NCBI GenBank assembly: GCA_921293015.1 | Contig: OV121088.1 | Location: forward strand, 18,637,645 to 18,701,644 | Source: Phorcus lineatus | Lineage: Eukaryota; Mollusca; Gastropoda; Trochida; Trochidae | Length of the DNA stretch: 64,000 nucleotides | Reading direction: 5' to 3' | Part shown: positions 1 through 64,000 of the stretch, in pieces | Layout: each line of letters starts with the position of its first letter | Position numbering within the stretch: the stretch's first letter is position 1 | Notes under the pieces: generated by a model | Database searches by the model: none | What the model was told of the DNA's origin: nothing | The model's input: only the letters and a program-made list of their open reading frames with translations | Translations under genes and position numbers: made by a program

Positions 1-670
1 CTGTGTGTATTGATGGAAATGATATAGAAAGAGTAAATGAATATAAGTACTTAGGTACTATCTTTGATTCTAAACTCTCTTGGAATGAGAATACTGAGAA
101 AATATATAAGAAAGGACAACAATGTTTACATTTCTTGTGGAAACTAATATTTCAAAATTGACCAAACCATCATGATGTTGTTTTATAGAACCTTCATTCA
201 AAGTGTCCTTACATTTAACCTTTTAAGTTGGTTTGGGAACCTGTCTGTTCCAAATAGAAACAAATTGATAAAAATCGTAAATATTGCATCTAAGATTACT
301 GGGCTTTCTATTGAAACGATCAGTAGTTTTTATTAGTAGCAGTTATCTAAAAAATGGAAACACAATTTTGGGTGATTCTTCCCATCCACTTTTCTTGGAA
401 CATTCGACATTACCTTCTTGACGTAGGCTGTTTTCGAACAAACAGGTTCCGCCGATCATTCATTCTGTGCAGCATTAGAGAAATAAATTTTGTCTGATGT
501 TGCATCATGTTTTTCATGTAAATTATCTTGTCTAGTCAATGTTAACTGTTTTTGACATGAATGGTTTTGAATATTATGTTATTATTTGTCTTCACATTTC
601 TGGAGTATTTTAATTATACGAAACAAATTTCCATTTTTGGGACAAAAAAGATTATCTTATCTATCTTATC
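1..670 (+). mobile_element. LINE retrotransposon 3' end (CR1/L2/Rex1-like), decayed
   Basis: Reading in frame 3 gives the end of a reverse transcriptase: the YKYLG stretch that follows the catalytic palm in CR1/L2-type LINEs, then, after frame breaks, FYRTFIQSVLTF and a C-terminal part of the HPLFLEHSTLPS type. Stops and shifts interrupt it from about 160 on. The sequence ends in short TATCT-type repeats near 640..670, as the 3' tails of this LINE group often do. It is truncated by the window edge. The clade assignment is by family resemblance only. Confidence 0.7.
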
Positions 671-673
671 TTT

Positions 674-704
674 TATCAAACGAGAACGCAATTCTCGTTT
701 GATA
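674..704. repeat. Perfect 13-bp inverted repeat (hairpin)
   Basis: TATCAAACGAGAA at 674..686 and its exact complement at 692..704 are separated by 5 bases. It directly follows the LINE 3' tail. I see no gene at this site. Confidence 0.7.
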
Positions 705-899
705 TTTAACTCGAACACATGATATATCTCCATATCAAACTCGTGGACACATGGTAACTTATAATACCGAAATGTCGCTTTTGTAAAATCAAAAAGGTGT
801 TCATCCATAAAAATGCCTCTCAAATTAGACACACAAATAACATTTTACATTGCATACACGAAGATATTCTTACCTCTAAATATTGCCAAGGAGTTTGTG

Positions 900-1240
900 T
901 GGCTTTTAACTCTAGAGTGTTTTGAGGCTACCCCCATATATGATTCTAGAATGTTTTGAGGCCAGCCCCATGTGACTATAGAGTGTTTTGAGGCTACCCT
1001 CAAAGGCCTCTAGATTATTGGACTCTTATATACAGAAGACTGAAATAATCCAAAGTAGTTAAAATATCAAAGATGTAAAAATATGATTAGGTGAATTTGA
1101 TTTTACAGGTCTATTTGTTTGAGTCATTTGAGGCTGAATAGAGTAATTTGAAGCTGGGCCTTCCCTGGGCTCTAGAGTCATATGAGGCTGGCCCCAAGAG
1201 TCATTTGAGGCGGTAGAGTCATTTGATACTGTTACAACGG
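900..1240. repeat. Degenerate short tandem repeat (TAGAGTxxTTTGAGGCT)
   Basis: Several diverged copies of a unit reading TCTAGAGTGTTTTGAGGC lie at 910..1000, and related TAGAGTCATTTGAGGC units at 1120..1230. Spacing is irregular (about 20 to 40 bp). No coding potential was recognised. The DNA from 1240 to 2035 shows nothing I can assign. Confidence 0.6.
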
Positions 1241-2035
1241 AACGACAGGCCTTAGAGGCCTATATGTTAGATCTACCGTATGACATATTATGCAGACACT
1301 GTAGGTCTAAATTTATTCAGATCGACCTAGAACTGCAATGGATGTCTGTAACTAGAGTTTTGGGGTCAAGGAATCAACTGAAATCATTTTCAGAAATAAA
1401 AAGTAGCGGGTGATATTATACATTTCGCAAGGTCGCCGCCAGAATGGCCGCTGCTCTCTTTCGGCCAGTCAACCAAGGTTAAGGAGAATAAAGTCAGTTA
1501 GACTAAAGTTTTAGGGGTCATGGTTAGATCAGAGGGAGCATTGTAAATTTCAGCACAGAACCTCTAGATCAGATCAGGACACTAGTAAGCAGACGTGCCA
1601 CTTATGCACCAGTTTTGTCAGAAATATTGATCAGAACTCTTCACATCATTAGGCCCCTGCAAACAATGTACATTATGAACGAACATGTTTTGCATTAGAT
1701 ATCCCACCACTTGACTCAACCTTATCCTGGTGTGGTGGTTTGCATGTTTTAGAGGCGCCGATAGCTATGTAAGCTGTAGCTAAAGTGCTCCTGGTAAGGT
1801 CACCAGAGTTGGACAACAGGTAAGAAGCCAGACCAAATCTGTGTCGTTCTAAAACCCGCTGACTATCTCGCACCATGCCTATCTTTCCGCCTTACACTTT
1901 CGATCCCTTTCTTCCTGTGCTGTTTACTCTCTGTTGGGCGATTTTATCAACGTCTATGATAATTGAAATATTGTTGTTATACGTTAAACCCCGACTCATT
2001 CACTTACAGTAGATATTACTGTTATAACACCAAGA

Positions 2036-2335
2036 TCACTGCTTGTGAAATCTTTTTATGAGTCCAAGTCCATACCCGGAGTACAGATTGATCTGCAACT
2101 TGTACCCCATGCCAGGCTTCAAAAAGTGATGTATTACGCGACTTGGAGTCAATAGCTCCACCTTTGCCATATAGCATCCGTGATCTTCTAAACAAGTTGA
2201 TAATTTGACATGACCGATCCCTGGATTCTTCACTGAATCACGTCCAAACAATAAACAATCAGGGATGGACACATTTACTTCAGAACCCTCACTACCTCGA
2301 GTTTCTAACTGACTCGGCGTCAGGTATGTTAGCAC
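2036..2335 (-). other. Unassigned 99-codon ORF, possible exon or fossil
   Basis: This open frame has a non-repetitive, protein-like composition (for example a CLEDHGCYMAKVEL stretch) and ends at a stop. It lies on the same strand as gene A and 3' of its last recovered exon, so it could be a further exon, a pseudogene or chance. I do not recognise the family. No acceptor site was tied to it. From 2340 to 2960 I see nothing assignable. Confidence 0.2.
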
Positions 2336-2959
2336 GCAGTGTCAGAGGCAGACATTTGTTCGCTGTGGACTGAAAAAGAGAATCAACTGCTCGTTTAAGC
2401 CATCTTAAAGCCCAAGACCTATTTAAGACCATTCTCAGCTCGATCAGCTGCTATAATTTTCTGACCAGTCTTTCATACTGACGAATCAGCTGAATCCAGG
2501 GAGGAAAGAAGATTTTTAATAGCCAAACAAAAAATTCAATGCGCAACGCCTTGCACATAACATCTGTGAAGATCACTCCATACACCTTTCATGCCATGCG
2601 TTTCTGTGCTTTGCCTCTCATCTTGTATTGTCGAAATCAGTCAACTCATCACATACTCGTAGCTTCAAACGAGCTTCTTGAAGTGGAACCGCAGATTGAC
2701 AGAACATTGTTTGTTTCCACAAGACTACACACCCCTGACAATCGTTCCTTCTGACTCCTGAAGTCCATCAGGAGAAACATTTACTCACTTTGCAGGACCT
2801 GTACTTGAAACGTCGTACAACCAGACAGACATCCATAGCGCTCTATTGATTGAGGGAAATCTTGTCCAATGTATAACAGATTAACTGATGCTTTTGAGCC
2901 ATGATTCTTCTCACCAGAAACGATAGATACTAAATATTGCAACCATCCGTGGAGTAGTT

Positions 2960-3770
2960 TTCAAGATGTCACATCCCAAAATGCAGGTGGGTGAAGAAAC
3001 TAGAAAAATGAATGAAATTGAAAAGCATGCAGTAATTTATTCTTGAAAGGAATGTCTGCTTAGGAAAGCCATGAAGACATGGTCGACACTTTGGGTGATG
3101 ACTCCCTTGCATTCTCCACCACTGCTAAGTGTGTTGCTGAATTTAAACCTGGTCGACAGAGTGTCAAAGATGATTCCAGGTCTGGTCGGCCAAGAACTTC
3201 AAACAGTTATGTTAAAGTTGATGCCGTTTACGGCATTATGCTTGCAGACGGACGTCTTACCATTCAACACATAGTTGAGACACTGGGCATTAGTTTTGGG
3301 TCGGTATAAACAATGCTGACAGATGTTTTTCACATTAGCAAGCTCACTGCAAGATGGGTGCCAAGAATGTTTTGTGAATTCAGGCAATTAAGGTCAGCTA
3401 TCAAGGCCAGGCGGCAAGGGAAGCTCAATGCAGGAGTGCTGCTCTGCAGGACAATGCTCCGTCAATAAAAAGCACATTTTGCTGTCACTGCCGCGAAAGA
3501 ATGTGGCTTTGAAATGCTTCTACATCCACCCTACTGCCCATATTTGGCACCTCTAACTTCTTCCACCTTCCCAATCTAAAGAACCATTTACGCGGACGAG
3601 TTTTTGCTGATAACAACAGCCGGATTGCTGTCGTTGAGAGATTTCTTGGGACCAAGTAGCGGAGTTCTACAAGAATGGCACAACGAAGCTGGGACATCGC
3701 TGATTCAAATGTATTGATGTCAGTGGAGACTATATTGAAAACAAAATGCCAAAAGTGATACTTTGATCTT
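2960..3770 (+). pseudogene. Mariner-family transposase remnant
   Basis: The + strand reads as a broken mariner transposase. The helix-turn-helix region gives VAEFKPGRQSVKDDSRSGRP, the linker typical of mariner, followed by a TIQHIVETLGISFGSV second helix. After stops and frame shifts, the C-terminal catalytic part is visible: an LQDNAP-like segment near 3450, then HPPYCPYLAP near 3525..3550. At least four stops or frame changes are present, so it is inactive. Terminal inverted repeats were not found. The nearest gene exon is gene A exon 17 at 5554, in the opposite orientation. Confidence 0.75.
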
Positions 3771-4417
3771 GTTTCTTTGTCATTCTGCTATTTTTTTTAT
3801 TTACCATCGTTTGTCTACCACTCAGTCTACTAGTTGAGAAATGGGCGTATTAATTGACCCTGAGTTTATCTAATAATTATTGTATTTATTAAGGTATGTA
3901 GACGATATGTGATTAAGGCAGATTCTGTCATAAGTCTTCAAAGACAGTTAACGTTTTAAATGCGTTTTGTAAAAAATTGGTTTACCAGTACATTTTAAAA
4001 TTAAAAGGGGTTTTATTCAAACAGACTTTTATGAATAAACTCTACTCAAAACATTTTTCATAAAGCGGACAATGCCTTGTCTCTCAGTGAAAGTTTTGGG
4101 CAGGAGATAACAAAATATTTCTCCAACCTGTTTATTTAAACTCTTTGATTTTTTAGATAATCTCGTATGCTTCAGAAATGTCGTGTTTTCAGCAATGGCG
4201 TGTTTTTGATCACTTTATTAGGTTTTGTAAGTTTGTGTTGGGTGTCCCATTTTAATCCCATTTGGATCATAGATTGCCATAGCTTGCTCTCGTAAACTTG
4301 TGGGTATGCCCGCACGGGTCTTTTTCAGTGCTACTTGAAGGATCCATACATCTCCATTTGGTCTCAAAGAGCTATGAAATGAATCTATTTGCTACCTCCT
4401 ATGACTGCAACCTCCTC

Positions 4418-4625
4418 GACCAGCTTGTTGGGATAACAATCAGGTTCCTAAGTGAGACAGCTGTTAAACCCAAGAAATGACACGAAGTGCACTCCCCTAA
4501 CTCCATTGTGAACCTTGATCAGCTTGTTCGGATAGCAATCAGGTTCCTAAGTGAGACAGCTGTTAAACCCAAGAAATGACACGAAGTGCACTCCCCTAAC
4601 TCCATTGTGAACCTTGATCAGCTTG
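4418..4625. repeat. Tandem duplication, 99-bp unit, 2.1 copies
   Basis: A unit starting GAxCAGCTTGTTxGGATA occurs at 4418 and 4517, and a third copy starts at 4616 and breaks off after about 10 bases. Copies differ at only a few positions, so the duplication is fairly recent. No gene is recognised in it. The stretch 3770..4417 is AT-rich and unassigned. Confidence 0.85.
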
Positions 4626-4757
4626 CCGAAAAAAGGCGCAGCAGCCTTTGTCAGTCATCCTTGAATTCACCATTACTGATATGAATCACCCTGAAAATGA
4701 TTTCAAAACCTTGGTGGAGACATCACATTCATCACTGGATGGATTTATTTTAGACAT

Positions 4758-5147
4758 ATTAAAGAGCCACTCCTTGAGTTGTTGGAGTCATATATGCCAA
4801 AGTTAATCAATGGTGTCATTTGATCGCGAAGTATCGACTGTTACCAAAAAGACACATTTTTAAAGCTTGTTGGTTTTTCACAGTGACAATATGAAGGTAG
4901 AACGTCGCAATTATGATCGAAAACCGGACAGTGGCGCGCGCCAAATAGTCAAACGTAATTTTGGAGACTTATCTAAAACAGCCAGGAGGGCAGTTAGGAG
5001 TTGATAGTGTTTGTAAGGTTATATAACTAGTATCCATGTATATCGGACGTGATATGTACACCTCTGTGCAGTTATAAGGCTGTTTTTAGATTTTCAGTTA
5101 TCAAAGGTAAATAATATGTTATGAAAATCACGGAGTGGCTCTTTAAA
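4758..5147. mobile_element. MITE with TTAAAGAGCCACTCC terminal inverted repeats
   Basis: TTAAAGAGCCACTCC at 4759..4773 is matched by its exact complement at 5132..5146. If TTAA is the target duplication, the TIR proper is AGAGCCACTCC. The interior carries GATCGAAAACCGGACAGTGG near 4915, a block shared with related sequences near 21551 and 23555. It has no coding capacity, so it is a non-autonomous DNA transposon. A TTAA duplication would fit piggyBac-type transposases, but the superfamily is unproven. Confidence 0.7.
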
Positions 5148-5289
5148 GGTTGAGGCAGCCATCTCGGACGCCATCATGATTTTCACCTTCCTACTCCACC
5201 TCAGCAATGTCTACCCATATTTCTCCTTAGGTCACCCATAGGAATCACGCGTCAGAATTAGGGACATATGATTGCACAAATGATTGCCA

Positions 5290-5425
5290 TTGTGACGGCG
5301 GTGCCAACATAGTGACGTCATAACCACACAATATTATGACGTCATACGTGCAGTGGTATTACACTAGTTTAATATCGCCATATAAATATAACACTGCAGT
5401 ATCTTACACGGGCGAGTAATAAGAG
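5290..5425. repeat. Dispersed repeat with paired GACGTCA palindromes (copy 1)
   Basis: TGACGTCA occurs twice, at about 5322 and 5339, flanking an ACACAATATT core. The segment continues through CACTAGTTTAATATCGCC to GTGTTATT. An inverted, diverged copy lies at 54530..54660. It is probably a small non-autonomous element, but ends and target duplications were not defined. Confidence 0.6.
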
Positions 5426-5553
5426 GTGTTATTATGCGAGCTTATTTTTCCGGCAATCCGACTTTGCCCTCTGTCAATATTGCTTTCCTCGGGTCTATAA
5501 AAAAACAGGTATTGACCTCATTACCAGTCTATAATTGCATATTACTACTCTAC

Positions 5554-7267
5554 CGTCTGGATCGCAGCCGATGAGCTCGAACCGGAAGCAGGCCTGCTTG
5601 GTGAACCTGGAGGGGACAATCCTGATGACGTCAGTGAGAAGGAAGGGGTCAAGGGTCGGATTGAACACAACTGATGAGTTGTAGATCGCGTCGATGTTCT
5701 GTGAATAGAAACGGACATTCGTAATCCCGTGACAAGAATGTTCAACATTTGATTTATATTTTAACTGCGTAGTATCAAAGAAAAGATAAAGATCATTACA
5801 GATGCTCGTGACCCTAAATAACTGTTAGAAATGTGATAAACATAAATTAACATCGACATCTGGCAATTTGAGATATCTACATGTAATGTCTTCATAAGTC
5901 AATGAAAACGCCTCTTGTATGGATAACATTTTTGTTGCCACAAAGGCCTTTCATAGATGTAGTCAATAAACAAGTGTTTTCCACTAACAAGGCAATATCC
6001 CCCGCCGTAATGAGATATTTGGTATCATTAATATCATTTATCTTTTGGTACAATGAATGCTATCTGTAAGTTGATGTGTCATGTCATGATCAATTGAGAA
6101 TCTTTTCTTCACTGTGATGCATTTCAAGAAAGACTCTTTGACATAAAATTTTAACCACTGTCACTATCAGTATGTATATTTGCACCTCTTCCCTTCTAAC
6201 AAAACACAAGTGAGAATTCATGAAGGATACAGTAGAAGTAGAGTGTTATTTAGTGTTCTGGCACAAATGATGATTCCACTGTTGTCTTGGTTTACAAAAT
6301 GGCAGTATTTTCCCATAACTTTATATTTTTAGCGTCTTGTTCTTGATTATGTTATATTCACTGTCACTATCCTTGAGTGAACACAGTAGCACTAGTCCAA
6401 GTCTGAGAAGGCTCTAGGCGCTAAGCTTTACGAGATATCGCGTTAACAATGTATTACACAGTGGTCAAAATGTCGTGGTGACCTTGAAAATGAGGTCAAG
6501 GTCACCAATGTCGACTGGCGTCTGAGTCTTCCTACATTGAAGGCTGTCACCAAATATGAACACTGTAAGTGCTAAGCTTCATGAATTATCGCGTTAACAA
6601 GAATCCTGACGTACGTAGATACGTATATGACATATGTTATAAGCCCATCGGATCTGTCCGGCCTGATGAGCTAAGAACCATATGTCATTATTTCCCAGGC
6701 CGACCTCGAATTCACCTATACCTACCACTGCATATGTCTCCATGGCTTGTAAGTAGACGTTACGGTACTGCAGCGTGAAGGTGTTGAGGTAAGTGTCGGG
6801 CACCTCCCAGAAGTTCACCTTGCTCGGCGGCTGGAACATGATCATAGCCACTAGGTAGGGTTTGTCTAGGTGCACCTCGTAGTACGGGTCTGGGTCGCTG
6901 CTGGACGGACACCACGATCCCTTGTCCTGACCTACCGGGAGAGAAAATTCCTAAGGAGGTTTTTAAAGAGAACATAAAGAAATGAAGAAAATATTGTTAG
7001 TCACGATGATAACCGTCAGACGTCAGTCTGGTATTAATCCTATGTTTAAGTATACAATTGTAAACATACGTATAGAAAGTCATTATGAGTGTAAGAAAAG
7101 GAGACCGATTGGAAGAAAGGAGAAATAAAGTGACAGTAAGAGGTTTGGCGCACCTAAACAGCAGATGTATCTGGCCTTGTCCTTGCTGTGGCCGGGACTG
7201 GAGGAGGACGCCAACAGCTGATTGTCCTTGATTTCCCCGTTCCACATCCCCAGGGGCTTCAGACACT
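5554..7267 (-). CDS. Gene A exons 15-17: discoidin domain 3
   Basis: Exon 15 (7267-7154) reads CLKPLGMWNGEIKDNQLLAS, a near-consensus F5/8C start. Exon 16 (6931-6726) has GSWCPSSSDPDPYYEVHL. Exon 17 (5698-5554) ends KQACFRFELIGCDPD. The exon 16 donor was set at GTG|GTAGGT because exon 17 needs phase 0. Exon 17 ends G|GTAGAG in phase 1, so at least one further 3' exon exists. It was not found in 1..5553 and is likely outside the window. Confidence 0.85.
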
Positions 7268-10200
7268 CTGTTATAGATCTCCGTCATAATTCCATTGCAT
7301 CAATTAGACCTCGAAACTTTTTATCTTTAATATGTCTTTTTTTTAAATATATTTTTTAATCTTTTTAAATAATTTACACATTAACCCTAGTACACAAAAA
7401 GCGAAATGACCGCTTTATATAAACAATGCTTCAATTAAATTCAATTCTTAAGATATTGTGTTTAACAAAACAATAAGTTGGGGGAAAAAACAATCTTATT
7501 ATGTAAAGGGACCATTCGAGCGAGGTATTTTTTGTGGAAACGAAATTCAGGAGGACTTTCCTGTTAACAAATACATATGATTTTTACATGATTCTTTTCA
7601 CACTTAATTTCAAATATGTACATGAGGTAAACATTTCAGTTGTTCATGATTTAACCATTTGACAAAGAATCAAGTGTATCGATCAAAAAAGAAAAACTTC
7701 GTGAAGTGAAGCCAATCACCGGAGCTACGAATGTGGAATGCATTACTACGACAAAACATTGTCGTAACTGACAACTTTTATTATGAATTATTTGTAAATA
7801 TGCCCCTCTTCTATCAATCTATTAGTTGTTTCTTAATTTAGTCAATACAGCACATTTGATTTCTCGCTATGCTAACATTTCAAGATGGCGGATGAAAGCC
7901 GCTCGAATGGTCCCTTAAATGATTGAAACGCAATTTAGCTCATCAGGCCTAGTAAGGAAAAAAGTTGTGTTGCATGTCTGTCAAGATATACTTTTATTTT
8001 AATTGCTGACGCCCAAGGCTGAAATTGATAAAGGAAATTATCAAAGAGTCTATATTGAATCTTAACACCTTTCCCTTTGATCATGCCGTGGCAGGCTTTA
8101 TCTCTTTAAACTCTGAAACGGATGCTCAAGCTATTAGAATTACATCTTTGTTACATTGAGACTGAAGTTTTACAGGTTTTGTCTTGGCTCTTTTTCAAAT
8201 ATATTTGAAGGTATCAATTCCATTGCCATGGTTTGACTTATCTCAATAACCAGTCATGTCCAAGTGAGAAGGACAGCTGGAGGAATGGAGATTGTGATCT
8301 GAGGGTAGAATGTTTTAGTGGCAAAGTTGGTATGGTGAAAGGAGATCCTAATGAGCTACAGAGCCAATGGTACTATTTTAGAAACGTTCTCTATGCTGGA
8401 CATGTCCGTCAAGAGACACGACGAGCAAGCCAAGCCGTTATCGAACAACTACAGCACTGTAGTATGTTTCACCCATTTCCGATTTGGCAGCTCATACATT
8501 AAATGTAGATAATGACTTACGACTATTTGGTGGAAGATCTGAAAAGGAAATATTAAAGGATCAACACAGACAGTTTCTACTTTTGGAAATTATACAAAAA
8601 GAAAACAGATTATGAATTTGAACAAACCCCTCATTTTAAGTAATTGAAAATTACAGAGTTAATTGAATTGAATGATGATTTAATGAAAAATAAATTGATC
8701 TGACGTTGGTTACAGTATCTGTTGACACATTTTGAGAACATATTTTCAGGCTTCACTCGACCCGTACAAATAAGTTGAATAACACCTTGGCAATCCTGAC
8801 ACCTGGCAATTGCTTATTTCCAATCCTTTCCACTGTCCCGAGTTTTCAGTAAAACAGACATTTTGGAAAACAAAATGCCAACAAAAATCAATTGTTTATA
8901 GCGCTATACAATGTTTCAGTTTTGGCTTGTGTGCATGATATAAATTACAATTTTATGGATTAAAATAAATGACTTCAGTGCCTTGAGCCCATTGCCAAAG
9001 TTGTCCTTGTACTGGTTTAATAGTATTTAATCAGAAACGTGTTTTTCTACATCACAGGAAACATTCGGTCCTGGTGCTTGAATGATCTTGAGGAATTTAA
9101 AACAATATACTATTGCGGCTGTAGTGTATTTAAGATATATTTATCTTCGAAAATCTTAAAGTCTTAAATAAACATACGCGAGTATTCGCAGCTGGGTCCG
9201 TAGTAGGGTGGTGGACATGCGCATGTATTCTCGTAGATGCAGGTACCACCGTTTTGGCAGTGCGGGTTGCAGATGTCTACAACAAAGGATGTCGCCATTA
9301 GTGCTGACACTGTAGCCCATGCGAAGGAGGAGCCAAGGACCTGTCGCTCAACCCTCTCCAAATACGCGATCGCCTATTTACCTGTTTTCTAAGTATTCAA
9401 CAGTTGGTCTTAATCAGCTTATCTAGATCGTATTTGCAATCATGTAAATTGATCATCGATGTATATAATTAAGCATTATTCCTCAATACTAGTTTCACCT
9501 GTCGTTTGCTCTGCGTCTTCCGTATTTATATGGCTCACAATATATAAATACAAAATGAAGCCTCAAAGACTATGTCCAGGTAAACTAGTAAAAGCTTCCA
9601 ATGTACATTGCCAGTTTTTTTAATAATTAATGCCAGAACCCATTACGAATTACGAATTAAGTAATGGAACCTGAAAAAACCCCATATTTTTTGCTAAATA
9701 GTCGAACGGTTGAATATTTCTTCTGAATAAATCTTTATGGAGCTTATTTTAAGCGAACTTATTTAGCAGCAACAATGGTAAGTCACACTTTCAGGCGGGC
9801 ATCCGAAGATGTCAAATCTGAAGCAAGGTTCTTTGACAAAGTCGACGACAGATATGCGGACTTTGTTTGTGACGAGGCCAACTATCTCTGTAAAGGTGGA
9901 CACGACAGTAGCGGCGTTGCCCCTCACTCCCATCAGAAACTGCAATATGCAATGACATTGACGAACACAATATAGGGGAAATCATATTTACATAAATTCA
10001 TGCAAACCAGTTCATTGTATCTCAATAGATAAATCCTACATTACCGCATAAATAGGTATCAATCTTACAAAAGACATGTCCGGTGGCTGACCGATTGATT
10101 CCTGTGTTAAGTATCTGACTGAGCATGTGTTCAGTATCTGAATGATGCATATGTTCAGTAGGTGACTCATGCATATGTTTAGTAGCTGGGCAGGTTATAG

Positions 10201-13200
10201 CTCAAATACAAGACCCACAGATATAAAGTGTTATCCACTAAAATAATTGATAAAAAAATTAAAAACACTTACGAGTGGCCCAGCGGAAGTGCCATATAAA
10301 GTCTGGTTGTTCCCGCCATAGGGTATATAGCTAAAAGTGTAGTTTGTCATGTACTCGCGCGCTGGGTAGAAAGGATCTGTGCCCTCGGGAGGCTCTATCT
10401 CTATAGCCTTCACACCGTACATCCCATCAAAGGTCACCTCTATGTACTGAGCTGTAGGGTCCTGGTCTGGATCCGGGCACCAACCACCAACAGTGGGTCC
10501 TACAGGGGATATTTCATAATTGGACTTAGCATATGAAATAACGTTTTAACGAGGGAAATCCAGGTAAGGTTTGGAAATGAACTGATGACATCTAGGGTGT
10601 CTTTAACACAAAAGATAAAACTCGCTGGAGGAATATTTTAGATGTAAAGTAACACTGGCGAAAATATACCTATGAAGGAAGTATATTCCTATGTAAGCTC
10701 ATATACTTTATTGTGTACAACGTATTTTTTATTTTTATTGAAGACATGGTATTAAAAGATTGGTCGATGACGGATTAGTCGTTGATTAAACCGCATTACC
10801 TGGACAGCATTGGGCCTCAGCCATTGCTGGCGTCTTGCCGGGAGCATTGGATGACGTCACAACGTTAACGGTTTTGATGATGCCAGTCTGCCATAACGGG
10901 ATGTGACAACCTGTCAAAACACAAAACAGAACATCCATTTGAAAAGTTATATTATTGTGTTCTATTTGGTCTGTGAAATTGTGATCATTTTGCAATGGTC
11001 GTGTGATAGTTAAATTCATGCCTGCTATTGGAGCTCTTGTTGTAGTTGATTTTGCTGTAGTTGTAGGAGTGGTTGTAGTTGGTAGCGTGGTGGTTGTCGT
11101 TGTTGTAGTGCTCGTGGTCGTTGATGTAGTTGACTGCTCTTCTGTTGTGGACTCCTGTGTTGTGGGCTCCAGTGTTGTGGGCTCCAGTGTTGTGAGAGTT
11201 TGAGTGGGTGGCTGTGTGCTAGTCTCAGTTATTAGATCTGCAGCTGTTGTTGTTTTTTCCTCCAGCGTTGTCGCCTCCTCTATTTATGTATAAATCAAAA
11301 CGTGTCTGTATGAAGGAGATTAACTTTACGATAAGCATGTAATGCTCAAATGCGTGATTATTTTGCCACTCATATATTGAGAATGAATCCCAAAGATATA
11401 TCCCTACGTTATTTTAACCAAAGCTAACATAATGTAGGACAGTGCTCGACTGAAAGAGTGGAAAGGTATTGCCAATATAGCTTGTAAAATCCACAACTGA
11501 TAGAGATGATTTTAAGATGAGCTTGTTCACAAGTTCTGAAATGAGGGATCACAAACCTGTGACTGCTACTGTTGTTTCTTCTTGTGTTATTACCTCTACC
11601 TCTGTAGTCGTCGCCTCCGGTTCTGGAGTGGAGTCAGGTTGAGTTTTAAACTCCATTCTTGTCGTCCCCTGCTCCAGAGTTGTGGTTTCCTCCGATTCGG
11701 TCGTTGTTTCCATTTCCGTCGTCATAATTTTTTCTTCTGTTGTTGTTTCTTCCGTAGTTATTTCTATTGCTTCGGTTGTTAGTTCCTCTAAAAGCATGGT
11801 TGTTTCCTCAAATGGCATGGTTGTTTCTTCAAATGGCGCGGTTGTTTCCTCCACTGGCATGGTTGTTTCTTCCATTGGCGTGGTTGTGACTTCTAAGGGT
11901 GTAGTAGATTCCGGTTCAGTAGTGGTGTCTGGCGCTTGTGTAGTAATAATCTCCTCTGTTGTTGAAGGTGCTTCTGTAGTAGGTGGGTGTAGACACTCTT
12001 CAACTTTAAACAGACAACAGACAGTCACCATCCGCTTTAATCCCGTAGAATATGTGATAGTAAATATGAATAATTGTTATGATTGAACAACATACACATT
12101 ATGGATCATATTAAACGTTTGAAAGGCACTATCGTCGAAGTGTATCCTACCTGTTGGTGGCCGGACGCACGGTGTAGAGTTTGTCAACCCATTGGCATCT
12201 ATAGACAATAAGAGATAAACACATAACGTCTCGACACCTTTAGAACACAAACGACTCACATGAAATCTTTTTAGTTATACGTTTGGAACGAGATGAACAT
12301 AATTTTTTTTTTAAATGAAATGATTAGAAAACAAATGGAAGAAAATGCTGGCATGTGCAAAAAAAATAAAACCTAAGATTTATGCTAGGTGGAGCTAGGA
12401 AGCGGGTACTGACAGTCTGTGTAGGTGGTGTTGCTCAGGTCTTCATGTGGGAGTGACACAAGGATGAGATTCTTGATCCAGAGCGAGCTGGGCGGAGTCA
12501 GGACCTCAGTACTACATCCAACCGTTAGCGTGTCCGTCACGTTCGCTGCAAGTTACAAAGTATATACTCCAGTTAATTAACTGAACTGAACTTTATTACA
12601 CTCAGGCTGCAGAATGCAGTATAAGAGGTACAAGAACATACATGTATATACAACATACAATACAAATATTAAACACAATGAGTTGATTGAATAGAGGTGT
12701 ATTTCGAACTTATGACACTATCTCTTGAATAAAGACATAATAATTTTACAAAACATTGACAGTTTTCTTAAAGTTCTAAGCTTATTTGCATTTAAAAGGA
12801 TGTTCATTTTTAATACATTTGGTCTGATATAATAAAATTTGTGAATGTATTTTTCTCTTTCAAATTCTAAATCTCGGACATAAAAATAAAAAATGAAAAT
12901 CAACACCAATGTTATTCAAATTACAAAGTGTACATTTCCTATCATTTACAGGGATTTGTCGCCATCTACCTTTCTCGATAGGGAGAAAATGGTTAGAAAT
13001 TCGGAATTTCAAAAGATTTTGTAATGTAGGCAATTTAGATATTGTTCAAAGTTGAGAGATGGATTTTTAAATATACTATAAGCAGTTGCTCTTGAAGAGG
13101 TTTCAATTGTTGAAATCCATGTGTGCTGAAAGGTATCTTTTAATTTACTTTTGAAACTGACTTTAGCCAGAAGACACTTTTGAATTTTGAAATTTCCAAA

Positions 13201-16200
13201 TAAAACTCAATCGTCGAAAATTTTCTTAAGGTAATTTATCCATTTATGTACATAGTTGCCGAAGATTAAATCGTTGAATATCAATTTATAAATCAAGGCG
13301 CATAATTTTGACGATTTTCCAGTTATAAGTTTAGTCCAAAAACACAGCATTCTGGTTTTGATAACATTAACAAGTGGGAATGTACCAAATTCACCATAGA
13401 CCATATAGTTGGGTGTACATTTCCGATGTTAAATATGTGAGAAAACGAAGATAGACATTTTCAATACCTGAAGTGTTCTCACAACCCCATATTTCACATC
13501 AATTTAAGAGAATTGAGGTTATCTTAACATCAAAAAATATTAAGTGGCAATTACTGGAAAGGTTTAATTTTCTAACTTGGCTTAATATAAAACATAGCTT
13601 TTGTTGCCTATTCAACCAATAACCGTTTAGCTGGAGTAAATTTACTTTTTTTGTGTATTGTTACACCTAAATAAGTATAACATTCAACATTTTCAAGGGC
13701 GTTGTCTCCAATATTAAAGCTTCTTTTGTATTCTTTTTTTTGATCCACCGAAAACGAGAATTTTGGATTCAGACACATAATCTCAAGGGTAAGAGAAACT
13801 ATACCAAAATATTTTAATCTAAAATCTAATTAGCTTTTCAGATGGATTATCAAACCATGTAATAAGAACGCAGCTTCAACATTACCGAGTTAAAACGACT
13901 ATTTTTGTATGTTGTAATGTTTAGCGCATCACGCCCACGTTGCTCCTATCTTAAACTACACCAAAACCACTTTAAGGAAACTACAAACCAGAAGTACATA
14001 AACGTGACCTCAACAGCAGCAACAGCGTTGCATCGTGTAGTCAGCAGAAGGACAGTGGCCAGACGTCTTCGAGAACATGGTTTATTACCTGTCCTTTCGC
14101 AGGAAAAAGGTGAGCCGAACTGACCGAAATGTAACCTTGTGCAAGAATGTTACGGCACTGGCAAACTAGCAGAGATTTTTGTGGGATAGGCAGGTTCCCA
14201 TTACCTAGAGCTTATGGCCTAGTGCGTGTATATCGCTGTAGTGTCCAGAATGTCGCGTCATGTGGCGGAGGTAGCCTAACGATTTGGTGAGTGATATGAA
14301 GCAACGGAACTGTTTCTTTTATTGTACTTTATATACCCAATGCTACATCGATCGACTCTGTTTTACGTTCTATGGTGCTTCTGTACCTTCTAAGGCACCC
14401 TAGAGTTATCACCCAACAGGACTGTGCTCGCCCTCACACAGTAATGATCACTTGAACCTTCATAACTGTAAAGACGTCAAGCATTTGCTATACCCAGCAA
14501 GGTGAAAGAAAATACAATTCAAGGCCCTCGTTCTTGTCTTGATGATTATTATGAATTCTTTAAAGAAAAACAAACGAGAATGCTCATCTATATGATGATA
14601 ACTCCCCTGAAACAATGTCTATGTCGAATGGTAAGGAATGTCTAGATATTAAGAATGCTATCAATAAAATTGAGAAAGCTGTTGCATCTATTAAACAAGA
14701 AGTGGTCTGGATTTAATTATTAATGAATACCTCATAGATGTTATAGAATCATTTTACGTCTGGTTGTTTAACCTTATTTTTGCATCTGGTTACCTGAATC
14801 ATGGCTGACTGGTATTATAAGACCCAATTATATACATTTATATCGTCCAGTAACTATCCTCAGGTGTTTGGGAGAAACTTTTTACAACAAACAGGAGGCT
14901 GATTACATTTCTTGAAACAAATAATATATTACAGGTCCACGCAGGGTTCAGAGTAAATTTTTGAACAATTGACAATATCTCGACAATGCCTGGAGGGTTG
15001 GTTATTGGCACCAGTTGTTAGCATAGAATATTGTCGGGAAATTCCTCAATTTTATATGAAACATTTGTAGTAATATTAAGTCTTGAACCACCGTGGATGA
15101 TATTTATTCTGAATATTTCTTCAGCTTTCCCATTGTTATTCTTAATCTGCCTTATTCATCTAGAAGATTTCTTAAGTCAACAAGGATGTTATGATGTCAC
15201 ACTCTATAATTCTAATGATGTTCACATTTACAAATGCCGTAAGTTATTTATACTTTTATATGCCGATGATAATGTCCTCCTATAAGAAACTCCCCTAAAA
15301 CTTCAGTATTTATTGGATAGATAGGATGAAAGCAGAACAGGTTGCAAAAGCATATCCCTGTCGTCGACACCATGCAACTTCCCTTGAACAAAAACAAGAG
15401 GAGAATGTCCATGTTCGCAAAACGCTGCCGCCATCAAATTGGTCAACTTCACGAACGCATGTTTGAGCGTCACGTTCATCTCGCTTGCTGTACACTCGGG
15501 CACATCTCAAGGTGAGTCTTGATTCGTCACTTCAGACAACTGAATTCTACTGTCCTAATGTAAATCTTATGTGTATTGTGGCACACACAAGTCGGTTACG
15601 GCGAAAGTGGGAGTAGGTGGGAGTGGGAGCTTCCCATAGCACTTCTTCACAACTTCCTTGAGTTGGCAAACCGGGTATACCACTGGCAGATGATACAAGA
15701 CTATTGTCAGTATTGAGTTGTTCACCTTATGGTATCCAATTAATGATGGTGTCATCCAGAAATATTCTCAAACCTGGCAATTCAAGATTAATGCTAGCAT
15801 GAGCATTTTTCTTTGGTTGGTTCTGCATGCAAACATACATGTCCTCATTTAGCTTTTGGTGTACAACACGTAGCAACAAAAATGACGTGGTTACGATATA
15901 TTAATACTGCTAAGTCAACCCATCTTCTAACTAGTATGATAAAAACATACAACAATGGTTAATATCAATCATATCCATGGACTTTAATTCGGTGGTTTGA
16001 ACCCATGCTGTACGTATATTGGGAATGGGAACCCGATGCTCCATTTCAGATAATTTGAATATATATGTGATAATAGTTTGCAAAGGCAGGAAAAATTCAA
16101 ATATTCAGCAAATTACCATAGGTAAGACTTATGTTATATACATGTATACAGCCTGTCAGGTGACACTCACTCCGAAAATCCTCTTTTGCGGACAAAAAAG

Positions 16201-19200
16201 TATGGTCAGCACGCGTGAAGGAACAGGTCTACAACATTGATGTTCAAAATACTCTCTGTGAAATTGAGTACAGGTAACGCCTTCATGAATGTTCATTGGT
16301 AAGAGAGCCAAAGGTGATCAAACTTTGGTTGACTGCATTAGCTAACCCTGATTGTTTTAATGATATTGCATTTCTGATGCGTATGAGACATTAGATTTTC
16401 CGACTAAATTTTCAACAAGTCTCTACAGAACTTCAGGACACAGTTATCGCTTAATGTTCTAACCCCTGATTTTCTTTTTTACGATGATTTTTAACAACTG
16501 TGGATTGACTTGTATGTTTAATGAACCCATTTGTTATCCAAATGAGCATAATGAAGCAATAGTTGACCAAACATTAAAGCCTAAAATCCTAACAGAGCTG
16601 ACATTGTCATGTCTCCAGTACCACCGATGATGGTGTGTAGAGAATAAAGAATTCGAATTTGGATTTAACCCTGGCGCGCATGGAAGATTGAATTGAACTC
16701 AAAACAACGTCAGCAGGCCGTCGTGTACACCCTGTGCGTCCACGGGTCTAGTTCTGTATTCAGAACAGAGGAAGCCATATGAGATACTGTTCCAGTGTTC
16801 AAATTGTGGGGGAAAAACGTAGAAGTTTCTAAAAGCGATTGTTGATGAAAATTAATATTTACCGTCAGTGCCTTCCGTTATGTACTCTTGCATTAAACGC
16901 ACTTGTCAGCAATTCCAATTCCAATTACAAAAAGGTATAATAAATTGTCCTTCCAACTTGAATCACGTTATTTATGTGACAAATTTGATAATGTTGATTA
17001 CGTTGGTATGGTTTCTTTTGCTCCTGAGTTTATTAAAGGGATATGTGTAAGTGACCTATAGCGGGACATAAGATGGTAAAAGAGTTGGTTTATCAACTGT
17101 GAAAATTATTTCACATTTTTTAACCTTATGCGATTATAGATTTACCCTTAATCATCTTTTTGAGACATGCAAGTGAAGTTGCTCAATGAAAAGCCTGTTT
17201 GCGTTTGCCCAACCTGTTGGGTCCGCCTTCGAGTACTGGAAGACATAGCCTGCCTCCCTGTCGTTGATGCGCAGAGTCAATCCGAAGTTGGGAGTCCAGG
17301 AAATTTCGAACCAGTACCATGTATTCGGTAGAAGGTTGTAAGGTTTCCGGAGCAGCCAAGAGCGCTTAGACATGGTGATTGCCACCGTGAGGATTCCGTT
17401 TCTGTAGCTGAAGGCCAGTCCACTATGGGATCCAAGTTCGCCCCCTGTCGTAAGGAAGTATCTGCAGCAAAAGGGAAAGATGAGAAGATATTTTAGTGAA
17501 CCTACATATATAAGTATCATGGAGCAGTCAATCTCCGTTATGAAAGTTTGCCTGTAAAAAAGAATTTTGACCATGGTCAAACTGGAATATTATTCATTCC
17601 TCGCAATTAAAAGCAGAGGCACAACTTCTACTTGAGAAAGAAGAAAATGTAAAATGAAACCGATGAGGTCCTACTTCTCGTTTGGTGTGGAATCGAGCTT
17701 GACAGTGACACTGATAGTGAATCCGGAGAAGCAGTTATCCAAGTCCTTATAGCAAAGGTCCCGGAGCGGGATCTGTACGCATCCTCCACCAGCTAGCTTG
17801 AGAGTAGGGTTGCAAGAGTCCCCCTCCAGTGAAGCATTTCCACTATATAGTCGCAGGTTATCAGGCAGCGCCGAGATTGTGCCATTACTATTGACCCGGG
17901 TGAAGTTGTACATAGTGATTGGAACACACGGCTCTGAGGAAGAACAGATAGGTACAGTTACGTTGTTTAAGTACACATAAAGGGTACAGTTACATTACTG
18001 TAAAATCATTTATTTTCGCGGGGTGTTATTTTCGCGCAAACATAAAAAATGACTGATTCGCGGGGTTTAATTTTCGCGCATATCGACTAAGCATTAGCAA
18101 AAATTTGGTGAGCAAAACTACATGCACCGTGCAGCAAAGATTACACTGAAACTAGTAATAAATAAGTTATGAAAACAATATTTATTCAAAAAGTCAATGA
18201 TAAATTTTTTTTTATTTATTGTCATTAAACGGCCTCAAGTTTTGAAGTGGTAACAATACCTGTCGCCAAGTTTTCCCGGAAGTAAACATTCGGAACGGTT
18301 TAGTTTGATCTTTAACTCCAAACAATAGTGTTTGAATGATGTGACTTCTCGAGATCTCGTTCAAAGAAATACCATACCGAACCGAAAATATACGCACCGA
18401 ATCGAAGCTCAAGCGTACCGCAATCAAAACATCAGGACACGCATATTGGCGATCAAGAGTGGATTCCGCCAGGCCGGATTATTGTGATGACTGTGTTTGC
18501 ACAACAAACAACGTGCATATCGGCGTACGATGTACACACTTGTACACAGAGTGGATACAGTTACGTTGTGACAGATTCCTTGCTTAAGAAGACAGAGAAA
18601 AGACAGGCTAGTGTACAGAGATTTTTGACAGGCGTTACTTGTGTACAAAGAGTGTAGACAGATACACGTCTTGTGTAAAAAGATTGAAGACAGTTAGGTT
18701 ACTTGTGTACAAAGAGTGTAGACAGATACGCGTCTTGTGTAAAAAGATTGAAGACAGTTAGGTTACTTGTGTACAAAGAGTGTAGACAGATACACGTCTT
18801 GTGTAAAAAGATTGAAGACAGTTAGGTTACTTGTGTACAAAGAGTGTAGACAGATACACGTCTTGTGTAAAAAGATTGAAGACAGGTTACTTGTGTACAA
18901 AGAGTGTAGACAGATACACGTCTTGTGTAAAAAGATTGAAGACAGTTAGGTTACTTGTGTACAAAGAGTGTAGACAGACACACGTCTTGTGTAAAAAGAT
19001 TGAAGACAGTTAGGTTACTTGTGTACAAAGAGTGTAGACAGATACACGTCTTGTGTAAAAAGATTGAAGACAGTTAGGTTACTTGTGTACAAAGAGTGTA
19101 GACAGATACACGTCTTGTGTAAAAAGATTGAAGACAGTTAGGTTACTTGTGTACAAAGAGTGTAGACAGATACACGTCTTGTGTAAAAAGATTGAAGACA

Positions 19201-22200
19201 GTTAGGTTACTTGTGTACAAAGAGTGTATACAGATACGCGTCTTGTGTAAAAAGATTGAAGACAGTTAGGTTACTTGTGTACAAAGAGTGTAGACAGATA
19301 CTTTTCTTGTAAACAAAGAGGACGGACAGATACGTTACTTGTAAACAAATATAAAGACAGATACGTTACTTGTAAACAAAGGGTAAAGACAGATACGTTA
19401 TTTGTAAACAAATGTAAAGACAGATACGTTATTTGTAAACAAATGTAAAGACAGATACGTTACTTGTGTACTGGCACTTCTCGCCAACAAGATTTGGCTG
19501 GGGACAATGACAGAAGTGGTGGCCCGCACAAACCCCGTCGTCCAGGCAATATGGCTTTGGACACAGGTCTGCCGGCAAAGCAATACATCATTTTAGCAAA
19601 ACATATGGCTACTATCCCAATGGAGATAACATTGCCAACACGACTCTTAGAAATTGCCTTTGCAGTTAGTACTGTGTAATATGTGTAATCTTACATTGAT
19701 GAAAAACGTAAGTTCACTCATGCCACTCTAATTTTAAAAAATAGTCATTTAACTATGCAGATAACCTTCTCTAGTTTTCATCTAATGTTGAACGTCCTAC
19801 CGTTCCTACGGGATTGCCTTTATGCAGCCATTGTTGTTGGTTTAAAATTTGTAAATAGTACGTTACGCAATTTCTGAAAGTCGCCAATAGTTTGTTACCC
19901 CGCTTATCTCGTGCAAAATGAATATTCTGATACGAGTATAAGGTTCTTCTGTATCAAACCGTATCCATGGACATTAAATCTTAACTTTGTTCATTAACTT
20001 GCCCATCTAAGTGCACATATCATGTATTTTTATGTTACTTTGATATATCATAATATTGAGAAAATAAAACTGACAACGTTACGTTCACGTTCCTTAGCGA
20101 CGTATGTTCCTTAACATAATCTGATTTTATAACCAACTAACAGTAATACTTTTTGCAGTTTGAAGCGACCAGGGGTAAACTACAGGTTTTGTATTTACGT
20201 ATAAAACTCTAACGTGTTAAAAAAAGCGTCAAACATTATCAATATATTGTATGTTATACGCATTCATTATGCTTATGAAACAATAATTGTTTTAAAATAA
20301 TGGAAATCGGAAATCTAGCCCCATCTGCGTTTTTATTCCTGCCAAATTTGAAAAACTGTACCATACATCTGACAATACACCTGACAATCCAAATTAAATT
20401 ACGTATTGCAATCGCCCGGCCAACTTGGGCATATTAGACAAAAACATTTCAAAATACACTACAAATGTTAAAAGGAATTATATCATAAACAGTTATGTAC
20501 ATATATGATATTAGAATATTTTTTTTTAAAGTTTCATAGAGAAGGGGGTTGAAGCAAATAATCTACGTTCATACATTTTTGATCAAGTGCAGCTACGAAA
20601 CCTGATAGAATGTCCTACTGCAGTTTGTTCGGAAATAGATAGCTGGTTGAACTTGATATTTATGGAAGGAGCTGCTTTTCAAAAGCTGGTTTCTCAAACA
20701 GAGCATAAATCACAATCTATCAAAGAATGAGTCCCGTCCTCAATATTAGCGGAGTTAAAATACTAATACGTTGTCTCAGGAGAGTTTTTGGTTAAAAAAC
20801 CCCGACCAAGTTCCATTAAGAACAGTGTGCCATCCAAACTTTGCTACATAACTTTTGTGGGATCTGTCACGTAGGAAGAAATACCACGATAGGTTCTTAA
20901 CTTGTTGCCACTAACATTCCATGATCATAATCAATGATGAAAAACGGCTTAAATCAGCTTTTAAGATGAGAAAAATCTGTTGTGTACAAATGGAAAAACT
21001 ATTGACAGAAACGGCTGAGGTTGTAATGTATGCAGCTTTTGAACCTACTTTAACTCTGAACTGACAAAAAAGGATGAAGTATTGTATATAAAAGAAATCT
21101 GTAATTTAGCAAATTAAAAAAATGCAGTATAAGCATTGTTATTGGATTAAGATAGAGCTTGGCTGCCGTTTTCGCTCTCCTGGTTGTAAGCAATATTGGA
21201 ATATTTTCGATATCGTTATTCATGGTTGATATAATGCCACGTATTATGAAGAAAAGTCCTTTTTTTTCATCAAAGCCCTTTTCATCAAATCCATTTTTCC
21301 TCTTTGGTATCTGTCACAGCAAATTCACTTTCCATTAAAAAATTCCTTCAAGTGTGCTTGCAATATTTAGAGATCATAACATTACCCAATATCAACCCGA
21401 GAACCGCGAGAAGGGGCACAGAGTAGGTTGTTGGGGTCAAATATATTAAAGTTTTTAAATAGTATTTTTTTTATCGAGAACTATTGGTTGTTTCTGAAAA
21501 TCAGCATGTTAATGCATATCAGCTCATTACAATGACAATAGTTTAAGATTTGTGATCGAAAACCTGACAGTGAATCGCGCCAATGTGTAAAACGTATCTA
21601 AAACGTATTGTTGGAAACTAATCCTCAGCAGACACACACATAAAAATGGGTTGGAAATGTTTAGCAGGTCAATTAACTAATATAAATGTAGAAGAAATCC
21701 GGACTTTTTAAAAAATATTTATGGCTTATATCCGACCACAATTGAAAACATGAAAATATCATCTGGGCATTTAAGAGTTAAAAATGCAAGTTCAGAGAGG
21801 CGATTTGAACTTAAGGATATATGGTATTAATAACAGTAACTAACGTACATTATAAATCCTATAACATACTTTCTGTCACTTTAAAAAGAATACAATAACT
21901 TTATTTATAAAAAGATATAAGAATATAATGATGTTTTGATGCGAACATTTACTACAAGACGAATATATATGATGTCTAATAAAATGAAATAAATGAAACT
22001 TTTGTCACATCTTCAGATGAGATATTACAATAAATAGAGCTTCATACATATAGATTAACCACAGCAACATCAATGTGCACATTACCCACAAACCTTAGTT
22101 TAGCCGTACATATCTGTCGGAAGATTTTATACCGTTTTGGAATAGAGAAATATTCCCAGATGGTATAGCAAAAATTTCAAGTATATATTTTAAAGACTGT

Positions 22201-25200
22201 ATGTTAACACTACCTCGCATTGCGTTGCACCCCTGCAGAAAACGGCAATGTTAAAGGAGCAATTTGTTCAAAAGCATCAATTAATTATGATTTCATTTGA
22301 ACCTGAAGAACCTGACCAGTAACCCCAATATATGGAAAATGTTTACTAAAAAGGACAATATCCAAATCAGTTTATATCCATGTTTCGGCTTTACGGCCTC
22401 GGATGATTCCTCCTAAGAAGTAAGAGATTGTGCTGATACCCTATAGTTCTACTGCAAGCTGAGGACTGAGTGAGAGAGTTTCACGACCTTTTATGTCACA
22501 GCCGAAGATCTCCATTCTGAAGCAAGGTGCAGACTGATAATCCTTTGGCTCAATGCGCAGCGTGTTGGTCACAATGGCGGGGTCCAAGATCAGTGTGGTG
22601 GCTTTTGGAATTGTGCCGTTGATAACCGATTCGATGTTCTACCATAAATACAAATATTCAAGGAACTATCGGTTTTGAATTATATATCATGATTTCAATG
22701 AAAAAAGAAATATATTCTATATAAATTTATTTTGTCCAGTTATTATGATCAGTTAGGTAATCTTCAATGAACTCATTATTTCAAATGGTGGGTAATTTTA
22801 TTACCCGAGAGAAAAGGAAATAAAACGCACATAACTTGAGGGCTTACCTCTTTAAAAAGAATGTATTTCTCCTCCCCGAAGTAAGGAACAAACTCCATGT
22901 TGAACCTGGTCATGAAAGCGTTGGGTGAGTGAGGGGACCCACCGCTGGCGGGAAGCTGGAACTCAATGCGGGACACCGACTTCTCCTTCGGGAGGTGGAT
23001 TTCCACCCAAGCGTTCTGAGGGACCAGGGGGCACCACGCAGCGTCGGTTACGTCTGGGAAAGGGGAGTAACATACCCTACAGTTGACATCAAACAGTGTG
23101 TTATTTCAGTTAGATTAGTTGGAATTAAGCCTACTAAACGATATCAAGAATAATGATGAAATTTAAGATTTGATTATATTGGTTTTGACTACAGTTCACC
23201 TACTGTCGAAAATGCCGTATCTCATCTTTTGTTTCTCAAAGCCTGGTGCCTCGGACGACACAAGTATTCCTGAGTCAGGGATCTCTCCAGACGCCATTCC
23301 AAGCGGTTTGTTGCATGTTCCTGCAAGTAGAAATACAAATGTTAGGGTTGTGTAAAGCGTATGACGGAGTGATTGGTTTTAATGTGTAAATGGTAGTTAG
23401 GGCAAATATAATTGGTGGCTCAAAGGGGCACAGAGTTCGTTGTTGGGGTCGAAAATGTCAAGCAACCGAGAGGTACTGATTGTTTCTGAAAATTTACATC
23501 TCAATTCTTATCAGTTCAGTATAGTGACAATAAACAGGTATACAATAGAAATTCGTGATCGAAATCCGGACAGTGGCGCGCCATTGACTCAAACGTATTT
23601 TTGAAAAATTATGTAAAGCAAACACAACGGAAATTGTAATTTGGTAGTGATTAATAGGTCATTCATCTAATATACATGTAAACGGGACGAATAATTTCGC
23701 AATTCTTAACAGGAATATGACCGTTTTTATAAGGGAACGTGAAAGTTAACATGTCAATAGACAGAGAGTTAGCCAACACGACTGCAACATTAGTCCACAA
23801 GGTGGCGTCAAATTCAGTACTCATGGCCACCATTTCTAGCAATACGTTATTGGTATCCTAAGGGCAAGGATTTGATAAGTCCATGAACTCTCTTTTAGAA
23901 TTTCTTCCCCAGTCTTCAGCTAATGTATTGATCGTTCGTTGATGTGCCTAAGGCGTGTTGTGACGCTACTTTGTATGTCAACCGATATTTTTCCATTAGT
24001 GTTCAATTAAGGTTTATTCTGATATTTATAAAGGTCACTGGAAGATTTTAACGTTTAAGTTGGTACGGTGGTGGACCATGAGGCATGCTGCATGCGGATA
24101 CTGCTGGAACAACTCCCTCTGTCGGTCAATAATGGGAGTCAACTGACGTTCGATTATCTAATGTTCGTCAAAGTAACCTGAACCAGTATTCAATGCATTT
24201 ATTGCCTTCACACAATGACACTGTCTCAACAAAATCTGTTGATTATATGAGTGAAATTGGGGGTAAATGTTCATTTTTAGAACGGTAATCAGTAATGTGA
24301 CTTATTATTTTTCATCTCACCGATAAGTCGAAATCTTTATTGATCAAGGAACAATTCTTTTCTAAAGTGTCTTAGGTTCAGATTCATGACTTTCAAACAT
24401 CAAAAAATGCGACTGCATAATTCAACGTTTTTCAAACCAGAGGTGATAACTGGCCTTCTTGGTGGAAAACCCACTGTAAGCAAACGATTCCTGCAAGGGA
24501 TATTCGAATTAGTATACAGCTGACAACGTAATATATTTTTATAAGATAGTACTACCGAAACACGATCATTTATAAATACGGTGTTTAGTTTTTAACTGAA
24601 ATCAGTGGTTCAAATGTTATATTTTTATGTTTTATGTTAAAAAAATAACCAAAAAGGAGCCAATGCACCAAGAATCTTCAGAGCTGTCATTAACAGTCAG
24701 TAGCAGTCCAATTTTAACAAATTTCACACTTCATTTGAGTTTGATGCAAATTTGTTTTAATAATTGTTTTATTGATCGGAATGTAAAATGGAACAACACA
24801 TGTATTGTTCTTTCCTTGCATATTGTCTGTCTGAGCCATAGAATCGAAAGGCTCTTCCTCTGACAGGTTCGCAAGTGGCGTCGGGTCACCGTCATATGAA
24901 GCGCATTGACAACGCGTACGGATTCAGGTACTCGTCACCTACACGTGTGTCTAACGAACACCATGTAGGGGACTGCCGACGACAGCTAGTTCAAACATAG
25001 CTCGCTCTCTCTCTTAAAACAAACACCTCATTGTCCATGTCGTCCATGTATGCCCGATATCATATTTACAGTCATTCTTATCGACAATGCTATTAACCAA
25101 ACCAACAAACGACTTGCTGAATGTGACCCGCCCAGCGCGCTCAGTGGCAGACGATTACAATACCTTAACAAACTGACGTTAACATTGCCGTAACATAAAA

Positions 25201-28200
25201 CCAGGGATCGTATAGACATCATACGATCCATGATAAAACAAACTGACGTTTATATTGCCGGAACATAGTGGTTTATATCAGGTTTACAGTTGAAATCTTC
25301 CTATCACCTCAAATATGCGTGAAGCCGTACAACAAGAGGAAGAGTCACACTAGACTTGTGTACGCATAATCCATTTTAAAGCAGGACGTTCTCTCAATCA
25401 TTGTACAAACTTTCGTAGAAAGTTCATATCAGATGGCCTCGTAACCAACTGCAGTCCATAATCACGCAGTCAGTACGTCTTGGAAAAGTGAAATAGTTAA
25501 AGATTTACCATATTATCTTGACTTAAAGACATATTCTATGTCCCTTTAACATTGCTTCTATAAAGTTCGGGGCTGTGTGACATCAGGAAGTGAATCAGCT
25601 GGAAATCGTTCACCGATCATTCTGCACATTTTGTATTTATTGATAGTATATTCTTCCTTTATGCTTTTTGGGAAGATACGTTATATATACCTTAATTGTT
25701 CTAAATGCCTACCGCAGTAAATATTGTTCATGCGTTACACTGTCCCATACTGTGATGTCATAATGTTTGTATGTATGTATGTATGTATGTATATATGTAT
25801 GTATGTTTATACATTTATTAGAAGAAAGACCATATATATATTAATATATCTGCTAAGCGTTCTTCATGGGAAGTATTTCATTATTAATATGTATAAAAGT
25901 GACATATATTTCAAACTGAAGTTTTAACTAAATTGCTTATTTTTCATACATCTAACTGTATATGTTTTTCTTTGAAAGAGCCAACATTTACGGAAAAATC
26001 AAATCTTAATCTTAATGAAAAAGACATCTCATAAATCGATGATACGAGAGGAAGTCAATAAGTTCATTAAAGTGGTTATTGATACAACCCTGAAGACATC
26101 ATTGTTGATATCATTTTTGAGATAGGCTATCTGACCCCAGTCTCCAGACTTAAACAACCCTTCCGATTTACTTGAGATGTACAGCCTGTTGCACAGGTAC
26201 CCTCCTGTAACTATGGAAAGTTATTAAACTGAGCATCGTGCGGTTCAGTAGTAAATAATACCCGGTGTCGAGCGGTTATGGCAAATAAACTCGCGAGGGT
26301 GTTGCCGGAGCAGAGTCAATTCACCATAACGCGAGGCTGTTTTAAAACCACTTCTATGTACTTCGTATGTTTAGACCTACAAATGTAATAGACAAGACAA
26401 TAGTTAGCTCTTCTTACATACATATAATGATGGAATATGTAGCATAGATTTGGAATTTGAGCAATATTACAAGAGGCAAATTGTTTAACTTCTGAAAGAT
26501 ACAAGTTAAGTACAATGCTTGTTATGGAGTCTAATTGCTCAAAAATACAAAAAAAATACATTTAGATCGATTGTTTGGACATGATGATGGGGTTAAAATG
26601 TAACCGTGTGATCTTACATGTATATGGAAACTGCTGTACTGATTTATTTATATTGGGGACGTTTAGAAAAATATTTTGATCAAATGATGGTAATTATTCA
26701 TGCAGTTGTTGCGAAATAAAGCCAGAATATAATTTCAATGTAGATATGAAATTATCATTTGTATTGTTAATATTGTTGTTTGATAGATTGATTATCTGTT
26801 TGTTTCACAAATTAAAATTAGATCTAATCTATATCGCTAAACTGAGTCTTTCTCATCTTTACAGATTTGATTTTTTATATGTGCATATAGGTAGGTTTTG
26901 TCATAACATAAGTATGTAAACAAGATATTTGGCGACGGTTCTCATGTGTAAAGCTGAATGAAATGTAGAAAGACTTGCTTTGACGCCTTTTACTAAATTT
27001 CATACTATACATCTTGAAAGCCAGGACACAAGGATAAACATTTAGTACAAATATTAAAGTTTCTAGACATAACATTGAAATTGAGTTTTTTCTTGACATC
27101 AAGAAAACAACAAAAACAAGATGTCACTTACATGTCGTCGTAACTTGGTAATCGTAGATTTAAGAAATTAATTTCACCATTTTGGAGATAAGATTAAAAC
27201 ATTTGCAAAACATTCGCATGACCAATTTACTCCAGGAGCATTTTCTTCAGGAGGAAATTTAATTAGATGAGTAATTGCGTTCGCAAGCACTCAATACCCA
27301 AGGGTGTATTTTTACTTATACAAATACACAAATATACTAATAATCAGGTCAATAAACAGTTAACGCGAACGGAGTATATCTGTACATGTCCTTTAAGTTT
27401 CGCACAACACAACACAATACCTTCCTATAAACTAAATATCACACGAAAGTTGCAAGCAGTCAAACTGAAACTACAAAAATCTCTGACCATTGATGCCTAT
27501 AGTAAACGCTGCTCACACCGTGCAGAAGCCCTAGCTTTGGTGCTCTTAAGGTGTATAATATTCACACATTTCGTAGAAGAGTCTAAAAATTGCAATTAAA
27601 TGGTTTTGTTACTTGTGCAAGGATGCACGCCAAGGATGAAGGCACTAGGAGTTATTGAAATATAGAAGAAGAATATATTTTATTGACGTGTCACACATTG
27701 TAAAAAACAATTGGAACATTTTACAAAATCAATTTAAAAAACAACACCCAGCTTTAAAAGGCTTGTGAGACAAGGATATCATTGGTAATCTTAAACAATA
27801 CAAGATGAAAAAAATATATACATTGTTAAAATGGTGTGATGACACAGTCGCAAAAATGTTTATAATACAAGTGATAACTACATGTTAATTTTGGACCTTT
27901 TACGTCTATTAAACATTTTGATTAACATGGCGGAAAGATATATAAATACATTGTCATTTTTTAGTATTTCTAAGAGTTAACAGATATGCTGAATGTTGTT
28001 ATTTCACTGACATTTCAAAATCCAACAGCAAATTGGTGTTAGCATCTGCATTGATTGAAAGGTCTCTTGTCCACGTCCTCTGCTTGTTCTTTCGATATTT
28101 GTAGACAGTGAAATGTCATCATTGTTTCGCTAGTTCTCAGTTAGCTCTCTCTATGGATCGAAAATGTCATCTTGTGTTTTGATGTTTACCTCGATAATTG

Positions 28201-28442
28201 TTTGTTTTCATTCAGCCTAGTTGCCGCTTGAAGAAAACATTTTATTTTGTGACATTATTTACATTTCATACCAAACATTAACTTCTCTGACAATTTCACA
28301 GAAACAGAATTAGCATCGAGTAAAATCAAGTCGAAAGAGAAGGGAAAAGTCCTAACAATGTAGCCTGGTTTTACTCACCGATCTGAGCTGTGGCAAGCGA
28401 CCAGCTGCATACCAGAAGCAGTGTGTGTGGCAGCACCTTCAT
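5554..28442 (-). CDS. Gene A: secreted or cell-surface discoidin / LamG-like / mucin / EGF protein (17 exons, 3' incomplete)
   Basis: Exons, 5' to 3': 28442-28379, 23320-23204, 23053-22848, 22638-22488, 17933-17675, 17461-17214, 12545-12414, 12198-12151, 12003-11557, 11279-11022, 10910-10800, 10499-10273, 9939-9789, 9276-9178, 7267-7154, 6931-6726, 5698-5554. They sum to 2983 nt (about 994 codons) and join without a stop or phase conflict. Domain order: signal peptide (1..19), discoidin-1 (about 23..178), LamG-like (180..395), Thr/Glu-rich stalk (410..643), discoidin-2 (644..805), EGF (807..839), discoidin-3 (840..993). All donors are GT except exon 10, where a GC donor is inferred. The last exon ends at a donor, so the C-terminus lies further 3' and may be outside the window. 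Discoidin and LamG domains usually bind glycans, lipids or matrix; that this protein does so is inference. I do not recognise an orthologue by name. Confidence 0.8.
6418..6603. repeat. Direct repeat and hairpin in gene A intron 16
   Basis: GCTAAGCTTTACGAGATATC at about 6420 recurs, diverged, at about 6574, in both cases followed by GCGTTAACAA. Between them, 6476..6509 is an inverted repeat, GGTGACCTTG...CAAGGTCACC. This looks like a dispersed repeat fragment rather than gene sequence. Confidence 0.6.
7504..7918. mobile_element. MITE with AGGGACCATTCGAGC terminal inverted repeats
   Basis: TAAAGGGACCATTCGAGCG at 7504..7522 is mirrored by CGCTCGAATGGTCCCTTAA ending near 7917. Both ends abut TAA, consistent with a 3-bp TAA target duplication, as made by PIF/Harbinger-type transposases. 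It is about 410 bp, non-coding, and lies in gene A intron 14 (7268..9177). The rest of that intron, including an open frame at 8233..8502, shows nothing I can support. Confidence 0.75.
9178..9276 (-). CDS. Gene A exon 14: EGF-like domain
   Basis: One 99-nt exon with phase 1 at both ends encodes a complete EGF-like domain. All six cysteines are present in the spacing C-x3-C-x5-C-x5-C-x-C-x8-C, including CQNGGTC and CPPPYYGPSC. There is no clear calcium-binding D/N-x-D/N-E start, so it is probably a non-calcium EGF. A symmetric 1-1 exon of this kind is freely shuffled or duplicated in extracellular genes. Confidence 0.9.
9789..10910 (-). CDS. Gene A exons 11-13: discoidin domain 2
   Basis: Exon 11 (10910-10800) begins GCHIPLWQTGIIKTVNV and contains ASN/ssNAPGKTPA-type spacing. 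Exon 12 (10499-10273) carries GGWCPDPDQDPTAQYIEV. Exon 13 (9939-9789) ends EPCFRFDIFGCPPE. The first motif is diverged (HIPLW for KPLGM), but the three-exon split and the phases 1, 1, 0, 1 equal those of the other two discoidin modules. Splice sites: ACAG acceptor, CCAG|GTAATG; CTGTAG acceptor, CACTC|GTAAGT; TTGCAG acceptor, GAAA|GTGTGA. Confidence 0.85.
11022..12003 (-). CDS. Gene A exons 9-10: Thr/Glu-rich mucin-like stalk
   Basis: Exon 9 (12003-11557, 148 codons) and exon 10 (11279-11022, 85 codons) encode almost only Thr, Glu, Pro, Ser and Val. A heptad of the MPFEETT type is repeated about five times in exon 9, and runs such as LEPTTLEPTT and long Thr tracts occur in exon 10. Such segments are normally densely O-glycosylated and hold domains away from the membrane or matrix; that role is inferred from composition. 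Exon 9 starts after AAAG and ends ACAG|GTTTGT. Exon 10 appears to end at a GC donor (GCAG|GCATGA). The open frames on the opposite strand (Val/Ser-rich) are shadows of this low-complexity sequence. Confidence 0.8.
11796..11888 (-). repeat. Coding minisatellite, 21-bp unit, in mucin exon 9
   Basis: On the + strand the unit reads ATGGTTGTTTCCTCAAATGGC, in four to five close copies. On the coding strand each unit is one heptad ending EETT. The 21-bp length keeps frame, so copy-number change would lengthen or shorten the stalk without breaking the gene. Confidence 0.75.
12151..17933 (-). CDS. Gene A exons 5-8: LamG / concanavalin-like domain and linker
   Basis: Exon 5 (17933-17675) carries a leading beta-rich segment with CVPITMYNF and GGCVQIPL. 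Exon 6 (17461-17214) has the typical LamG core: GSHSGLAFSY, then NTWYWFEISW and GLTLRIND. Exon 7 (12545-12414) closes the fold with SLWIKNLILVSLP. Exon 8 (12198-12151) is a 48-nt linker with one Cys. Exon 6 was ended at ACAG|GTTGGG: reading further reaches a TGA near 17152, and no later donor gives the phase exon 7 needs. The intron between exons 6 and 7 (12546..17213) is filled with LINE and Tc1 remnants. Substrate is unknown; LamG domains commonly bind glycans or matrix proteins. Confidence 0.7.
12570..13810 (-). pseudogene. CR1/L2-like LINE 3' end remnant inside gene A intron 6
   Basis: Read on the minus strand in shifting frames, it shows YGEFGTFPLVNVIKTRMLCF (the 'ELGRFPL..IK.RM' motif of LINE C-termini), then RISNHFLPIEKGRW, CTLCNLNNIGVDFHFLFLCP (C-C-H-C cluster) and FERE. 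Several frame shifts and stops are present. It is the same orientation as gene A. It was probably an intronic insertion that has decayed. Confidence 0.65.
13890..14470 (+). pseudogene. Tc1-like transposase remnant
   Basis: Recognisable pieces in order: SRRTVARRLREHGL (second helix-turn-helix), a GGGSLTIW-like stretch near 14270 (the usual GGGxxxxW block) and QQDCARPHT near 14415 (the QDNARPHTA catalytic block). Frames change and stops interrupt, so it is dead. It lies antisense in gene A intron 6. No TIRs were found. Confidence 0.65.
14560..15300 (+). pseudogene. LINE reverse transcriptase remnant (CR1/RTE-like)
   Basis: Pieces in order: a GLDLIINEYL segment near 14710 (the 'GLDGIPNEFLK' region), a RPVTILRCLG-like stretch near 14850, and LFILLYADDNVLL at about 15245..15283 (the YADD catalytic motif). 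The middle of the palm is mostly lost. It lies antisense in gene A intron 6. DNA from 15300 to 17213 in the same intron shows nothing assignable. Confidence 0.6.
17996..18095. repeat. ATTTTCGCG repeat fragment (MITE-like)
   Basis: ACTGTAAAATCATTTATTTT is followed by two tandem TCGCGGGGT / TTTTCGCGC blocks. This motif is typical of abundant short MITEs in invertebrates. Only one end is visible. It lies in gene A intron 4 (17934..22487). Confidence 0.5.
18490..19470. repeat. Satellite array: 64-bp units (dimers of a 32-bp monomer)
   Basis: From 18641 to about 19290 a unit beginning GTGTACAAAGAGTGTAGACA repeats about ten times at a 64-bp period (starts 18641, 18705, 18769 and on); one unit is shortened by 6 bp. 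Each unit is two related halves, CTTGTGTACAAAGAGTG.. and CTTGTGTAAAAAGATTG... Both flanks (18490..18640 and 19290..19470) hold diverged single 31 to 36-bp monomers. It lies inside gene A intron 4. Stop-free frames here arise from the repeat and are not genes. Confidence 0.9.
21405..21760. repeat. MITE-family copy in gene A intron 4
   Basis: Starts GGGGCACAGAGTAGGTTGTT and contains GATCGAAAACCTGACAGTGA near 21551, matching the repeats at 4758 and 23420 in block order. Terminal inverted repeats are not clear in this copy. The rest of intron 4 (19470..21400 and 21760..22487) is AT-rich with nothing assignable. Confidence 0.5.
22488..23320 (-). CDS. Gene A exons 2-4: discoidin (F5/8 type C) domain 1
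   Basis: Exon 2 (23320-23204) opens with CNKPLGMASGEIPDSGI, the hallmark Cys-x-x-Pro-Leu-Gly start of F5/8C domains. Exon 3 (23053-22848) carries AAWCPLVPQNAWVEIHL, the WxP..Wxxxxx strand. Exon 4 (22638-22488) ends with SAPCFRMEIFGCD, the terminal Cys pair segment. Intron phases around and within the module are 1, 1, 0, 1. The exon 2 donor was placed at ACA|GTAGGT, because the alternative AG|GTGAAC leaves exon 3 out of frame. Exon 4 uses a weak donor, G|GTCGTG, which joins in frame to exon 5. Confidence 0.85.
23415..23740. repeat. MITE-family copy in gene A intron 1
   Basis: Starts GGGGCACAGAGTTCGTTGTT and contains GATCGAAATCCGGACAGTGG near 23555, with the same following blocks as the copy at 4758 (AAACGTA, then ACATGTAAACGGGAC). 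It is non-coding. The remainder of intron 1 (23321..28378) holds a small palindrome at 25168..25260 and a GTAT microsatellite at 25765..25806, and otherwise nothing I can name. Confidence 0.5.
25765..25806. repeat. (GTAT)n microsatellite
   Basis: About ten GTAT units with one interruption, in gene A intron 1. Confidence 0.85.
28379..28442 (-). CDS. Gene A exon 1: start codon and signal peptide
   Basis: The ATG is at 28442..28440. The first 21 codons begin MKVLPHTLLLVC and end LATAQI, a clear signal peptide (short basic start, hydrophobic core, small residues before a likely cut after ATA). The exon ends in phase 1 at GATCG|GTGAGTAA. No in-frame ATG with a better signal sequence was seen upstream, and a TATA-like box lies about 156 bases before the ATG. 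The long open frames on the other strand here are shadows. Confidence 0.85.
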
Positions 28443-28597
28443 CCTCACTTGTGTCCTGGCTTTCTGTTCCGTCCTCTCTCGCCGGTCTTCTCCTGCAAAA
28501 CTCCTTTCGGGGTGTAATTCTGTCTGTGTGTCTTTCCGTCCTGGCTCCGTTTCCCTCCCCTCACACTCACCTACATGCGTCTGGGTCTGCCATCATT

Positions 28598-28605
28598 GTT
28601 TTATA
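28598..28605 (-). promoter_or_regulatory. TATA-like box upstream of gene A
   Basis: The minus strand reads TATAAAAC about 156 nt before the gene A ATG. A TSS about 30 nt downstream would give a 5' UTR of roughly 125 nt. This rests on motif and position only; no initiator was confirmed. Confidence 0.4.
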
Positions 28606-29798
28606 CTGATATGATGAATTTCAGACACTTGTGTACATAAAGCCAATATATTTATCTGACTGAATAGAGATGGTATATTTTATGTTCTAGGTGCTGTCTA
28701 ATTAAAAATGACTTTACGAGAGGTGTGGGTAGGGCGGTTGCCGGGTTGGTCTCAACTTTTACATTTGCTAGACACTCTCAGTTGATAGATGGCCCCGTGT
28801 ATGTCAAGGTGGGTAGAGTTCAGGCGTCGAACCTGGGCAGCCTCCACCATGGTTTGGGTCAGTGACCGACATGCAACCGGAGCTTGTCTAGGCACCGCAC
28901 AGGCAAAGAATGGTTAGAATATGCTTCGGCCAAATACAACTTACACTATGAGCAGAACCAATTTTATAACATAAAAATAACATGTCTTGTCGTTATATAG
29001 AAATATACGCGATATTGTAGTGTGCTTCAAACTGGATTCATTGGAAACTGATTAACTGATGTTGTACAAACCGCCCAATCTAAAGTAAGAATGCATTATT
29101 ACTTAATATAGATCAATTGCCTATGTATCTGTCCAGGGTTTTTATTGTTTGATATTGAAGACTATAAAAAAAACTGTACAGATAATGTTGATACAGGGAG
29201 GAAGGTGAAACCTGTTTTAACAATGTTACTATTGATGCCAAAGATGAAATTTGGCGATATCATTTCTTATCCTGACAAGATTGGAGCTTATCACATAAAC
29301 ACCAGCATATAGTTTCCATGTTAATGGGGACATGTAATTTAAGGCTTTTATGTACATATACCGCGGTTGTTTAATTTTCATTGAGAAGTACCAATTGTCA
29401 CATGGTTGTCGTTTGAAATTAGAATGAGAGATACTTCAATTTATTTCAGCATGGATTTTGACATATAAAAAATTAAACCCAACTAAGATGTCTCGAAAAT
29501 CTGCGAGTGTCTTTAACGACAAGACAGATCCTTGACTGAGAAGGATGGAATGGATTCCTCGAAGAGGGTTCAATGCATCTTGAGGGGGGGCTTTTGAGCA
29601 TCCAAAATGGTATTTTGCCTTTAGGGAGCATGTTCTTTTCTTAAGTTATTGCATTTTAAGTTTTTTGAGAAATAAAGTTGATAAGCAATCGCCTAAGAGC
29701 AAACACTTGAGTGTGTTGCATGGTCTTGCAAGTTTCTAACAGTATTTAGCTATACTTTACGTTAGAAAGATCAAAACTATTGTAGACAAACCTTCATC

Positions 29799-29801
<3 letters not shown>

Positions 29802-29836
<35 letters not shown>
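29802..29836. repeat. (AT)n microsatellite
   Basis: A pure AT dinucleotide run of about 35 bases in the DNA upstream of gene A. Apart from this, 28700..29990 shows no gene that I can support. Confidence 0.9.
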
Positions 29837-29837
<1 letters not shown>

Positions 29838-29989
29838 GACAAATTCACAAACACTACTCTCAGGTATATATAGATAACATAATGTTATTGTAGAATCAGG
29901 TACATATTCACATTCACATTTGCTAACAAGCGCTTTCTGCCATGATGGCTTTTTCAGGTTTTAAATATGGCGTTTAAGCTTGTAGTGCT

Positions 29990-32170
29990 AAACACGCGCT
30001 AGGCTTGTCTATGACAATTTAGCATTTCCCTTCGCAACATCTTGGACTGAATGCATCTTGTATGAATGAGAAAACCTGATATGTTGAATTGGGTTGGTAC
30101 ACTTGATGGCGTTACGACTAGCAAACTCAGATGAAACATTAGCTGTGCCTGTGAGGTGGCGAACTGATGCTTGTGACTTACATGTGAAAGGAAGGTAGAC
30201 ACTGTTGGACGTGCTGAGAATTCTCCTCTTTTTATACATGGCTCACTGTTAGTGAAGATGCATACCTTGTGGATTGACTACGATGTAAGGCAAAATGAGA
30301 TTTGTGGCCACGGCAATGGAAAATGCTTCAAGTTGACAGGGGAGCCAAGTGACTTTACGTCCCCGCAGTTTTAAGCTGAAGAAGCCAGTAATCTCTGGCT
30401 TTTTCATGCGAGTTACATATAACTTAGCCCCTATACCGTGTCACTTGACTGCAGCACCAGTGACAATCCACAGTTGGTCTTATGGTCGAGGTAAGGTTAT
30501 TGTCCATGTATCTGACAGGGACGACTGGGCTAACGAGAAGGAATTGGCGAGGTCATTGGTCCATTTAACAACATATTGAGACAGTTTGCCCGCTCCAGCT
30601 TCATCCTGTGGGGCTACGAGAGATGCTCGATTGGGAACATAGCGGGCAAGAACCTTAAAACTGCATATAAAAGAATCGAAGATCACTAACTTTGTCGGGT
30701 CTTTTTCATGTCAATAGGGTTGATATTCTTTGGGGGCAAGCTCTGATGGTACCCTCTTCCCATATCCACCCAAGTATGGTGGCAGATTTGGGATTGATTA
30801 TTGCTTTACGAGCAGCCAAGCATAAACCATTTCGGTGTAATGCCTGTAACACCCTTAGTCAATTTTGGAGCAAGCGTGAATGGTTGTCAGCACCACAATA
30901 TAGATCAACTTTCTTACATCACCTTCCCTTATTACTCTCCCAACACATGGCACATAAGTTCCTCGAGAGCAGTTTCTGAAATCAGCAGCCCCATTATGCA
31001 TTTGGTATACACTCTCACTCCCTTGAATGGAGTAGCCAATTCACAATATATGAAAGGTTCTCTAGCCAATGGGATTTACTGAAAGACAAGGGTCAGGTCT
31101 GTTGTCATAATATATTTAATGATGCGATAAAGCGTAGTATAGAAATAACGTCAGACACGAGAGAAGGTTGAGGTTAGGCATACCAACAACAACAGCAAAA
31201 GCAAATACAGGCCTCTGACCACCACATGAATTCCACGGAGGTATTTACATCCCCAGGTCTTGCAAATACACATAGGTTTCCAAGCTCGTTGACGTTTTCT
31301 TGGAATTCAACCAGTTATCTGAATGACTATTGGGGACTTTACCCTTTGCATTGAGGCAGCTGCGGATGTACCATTGTATCCTTTAATGTCAGAGTCCAAC
31401 ATATCATCGTATTAAAAATGAAGGGAGTTAAACTTGTCTTTACTGTCGGGTGATAGAGTGTTGTAATGAGGAATACTGTTGTACTTCATTTTTGAATGGT
31501 TTGAGAGGGCTCCTTTTCTGACCAGGTATCCCTTGTTTGTTTTAAAAAGAAACAGAAGTTACTTGGCAAACATGCTTGTGTCGCTTCAGAACTTGGGGAT
31601 TTACTGTTAAGTTCGGAATACGCACCTAACCGGCAACGCCTGTGATCGTATCCCAACTAGGCCATTGCAGGTCATGTCATGTTGTTTTTGTTGTGTCTGA
31701 ACGTGGCTTCATTGCAAAGACTGTGTCAATCGGCGCAAACTCCGGAGGTAAGGTGAGTTCGACAAATTGTCCAGGCCAAACAGTAGAGCTGCATGGGTCT
31801 TACAGATTGCTCGCAAGGTGAATCAGTTCTTGAATTGTAGAGATAAGTAGTTCCATCTCCAAGCATTATTTGGTGGCGAGCAGGTCTAGCTGTGATGTCG
31901 TTCAGTTCCATGAAAGGTATCCCAGCAAGCATCCCAACATCGGGGTTTTCTACAACCTAAGACTTGGAAGTTGAAATCCTTTCGATTCCGCTCAAACTTG
32001 AATCGTGTCTCGCTTTGAGTGGAGATATACCGTCTGCTTTTAGGGCTGAGTGTGTAGTGGTCTCCACCTGGACTCCGAGTAATGTAGCTGTGGATAGACG
32101 GGTCATGTTTCCTGTCGCACGAAAGTCAATGGTTATGTTTGCCACTCTATGTCCATAGAAAGCTGACATT
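29990..32170 (-). pseudogene. Decayed Ty3/gypsy LTR-retrotransposon pol
   Basis: The minus strand holds pol domains in the expected order but broken into many frames. An aspartic protease region lies near 32170..31740 (TIDFRATGN in place of the DSGA active site, later LAGIPFMELNDI). Short reverse-transcriptase leftovers lie near 31320..31080 (LGNLCVFARPGDV, then a TTDLT block). An RNase H region lies near 30690..30300 (SDQLWIVTDAAV), and a connection region at 30239..30009 (VRHLTGTAN, EFASRNA). The catalytic part of the RT is largely gone. No LTRs were identified. It is inactive. Confidence 0.75.
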
Positions 32171-33620
32171 GAAGTTTAGGGCCCAACTTGGAGGTTTGAA
32201 TTTAAGTGAAAACAATACATTTTAATGGATCCTCAACGAGCCTCTTCAGGTAATACATACAACGGATAATGCGTTGCAAAGCAAAGTCGTCGTGTACAAC
32301 ATGACGTCATTACATTCTTACGTCACAATATAGATTACCATAGGATATACATGTACAGCAAAACATCAAGTTCTAGAATTTAACCTTTGTGAAAACATTT
32401 CGATTACTCTGCTCTCTTTCGTTTCAAAAATCTTATTGTAACAAAATTTAATATATAAAAATAGATAGAAAATATATAAATATATGAAGGAGGGGAAAGT
32501 TTTTCATCCTCCTCAATTGCAACATCATGATGAGTAATGCCGCCATTTTGAACGAGCAAATCATCCTCGGCGAAGGCTGTCAGTCTTTTGAATATGTCTT
32601 CTAGTCGCTCGTCTGGTTGATACTGTCTACTGATGACAATTGTTTGTCTTGAAATAACATGGCAGTAGTTGACAAATTAGCCTTACAACAAACTTCACAT
32701 TTAGAGCTAACGTGTAAGTAAGGTTCTGGTTCCAATTTTTGAAAGAATTTAGTCTCATTTTAACTGAGGAGCCTTTTTGCTTCTGCAGGATGATTGTCAA
32801 ATTATTTGTGGAATGAGTCCTGTAAAACTATTTTACGCTAGTAGCGGTGGTAAACGTGGGTAATAAAGCGCTGCTACAACGCCAGTATGGACTTATAACA
32901 ATATCAAAACTGCACCAAACTCCACTGTCACTTAGCCGTAGCTTACTTCCACACGAGGCAAGGTAGAATATGGAGACCTTTGCCAAGCATCGCTTTTAGA
33001 TACTACATGGCATCAAAACTACCATTACTGCCTTGATGAAAATCAACAAGGGTCATTATGAAGAGTTTATATCGTGCGGCGGACTAAATTTTTAATTGAC
33101 ATCAACATACACTAATTTGTCGATTAAGAGATCTTCCGGTTTTGAGAAGACGAGTCGACCTAGATCGGCCTGTTGTACGTCGACTGACGTATTATACGTC
33201 CATTTCAGGAATTCCCCAACCTGATAGTAACTTAGTCTTGGTAAGAGCTCTGATCGCTTGACACCTCTCTGTTGTTCCAAATCTTTAATCGGTTGTGAGG
33301 AAGAGGTAACTATTTTCTGTTTGAATAAGCTAATAACGCCCTTATCCAGCGAACAATGGGAGCAAACTTTTAAAATTTTACATAATCTTGTTGTTGAGTG
33401 TTTTTGTCTTCTTAGAGTGTATGTTATGCATAAGCAAAGTTATTTTGAACTTAAGTTGAAAATTAGATGAAATGTACATGCCTTGACATTTTGCCGCTTT
33501 CGGTCCAGTTTTGGGCATTTTGTGAAAAAAGTTTGGCCCCTCTTTTTTAAAAAATGTCAAGAATTGCTTTATGAAATTTTGAATCCATAAAGTAAATGAT
33601 CATTCTTTAGCATGTTTGTA
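32171..33620. other. Unassigned intergenic DNA
   Basis: AT-rich sequence with only short, unsupported open frames, including a 62-codon minus frame at 33092..33280 that I do not recognise. No repeats with clear ends were seen. Confidence 0.5.
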
Positions 33621-33639
33621 TGTTTCCACAGTCTCCCGA

Positions 33640-35550
33640 ACACCTCAGGGGTGTGTACAAAAAACAGCAAAACGATTTGCTGAAGGCTTATTCATCAAGG
33701 CATCATCTCCCCTCTCAGAGATCTTTCACCTATCGCTTACAGAACAGACTTTTCCGCAAGTTTGAAAAGAAGTGTCTGTCGTCCATATACTTAAGAAAGG
33801 TAGCGTTAATGATTGCTCTATTTACAGACCCTTTGCACTAACGATTTCGAAAAGTGTGTTTTTAAACATGCTTTCAATCAATTCAGGGATAATGATATAC
33901 TTTCAAATCTCCAGTCTTGTTCCACCCCAGGAGACTCTACTGTTAATCAACAGACATATTCATATGATTTCATAGCTAGAGGAGTAGATAAAGGAAATGA
34001 AATTAAAGCTGTTTTTTTGTGATGTAAGTAAAGCATTCGACAGAGTTTGTCATAAAGGCATTATACATAAATTACAAAAATATGGTATAAAGGGTAATTG
34101 GTGAAAAAGGTTCGAGAATCATCTTGACAATAGAAAACAACGTGTGGTTCTTAATGGATTTCAATCTGATAAAAATGCTGCAGGTGCACCCCAGGTTGAG
34201 TTTTAGGACCACTCGTATTTATTGTACAGCTGCATACGATACTACTATCGGAATTTCGAAAATGTGACCCCTTCTGTCTAATTAATCATGCCAAAATTCT
34301 AATTTTTGCATGACAGAGTAGACAATCTAAAAATAAGTTCAAGAATCGCTATTTTACACATTGACATTGGGAGAGCCTTTGTCAGTTTTGCTGAAGTTAT
34401 TTTATAGACGTTCAAACCAAACCTAAATTACATATTTGCACTACGATACAGTAGTAAGTGAACACACTTTTTATATGCAGCTGTATACAAAAATAATATA
34501 GTTGAGGGTATAAAAAGAGATATACGTCGTTTTACGGATGATAAAGCTTTATACGGATTATTGATGACCCCTATGAAACAGCCATAGACATAAATGGCGA
34601 CTTGAAGCAAATTGCGGAATAGGCAGATTAATGGCAAGTATCATTCAATCCGAATAAGACAGAATCGATTCGCTTTCCCAATTAGTACAACCAATTCAAA
34701 TGCCAGATCTAACCTTGAATGACAATGTTATTGACTCGGTTCAGAGCTATTAACACCGAGGCCTTATATTTCAACATGACTGTTCTTGGAATGATCAAAC
34801 AAACAACATTGTTAAAAAGTTAACCCAGATGGTAATTTGTCCTAGAAGTCTCACATAAATTATACCGAAAAACCTAGGAAACCATGAAAAAGTGCATTGT
34901 ACCTGTATTCGACTACTATTGTCACATATGGGATAATTTTACAAAGCAGCAAGCAGATATGCTTGACATATTAAATCTCTATGCTCTGAGAACCGTTTTT
35001 GGTGCCGTTCGTGGCACCAGCCATCTTAAGATATAAAAAGAAACAAATTGCAAACCATTATGCCATAGACGATACGTTCATAAAATGACGTTACTGAAAA
35101 AAGTAAATCATAATACACCAAACTATCTAAGCAACTTAGTACATCCTAAAGTATCCTTTGTGATGACTCGAAACTCCAGACTATAGATTGTAAAACTGTA
35201 AACTATGTGAGATCTTTCCTTCCTGACACTGTGAAACTTTGGAATTCATTGCTGATAGAAAACATAAATTCGCCGACTTTGTTGACTTTCCAAAATGTTC
35301 TCCTCCATCATACACGTAGAGCTATTTTGACTTCAATTATGGCAGGAGATTTCGTGAAATAATACATACTCGTCTAAGACTCGAATGCAGCGACTTAAAT
35401 GCACACACGTATTGTTGCCATATTTATGAGGACTCAACTCAGTTTTTCTTCATATGTCCTCTTTACAGCACATGTTAAATTTATTTATTGGTTCTGTTGA
35501 CTTAAATTTCCTTCAAAAAGTTTCTTTAATTTCTTAATTTCTTTCACTTT
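33640..35550 (+). pseudogene. CR1-like LINE reverse transcriptase remnant, split by a MITE
   Basis: Reverse transcriptase blocks appear in order: a NDCSIYRPFALT segment near 33800, FDRVCHKGIIHKLQKYGIKG near 34035..34100, NRKQRVVLNGF near 34130, an AGAPQ block near 34185, then, after the inserted MITE, the YETAIDINGDLKQIAE block near 34570 and WNDQTNNIVKKL near 34785. The tail ends with an EDSTQFFFICPLY segment near 35430. Stops and shifts are frequent, so it is dead. It forms the left boundary of the L1/Tx1-like fragment that follows. Confidence 0.8.
34227..34483. mobile_element. 257-bp MITE inserted in the LINE, TA target duplication
   Basis: CAGCTGCATA at 34227..34236 is mirrored by TATGCAGCTG at 34474..34483, and each is flanked by TA (34225..34226 and 34484..34485). 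Removing one TA plus the element brings the LINE reading back together. TA duplications point to Tc1/mariner-type mobilisation. Confidence 0.8.
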
Positions 35551-35559
35551 GGACCATCA

Positions 35560-36190
35560 CTTACTAGATGGAGAAAGATGTTCTATAACAACATTCAATC
35601 TTGTGTAATAGTAAATGGTTTCCTCTAAAGGTATACCAATCAGTAATACAGAATACCTTATTTCTCAATATGCTGATGATGCTTATAAGATGGATCCAAA
35701 AAATGCTTACAGTTGACATTAGCAACTTTTTGTCGATATGTACGTTTGCAGGCTTAACTATAAACGTAAACAAGACGCAGATGAATAGAAAACTTTGTAC
35801 ACATTGGATTCTGTACTGGAAAAATGATACATTTACCCTTTTAGGAGTTACATTTACTCACAATCTGGCAGAAATGGTAGAACGCAACTATATAGATAAA
35901 CTTAAGGCTCTACAAATATCTCTGAATCAGTGGTTGGCAAGAAAAGCTTACTTTTACTACAACTTAATCACTTATTTGCAGCCCTAACAAACCCAAATGG
36001 ACAAATGATAAGAGAAATAGAGCAGTTTTGCTTTAAGTTTATGTGGAGAAAGAAAACTGACAAAGTAAGTCGAGACACTTTTACTAAGGAATATGAACCA
36101 GTGGACATTAGAGACCCAGGAATAACAAGTAATATTCAATCACAAAAAATATCATTGATAAAAAGAATTACCAGCTCTGATTCAAAAATA
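35560..36190 (+). pseudogene. L1/Tx1-like LINE reverse transcriptase remnant
   Basis: Shows AGLTINVNKTQM near 35750, TFTLLGVTF near 35830, a KLKALQISLNQWLARK stretch near 35905, LFAALTNPNGQMIREIEQFC near 35970..36030 and FKFMWRKKTDKVSRDTF near 36035..36085. This order and spacing fit the region after the YADD box in L1/Tx1-type elements. The upstream half is missing and it is joined directly to DIRS sequence at about 36190. Confidence 0.75.
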
Positions 36191-36890
36191 AAGAAATTGG
36201 CTTGTATTGTTATTAATTCTTAGGAAATTTACCTCTGGGATGAGCTGTGTTCTCTCTGTTCCCTGAACCCACCTACCGAAGACTTTTAAAAATAAACTAA
36301 GTAATAATTACCATTAGTGGTCTGAAGCTACCTCCTCAGCCTGGAGTTATCTCCCCTTGGTCCGGTAGGCGACAGCTTTACATTTCAATTAAAACCTCTC
36401 AAACTTGGTTTTCCATCGGTCAATTGTCTTATAAAGCCCCATCAAGTATCACAGGTAATTATGACGTCACTATCGGTACTGTGACGTCACTTCCGGTATG
36501 TCTGGCTGCTTCTGGAGGACCACAAACGCCATATGCTGAGGAGAATTAGGGAGGTGCATTATCTAGTGGGCTCCTGGCATACAGGCCAATAGTCGTCCAT
36601 CCATGATGCTAAAGAAGTAGCCAGAGCCTGAATTTGATGAGGAGAGAATTTCTGATCCACAGTGTCCTGACTGGTACGCAAAAGCAATGGTTTTCCTGAA
36701 CTTCGAAGCTATTGTATTCTTTGAAATCTACGTGTCCACTGCACTCTTGCAGGATAAAAAGAGTCTCCTTCTTGAACGTCTAAAGGGCGCTAATCTTTGC
36801 AAATACCATCGAAGTTCTCTTACAGAAGGACATAGCAATCTTGATTTAGAAGTGCTCACTCATGAGACTCTCGCAAGTACGTACGCCGTT
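36190..36890 (-). mobile_element. DIRS fragment A: terminal repeat and tyrosine recombinase 3' part
   Basis: 36225..36400 matches the left terminal repeat of the intact element (CTCTGGGATGAGCTGTG, then CCTGAACCxACCTAC). 36455..36545 matches its GACGTCACTTCCGG region, and 36580..36885 aligns with its recombinase gene at about 39400..39690, at lower identity. The rest of the element is missing; the pearl-like element begins just after. The internal complementary region seen in the intact copy is not present here. Confidence 0.75.
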
Positions 36891-36919
36891 TTAAAGGATA
36901 ACAAGCAGACAGAGTTGGC

Positions 36920-38160
36920 TATATCCCCCGCCAAAGGGAAAGGGTAGTTAAGGATACTAGTTGTGGAATATTGAACAGTGATCATGTTGTTTTTCTACAA
37001 ACAACCTTTAAGAAATCCTATGTTACGTTTCCATGGAAACGGGTAAAAATAAAAATGCAAAGAAGTTGAAAACCCCAAAAGGCACATCTCCGCATGATGC
37101 CTGTTGCACATACCAAGTTTCGTCGAGATAGGTCTCACAGTTTTGGAGTTGTGGTCCGGAAACGAAATCCTATGTTACGTTTCCATGGAAACGGGTAAAA
37201 ATAAAAATGCAAAGAAGTTGAAAACCCCAAAAGGCACATCTCCGCATGATGCCCGTTGCACATACCAAGTTTCGTCGAGCTAGGTCTCACAGTTTTGGAG
37301 TTGTGGTCCGGAAACGAAATCCTATGTTACGTTTCCATGGAAACGGGTAAAAATAAAAATGCAAAGAAGTTGAAAACCCCAAAAGGCACATCTCCGCATG
37401 ATGCCCGTTGCACATACCAAGTTTCGTCGAGCTAGGTCTCACAGTTTTGGAGTTGTGGTCCGGACACGAAATCCTATGTTACGTTTCCATGGAAACGGGT
37501 AAAAATAAAAATGCAAAGAAGTTGAAAACCCCAAAAGGCACATCTCCGCATGATGCCCGTTGCACATACCAAGTTTCGTCGAGCTAGGTCTCACAGTTTT
37601 GGAGTTGTGGTCCGGAAACGAAATCCTATGTTACGTTTCCATGGAAACGGGTAAAAATAAAAATGCAAAGAAGTTGAAAACCCCAAAAGGCACATCTCCA
37701 CATGATGCCCGTTGCACATTCCAAGTTTCGTCGAGTTAGGTCTCACCATTTTGGAGTTGTGCTCCGGAAACAAAATCCTATGTTACATTTCCATGGAAAC
37801 GGGTAAAAATAAAAATGCAAAGAAGTTGAAAACCCCAAAAGGCACATCTCCGCATGATGCCCGTTGCACATACCAAGTTTCGTCGAGCTAGGTCTCACAG
37901 TTTTGGAGTTGTGGTCCGGAAACGAAATCCTATGTTACGTTTCCATGGAAACGGGTAAAAATAAAAATGCAAAGAAGTTGAAAACCCCAAAAGGCATATC
38001 TCTGCATGATGCCCGTTGCACATACCAAGTTTCGTCGAGATAGGTTTCACCGTTTTGGAGTTGTGTTCCGGAAACATTATCGGGACGGACGGACGAACGG
38101 ACGGACGGAAGGACGCAGACCATTTCAATATCCCCCACCAACTACGTTGGGCGGGGGATA
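36920..38160. mobile_element. Pearl-like tandem-repeat element (possible non-autonomous Helentron/HINE)
   Basis: Structure, left to right: TATCCCCCGCCAAAGG at 36922; seven tandem units; an (ACGG)n tract at 38081..38115; and a terminal hairpin at 38129..38160 (TATCCCCCACCAAC...GTTGGGCGGGGGATA). The left end and the hairpin share the TATCCCCC motif. Tandem core repeats of about 150 bp, an ACGG microsatellite and a 3' palindrome are the described features of bivalve pearl/CvA elements, which have been linked to Helentron-derived non-autonomous elements. It has no coding capacity. It sits exactly between two DIRS copies. Confidence 0.7.
36985..38080. repeat. Seven tandem repeats with an exact 152-bp period
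   Basis: The palindrome GTTTCCATGGAAAC starts at 37027, 37179, 37331, 37483, 37635, 37787 (one mismatch) and 37939, each step exactly 152. Units differ by only a few bases, the sixth and last being the most diverged. Confidence 0.95.
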
Positions 38161-38212
38161 AAAAGGAATAAGGAACAATTACTTGTATTGTTAGTAATTA
38201 TTAGTAAACTTA

Positions 38213-38383
38213 CCTCTGGGATGAGCTGTGCCCCTTCTCTCTGTTCCCTGAACCTACCTACAGAAGACTGAAAATCTCTAATAAAAAAAACCTAAGTTAT
38301 ATTTACCTTTAGTGGTATGCACCTGTCCTTCTTCTATCTGGAGTTAACTCCCCTTGACCAGGTAGGTGGCAGCTTCACATTCT
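38213..38383. repeat. DIRS left inverted terminal repeat
   Basis: Runs from CTCTGGGATGAGCTGTGCCC through CCTGAACCTACCTACAGAAG to CAGCTTCACATTCTC. It is the exact complement, as far as I can read, of 44652..44821. Confidence 0.9.
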
Positions 38384-38458
38384 CGCCAAACAACCCGAAA
38401 CATCACCTGGAATCATGCGGGGAGGCATTAGTAAAACTTTACTAGGGCGGGCGTAATT

Positions 38459-38546
38459 CGCTCATCCCAGAGGTAAGTTTACTAATAATTACTAACAATA
38501 CAAGTAATTGTTCCTAATTATTGGCGTAAACATTCCCTCTGGGATG
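38459..38546. repeat. DIRS internal complementary region
   Basis: The first part, 38459..38513, is the complement of the left outer end (38170..38225). The second part, from ATTGGCGTAAACATTCC on, is the complement of the right outer end (44809..44838). This region is used to template the element ends when a circular intermediate is made. Confidence 0.9.
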
Positions 38547-38956
38547 AGCTGTGTCCCGAATTCCACATAAAGGAGGATGGGATCCAGCTCAATGTTGAGG
38601 GAATATTCACACCAATAACCCTTTAACTTACTGCTCAATCCTAGGAAACTTAGTTGATTGACTATTGATCCTTATGATACAGTATTATCTTCTCCTTATA
38701 ATTATGCATTTCTACCTCAAAACCTATACTTATAGAATGCATCAATTTCCGCCACCGGTCAAGGTAGATCAGTAAAACAACCACACCACCACTTAGTACT
38801 TTATTAGTATACAATCAGCATATGACGTTATGACCTTACAATTGTTGGTTCAAAACCACCTATATTCGGTTAACACCCTAACCAGTGGTACTTTCCTCCC
38901 ACAATTGTGTTCTGATGGTTACATCTACATGACTTAACGCCTTTTACCTCCCGGCA

Positions 38957-39018
38957 GTGTGACGTCACTTCCGGTTCTATGACGTCACTTCCGGTTCTAT
39001 GACGTCACTTCCGGTACA
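38957..39018. promoter_or_regulatory. Three tandem TGACGTCACTTCCGG boxes in the DIRS 3' region
   Basis: TGACGTCACTTCCGG occurs three times at a 20-bp period. TGACGTCA is the full palindromic CRE/ATF site and ACTTCCGG the ETS core on the other strand. Fragment A has two related copies near 36465..36500. Regulatory function is inferred from motif only. Confidence 0.5.
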
Positions 39019-39275
39019 TAGGCCCGTCTAAAGGCTCTCAAACGTCATATCCTGAGATGAAATTAGTCAGGTGCATAATTCGTGGTTTACCACTCCACAA
39101 CACGTGATTGACTTTCCTTTACCCCACGTTAGATTTGGCCCTCCACCGCCATTCTCTATAATGGAGAAGCCTCACCTTCCCAATAACAGTTCTTGCAGAT
39201 ATCCAGGTCAATCCGTCCTTCGTCCTTGACGACCCGTCCCCCCCCTTTCTTTTTTTGCTTTACTTGCAAAAGGGG

Positions 39276-40115
39276 TTAAGCTTGTGTTAACTGTTGGGCA
39301 GCTATCAATGGTCCTAGTTCATGTAGGCCCTCCATCGATGAAGCTATGTCCCGTAGATATGATGATATAAAAGTATTTGAACCTTTCCATTGGCAAGCCG
39401 CCACTAGGCGATCAATAGAGACAGACTTCCATGCCGCTAACGAGGTAGCTAGAGCACGAATCTCGTGCGGCGAAAACTTCTGGTTTACTGTTTCCTGATC
39501 TATAGATTGGTAGGCAAACGCGATCGTCTTCCTTAGCCATGAAGCTATGGTATTCTTTGATATCTCTGTATCGACTGCGGTCTTGCAAGATAAGAACAGT
39601 CTCCTCCTTGCACGCCTAAATGATGCTGTCCTTTGTAGATACCAGCGGAGAGCTCTAACTGGACACAATAATCTTGACTTGTCAGACCGAGATGATGAAC
39701 TTGGCAGAGCAGGAATCCTATAAACTCTCGATCCCAAAGGCCCTAATGCTGTTGACTGATTTTTTGCTACGAATTCAGGTAACGCCCGACAAGACACCTC
39801 CTTGTATCCCTCTGAGAATCTTATTGAGGAATTATCAATTGCATGAAGTTCGGATACTCTAGCTGCTGAGGCAAAGGCAAGAAGAAACGCTGTCTTGAAT
39901 GCTAGAAACTTTAAACTTGCAGCCTGCATAGGCTCGTATGGCGGTTTTAACAAGGATTGCAACACAATACACAAATCCCATCTTGGAAAAACTGAAGGTG
40001 CTGATAAGTCCTTGATTTGGAAAGATCTGAGAAGTTTATGTAAAGAGACATTAGACCCTACTGATAAACCTTGAATGTCACACACTGAGGCGACGGTAAC
40101 CCTCGATCGTACCAT
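39276..40115 (-). CDS. DIRS tyrosine recombinase, catalytic part
   Basis: 279 codons. All tyrosine recombinase catalytic positions are visible: Arg86 in ASAARVSEL, His217 and Arg220 in SPHEIRAL, Trp243 in the place of the second His, and Tyr253 in ISSYLRD. It cuts and rejoins DNA through a 3'-phosphotyrosine and should integrate the circular DIRS DNA. The N-terminal core-binding domain is in a different frame, ending at the stop at 40078; the two parts overlap at 40078..40115, where a one-base frame difference separates GYR from ASVCDIQG. As drawn, the recombinase is therefore split. The apparent start at 40115 is not a true start. Confidence 0.85.
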   Translation of the reverse strand: MVRSRVTVASVCDIQGLSVGSNVSLHKLLRSFQIKDLSAPSVFPRWDLCIVLQSLLKPPYEPMQAASLKFLAFKTAFLLAFASAARVSELHAIDNSSIRFSEGYKEVSCRALPEFVAKNQSTALGPLGSRVYRIPALPSSSSRSDKSRLLCPVRALRWYLQRTASFRRARRRLFLSCKTAVDTEISKNTIASWLRKTIAFAYQSIDQETVNQKFSPHEIRALATSLAAWKSVSIDRLVAACQWKGSNTFISSYLRDIASSMEGLHELGPLIAAQQLTQA

Positions 40116-42261
40116 GCTTGAGTCCTTTTTCCACCCGTAAGTATAACAAAAAATCTGCTACCATAGGTATCGAAATGTCCTGGTTTAACAGCTGTCGCTG
40201 GACTCTCCATCTATGAAACACGTTCCACTTAGCGTCATACAACTTGGCGGTGGAAGGTCTGATCGCCTTAATGATTGCATCAGAGGGACCCTCGCTGAAT
40301 CCCTTCTCTCTGAGGGATCTCCTGACAATCTCCACACGTGTAGATTCAGTGCCGCTAGGTTCTTGTGTGTCGCACCCGAGTGAGGTTGGATAAGCAGATT
40401 GTGCCACTGAGGTAGCTGTAGAGGGACATCTGTCAGTAGATCCAGTAAATTTGGGAACCAAGTTCTCGTGGGCCACGCTGGCGCTACTAGATAAACTCGA
40501 CACCTGTGCATCGCAATCTTTGCCAGAACATCCGGAATAATCTTTATCGGTGGAAAAGCATATGCTATCATTCCTTCCCATGAGATCGACAGCGCATCCA
40601 CTGCCCAGGCTAAAGGATCGGGAATCGGACTGACGAAAGTTGAGATCCGAAAGTTCCTGCTTGTTGCAAAGAGGTCTATTGCTGGATACTCCCATGTCTG
40701 ACTTATGAGTTGCACAGCTTCCTGATGAAGTGTCCATTCCGTGGAAATTACTTGGCCCTTGCGGGACAGAGAATCGGCTAATACATTTAGTCTGCCCGGA
40801 ATGTGCCTTGCCCTTAAAACCATCCTGGCCTGATCCACGATCCCGAAAAGCAAGCGAGTGAGATCCATCAATTCTGTCGAACGAGTTCCCCCTTGCTTGT
40901 TCACGTAAGATACCACCGTTGAATTGTCTGTGGCTATCATCACATTCACTCCGTAAAGACGCCGCCACCAGTGACGTACTGCCTTTATGACTGCTAACAT
41001 CTCTAGTCTGTTTATGTGAAAAGTCGACTCCTGTTGAGACCAAACCCCCTGGATCTGAAACTGGTCGAGATGAGCCCCCCAGCCTTCCTGGGAAGCGTCT
41101 GTAAATATCGTGACTTCGGGCGGAGGCTCCCTGAATCTCGATCCCCCCATCACATTGTACTCCTTGGTCCACCACATCAACTCGTGATACACTACACGAG
41201 GGCACGTTATGCGTTCTTCCAATGGATAATGCCTGTTGTCGTTTATCCAAACCTGGAAGTGGCGTAGGTTTAAACGACCCCTGTAAGTAAATGCCTGGAT
41301 CGACGTGAGTGATCCCAGCAGAGACATCCATCTCCTCACAGGCGCAGAACCTTGCTGTAGTAGGTTGAATATTGATTCCTTGACAACCAGCCAACGATCC
41401 AAAATGGGCAAGATGAGACCTCGATCTGCATCCAGCACTGCTCCCAGAAACTTGATCCTGGAAGTTGGGGTTAGTTCTGACTTCTCTGGGTGTACTATCC
41501 AGCCCAGATGCGTAAACACGTGGATGATAAACTTTGTCTGTTGCAAGAGGACGTCTGTCTGAACATGTCTGCTCAGAAAATCGTCGAGATAACCATGAAT
41601 CGCCACGCCTCGAATATGAAGAAACTGTAGCACTGGTTTTAGAACCATCGTGAATAGCCATGGGGCGATCGATACTCCGAACGGAAGAACTCGAAACTGG
41701 AATCTCCTGCCGTTCACAGCAAAACGAAGGTACTTCCTGGAATGAGGATGAATAGGGATATGAAGATATGCGTCCTTCAAGTCCATACTGACAAACTTGG
41801 AATGAGGATGAATTAGCTTCCTGACATTTGCTAGCGATTCCATCGTGAACTTTGGAGGTCTTAACAAAAAATTCTTGTTTAATATCTTCAGATCTATAAT
41901 CATTCTCATCTGCCCTGAATCGCGCTTGGGCACCAGGAACACTGGAGAATAAAATCCCCGGGACGAGTCCAGGGGGGACAACTCCACAACTGCCTCCTTC
42001 AGCAGTAGTTGATCTATCGCGAGCATCGCTGCCTCCAGCTGTGGCCCCTGTAGATGATATCTCCTTCCCATCGGGAATACCGCTAAGGGTGGGCGCACTT
42101 GAAACTGCAGTTGATAACCCTCCGAAACTACAGAGTTTATCCAGGGATCTCGCGTGATCTGTTTCCAATTCTCGGCGTAGCACTGTAGCCGACCCCCTAC
42201 GGGAGAGGATACGACTGGAAGTTGAAAGGGAAAATCTAGATTCAAGTCCGTGGGCATGCAA
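40078..42261 (-). CDS. DIRS overlapping frame: recombinase N-terminal part at its 3' end
   Basis: A stop-free frame of 727 codons overlaps the RT/RNase H ORF in another frame. Only its last 90 or so codons look functional: KAIRPSTAKLYDAKWNVFHR through GTIEGYR is the SAM-like core-binding domain of a DIRS recombinase. The upstream 600 codons are Ser/Arg-rich and resemble a shadow of the RT frame, although in DIRS elements the recombinase ORF is known to overlap the RT ORF extensively. The real start is unclear. Confidence 0.5.
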   Translation of the reverse strand: MHAHGLESRFSLSTSSRILSRRGSATVLRRELETDHARSLDKLCSFGGLSTAVSSAPTLSGIPDGKEISSTGATAGGSDARDRSTTAEGGSCGVVPPGLVPGILFSSVPGAQARFRADENDYRSEDIKQEFFVKTSKVHDGIASKCQEANSSSFQVCQYGLEGRISSYPYSSSFQEVPSFCCERQEIPVSSSSVRSIDRPMAIHDGSKTSATVSSYSRRGDSWLSRRFSEQTCSDRRPLATDKVYHPRVYASGLDSTPREVRTNPNFQDQVSGSSAGCRSRSHLAHFGSLAGCQGINIQPTTARFCACEEMDVSAGITHVDPGIYLQGSFKPTPLPGLDKRQQALSIGRTHNVPSCSVSRVDVVDQGVQCDGGIEIQGASARSHDIYRRFPGRLGGSSRPVSDPGGLVSTGVDFSHKQTRDVSSHKGSTSLVAASLRSECDDSHRQFNGGILREQARGNSFDRIDGSHSLAFRDRGSGQDGFKGKAHSGQTKCISRFSVPQGPSNFHGMDTSSGSCATHKSDMGVSSNRPLCNKQELSDLNFRQSDSRSFSLGSGCAVDLMGRNDSICFSTDKDYSGCSGKDCDAQVSSLSSSASVAHENLVPKFTGSTDRCPSTATSVAQSAYPTSLGCDTQEPSGTESTRVEIVRRSLREKGFSEGPSDAIIKAIRPSTAKLYDAKWNVFHRWRVQRQLLNQDISIPMVADFLLYLRVEKGLKHGTIEGYRRLSV

Positions 42262-42488
42262 TTGTCGAAAGGGTCTGATAGTGTCAAATCGGCTTGTGTA
42301 GAGTCAACGACGTCTGGGGGGAGCGGAAGATCCCCTCGATCCTCTACCACCTCTGCCACGAAAATTAGCCGACGGCGGGTTGTTTCTTGGCTGCTGATAT
42401 TGATTCGTTGCCTGACGACCCTTGTTCTGAGCCTCAGCTCTGTCGAAAGCTGATTGATGGAGGGGGGAACGGGTCTGAAGACTTGCAC
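40185..42488 (-). CDS. DIRS reverse transcriptase / RNase H polyprotein
   Basis: 767 codons, uninterrupted. Reverse transcriptase: first catalytic Asp236 in SMDLKDAYLHIP, the LPFGVSIAPWLF block at about 269..279, and the YLDD box at 300..303. RNase H: Asp464 (FTDAS), Glu496 (LEML), Asp521 (TDNS) and Asp572 (LADSLS), a full D-E-D-D set. A C-terminal block, AIDLFATSRN...WAVDALS...YAFPPIK, is the conserved DIRS region after RNase H and may derive from an adenine methyltransferase (AFPP recalls its NPP motif; inference). It makes the cDNA of the element. It overlaps ORF1 by 185 nt upstream and the recombinase frame downstream. No inactivating change was seen. Confidence 0.9.
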   Translation of the reverse strand: MQVFRPVPPSINQLSTELRLRTRVVRQRINISSQETTRRRLIFVAEVVEDRGDLPLPPDVVDSTQADLTLSDPFDNCMPTDLNLDFPFQLPVVSSPVGGRLQCYAENWKQITRDPWINSVVSEGYQLQFQVRPPLAVFPMGRRYHLQGPQLEAAMLAIDQLLLKEAVVELSPLDSSRGFYSPVFLVPKRDSGQMRMIIDLKILNKNFLLRPPKFTMESLANVRKLIHPHSKFVSMDLKDAYLHIPIHPHSRKYLRFAVNGRRFQFRVLPFGVSIAPWLFTMVLKPVLQFLHIRGVAIHGYLDDFLSRHVQTDVLLQQTKFIIHVFTHLGWIVHPEKSELTPTSRIKFLGAVLDADRGLILPILDRWLVVKESIFNLLQQGSAPVRRWMSLLGSLTSIQAFTYRGRLNLRHFQVWINDNRHYPLEERITCPRVVYHELMWWTKEYNVMGGSRFREPPPEVTIFTDASQEGWGAHLDQFQIQGVWSQQESTFHINRLEMLAVIKAVRHWWRRLYGVNVMIATDNSTVVSYVNKQGGTRSTELMDLTRLLFGIVDQARMVLRARHIPGRLNVLADSLSRKGQVISTEWTLHQEAVQLISQTWEYPAIDLFATSRNFRISTFVSPIPDPLAWAVDALSISWEGMIAYAFPPIKIIPDVLAKIAMHRCRVYLVAPAWPTRTWFPNLLDLLTDVPLQLPQWHNLLIQPHSGATHKNLAALNLHVWRLSGDPSERRDSARVPLMQSLRRSDLPPPSCMTLSGTCFIDGESSDSC

Positions 42489-44433
42489 TACCTCTTCTGC
42501 CCCTGGGGGCGCCGCGACCCCTGGTCTGGGCCAAGAGAGCCGCCGTCAATCTGGAGTTAAGATTGCGTGAAGTCTGAGCCTCCTGGGAAGATATGGCCTG
42601 GTCGCATTTCCCGTTAAACATGGATTCCGAGTTCACGGGTTGCTGGAAGAGATCCTCCTTGGAATCCTGGGGCAAGTTCCTCACTCCTTCCAACATATGA
42701 GCCCGTTCTAGAGCCGTCAACCGTCCGATCGTACCGAGTTGAGCGTGAGTAGCGTCACCGACGGCCAGATAAATTACATCCAAGAATGAATGGGCTAGGG
42801 CCACCTCCTCTGCACTCATAACCACCAGCGATTGTGGCTTCACACCTTTATAATCCTGGAAGGTAGGAGGCAACAGCTGTCTGACTCCCGCTGCAAACCA
42901 GTTAATATAAGATAAGATGTCCACCGAACTCCTGGCTGAAGCATCGATGTCCTTAACATCCTTGCGTGTGAGAACCAACTTTGCCATAGCTTTCCTCTGA
43001 AGTGCTCTCGCGTCCAACCGCCCAAAATCCCTGTCAAGATCGGGAGCAGAGGCGGGAAACATCCGATCGTGGATCACATAAGCCTGTTTTTGCTGTGTCC
43101 TAGGCAAACTAGAAACATCTCTGGCCTTAGATAAGGTGTTATTGACTAAGTCCAACCCCGTCTTGACAACTGAAGAATGAGGCAAAGATCTCTTGGGGGG
43201 TCGAGCCGTTGGAAGAAACCCTGAAGTTCCCAATTCCTCCGGAAGATCTTGAGAATCCTCTTGCTCAAACGAAGACGGAACGGTACATGGCTTCAGCTTG
43301 TATAATTTCTCAAGTTTTTCCACAAAGGTCCATTCCGGTACAAGGTCCGGCCCCGACACATCCGCCGGCGGAATAACAATCATCCCTTCACGAGTGTCCA
43401 ACTTGGCATCCATGGACAAGTCATTCCCCGAATTATCATCCGTAATTATCGGCAAAATCGGCGGGTTGAAAACGTCAACAAACTCTGTTTGCCTCTGTTG
43501 TTGTTGACCTGGCACTTGAGAGTCATCGTGACCTAAGCCCAGCGGGAAGCCCGAGCCGTCCGTGCGCTGAGTAGCTGTCAACTCGCCCGGCCGCCTGCCG
43601 CACGTGCTAACCGGGCCGGTAATAGATGGGTCTGACCCACATTCCGTACCACGGTTATCAATCACGGGCTGATTGCCCAGCACGTGTGTCCCGGCCTTTA
43701 CCGACCCAGTGGTGGGAGGGAGAAGGTTATCGAAGTCACGACCGTGCGGTCCGATCAACCCAGCCCCACTTGCGGCGCTGGGAAGAGAGCGGACACTGAT
43801 GCTCCCTTGGTCACCATGACCTGACAAGGCCGGCAGGCCCCCAGGGGGTAAACACTGCCGCTTGGGGGGGAGATCGTTAACCCTAACCTCCGAACTCCCG
43901 CCGTTGGGGTCGGCAGCTCGTTTACCAGCCGTAGTCTTAATCTCAGAGGACTGCCTAGCACCGGAACGGGATTCATTCCCATGGGGGGAAGCGGAATTAC
44001 CCGAGGTACCCGAACGGGGCTTAGATCTACCGAGGGATTTCTTTAAGTCTTTAATCTTAGCTTCATTACGATCTTCAAGATCCTTGAAAGACTTAGCAAA
44101 AGAGTCAACTAGATCCTGCTTGAAAGAGGAAAGGAGAGCACTCAAATCAAGGGGTTTAGCTTGGGGAGCTACTGAAGTGGCTGGCAAAATCTGAGATGAT
44201 CCTACTGAATCCTCCTTAGAAATAGCAGACGATTTAGATTTGGAAGGAGTAGAACGGGGTTTCTTAGATCTAATCTCAAACATCTTTATCCACTCATCGT
44301 CAGGTAAATCCTTACACATAAGACAGCGTGCTGCCATGGAGCAAATAGAATCCTTGTCACAAAGAAAGCACAACGAGTGGGGATCCCTATCTGACATAAA
44401 ACGTTGGCAATTGACACACTTACGTTGAGACAT
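42304..44433 (-). CDS. DIRS ORF1, gag-like protein
   Basis: 709 codons, uninterrupted. The N-terminus has a Cys/His cluster, C6-x2-C9, H19, C22-x2-C25, C31, C37-x2-C40, probably zinc-binding. A Lys/Ser-rich region and a predicted coiled stretch around 120 (KSFKDLEDRNEAKIKDLKKS) follow, then a conserved central block (about 440..610) and an Arg/Gly-rich tail (GRGAPRGRRG, FRGRGGRGSRG) suited to nucleic-acid binding. By position it is the structural protein that packages element RNA; this is inferred, since DIRS ORF1 proteins are poorly conserved. Its start is 219 bases inside the right terminal repeat. Confidence 0.85.
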   Translation of the reverse strand: MSQRKCVNCQRFMSDRDPHSLCFLCDKDSICSMAARCLMCKDLPDDEWIKMFEIRSKKPRSTPSKSKSSAISKEDSVGSSQILPATSVAPQAKPLDLSALLSSFKQDLVDSFAKSFKDLEDRNEAKIKDLKKSLGRSKPRSGTSGNSASPHGNESRSGARQSSEIKTTAGKRAADPNGGSSEVRVNDLPPKRQCLPPGGLPALSGHGDQGSISVRSLPSAASGAGLIGPHGRDFDNLLPPTTGSVKAGTHVLGNQPVIDNRGTECGSDPSITGPVSTCGRRPGELTATQRTDGSGFPLGLGHDDSQVPGQQQQRQTEFVDVFNPPILPIITDDNSGNDLSMDAKLDTREGMIVIPPADVSGPDLVPEWTFVEKLEKLYKLKPCTVPSSFEQEDSQDLPEELGTSGFLPTARPPKRSLPHSSVVKTGLDLVNNTLSKARDVSSLPRTQQKQAYVIHDRMFPASAPDLDRDFGRLDARALQRKAMAKLVLTRKDVKDIDASARSSVDILSYINWFAAGVRQLLPPTFQDYKGVKPQSLVVMSAEEVALAHSFLDVIYLAVGDATHAQLGTIGRLTALERAHMLEGVRNLPQDSKEDLFQQPVNSESMFNGKCDQAISSQEAQTSRNLNSRLTAALLAQTRGRGAPRGRRGSASLQTRSPLHQSAFDRAEAQNKGRQATNQYQQPRNNPPSANFRGRGGRGSRGSSAPPRRR

Positions 44434-44651
44434 AGTGGTTACTTCGCGGAAAACGCCGATGTCACACAGGAAAAAAATTACAAGTCACAAAAAAATCACA
44501 AAATTTCACAAATAAACACAATGCGATTGTCCAAAGACCCAATGTCGATGTCACATACCCTTAAATTCACAGGAAATCCAAGTAGCACATGTAGAAGCAC
44601 AAAAGAAATTCAGTCTCCTGAAGTAGCTGCTGAACACATGGGCTACAGAAG

Positions 44652-44821
44652 AGAATGTGAAGCTGCCACCTACCTGGTCAAGGGGAGTTAACTCCAGATA
44701 GAAGAAGGACAGGTGCATACCACTAAAGGTAAATATAACTTAGGTTTTTTTTATTAGAGATTTTCAGTCTTCTGTAGGTAGGTTCAGGGAACAGAGAGAA
44801 GGGGCACAGCTCATCCCAGAG
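44652..44821. repeat. DIRS right inverted terminal repeat
   Basis: Complement of 38213..38383. Followed by an outer extension AATGTTTACGCCAATAATT that differs from the left extension, as expected for DIRS. Promoter activity is likely here because it is 5' of ORF1, but no motif was pinned down. Confidence 0.9.
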
Positions 44822-44849
44822 GGAATGTTTACGCCAATAATTTTTACAG

Positions 44850-47190
44850 ATTGCGTAGGCTCATAGTTGCTGATCCTTGTTGGATTAGAGATAGGTATCA
44901 CATCCTCATAATTAACCATCGATCCGTGATGGGTACAATAAGGCCTCGGTCTGCATCCAATACAGCACCCAGATACTTGATCCTTGATGTGGGAGTCAGT
45001 TCCGATTTCTCCAAGTGAACTAGCCAACCTATGTGGGTAAAAACGTGTATCATAATCTTGGTCTGTTGCAGAAGAATATCTGTCCGAACATGTCTCCCCA
45101 GGAAGTTGTCGAGAAACCCTTGAGTTGCCTCGGATGTGCAGAAGGTATAGAAATGGTTTCAACCCTATCATGAATTCCCATGGTACTACTGAGACCCCGA
45201 ACGGAAGTACTCAGAATTGGAACCGCCTGTCGTTCAATGCGAAACGAAGATACATCTGGGAATGAGGATGGATAAGAATATGCAGATGGATAAGAATATG
45301 CAGATAAGTGTCTTTCTGGTCCAAGCTGACAAACTTGGATCGAGGATGAATCAGCTTCGTGACGTTGGACAAAGACTCCATGGTGAACTTTGGTGATCTT
45401 GTCAAAAACTCCTTGTTCAATATCTTTAGGTCGTTAATCATCCTCATATCTCCTGTGTCACGCTTGAGGACTAGAAAATCTGGGGAGTGGAACTCCAGAG
45501 AGTTGTCCAGGGGGGAAAAACTCTATAATTGCCTCCTTCAGCAAAAATTGTTCTATCACAATTATCGCTGCGTCCAAACGCCGGTATTGTAGAAAATACC
45601 TCCTTCCCATAGGATATACTGCTAAGGCTGGACGAGCATGGAATTGGAGCTGACAGCCGTCTGAAATCATTGACTTTATCCAAGGATCTTGAGTGATCTG
45701 TTTCCTATTCTGAGCGGAGCGTTGCAGCCATCCCCCCATTGTGAAGGGAACGACTGCAAGTTGAAATTTGAAATCTAGATTCAAGTCCATGGGCATGCGC
45801 ATGTTGAAAGGGTCTGATAGTGTCGAAACTGCAGGGTAAAAAGTCAACGACGTCTGGGGAAGGCAGAAGACCCCTTCAACCTCTACTTCCTCTGCATCGG
45901 AAATAAGAAGTTGGAAGGTTGTTCCTCAACTGTTGATTTTGCGTTACATCCCCTTGACGATTCTTGTGTCGAGAGTTCGCTCTCTCAAAAGTTGGGTGAT
46001 GGAGGGGGAGTCGGGTCTGAGGGTTGGGATAACCTCTTCTGCCCCTGGGGGCACCACGGCTCCTGTTGTGGGCTATGAGAGCCGCCATAAACTAAGAGAT
46101 GAGATTACGAGTGGTCTGAGCTTCTTGTGAATTAATAGCCTGACTACACTGGCCGTTTAACATAGACTTTGATTTAAAAGGCTGTTGAAAGAGATCCTCT
46201 CTTGAATGCTGCGGAAGAGTCCTAATCCCCTCCTTCATATGAGCATGCTCCAATGCAGTCAAGCAACCTATGGTATCAAGTTGAGCTTGGGTGGGGTCAC
46301 TAACTGCAAATAGATCACGTCCAGGAAGGTGTGGGCTAAGTTGAGGCGCCTAGTGGAGCACAGGCACTCTCACTAAATAGGTCACCACGACCTGTCAAGG
46401 CCGGCAGGCCCCCAGAGGGTAAACATTGCCACCCGGGTTTGCGATCATTCACCCTTACTTCTGTACTCCCACCGTTGGGTTGGCAGCTCACATACCAGCT
46501 GTAGTCTTAACCTCAGCGGACTCCTTAGCTATGGAACAGGAGTCATTCTTGCAGGGGGAAGCAGAGTTACACAAACCTCCCGAACGGGATTAAGACTCGC
46601 TGAGAGATTTCTTCAAATCCTGGAGTTTGGTTGAGGATCTTTAAACGATTGATAAAAGGGACCAGATCAAGGGAGTTAGCTGTATTTACCATCCAAGACA
46701 AAGGAATTTGCGAATTCAAGGCCGAATCTTCTGACACAAAAGTAGCCGACTTAGTCTTAGAAGGAGCTGAACGGGAGTTTTTAGACCTTACTTCAAACAT
46801 CTTAATCCTTTCCTCATCTGGCATATCCATACACATGAGACATCGCGAAGTCATTGAGCAAATAGAGTCTTTATCACATAAGAAACATAAAGTCACAAGA
46901 AAACACACAAATAAACACAATGCGGTTGTCCTTAAACTAAATGCCGTTATCATATACCCTTTCAAATGTATGATCCAAGTAGAACATGGAGAAGCAGATG
47001 AATAAGTTCAGTCTCCTGTAAGCAGCTGCCAATATTCAATCCTGCAAGTATGATAAGTCTAACAGTAAGTTGAAGGTTTATTGATGTGAACATTCCCTCA
47101 ACATCGAGCTGTACCCCCTTCCTCCTGTATGTGAGATACGAGACACAGCTCAACTAAGAGGGGATGTTTACGCCAATAATTAGGAACAAT
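44850..47190 (-). pseudogene. DIRS copy 2: decayed 5' part (ORF1 and start of RT)
   Basis: The minus strand carries diverged pieces of the intact element in the same order: an ORF1 N-terminus near 46900..46760 (CFLCDKDSICSMTSRCLMC), an ORF1 Arg/Gly tail near 46090..45880, then the RT start (near 45800..45550) and RT palm at 45447..45211 (NDLKILNKEF, KFTMESLSNV), with a duplicated HILIH segment. Frame shifts and stops separate all pieces. RNase H and recombinase are missing; the RT stops near 44910, next to the end of the intact copy. It is older than the intact copy. Confidence 0.8.
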
Positions 47191-47500
47191 AACTTTTTAA
47201 CAATGTATTGCTAGTAATTTTTAGTAAAATTAATTAGCTCTGCGATGAGCAAATTTTCACCCACCCGAGAAAGATTTTACTCATGCCTCCCTGCATGATT
47301 CCAGGGGATGTTTCATGATGGGATAAGAGAATGTGAAGCTGCCACCTACTGTGCCAAGGGGAGATAACTTCAAGCTGAGGAGGGAGCTGCAGACCACTAA
47401 TGGCAATTATAATTAAAACGTTTCTGTCTTCTGTAGGTAGGTTCAGGGAACAGAGAAAGGGGGGACAGCTCCTCCCATGCCAATAATTCAAATATGCATT
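47070..47500 (+). repeat. DIRS end fragment in inverted orientation
   Basis: Aligns, reverse-complemented, to the left terminal repeat and internal complementary region of the intact copy (38206..38640): GAGAATGTGAAGCTGCCACC near 47330, CTTCTGTAGGTAGGTTCAGG near 47430, and GATGTTTACGCCAATAATTA near 47165. It is diverged and probably belongs to a further lost copy. Confidence 0.65.
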
Positions 47501-49690
47501 ATCCAATGGGCGGCTTATTTCCTTTTGATCTTTCCGCAATGATAAATCATGTAGCAATAAAACTCAATCTATAATTATTACGTCATGAATTTATCACCAA
47601 AACTTATTTCCGACGTTCTGATTCGGCAATCGGGAAGGAAAAGTAGGTAGTTCGGAGTTCTAATGCGCATATCCTACTGTCAGAGAAAACTTGATCTTGA
47701 TGATGTCATCTAATGATATGCAATACTCTCCCACACGTGCATGTGTGCTTCCTTGTGCGCTGGTCAAATATTCGTTGTATGCATTATGGGTGAATACTGT
47801 AAATCATCTAAATGAATATCAAAAGTGTTGAAATCCACCCATCCCGCATCTGTTGATTCTGAACACAGCAATCACACAATTTTACGTGACACATTGGATT
47901 GAGGGTCAGGGTAACTTTAGGGGGATATATTTCAGAAAATGTTGTATCACACGATTATGATGTGTCTTAATATGAGCAACACAAACTAGCGAAAGCATTA
48001 ATAATAATTTGTTTTTTCTTTTAAGAAATATTATGGGATAGGGACCAACAATTTTTTAACAATGCACAGCGAGTCAGTTGATCAATAAAAGTCCGGGAGT
48101 CGTCGTAAAACATCTCATTTCATTTATTTAAGTTTATTTATGATGGCCAAATTGGTATCCAATGTTAAATAGTCTTTAGTACTGTGCGCCAAAAAAAGTT
48201 GTACCAAAGATAAGTTCGAAACACTCATAATTTAAACAAACAGATAGACCTTTTCTTTGTCCAGATTTTTGCAGAAAGAAATCGAAAATGAAGAGTTGTG
48301 TTGTTTTAGCTACGTTATCAATATGCCGATACCACTATTGTAATTCGACATGGTTGACTTAGATATTTTTTTTCATATGGGAGCAAGATATTAGAAATTG
48401 CCACTTGTGCTTGAGTTATTTGCATACGAACCCTAATAGAAACAAAAGAACAGCTTTTTATCGTATGCATGATAAATTGCTTAAATATTTTGTTAAAAGT
48501 GGTTATTTTACGAATGCTTCGCGTTACAACTGTTTAATGTTAAAACAGTTTAACACTTTAAAATGACTTGTCCCTTTCATATTCAGGGGAGGTAAGTCCC
48601 TTCGTGTCAGACACACATATTTGAATATGCAGATAAGGGTAAACTAATATCAGGGGCGTAGGAACAGGGGGGGGGGGCTTGTGGGGGCTTAGCCCCCCCA
48701 CTTTTTTTCGAAATGTTTTTTTTTTTCAAAATGACTATTTTTCCCTTTCTACTACATATTTCCCAATAACTGGTCTAGTATTGTTACAAAACAGTTACTA
48801 TGCACTACTTTGAGGGTAGTTCTAAAACTACTCTGAGGGTAGAACTAAAACATCCAATCAAACAAGGAATTAAACTGACTTCAGTATTATGTCCTAATTG
48901 ATGATAAGATGGGATAAGCAAAATTTCAATTCAAACCCCCCCCCCCCCCCCCCCAAAACAACAGCTAACAGTAAAGGCGTTTTCAGGCAATAAAGTACGT
49001 TTCCCCTACGAATTATGAGGTAAACAGTTAGCTGTCTTCTGATGAGTTGTTTTTTTTATCAGGAAAGAGTAAAAGAATTAGGTTTCTATGGTTTTCTGTT
49101 TTTGATCCGAACTGCCTAGGAAAAGGGCAGTTATAGGGCGGAGCTAGCAACATCTGGCCGACGACCTTGAATCATTTCAACATTGTTTCATATTTAGGAA
49201 TGTAGCCAGTGATCAAAGGAAAGGAAGTCGCTCGGTGACGACAGGCATCAAAACAAAAATATTACCCGACACTTCACTCTTTCTCATTTGTTTAAAACAA
49301 CAAATATCGATCTAATCGTGAAACGCAACAAACAGTTTTAAGTCATCACTGATAATAGGAATTTAATTACGTCCCGTAAAACTACCAATTGGCACTACAA
49401 ATTTGGCGCTTGACAGGGCATCAAGGGTCAGCATTCTTCTTCCGACTGATTCAAAAGTCGATAATCACTTAGAGAAATGATGTCAGGTGGCATAGAGCAA
49501 AAGGTTACCCATTGGATAAAACAGATACATGATTGACACAAGTGGGTGTATACGAAATATCAGCTTGCTATCACTCACTCCACAACACCACAAACAAACC
49601 ATTGCTAAGACACCTTAAAGGCGTGGGGTAATTTTTAACGAAAAAGCAGAAAATGGTAAAAATGCAACAGATGTCCTAGCACAACCATTA
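47501..49690. other. Unassigned AT-rich DNA with G-run and C-run
   Basis: No gene recognised. A run of 11 G at 48667..48677 is followed by a small hairpin (GGGGGCTTAGCCCCC), and 19 C occur at 48936..48954. Otherwise nothing notable. Confidence 0.5.
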
Positions 49691-49699
49691 TGATTAAAC

Positions 49700-50440
49700 G
49701 ACAATATTAAAATAGATGGAAAACCAATATACACTGTATTATAAACACTACTCAGGTAATTGAATAACTTTAATCAACGATATGCTTAATTGCAGTGGGA
49801 AATTTCTACATGTTAAACAAATGAGAACATTATTTGGATGCAAAACTAATTTTCTAGATTATCAGGGAATAATTGAATCAATTAGATATTACTGCAAAAC
49901 TATAAATATTCATATTGAAAACAAAATCCAGTTCCCTACCTTGCCCTTTTTTTTACAAAACATTATTGTAGAGCCATAGGGTTGTAGAGACATTATAATG
50001 ACTAACTCATAACTAGAAAAACTAAAAAACCTTGAAATACAGAGAAAAATGACTAAAAGAATTAATTGAACCTATTGATGAATGTATGGTCATCAAAAGT
50101 ATTGGGAAAAAAATTGAAGGATGGGTTTTTGAAAAAACAGGAACGAATTTAACTTTCACTACAAAAAAGGTTAATTTAGGTTACTGCGAAAAGAGAAACT
50201 ATGTCCTTTATTTGATAATGATTGTCATAAAATAAAATATATATATAAAATGAAACAACAGGAAAAAATACCAAACTTGAAACATGTAAAAGAAGACATT
50301 AAGACACTGTATTATGTTGACCGCTTTAATGCCTACTCAAACTGCAAATATGAAAGCTTCAAAAAAATTCTGGTCGGTATGTCATGACCTTTTCTGATAT
50401 TCTTTTGTACATTTCTGTTAAGCATGAACCTATCTTTCCC
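49700..50440 (+). pseudogene. L1/Tx1-like LINE 3' end remnant
   Basis: An open piece at 49782..49979 gives FGCKTNFLDYQGIIESIRYY, and further on, after stops, IKYIYKMKQQEKIPNLKHVK and ESFKKIW. These resemble the far C-terminus of Tx1-type LINE ORF2 proteins. No catalytic part remains. Confidence 0.5.
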
Positions 50441-50754
50441 ATCATTTGCTTGTAAATCAAACACCACATGTGTTCAAGTAATCTTGTTGTGTATTGAACT
50501 GAATATGTGATTTGTATTGGCTTGTATGGAAATATAAAACTAGAAATATGTGCATGTGATGCACAGTGATGTCCCCTTCCAAACTTTTAATCCAACCTAA
50601 TCGTCTTATTGCCACTTATACCAGAAACAATCCATACCAAACATATAACATGTTCAATGGTGCATAAGGAAGAGTTTTATATATTTGTCAACTTCTTTAT
50701 TGTAGGGAATGTGACATTTGATACTCACACAGTCATCAAATATAATAATTAGCA

Positions 50755-51485
50755 TCTACAGCCCCCAATATGCACCAAGTTCAAATTGTTTCCATGGAAA
50801 CCAAGTAAAATGAAAAATCAAGAACAACTAAAGTAGCAAAAGGCACCACCCAAGCACTAGATCTATCCACATACCAAGCTTAGTAAAATAATACTCATTA
50901 GATTTTTAGATATCGGTTGGAAAACTACCCTACCCCCATATGCACAAAGTTGAAATCGTTTCCATGAAAACCTGAAAAATATTAAAAAATTGAACCAAAG
51001 TAGCAAAAGGCACCTCTCCATCACTAGATCTAACCACATACCAAGTTTCGAACAAAAATATTGAACAGTTTTTTAGATATGGCCCAGAAACGAAAGCATC
51101 CCCCTACATGCACCTAGTTCAAATTGTCTCCATGGAAACTAGAAAAAAAATCAGAATAACCAAAATAGCAAAAGGCACCACTCCATTTCTAGACCTAACC
51201 ACAAAGCAAGTTTCATAAAAAAATATTGAACGGTTTTTGTGATATGGCCCGGAAACAGAGCCTACCCCCAATTTGCACTAAGTTCAATTTGTTTCCATGG
51301 CAGCCAGAAAAAAAATTCAGATAAACTAAAATAGCAAATGGCACCACCCCACCATTAGACCTAACCATATACCAAGTTTCATAAAAAATACTATTGAATG
51401 GTTTTTAAATTCGGAATTACGGAACCACGTAAGGAACATTATTGAAAACATTATGTCTGCCGCAAAGCTTTGCGGGGGACATAAT
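50755..51485. mobile_element. Tandem-repeat element, family B (four units, terminal hairpin)
   Basis: Palindrome cores GTTTCCATGGAAAC or variants start at 50788, 50958, 51126 and 51291 (period 165 to 170). Units also share AGTAGCAAAAGGCACC, ACATACCAAG and CCxGAAACxxA blocks. The element ends in a hairpin, ATGTCTGCCGCAAAG/CTTTGCGGGGGACAT, at 51453..51482, with CCGCAAAGCTTTGCGG a perfect palindrome. Same design as the 36920 element, different sequence. Confidence 0.75.
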
Positions 51486-53052
51486 TTTAAAAAAACAGCT
51501 TTATTGACTTTCAAAAATGTTCTCCATGATACTGACATGACACCATGACGTATTATATTTTGTATCTTGGAGCAGTATTCACAAAGGCCTATGGCTTGTT
51601 TACCAATCAAATTCTTCATTGAAATAAATATTTTTTAATGGATTTAAGTTGAGGTTTCTGAGGTCAAAGGACTGCTACATCAACTCACTGTGTATATATA
51701 ACATTCAACTGAAAACTATAAACAGTGAAATTCATAAAAAGATTTAAGGTCCATTGTTGACAAATGTATCATCTGTGTGATGCTACCATGTTTAGGTTGG
51801 GAGATAAGCTCTTGACACCACGACATCTTCAAATTCAGTTGAAAATCTTAAAATTCTGAAAAAAGAAGTTGAAAATCTAAAAATATTTCTAGTGTAAGCG
51901 ACCAAAGAATGCAAAAGCAAATCATCACATCATAGTGATTTGATTTAAGTTCAATGGAAAATGTTTATAACTCCATGTTTGTTCACAAGAAAAAGGTGCC
52001 TGTTATATGTGTCAGAAAAAGTAATCATATGATATGAAAGAATAAAAATCTAGCCATTTAACAAACAAAATTTTATTCAGATACGTTTCACTTCTTTTGT
52101 GTGTTTGCATTTATAAAATTTTGGTATGTTGGTGTTAAAAACCATGTTACATTTTACTGAGAAATAAAGTGAATATTGTTCAGCCCATTCTTTCAAGCCA
52201 ACTGGCCATACTTTCATTGTTAGCCTTTAGGTACAAGTCACTTGTCACAGCACCATGAGATGTCAAACCCTCAAATTCTGGAAAAACACAAATTCAACAA
52301 AGGAGACTTAATAACAAAATCTTGTCAGTGTTAACTGCAAATGACCTACAGAGAAAAGAAGCATTTGATTAACAGGTTGAACTCAAAAGACCCAAATGAG
52401 TTCCAAATTAGTATGATAGCCTTATCATGCAAAGTAAAGAGTATATTGATGTGAGCGAGAGTAGCACTTGGAACAACCAATTGTTTTTTCAAGAAACTTT
52501 AAATTTATCACATATCTTCGAGACAAAGGCTATACAGTTGTTTTTGGCAACTTATGTTGTAATTTCTAAAAATGTCAACATGATTAATCTTTCTTTGAAG
52601 AGATTTGTCACAAAATCAAGTCAAGAGTGATAAAATCAGTGAAATAATCCTACGAGTCCCAGAGCATCACAACTATGTTGGGATGCTTAAATTTTATATA
52701 CAAACAAAATAAGATTTTCTTCATACAGTCAGTGGCATACCAAAGAAGTTGAAAATGTAAAGAATTGTCTAGGGATCATAAAAATCTCATTTGTTACATG
52801 AATTCTGAGCTATGAAGGAAACAAAACACTTTAAGTGTGAAAGCTGGGGTATTGATAACGAAAATGTTCCCAATATTTGAAATATTAACATTGGAATCAT
52901 TTACATAAATATTATTTCATTTAGATATTTTTGACATCATGGCTTTATAAAGAAATAATCACAAATCATATACTTAGGTACTCAAGTTTTAAGGTGTCAT
53001 GAATTTGTAAATGAGGTAAGTAAATGTAATCATTCTAATATAATTTAATTGA

Positions 53053-53167
53053 CCTGGGCCTAGATTTTCAAAGCTCTCTTAGCGCTAAGATGGTCGTAAG
53101 TACCATCAATTAGCATTGGCCTTCGGCTATCTTAACACTAAGAGAGCTTCGAAAATCAAGGCCCAGC
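53053..53167. mobile_element. Short foldback MITE
   Basis: CTGGGCCTAGATTTTCAAAG followed by CTCTCTTAGCGCTAAGA is mirrored by TCTTAACACTAAGAGAGC and TTCGAAAATCAAGGCCCAG. The two arms of about 37 bp are nearly complementary around a 40-bp centre. Confidence 0.8.
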
Positions 53168-54529
53168 TGTTTTAACTGTATGGGTCTATATGGTAGCAAA
53201 AACCATCAAGGTTGAATTAAAATATAGCCAACAGTAACAAAAACCTTTAAAATTTCAACTCTTGTATAAACTGTCAGTTCAGCATATCTGCTTTCCTACT
53301 ATTTGTTTTATAATTAACAATGAGCATGGCAGAGAACTCATGGAATGTCTTTTATGAACTCGTCAGTTTCTAAGAATATAAACCAGTCTTAATTGTTTAA
53401 ATTCTCAAAGAAAAACAAGTTTTGAACGGTTTTGTCTTTAAACAAAATCTTTGTGATAATGTTTTAGCCCCTCTTTCAAGTCCTATTAATGTCTTATTAT
53501 AAAATGTTAATCATGACACACCTTCATGTTATTATGAATCTCACTACCAATTTTTATCAGAATTAGATGATTAGTTTTGAAGTTATGAGCTGGAATGGAG
53601 TTGTTAAACAACCGCTAACCACGACTTTATCACTTCTCGTTTTTCGTTCAAATTTTTAAAAAAAATAAGAACTGGGCTTGATTTTTGTTAATTTCTCCAA
53701 TAAACACCTTTGATTAGCCTTTAATTAGGACAGTGTAATTATCGGCTGTGAAAAACACACCTGCCGGCCAGGGGTCATAAAATTCGCATGGGTGTGACGT
53801 AATAAACAGACTGTACAGAGTGGTGCATTATTATTTCAACTGAAATACCGCCTTAAATAATTGTTTAATTACCACTGATGTAGATATCTTTTTTACACCA
53901 AACGCTTAATAGTGTTACATCGTCATATGTGGCATCAAAAGTGACATTCAAAAACGGCTTTCATTACCAAACTGAACATATTTGATGTTGCTCATTCTAA
54001 AAAAACATTTTTTTTAAATATTGCTGAGTAATTAAATAGTTTTAACCTAAATTATCAAAAATTTCCTGACATTTATTGAGGTTTGAGCAAAATGACACTC
54101 AATTATTGTCATGTTTTTAATTTTGCTTTCATAATGTGTCACACCAATTAAGGTTCTCCTGGAAATTTGAGCTCCTTATTTTAATTTGTTGCAATTGGAA
54201 GCCTGTTGCAATTGTCCTTGAAACTGTCCAGCCTGCATAATAAGAAGAGGTGGAAGTTTGATCTCCTAGCTATTATTCAGGGTTCCCCTAAAAATGCTGT
54301 AATTCCACATGAATTATTTTATATGTTTTGTATATACAATCTGAAACATTTTATGGAACAATTTCATTACCTACACATTCTTTAAAGAGATCTAGGACTT
54401 GAAAGAAGCGATTGCCATATTTGTAAGTGTACACTACTGTACACATTGTCCTGCTATTTAAGGTTTGCCAATTCCTTGGCTTTGAACAATCACTTTGGGT
54501 ACAATTTGGGAGAGATTATATAATTTTCC

Positions 54530-54660
54530 TGTAAGATACTGCAGTGTAATATTTATATGGCGATATAAAACTAGTGTAATACCCCTTCATGTATGACGTC
54601 ACAATATTGTGTGGTTGTGACGTCACAAAGTTGGCACCACTGTCACAATGGTGGCCAAGT
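54530..54660. repeat. Dispersed repeat with paired GACGTCA palindromes (copy 2, inverted)
   Basis: The reverse complement of the segment at 5290..5425: ACTGCAGTGTAATATTTATA, TATGGCGATATAAAACTAGT, then TATGACGTCACAATATTGTG and TGTGACGTCACAAAGTTGG. Identity is high but not complete. Confidence 0.65.
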
Positions 54661-55012
54661 CACGGAAATGTTTCGTTCAATACACTTTCAGCATTCATGC
54701 TTGATTACTGAGGTCAAGTAATAAACAGAATACTAAAATTCTTTCAATTTGATACTATTTTTTACTTAACTCATTAATGATTCAGTATCAAACTCGCTTT
54801 CGCTCGTTTTGTACCTAATCATTAGCTCGTATGATAAAAATAGTATTAAATGGAGGTGGTTTAGTATCCTCCATACATGAGAAACACAATCATTGACATG
54901 ATTCCTGTATGTATGAAATACATCATACAGTTGATTCACAAGAATAAGGCATATTGCTTCCCTTATTCAGACAGCAATTTATTAAAACAAACTAAAGATG
55001 TATGAAATAATA

Positions 55013-55018
55013 TTTATT
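55013..55018 (-). terminator. AATAAA polyadenylation signal of gene B
   Basis: AATAAA on the minus strand, about 450 nt past the gene B stop codon. A second AATAAA lies at 54978..54983. The choice between them is not decidable from sequence. Confidence 0.55.
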
Positions 55019-55466
55019 CATTGCATTTCCCTGTTAACATATGATTGTATAACAAATGGAAAAAATTGTATAAAAAGGTATATGTGTAGAAATATACATT
55101 TTTGATTGCTCTGCACAATGTCAACATTAAAAGGCTTATAAAGTTCAATATTATGCTCCATATGTTGTGAACACAGAATAATAACAACATGAATTAAAGG
55201 TTTAAAAAGTCTTGAATATTGAATTGCATCAGAAAAAAATAACCAGGGAGAGAGGGGGATTTCTGCTTGAGTGAGGAGTATTTTATCCAATACTGCAAGT
55301 GTATATCAAAAAGTAAATATCAAAACTTGAGAAAATTTAGCATTTTTCTGACGAGTATACGTCTCAGCTACTAGATTGTGTGAAGAAATGATGACAGGAA
55401 AGAAACGTACATTAAAAGAAGAGGAGACTACTCTATTTGTGTGTTGTGATGACACTCTGGGTAGGT

Positions 55467-55990
55467 TCAGAAATCACGTGTTGTTGTGTTGTAGAAGGAG
55501 ATCTGCTTGTCAGTTCTAAGCCCATAGTTGCCGTCATACGTGCGGTAGTAGTGCCCGCTCTCCCTGTCCAGCTCGTTTAGCAGTTCGGGCTTGTTTCCTC
55601 GACTCCTGCAAAATATGGACAGTTTGCTTTGGAACATTCTCAGCTTAGACAAAGAGTAGATGTTTTTAAAAAATTAATTTCAGTACAGAAAAGAGAGCAG
55701 ATATGCATACATTTTACCTGAGATATACAAATACTATATAACTTGCTCTTATTAAAAATTAACACAATGTTAAATTCTATAGGTGACTGATCATTATGTT
55801 ACCCTGTATAAGTGACTGAACATTTGATACCTGATGTAGATGACATAAGCTGATATGATGATAGCAATAAGGAAGACACCAGCAATTCCAGCACTGATGC
55901 CAATAACAACACTGCTGCTTGTTGCACCCTCTTCAGTAGGGAATCCTTCTGTTGTTGGCAAAGTTGTTGTCACATCAAGGCATTTGTCAC
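55467..55990 (-). CDS. Gene B transmembrane and cytoplasmic exons
   Basis: Exon 55990-55831 has a Thr-rich stem, then VVIGISAGIAGVFLIAIII, a single membrane helix, followed by a basic YIRSRG stop-transfer. Exon 55605-55467 encodes the tail with tyrosines in RESGHYYRTYDGNYG and ends TTTRDF and a stop. The two tyrosine clusters could be phosphorylation sites (inference). Splice join: ATCAG|GTATCA and TTGCAG acceptor, phase 2. Confidence 0.85.
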
Positions 55991-58900
55991 CTTAGAAAAT
56001 AATGGCAGAATATATATAAGTTATACATAAGTTTTTCTCAGAAATCTAGACATTATTGTGTACAGCTTGGAATAATCTTTTGCAATTGCAATATCATTGA
56101 AATTGGCTCGAAACTAATGTCCCTTATACCTCGCTGCGTTTCTTGATCTAACCACTATTCCATAAGAGCCATGGCAGACGACCTTGACCACAAGACTGTT
56201 TCAGCCAATAAAAATCAAGGCGTTGAAGACATCGGCAACTTTTGAAATGACATACAAAACATCCCATCTAACCTTTGTATCTTTGAAGACAAGCTTTTTC
56301 TGAATGAACCTGAGAAAAGTCGATTTTGAATCAAAGCAAAATGGTCGTGTGTTTGTTTACTATCGGAAATGAAGCCATGTCTGCGATCTTGAGGAAGATA
56401 GTGAGGAAGAGTTATTATCGTGACAATATTCACATTTGATTTGGATTTTTCATTGTCCAAAAATGGTTTTCACAAATTTGGGAAGTTATAGTAAAGAAAT
56501 TTAACTACAATACATTATTGCAAAGGCCTAAAAAGTTAGGTCAACAATCCTTTTGTCAAAAGATCTATAAGAGTGCATTTCTATTTTTCAATTTCAAATT
56601 TCTATGGGGGCAGATAAATAAATCAACTTTAGCACAAACAGAAACATTTGCAATTAAAAATGATAAATGACTTACAATTACATATTTAGAATGCAGAAAG
56701 TGTGCGGTGATGAATTCACAGAGGGGTGGGTTCAGAGTGTCTCTCACTTCAAAGTTTTTAGCAATCTTTGATGATCGGACAAAAGTGATAGGTGTTTTGT
56801 TAAATCAATGGAAGGTAAAAGGTCACGGTCAAGGTTGTCTGACACGACTCATATGTAGCCATGGTCAGATCAAGAAACAAAGCGAGGTATGAAGGACAAG
56901 TTTCGATCTGATTTCAATGGGATTGAATTCCCTGCAAGTGAATGAACCCACCTGTAAGTCTTGTCCAGGTTGTCATGGACTTGGCTGGGTCACAGATGGT
57001 GCAGATGTCCTTCCGGTAGCCGGAGGGGTAGCACTGCTGGCCAACTATACATCCCGTCAGCTGCACACCATATAAAACGTGCTAGTTACACCATCAAATT
57101 AAAGAAATCACTTACACATGACGTTTTCTATTATCAAGCTGTATATTAAAGGTCACATACAGGAAAAGCTTACATAATGGCTCTACAATATTATCAATAC
57201 ATCAGTTCATGCAGGTACAGGGCTCAGGTATATATAGCACCAGATACTGTATTACCCGAGTTAAATTCAAATGTACTTTCTTAAATTGAATCTTTATCTC
57301 TTAAATGCCAACCGTGTGGTATTTTCTTGCTTTGATTTGTAATTGAAATACGATCACATAACTGTTAAAAAGTTTAAAACAAGTAATGTGTCCCATACAT
57401 TTGTTAAGTGATTTTTTAGCCACTACCAAAACTACATTATTTTGTGTGTTTGCTTTAAATAAGTTTCCAAAATTACATTTGAGTCATTGGCCGAGCAACT
57501 GACCGTTTCTTGATAAGGAATTTTTAATTTAACCTGTTTATTGTCACTATACTGAACTGATAAGCACAGAGATGTAAATTTTCAGATACAAACAGTACCT
57601 CTTGATGGAATATCACCTTTAATGAAGTTTGACAACATACTCTGTGCCCCTTTAAAGCATGATCAGATCAGATGTATTTACAGTGGTAAGACCAACCTGG
57701 TTGCGGCATGTGCCAGTGGGCTCAGTGTTTGACACACCACACTGGAGACAGGTTGGGTTGTATGCAATATAGAGGGCGCTATCCTCGCTGGGCCCTGAGT
57801 CCTGGTTGCTGATTTGGATCAGGTAGCTTCTCCTCTCGGGCAGTTCACACTGCACCATCGCGCTGCTAAGGTAGACTGCTTTCCGTAACACCATGCTTCC
57901 CTCCTGACTTACCCCCCCCTGGCTGTTAACCTGTCGATCAAATAGCAGCATGGACAGGTCCTAAATTATGTTGAGACATACAAAATCAATAAGACATCAA
58001 CCAGCTGCAGAGGCTGTCAATATCCCTGGGTTCTATTCTCATGTCTCACTTCTACTTAACAGTTTTGCAATACAGGCATTTCTTTACAAATTAAGGTTGC
58101 TTCTGACCTGTTTGCAAATGGCATTTGACAAGATGTGTAACCATGTGCAGTTGATATTTACATAATTGCATGAATGTCAAATGTTAACTGGACACGAAAA
58201 CATGTTGTCATTGTTTCACCATTTGAACTTACTGTCACTGGTTTGAGGTGGCAGGTGACTCCATCCTTCATAAGATTTCGTCCGTAGATGTTGGTTGTGT
58301 TGCAGTTCTCTCCTTGGATCTTACAAAGCCGATTGCTTTCCACAGTGGAGAGGACTGGAGCAGAGCCAACACGCTGGGTGCAGTCGACACCTCGGAACTC
58401 ACTGGGGCACACACATTCCCCTGCAGCAACCACACAACATGGCATCAGTCTCACTACTTTAACACTTAAGATGCTTATCCTGTAATACTCAATGATGACT
58501 TTAGTTTCCGCTGCATTATCTCCTGCTGATGGCAAATATAGGTGTTCATGCACTAATAAGTTAACGCTGTCAAACTGTGTGACAAATTCAGGATGATGTT
58601 TGTTTAGGAGTAGTGTAGGCTATGTTGCCGAGCTCTGTTTCCTTGTTGATTGGGGTACATGTTCCAAAAGTTATGCAGAAAATTATCATGTCTTTTGTGC
58701 CAAAACTATCTTAACTGCTTGACGCATTTTGATAATTTTTATATTACAATACAGAGGAAAAGATTGTAATCAATTCCATATATAAAATTTGCATATTCAA
58801 ACAAAAGATAAAGAAGTGGCAACTGATGTGACAACGATCGTAAATATCAAATTTATTCTGTGTTCAAATGTGAAGATTATCAAAATCTGTTTTCAATAGC

Positions 58901-61900
58901 AGAGACCCTCTTTCACAGTATGTATAACCTAAATCCTATCAAACATTGTAAAATTTTATTTGGTCATAAAGACAAATATATTGCCTTCATGTGTAGTCTG
59001 TCCATGTATAATGTGCTTATCTATCTATAGAATTACAAGCTTTATACATCTGGAAATAAAGACAATTTTCAAAGTGAGTTTTACAGCGGGATTAAGTCTG
59101 TCGCCCAAATGCAATGGGCATTATCGTTTCTATTGGGCAATTAGTCTCGCATGCAAGACTGTTGGGTTGGAATGTAATCAGGCTATATTACCATTTATGT
59201 TTTGCAGTAGAAATCTTTTCTTGTGTACAGCATTTTATAATACAATTTATTTCACAGTAATCAGCAATGAATAATCTTCATTTCAGTATACAAAAGCATA
59301 TGCATGATCAGTATTTATATGATTTTAAAAGAAATTTGTCAGATGAGAGTACAAATCATTCTAAACATAATTTGTAATAAATATCATCCAGAGCAACTAT
59401 TTGTCTTCATTTGCATTTTACTTTTGCTCTTGTTCACTCAGAATTTATTGAGTTACAGCGCTCAAATTAAAGACAAGTTTACAATATCTAATGAAACCAT
59501 TGTAGATGAGACAGGAATTCCATTTAAAGTGTCAGATACAAATCAACCATTTGTTTACAGGACCAACAGATTAGAATTGTAAGTATGATGACTGTTTATT
59601 TACCAGCTTTGCCTTGTAAACACACCATATACAAAAATACAGTTGTTTCTTTTGGTGCTGAAAAATTCAGCCACTTGTGCTAATTACGCATTAAAGGAAA
59701 CCATGAAATTAATGCAAGCCCAAGAATCTCTATCATATAATTAAATGCACCATACTCTTAGATTTTTTCAGGTACATGAAATGTAACATTTCCATATGTT
59801 GAAGTTGGCAATCAGAGAATGAAAAGGAGTTGAAAATTGCCGCCTAATTAAGTTAGACAAGTCTTGGTCAGATTCATTTCTAGGATGGTACAGTTCCGTG
59901 AGAAGGATGGTACAGTTCCGTGAGAAGGATGGTACAGTTCCGTGAGAAGGATGGTACAGCTACGTGAGAAGGAAGGCCACAAAAGCAGCCAGTGAGGCAG
60001 GTGGCAACTAGTTGAGTCCAAGACAATCCCGGCTGACTTGTCATTCATTTTGACCAGACCAAGATTGTACCAGTCTTGAGTTGGATATTAACGACTTAGG
60101 GTGCAAAGCAAGCTGATGTGATCGGCGTGGTGGACTAACGTGAGATCACCATGCTTCTCAGCCATTCCACTTACTATTAAACTTACTCCCTCCCACAAGT
60201 TACCCATCAAGGGACTACAGACAAGTGTCAGGTCAATGGCAACTTTCCAGGTCATTGGCACATGCCACATTCAGCCAATCACTGGAGTACTGAGGATACT
60301 ACGCTTGCCTATGTGGATAATGTGCTAGTAAAAATATTGAATGGTTTTTGAGATATGGACCGGAAACAAAAGCAGTTCGGAATTACTGAATTACCGAATT
60401 TAGGAACCATGGACGGAACTGAAAACATTGTCTCCCGGGGGACATAAAAACAAAAAACAAAGATAGGGCAAACACAAAACTCCAAACGCAAAAACACACA
60501 CAAAAAAAGACACAAAGACCCCACATGCCCACACTGCAAACAAACAGAAACAATCACTCACATACTTACACAGTGCACACACTACAACACGCAGCGCAAA
60601 ACCCTAAACACTCTTACAACACAACATCAACCCACACAACAAACCACAAATATTTCACGCATTAGCAACCTATATCAAAGAAATGGGCCTTCTGGCGCGT
60701 ATCTAAAACCACATACCACATAACCCCTTCTTTCTCCTCCTCTAATTACATACTCCATTCCTAATTGCAAAATTTCAAAATTAAAATTTGGGTTTATGGC
60801 TTCTATGGGACAGTGCAAAATCAGCTTTGCTTTAAACGCTTGTAAAATCTCAAACCTCATAATCATAATCAACGTTTTCTGTCCTCTTTTATGAAATTTC
60901 AAAACTAGACATGGTCATACTACAAGTAAAGAAGTGAGCACAGCTCACATACCCCGGCTTCAAACTATAGTCTGGCTTTCATTGTTGGTCTAACCCTCAA
61001 AAGGTTCACCAGGGGACCATTGTCGATAAGTGTATTAAGTTTGTTGAAGCTCGCATTTATAGTTTAGGAGATATGCTAAGGAAAAGCTCTTTGTCACGTA
61101 GTCATTGTTTTAATAATGTTTCCATGGAAACAGCAAAAAATAAAAATAATTTGTTGGTCTAACCTTCAAAAGGCACACCTATGGGTCATGGTTGATAAGT
61201 GTATGAAGTTTTGTTAAGATAGCATGTATAGTTTAGAAGATATACTCCAGACACCGGACTTTGTTACTGTTTTAGTGATCATGTTTCCATGGAAACCACA
61301 AAAAATAAAAATCATTTGTTGGTCTAACCCTCAAAAGGCACATCTAGGGATCATGGTTGATAAGTGTATAAAGTTTGGTGAAGATAGCATGTATAGTTTA
61401 GGAGATATGCTCAGGACAAAGGACTTGGTTATAGAGTCACTGTTTTAGTCATGTTTCCATGGAAACCCTAAAAATAATAATCTTTTGTTGGTCTAACCCT
61501 AAAAAGGCACATCTAGGGATCATGGTTGATAAGTGTATTAAAATGCATACCTTTAATAATGTACCCTGTTAACAAACACATTTTTGGCATTAATTTAGTT
61601 CTGACACTAATTTCATGATTTACAGTATTCAACAACGTAAGGGTTATGGTTTGCATAATGGTAATGTCAGACTGAATCACAGTACTCACCTCTTGTGCTG
61701 CATGTTCCGCCATTGTTGCAGTCCCCTGGGCAGAGAGTCTGAATGATAGCAGCTGGGAGGGATAGCGTGGTGCCTGTCTGGTCCCAGGTAGCTGTGTTCC
61801 TTGACACTGCACTCAGACAACGCTGCTTCACGTCTTCCAGTGTGCGCTCAGCCCATCTTATGTTGTCGGTCAACTGGACAAAAGAAGTGCTTATATCAGT

Positions 61901-62544
61901 CTTTGCGTAAGTTGATCTATATTGTAACTCTAGGGCCATTCATGATATTCTCTCATGGGACAAGCACAGTCAATCAGGGCACTGAGTGTAGTGATCATCA
62001 TTTAGATGTCAAAAATATTTAACATTCTTACAATATTGTGGTAGGAGTAGTGTTTTAAAAAAGCCTTATGGATTGTTCACCAATCTTTATTTTTTTGTGT
62101 GAAATAAATGTTTAAACCAGTCACAAAATTTGAGAACTAATCTAATACAACATTTCTCATGCTCGAAATGGAGAAGTCAGATGCAATCAAAGCTAACTTG
62201 TGCAGTCATCAACACTAATAAGTCTTCTGGCCAGAATTCTGACCCATTATATAAGACGACTGAATCATGCCATCCGACTTGGTCACAGCAAGCAAACAAT
62301 TCATGCAAGAAGTGTTTTCATTGGCTGAATTGATGTTGTTTCCTATACAACTGTCAACAGATATTAGCTGAATTCAAGCGTTGCAGGGTCAGCCTGTAAA
62401 GTGTTAGCTCGTTAACATGCACACGGTTCACTACCTGGAAAGCAACATTTGTGATGTTTAAACCAACAGACCAGGGGATTATACCGGTCGACTGCATCTT
62501 GCGAACAATAGAGGTTCTGTGTGATCTCAACCATATGGGGGTTA
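55467..62544 (-). CDS. Gene B: C-terminal part of a VWDE-like EGF membrane protein (7 exons, 5' incomplete)
   Basis: Exons, 5' to 3': 62544-62435 (tentative), 61873-61690, 58420-58233, 57960-57697, 57060-56952, 55990-55831, 55605-55467 (stop). Phases agree throughout (0, 1, 0, 0, 1, 2). About 384 residues: a segment ending NITNVAFQ, LTDNIRWAERTLEDV, an EGF-like domain, a Cys-containing ectodomain, one transmembrane helix and a 50-residue tail. The block order (IRWAE.., CPGDCNNGGTC EGF, YLIQISNQ, CLQCG, CIVGQQCYPSG, ICTICDP.. TTW) matches von Willebrand factor D and EGF domain (VWDE)-type proteins by memory of the family. The von Willebrand D domain itself would be encoded upstream, outside the window. 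Function is not established; surface adhesion or matrix contact is inferred. Confidence 0.75.
56952..57960 (-). CDS. Gene B exons encoding the membrane-proximal ectodomain
   Basis: Exon 57960-57697 encodes 88 residues including CELPERRSYLIQISNQ and CLQCGVSNTEPTGTC. Exon 57060-56952 encodes CIVGQQCYPSGYRKDICTIC. The paired cysteines suggest a small disulfide-bonded unit found C-terminal to the EGF in VWDE-type proteins. The first exon ends CCAG|GTTGGT and the second ACAG|GTGGGT. Confidence 0.75.
57480..57655. repeat. MITE-family fragment in a gene B intron (inverted)
   Basis: Read in reverse, it starts AAAGGGGCACAGAGTATGTT and contains CAGTATAGTGACAATAAACA, matching the repeat at 23415. It abuts the exon at 57697. 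Confidence 0.5.
58233..62544 (-). CDS. Gene B exons with the EGF-like domain
   Basis: The EGF domain is split by an intron: CPGDCNNGGTCSTR at the end of exon 61873-61690 and ECVCPSEFRGVDC at the start of exon 58420-58233, together six cysteines in EGF spacing. Splice sites are clear (GTCCAG acceptor, AAGAG|GTGAGTACT; CTGCAG acceptor, GTGACA|GTAAGTTC). The exon 62544-62435 was placed because its reading TGIIPWSVGLNITNVAFQ ends in phase 0 at CCAG|GTAGTG; its 5' boundary (ATTTAG) is weaker. The intron 58421..61689 holds tandem repeats and LINE debris. Confidence 0.75.
58950..59840. other. Unassigned part of gene B intron
   Basis: AT-rich; the open frames at 58960 and 59304 show no recognisable family. 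Nothing else seen. Confidence 0.4.
59882..59969. repeat. Four tandem 22-bp units
   Basis: AGGATGGTACAGTTCCGTGA plus two bases repeats four times at a 22-bp period; the last copy has two changes. From 59970 to 60320 I see no assignable element. Confidence 0.9.
60320..60450. mobile_element. Family B tandem-repeat element, 3' end fragment
   Basis: ATATTGAATGGTTTTTGAGA, ATGGACCGGAAACA and a GTCTCCCGGGGGACAT terminal hairpin correspond to the end of the element at 50755..51485. Only the last part of one unit and the 3' tail remain. Confidence 0.65.
60450..60720 (+). pseudogene. Possible LINE ORF2 tail, A/C-rich
   Basis: One frame reads TCPHCKQTETITHILTQCTH, a C-x2-C...H-x4-C finger as found at the C-terminus of many LINE polymerases, then TQRKTLN and a stop after LKPHTT. 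The strand is unusually rich in A and C. Other origins of such a finger are possible. Confidence 0.45.
60930..61545. mobile_element. Tandem-repeat element, family C (about four units)
   Basis: GTTTCCATGGAAAC starts at 61118, 61283 and 61453, and the companion block TTGGTCTAACCxTCAAAAGG recurs near 60984, 61145, 61319 and 61490 (period about 160 to 175). The array starts after GTGAGCACAGCTCAC near 60935 and breaks off at about 61545 without the ACGG tract or hairpin seen in the 36920 element. Confidence 0.75.
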
Positions 62545-62736
62545 CTAAATTGTGAACCGGTAAATAAACGAAATAAAAAAAGTGTTACTAAAATAGATGA
62601 TGACACCATTTTTTCATTCAGTTATGTATTTATTGACAGCAGCAACATTAACAACACGACCATACATACAAATACATTTTATTTATATACAACAAAAATG
62701 TATCAATATATACAAAGAAGCACTGGTATATTCCAT

Positions 62737-64000
62737 TTAATTAACCTTCATAAGGTGGGACGCTGCATCAGCATTGACAAATACACTCATGGTTCCATTC
62801 TGTAGACTATGTTTCAGTCTGTCCAATCTTGCGTTCAGGTTGCAATATTTCTTCTTCTTTGGGGGTAATTGCTGCCCTGCCCCATACTGAACGAGTTTTA
62901 TCTCATTCAGTTTTTGCTCGTTCCTTAGAAATGCCAACATCTCAAACACGTTGGGGTGGGCTTTTGCAACAATTTTCTTCAGTCGACCATGCCAACCTTC
63001 TAGATGGTTGTTCGTCCTTGGGCCGGTGGTCTGATGATGGTTCCAAGCTGCTATGGGTATGTCTCCCTCTATCCATTGCGTTGTGATGTAGTCTGCTAGT
63101 TGCAGACAGCGAGGATCGTTGGGCATGTCTCCCAGAGCGTTTAGCCAAACGTCTTCAACCTATATAACAAAAAGATTACATATAAAAACATTGAATAATT
63201 GGATACATTGTTATATGGCCTTATTATAAAAAAGGTTAATATATATAATTTATTATAATTAGTTTAAGTTTTAAAAATAACTACAATGTAACTTTGATAT
63301 AAATAATATACTTGAATATATGTAAATGGATACTTACAAGTCCTTCTGGCACCAACGGCAAGACAGCAGCCCGTTTGACGAATCTCGTCACTTCCTCGTC
63401 GTGGTTGTAGATGGTCTGTAGACCCACAGCTTGGGTTTTCCTCCAAATACACTGACAGTAGTGGAAGAGACAGCCCTTCCACATTGCAGTCGGAAAGTTG
63501 TTGTAGACGGCAGCCTTAGCAGCAGCTTCGTAGTCCATCTGAAGTTAATAATTATACTGTTTTATGAAAAATAGTATAATATGAATGATAAATATTATAA
63601 CAGGAATGATAAAGATTATAATATGAATGATAATTTGATTGATAAAGATTATAATATGAATGATAATTTGATTGATAAAGATTATAAAATGATTGATAAA
63701 GATTATAATATGATTATGTGATATTATTATTATATTTAAAGCATGATATGATATGTACCTGAACGCATTGTGGCAATAACTGCAATCCCCGTGCTGCGAC
63801 AGTGAAAGGACGAAAGGCTCGGTTATAGGTTTCCTTCGTCTTGTTGGGCAGCAGGAAGAACACTAGTGGAAACATCCGACCTCCAACCATGGCATGAACA
63901 GTGTAGAGCTGGAGGAAAAGCGACGGTGCAACATAAAATGTTCCGTCTCCGTAGATTATGTCAGCCGCACACAAATGTTCAATATTTGATGTTGTTGTCA
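62737..64000 (-). CDS. MULE-type (Mutator-like) transposase with introns, 5' truncated by the window
   Basis: Exons: 64000-63759 (continues beyond the window), 63538-63338, 63159-62737 (stop). All three join in phase 0 with good sites (TTCAG|GTACAT, CTTCAG acceptor, ACTT|GTAAGTAT, ATATAG acceptor). The MULE catalytic triad is visible: Asp in YGDGTFYVAP, Asp in MDYEAA (followed by CLFHYCQCIW), and Glu in RTNNHLEGWH. The frame is intact to the edge. AATAAA lies about 55 nt past the stop (62683..62678). It cuts and pastes Mutator-like DNA elements, or may be a domesticated gene; terminal inverted repeats were not found in the window. It sits 5' of the first recovered gene B exon on the same strand, possibly inside a gene B intron. 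Confidence 0.8.
63556..63720. repeat. AT-rich minisatellite in a MULE intron
   Basis: Repeats of ATTATAATATGAATGATAA and TTTGATTGATAAAG alternate about five times within the first MULE intron (63539..63758). Confidence 0.8.

Follow-up and report, generated by a model that had tools for sequence, protein, structure and literature searches.

What kind of element carries three different tandem arrays that share one short palindrome, and what is that palindrome? The question is raised by a 64,000-nucleotide stretch of the Phorcus lineatus genome (the window, below), in which an earlier note, made from the letters alone, had described three arrays with a perfect palindrome, or a near copy of it, once per unit. 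Both descriptions were borne out, the arrays having periods of 152, 165 and 169 bp and the 14-letter palindrome GTTTCCATGGAAAC occurring once in each unit of A, B and C:

37012–38075, + strand: tandem array A, period 152 bp, 7.0 copies, 97% matches
37027 + 152n (37027–37952), + strand: the seven array A palindromes, six exact and one (37787) with one mismatch
50762–51406, + strand: tandem array B, period about 165 bp, 3.8 copies, 77% matches
50788 (exact), 50958 (one mismatch), 51126 (one) and 51291 (two), + strand: array B palindromes, from the window motif scan
60982–61538, + strand: tandem array C, period about 169 bp, 3.3 copies, 81% matches
61118, 61283 and 61453, + strand: array C palindromes, all exact

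Ten of the 14 array palindromes are thus exact, three have one mismatch and one has two. Across the window, 18 matches to the palindrome were found at up to three mismatches, whereas 100 shuffles averaged 4.34 and reached 12 at most; 14 of the 18 lie inside the arrays, and the remaining four each have three mismatches. A second block, AAAAGGCAC, occurs exactly at 12 places in the window, every one within arrays A, B and C; 12 of the 14 palindrome units therefore have it, beginning 44–50 bp past the palindrome start. The spacing of 'about 45 to 60 bp' given earlier was thus nearly right.

That the arrays do not match each other along most of their length was only half correct. Profiles of one family match another over two units, with best E values against array A of 2.5e-20 for B and 5.7e-22 for C, and the consensus alignments A/B, A/C and B/C were each better than all 1000 shuffles; the between-family profile that accompanied these alignments was built from 12 of the 14 units, two A units being omitted. 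When the blocks served as anchors, no likeness was detectable in the two inner stretches, for which 153 to 1783 of 2000 shuffles did as well, while the stretch past AAGTTT was alike in A/B (0 of 2000 shuffles as good) and A/C (2 of 2000) but not in B/C (237 of 2000). With the blocks masked (score 0), 888, 195 and 1223 of 2000 shuffles were as good for A/B, A/C and B/C respectively, and hence similarity was not demonstrated outside the masked blocks. The AAGTTT block, which had been noticed in A and B, occupies the same alignment column in C. The units of A, B and C are collinear and probably homologous, and these alignments argue for a common ancestral unit of A/B and of A/C and, more weakly, of B/C.

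The structures flanking the arrays point to the nature of the elements. Because of them, we class A, B and C, with considerable confidence, as HINEs (non-autonomous Helentrons) of the sort that in bivalves carries tandem repeats, as pearl, CvA and Cg_HINE do:

36921–38160, − strand: HINE-like element A, minimum extent as bounded by the subterminal inverted repeat on either side
36921–36932, + strand: element A left subterminal inverted repeat ATATCCCCCGCC, of which the final 11 bases are the inverse of 38150–38160
38083–38115, + strand: GGAC microsatellite adjoining array A, from the tandem repeat listing
38129–38160, + strand: element A fold-back TATCCCCCACC..GGCGGGGGATA, the right subterminal inverted repeat plus a complementary repeat, 11-bp arms with one mismatch
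50549–51482, − strand (putative orientation): HINE-like element B, from hairpin to subterminal repeat
50549–50565, + strand: element B hairpin TGTGCATGTGATGCACA with arms of 7 bp, separated by 3 bp from the subterminal repeat on its inner side
50569–50579, + strand: element B left subterminal repeat ATGTCCCCTTC, agreeing with the inverted right repeat at 9 of 11 positions (by eye)
51460–51475, + strand: element B perfect 16-bp palindrome CCGCAAAGCTTTGCGG, overlapping the right subterminal repeat (by eye)
51472–51482, + strand: element B right subterminal repeat GCGGGGGACAT (by eye)
51745–51819, + strand: possible isolated piece of a unit like those of C, E 1.4e-4
60330–60445, − strand: remnant D, consisting of the end of a single unit resembling those of B and of GTCTCCCGGGGGACAT (60430–60445, by eye), a right end like that of B
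60934–60958, + strand: element C hairpin GTGAGCACAGCTCAC (60934–60948) followed directly by ATACCCCGGC, the sole terminal structure found for C

Subterminal inverted repeats, 11–15 bp long in HINEs, are perfect over 11 bp in A (TATCCCCCGCC at 36922, inverted at 38150–38160), agree at 9 of 11 positions in B and are represented by one end in C. The complementary inverted repeat that HINEs carry near the 5′ subterminal repeat corresponds to the fold-back of A and to the 16-bp palindrome of B, in agreement with the hairpin ends that had been reported, with no positions given, for two of the elements; more hairpins stand beside B and C. The palindrome of B was absent from our hairpin scan because the scan required a loop of at least 3 and this palindrome is loopless; the right end of B also matches itself inverted over 42 bp (51447–51488). 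A short hairpin outside the 3′ subterminal repeat is present in B, whose left end consists of the hairpin plus ATGTCCCC, and in C (GTGAGCACAGCTCAC plus ATACCCCGG); in A, a scan from 36850 found no outer hairpin with arms of at least 7 just outside the left repeat. A microsatellite adjoins the array in A, from whose side the minus orientation of this element is tentatively assigned, and TRF listed none for B and C. A central satDNA-like array, often though not always present in HINEs, occurs in all three, and none of them contains an ATG/GTG/TTG open reading frame of at least 150 aa. All these features together occur in none of the elements. No fold-back was found for C, which shows one end only; such one-sided ends are described as frequent in oyster (PMC8268682). 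T-runs stand outside the right ends of A, B and D, and HINEs are described as favouring T-rich sites (PMC4067079). Remnant D matches two B units at 60330–60374 (92% over 39 bp and 87% over 45 bp) and has no palindrome remaining. A hairpin adjoining a C-run was found four times in the window (mean 0.85, maximum 3 in 40 shuffles), two of these matches (33211 and 54579) being unrelated to the elements. Of the 45 longest window frames, the 15 scanned gave no match to a Helentron/Helitron protein. For 10 window frames Pfam yielded F5/8 type C and EGF matches alone, weak and all under cut-off, and neither Rfam families at gathering score nor tRNAs were found.

The elements are recognisable as a kind already known, the HINE, and their fold-backs correspond to its subterminal structures. 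Cg_HINE of Crassostrea gigas is described as likewise having subterminal inverted repeats, a fold-back and a central satDNA-like array, with a GTCC/GGAC-type microsatellite on one side and a palindrome on the other, in the same order as in element A, and with families whose units are alike in two short segments only and otherwise dissimilar (PMC7492417). It differs in host, and the portion of its description available to us mentions no GTTNCCATGGNAAC block, the comparison being one of descriptions, not letters (PMC7492417). The pearl elements CvA, CvE and CvG of oysters and scallops are by description likewise modular with an array (PMC5874043, PMC11136912), which in CvA holds 2–6 copies of a 156-bp core repeat, against seven copies in element A. 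Again by description, the BIV160/Cg170 satellites of bivalves have divergent monomers with two conserved motifs and are kin to the CvA repeats (PMC5139131), and Cg170-type monomers measure 164–166 bp in C. angulata (PMC11136912). DINE-1 and HINE-Mo, from Drosophila and a mite, are reported to share the terminal architecture and the preference for T-rich insertion sites in these other hosts (PMC4067079).

Similar arrays were found on a contig whose record names a symbiont of Bathymodiolus but which we take for mussel DNA. There, GTTTCCATGGCAAC and variants of it lie 74–87 bp ahead of a CAAGTTTC-type block, and because of these variants the shared block is better given as GTTNCCATGGNAAC. The perfect palindrome, earlier regarded as the constant motif, must thus be corrected to this block, the one kept across two hosts. 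The block AAAAGGCAC is kept less widely, with one exact copy on the mussel contig, in an array without the palindrome. As to ends, TGTGTCTGTAAGACACA and ATGCCCCCGC stand ahead of the mussel array with the X-box (the RFX site considered below), GTGAGCTAATGCTCAC and ATACCCCCGC ahead of the neighbouring array without it, and a hairpin adjoining a C-run occurs three times, equal to the maximum of 40 shuffles (3; mean 0.725). The core TA[CT][ACG]A[AG]GTTTC, a pattern picked after inspection that does not match C units, has an X-box 79–84 bp upstream in eight of its nine window occurrences, with at most one of 12 fixed letters changed. On the mussel contig, an exact X-box lies 74–87 bp upstream of six of ten such cores, and one with two or three changes precedes two more; four of the six exact pairs are selected, since the contig was found by the X-box pair pattern. 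When eight of the nine mussel units were compared with the three consensus units, X-box left out, seven of the 24 comparisons were reached by at most 14 of 300 shuffles (best, M6107 against C, 2 of 300), so that homology outside the blocks is weakly supported between the two hosts. The pattern scan of genome contigs gave eight loci, all under bacterial record names, with HINE-like arrays seen in L007 only (L001 and L002 read in part; L003–L006 and L008 as site lists), and viral contigs gave no matches in the pattern scans.

Are the shared blocks, then, more constant than chance would have them? Between families, the palindrome and AAAAGGCAC blocks are far more alike than the remaining unit: 65 of the 144 ungapped columns of the A/B/C consensus alignment are invariant, including runs of 14 and 10, and of 100,000 column permutations 51 produced a run of 14 or more and none produced the two runs together. 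This supports the earlier proposal of one kind of element in which a few short motifs would be held more constant than the rest of the unit. Within families the signal for the palindrome is weak, with 5 of 196 cells differing, as compared with 128 of 1900 in the remaining unit (p 0.02 by Fisher's test, cells not independent; by family, 1.0 for A, 0.16 for B and 0.06 for C). The excess conservation that had been proposed as a genome-wide check for the palindrome and AAAAGGCAC was thus examined on the window plus one mussel contig. The palindrome might have no function, the blocks being left over from common ancestry or spread by recent short conversion between families, with their striking runs due to chance. 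The only mildly slower change of the palindrome within families, with no difference in family A, is in keeping with this, and little is known of the background rate since homology with the mussel units outside the blocks is weak; the permutation result and the nearly equal distance of the block from CAAGTTTC on the mussel contig speak against it, and we consider it somewhat unlikely.

Alternatively, the palindrome may be an X-box, to which a transcription factor of the host's RFX family would bind and so open or transcribe the elements in germ or other RFX-active cells; they would keep it for that, scattering X-boxes 150–170 bp apart. The nematode form of the X-box is GTHNCCATRGNAAC, which fits 11 of 14 window and seven of nine mussel sites and only four of the 16,384 perfect 14-mer palindromes. 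The loose form RYYNYY-N1-3-RRNRAC (PMC2375033) fits GTTTCCATGGAAAC, all 14 window sites and eight of nine mussel sites, but is a weak consensus, fitted by 128 of the 16,384 palindromes and with 50,000 matches reported in the fly genome, whereas the strict form RTNRCC-N1-3-RGYAAC fits no window site and one of nine mussel sites, and GYTRYY-N1-3-RRHRAC fits one of 14 and seven of nine. Two unselected mussel variants (5836 and 6107) are changed at X-box free positions 11 or 4 only, yet copies 5613 and 5964 are changed at fixed positions. Palindromic X-boxes are reported as over-represented in dRFX-regulated genes (PMC2375033), the X-box has been called a long imperfect palindrome (PMC10393296), and RFX1/RFX3 are described as binding the D sequence of AAV, a parasite DNA with palindromic ends (PMC5760533). 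Nonetheless, the RFX motif was singled out after the fact from many factors, and we regard this reading as unlikely. The full 14-mer GTTTCCATGGAAAC was not found printed in the literature searched; a 13-letter piece of it occurs in PMC10943081 and PMC314469, and GTTACCATGGCAAC in PMC12881592. A search joining Helitron/Helentron and bivalve with RFX or X-box returned neither of the latter in any of the texts found. Among the matches listed for RFX or X-box together with repeats, a fish repeatome study (PMC12250356) has both 'rfx' and 'helitron'. We also consider it unlikely that mollusc tandem-repeat HINEs carry one RFX-type X-box per nucleosome-length unit, constant across families and hosts; if they did, these rolling-circle elements would depend on arrays of ciliary/germ-cell RFX sites and scatter them over the genome. 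The palindrome could instead serve array formation with no host factor, as a point of replication pause or template switch where units are gained and lost, a process that would itself maintain it. Array A, a whole number of units (7.0) starting 15 bp ahead of the palindrome, would fit; against this, array B starts 26 bp ahead of it, array C is broken off mid-unit at both sides and the mussel sites are imperfect palindromes. The DTC84 element of Donax trunculus is described as having a palindrome near its repeat junction and another mollusc satellite as having junctions within a palindrome, but for BIV160/Cg170 junctions no statistical link to the conserved motifs is reported (PMC5139131). How tandem repeats might form by way of a stem-loop is also discussed (PMC8268682). 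On balance, we hold a role in array formation to be improbable. We also weighed a CENP-B-box-like site for a pogo-transposase-related centromere protein. The CENP-B box consensus is TTCGNNNNANNCGGG, from which TTCCATGGAAACGGG, the palindrome plus the next bases, differs once in all seven A units; that sole difference falls in the TTCG core, which is fixed; no unit of B or C matches within one mismatch, and CGGG is absent at that place in B, C and eight aligned mussel units. Although a CENP-B-box-like motif is discussed for nematode satellite exchange (PMC5139131), we consider this reading highly improbable and reject it.

For the HINEs themselves, a Helentron Rep/helicase/endonuclease encoded elsewhere would act on the element ends, and the element would be copied by rolling-circle replication, its central array growing and shrinking through replication or recombination. 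The blocks would have stayed while the rest drifted: GTTNCCATGGNAAC and, some 74–87 bp on, a TAC-CAAGTTTC block, found in A, B and the mussel contig, C retaining only its AAGTTT. Their retention may be owed to some factor that binds them or acts on them. Transposition would depend on the ends, not on the palindrome, and the terminal structures account for mobilisation better than an internal palindrome does, as would follow from the element architecture described in PMC4067079.

HINE-type elements carry much of oyster satellite DNA, and Helitrons are reported to make up 8.7–12.6% of four oyster genomes (PMC11136912). If the conserved block binds a host factor, this would offer a concrete and cheaply testable reason for the persistence of the arrays, with a possible influence on neighbouring genes; if no factor is bound, the block pair would still be a signature by which such elements can be found and dated across species.

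Tandem Repeats Finder delimited three arrays in the window:

37012-38075: array A, 152 bp x 7.0 copies, 97% matches
50762-51406: array B, 165 bp x 3.8 copies, 77% matches
60982-61538: array C, 169 bp x 3.3 copies, 81% matches

The 14-bp palindrome GTTTCCATGGAAAC had 18 matches in the window at up to three mismatches (100 shuffles: mean 4.34, maximum 12). Of these, 14 were array copies, a single one to each unit; 10 were exact, three had one mismatch and one had two. All 12 exact copies of AAAAGGCAC in the window fell inside the arrays, 44-50 bp beyond the palindrome start, and the gap from AAAAGGCAC to AAGTTT was 29 bp in the A, B and C consensus units. The pattern of palindrome and AAAAGGCAC noted earlier is real and non-trivial. 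A separate tandem array of 13 copies of 64 bp (32-bp half-units), at 18634-19471, was unrelated by eye.

Mean between-family identity, from a profile built on 12 of the 14 units, was 0.45 over 170 columns, versus 0.94 in the palindrome and 0.96 in AAAAGGCAC. Invariant columns made up 65 of the 144 ungapped consensus columns, with runs of 14 and 10; on permuting the columns, a run of at least 14 arose in 51 of 100,000 trials, and runs of 14 and 10 jointly in 0 of 100,000. Within families the conservation excess of the palindrome was slight (differing cells 5/196 versus 128/1900 elsewhere; Fisher p 0.02 overall, and 1.0, 0.16 and 0.06 in A, B and C), and these p values are optimistic because cells share ancestry. 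The proposal that the motifs stayed constant while the remainder drifted holds between families of the window and, for the palindrome, slightly within them.

By sequence comparison, the three families appear to be related, unevenly so. Profile searches with doubled consensus units recovered array A with the B query (E = 2.5e-20, 2.7e-19, 1.2e-18, 8.5e-10) and the C query (5.7e-22, 3.8e-21, 2.6e-19, 3.6e-11), and the A query recovered arrays C (7e-14, 1.1e-11) and B (9.4e-9, 2.5e-7); the B query matched array C at 1.5e-5 and 0.001, and the C query reached array B no better than E = 1.1. Consensus alignment scores were 84 (A/B), 82 (A/C) and 54 (B/C), with null maxima of 43, 41 and 42 (1000 shuffles each), and with the palindrome removed 62, 58 and 32 (null maxima 40, 32 and 36), the last matched by 7/1000 shuffles. 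In a block-anchored test, two inner stretches were no closer than shuffles (153 to 1783 of 2000 equal or better); the stretch 3' of AAGTTT was similar in A/B (0/2000) and A/C (2/2000), with no similarity detected there in B/C (237/2000). With the four blocks masked and scored 0, none of the three pairs stood out. On these profile, consensus and anchored tests, the claim of the earlier note that the arrays are unmatched along most of their length is reasonable where the inner stretches are concerned, but incorrect if applied to the whole unit.

The flanks of the arrays carry the following features:

36922-36932: A, left subterminal repeat TATCCCCCGCC, with an inverted copy at 38150-38160
38083-38115: A, GGAC microsatellite (Tandem Repeats Finder)
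38129-38160: A, fold-back with 11-bp arms and one mismatch, including the inverted TATCCCCCGCC copy
50549-50565: B, left hairpin TGTGCATGTGATGCACA
50569: B, left ATGTCCCC, after hairpin TGTGCATGTGATGCACA
51460-51475: B, right 16-bp palindrome CCGCAAAGCTTTGCGG, by eye
51472-51482: B, right GCGGGGGACAT
60330-60445: remnant D, a B-like unit end and B-like right end
60934-60958: C, left end, GTGAGCACAGCTCAC then ATACCCCGG

The B right-end region with CCGCAAAGCTTTGCGG and GCGGGGGACAT gave an inverted self-match over 42 bp, D matched one B unit at 92% over 39 bp and a second at 87% over 45 bp, T-runs flanked A, B and D beyond their right ends, and array C was broken off mid-unit on both sides. HINEs (non-autonomous Helentron elements) are described in PMC7492417 and PMC4067079 with a subterminal inverted repeat, a complementary repeat and a microsatellite on one flank, a subterminal repeat with a palindrome at the opposite flank, and a satDNA-like array in between; PMC7492417 also has monomers with two common segments, dissimilar otherwise. 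The layout of A, B and C is the published one, except that no outer hairpin was found in A, no microsatellite in B or C, and no second end in C. Hairpins beside AT(N0-2)CCCC numbered four in the window (mean 0.85, maximum 3 in 40 shuffles retaining at least 98% of length), two of them (33211, 54579) unconnected with A, B, C or D. Judged by this layout, A, B and C are very probably HINEs, newly found members of an element kind already known.

Pfam searches of five long ORFs and 10 further frames, which covered 15 of the window's 45 longest stop-to-stop frames, gave no Helitron, Rep or helicase match; an autonomous partner, or remnants of one, may lie in the window. A solitary copy of the A subterminal repeat, ATATCCCCCGCC, occurs at 5995 with no adjoining array. 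Adjoining A on the minus strand (~38180-44484) is a DIRS-like retroelement with reverse transcriptase (RVT_1 3.8e-22) and RNase H domains; it also matched tyrosine recombinase weakly, at 6.6e-4, which is below cut-off. A second, broken relative has frames, by eye, at ~44767-47563.

Genome contigs were scanned for pairs of GTTNCCATGGNAAC sites one unit apart, which yielded eight loci. One, JACCHT010000024.1, comes from a genome named as symbiont of the mussel Bathymodiolus septemdierum, carries two reverse transcriptase frames (RVT_1 E 1.7e-13 and 9e-17) and HINE-like arrays, has a contig G+C of 0.30-0.39, and contains all seven GTTNCCATGGNAAC places of the ~2.4 Mb assembly; we infer that it is mussel host DNA. 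X-box here denotes the RFX binding-site motif, a candidate label for the palindrome-type block. Array ends in this contig were:

5274-5304: hairpin end TGTGTCTGTAAGACACA and ATGCCCCCGC, preceding the X-box array
6568: hairpin end GTGAGCTAATGCTCAC and ATACCCCCGC of a neighbouring 186-bp-unit array without X-box
7267: GGAC microsatellite of the same neighbouring array

Its three hairpins beside AT(N0-2)CCCC (shuffle mean 0.725) are alone unexceptional because three is also the shuffle maximum. The nine CCATGG sites of its arrays (GTTTCCATGGCAAC, five times, GTTTCCATGGTAAC, GTTACCATGGCAAC, ATTTCCATGGCAAC and GCTTCCATGGCAAA) are spread over two unit types with little else in common. Another array (3365-3881, by eye to ~4190) has CTACCAAGTTTC-type blocks and one AAAAGGCAC at 4059 but lacks an X-box; the blocks thus do not always occur together.

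The core TA[CT][ACG]A[AG]GTTTC, a post hoc choice, had nine matches in the window, none of them in C units, and 10 in the mussel contig. An X-box with at most one of 12 fixed letters changed lay 79-84 bp upstream of 8/9 window cores (six A units, two B units); in the mussel contig it lay 74-87 bp upstream, exact at 6/10 cores and with two or three changes at two more, and was out of register or absent at two (3482, 10986). Random 50-position windows held an X-box at up to three changes in 52/1500 and 63/1500 cases. The mussel contig was itself found through four of its six exact pairs, which are thus selected; the unselected ones are 5449 and 6107 (exact), 5613 (two changes) and a three-change site before 7643. 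BLAST with the mussel inter-X-box letters hit five places including its own, with an X-box (exact or one change) before four and absent at one.

Other palindromes were also seen. TGACGTCA, another regulator-like palindrome within repeats, CRE-like in form, recurs at 36462, 38959-39015, 5313 and 54592, and at 38960 sits in the 20-bp tandem repeat TGACGTCACTTCCGGTTCTA; a 32-bp hairpin, TGGTGACCTTGAAAATGAGGTCAAGGTCACCA, at 6476-6507 resembles a nuclear-receptor site. From the GTTNCCATGGNAAC scan, a contig labelled Pseudomonas MAG has GTTTCCATGGAAAC in a ~69-bp tandem repeat (1856-2319), apparently unrelated to the window elements, which means that repeats under a bacterial label can contain the palindrome too; another contig (260-930) has GTTCCCATGGGAAC palindromes, possibly parS-like sites, upstream of a frame with a ParA-like start, by eye.

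Among the papers searched, none was found to describe the shared palindrome block in these terms; the BIV160/Cg170 papers mention two conserved motifs, so the block may already be known.

As to what the palindrome may do, the loose X-box consensus given in PMC2375033 fits 14/14 window and 8/9 mussel sites, but the strict one 0/14 and 1/9. RFX proteins bind the terminal region of a parasite DNA, AAV (PMC5760533), which makes it conceivable that a mobile element would use RFX. In this reading, which we hold to be unlikely, GTTTCCATGGAAAC would be a candidate RFX-type X-box exploited by the elements. A CENP-B-like site is a very unlikely rival, with one core mismatch and in family A alone. That the palindrome takes part in array formation is likewise doubtful, and that it has no function and is plain leftover ancestry is a possibility somewhat on the unlikely side. 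The remaining probability goes to the palindrome being acted on by something unnamed.
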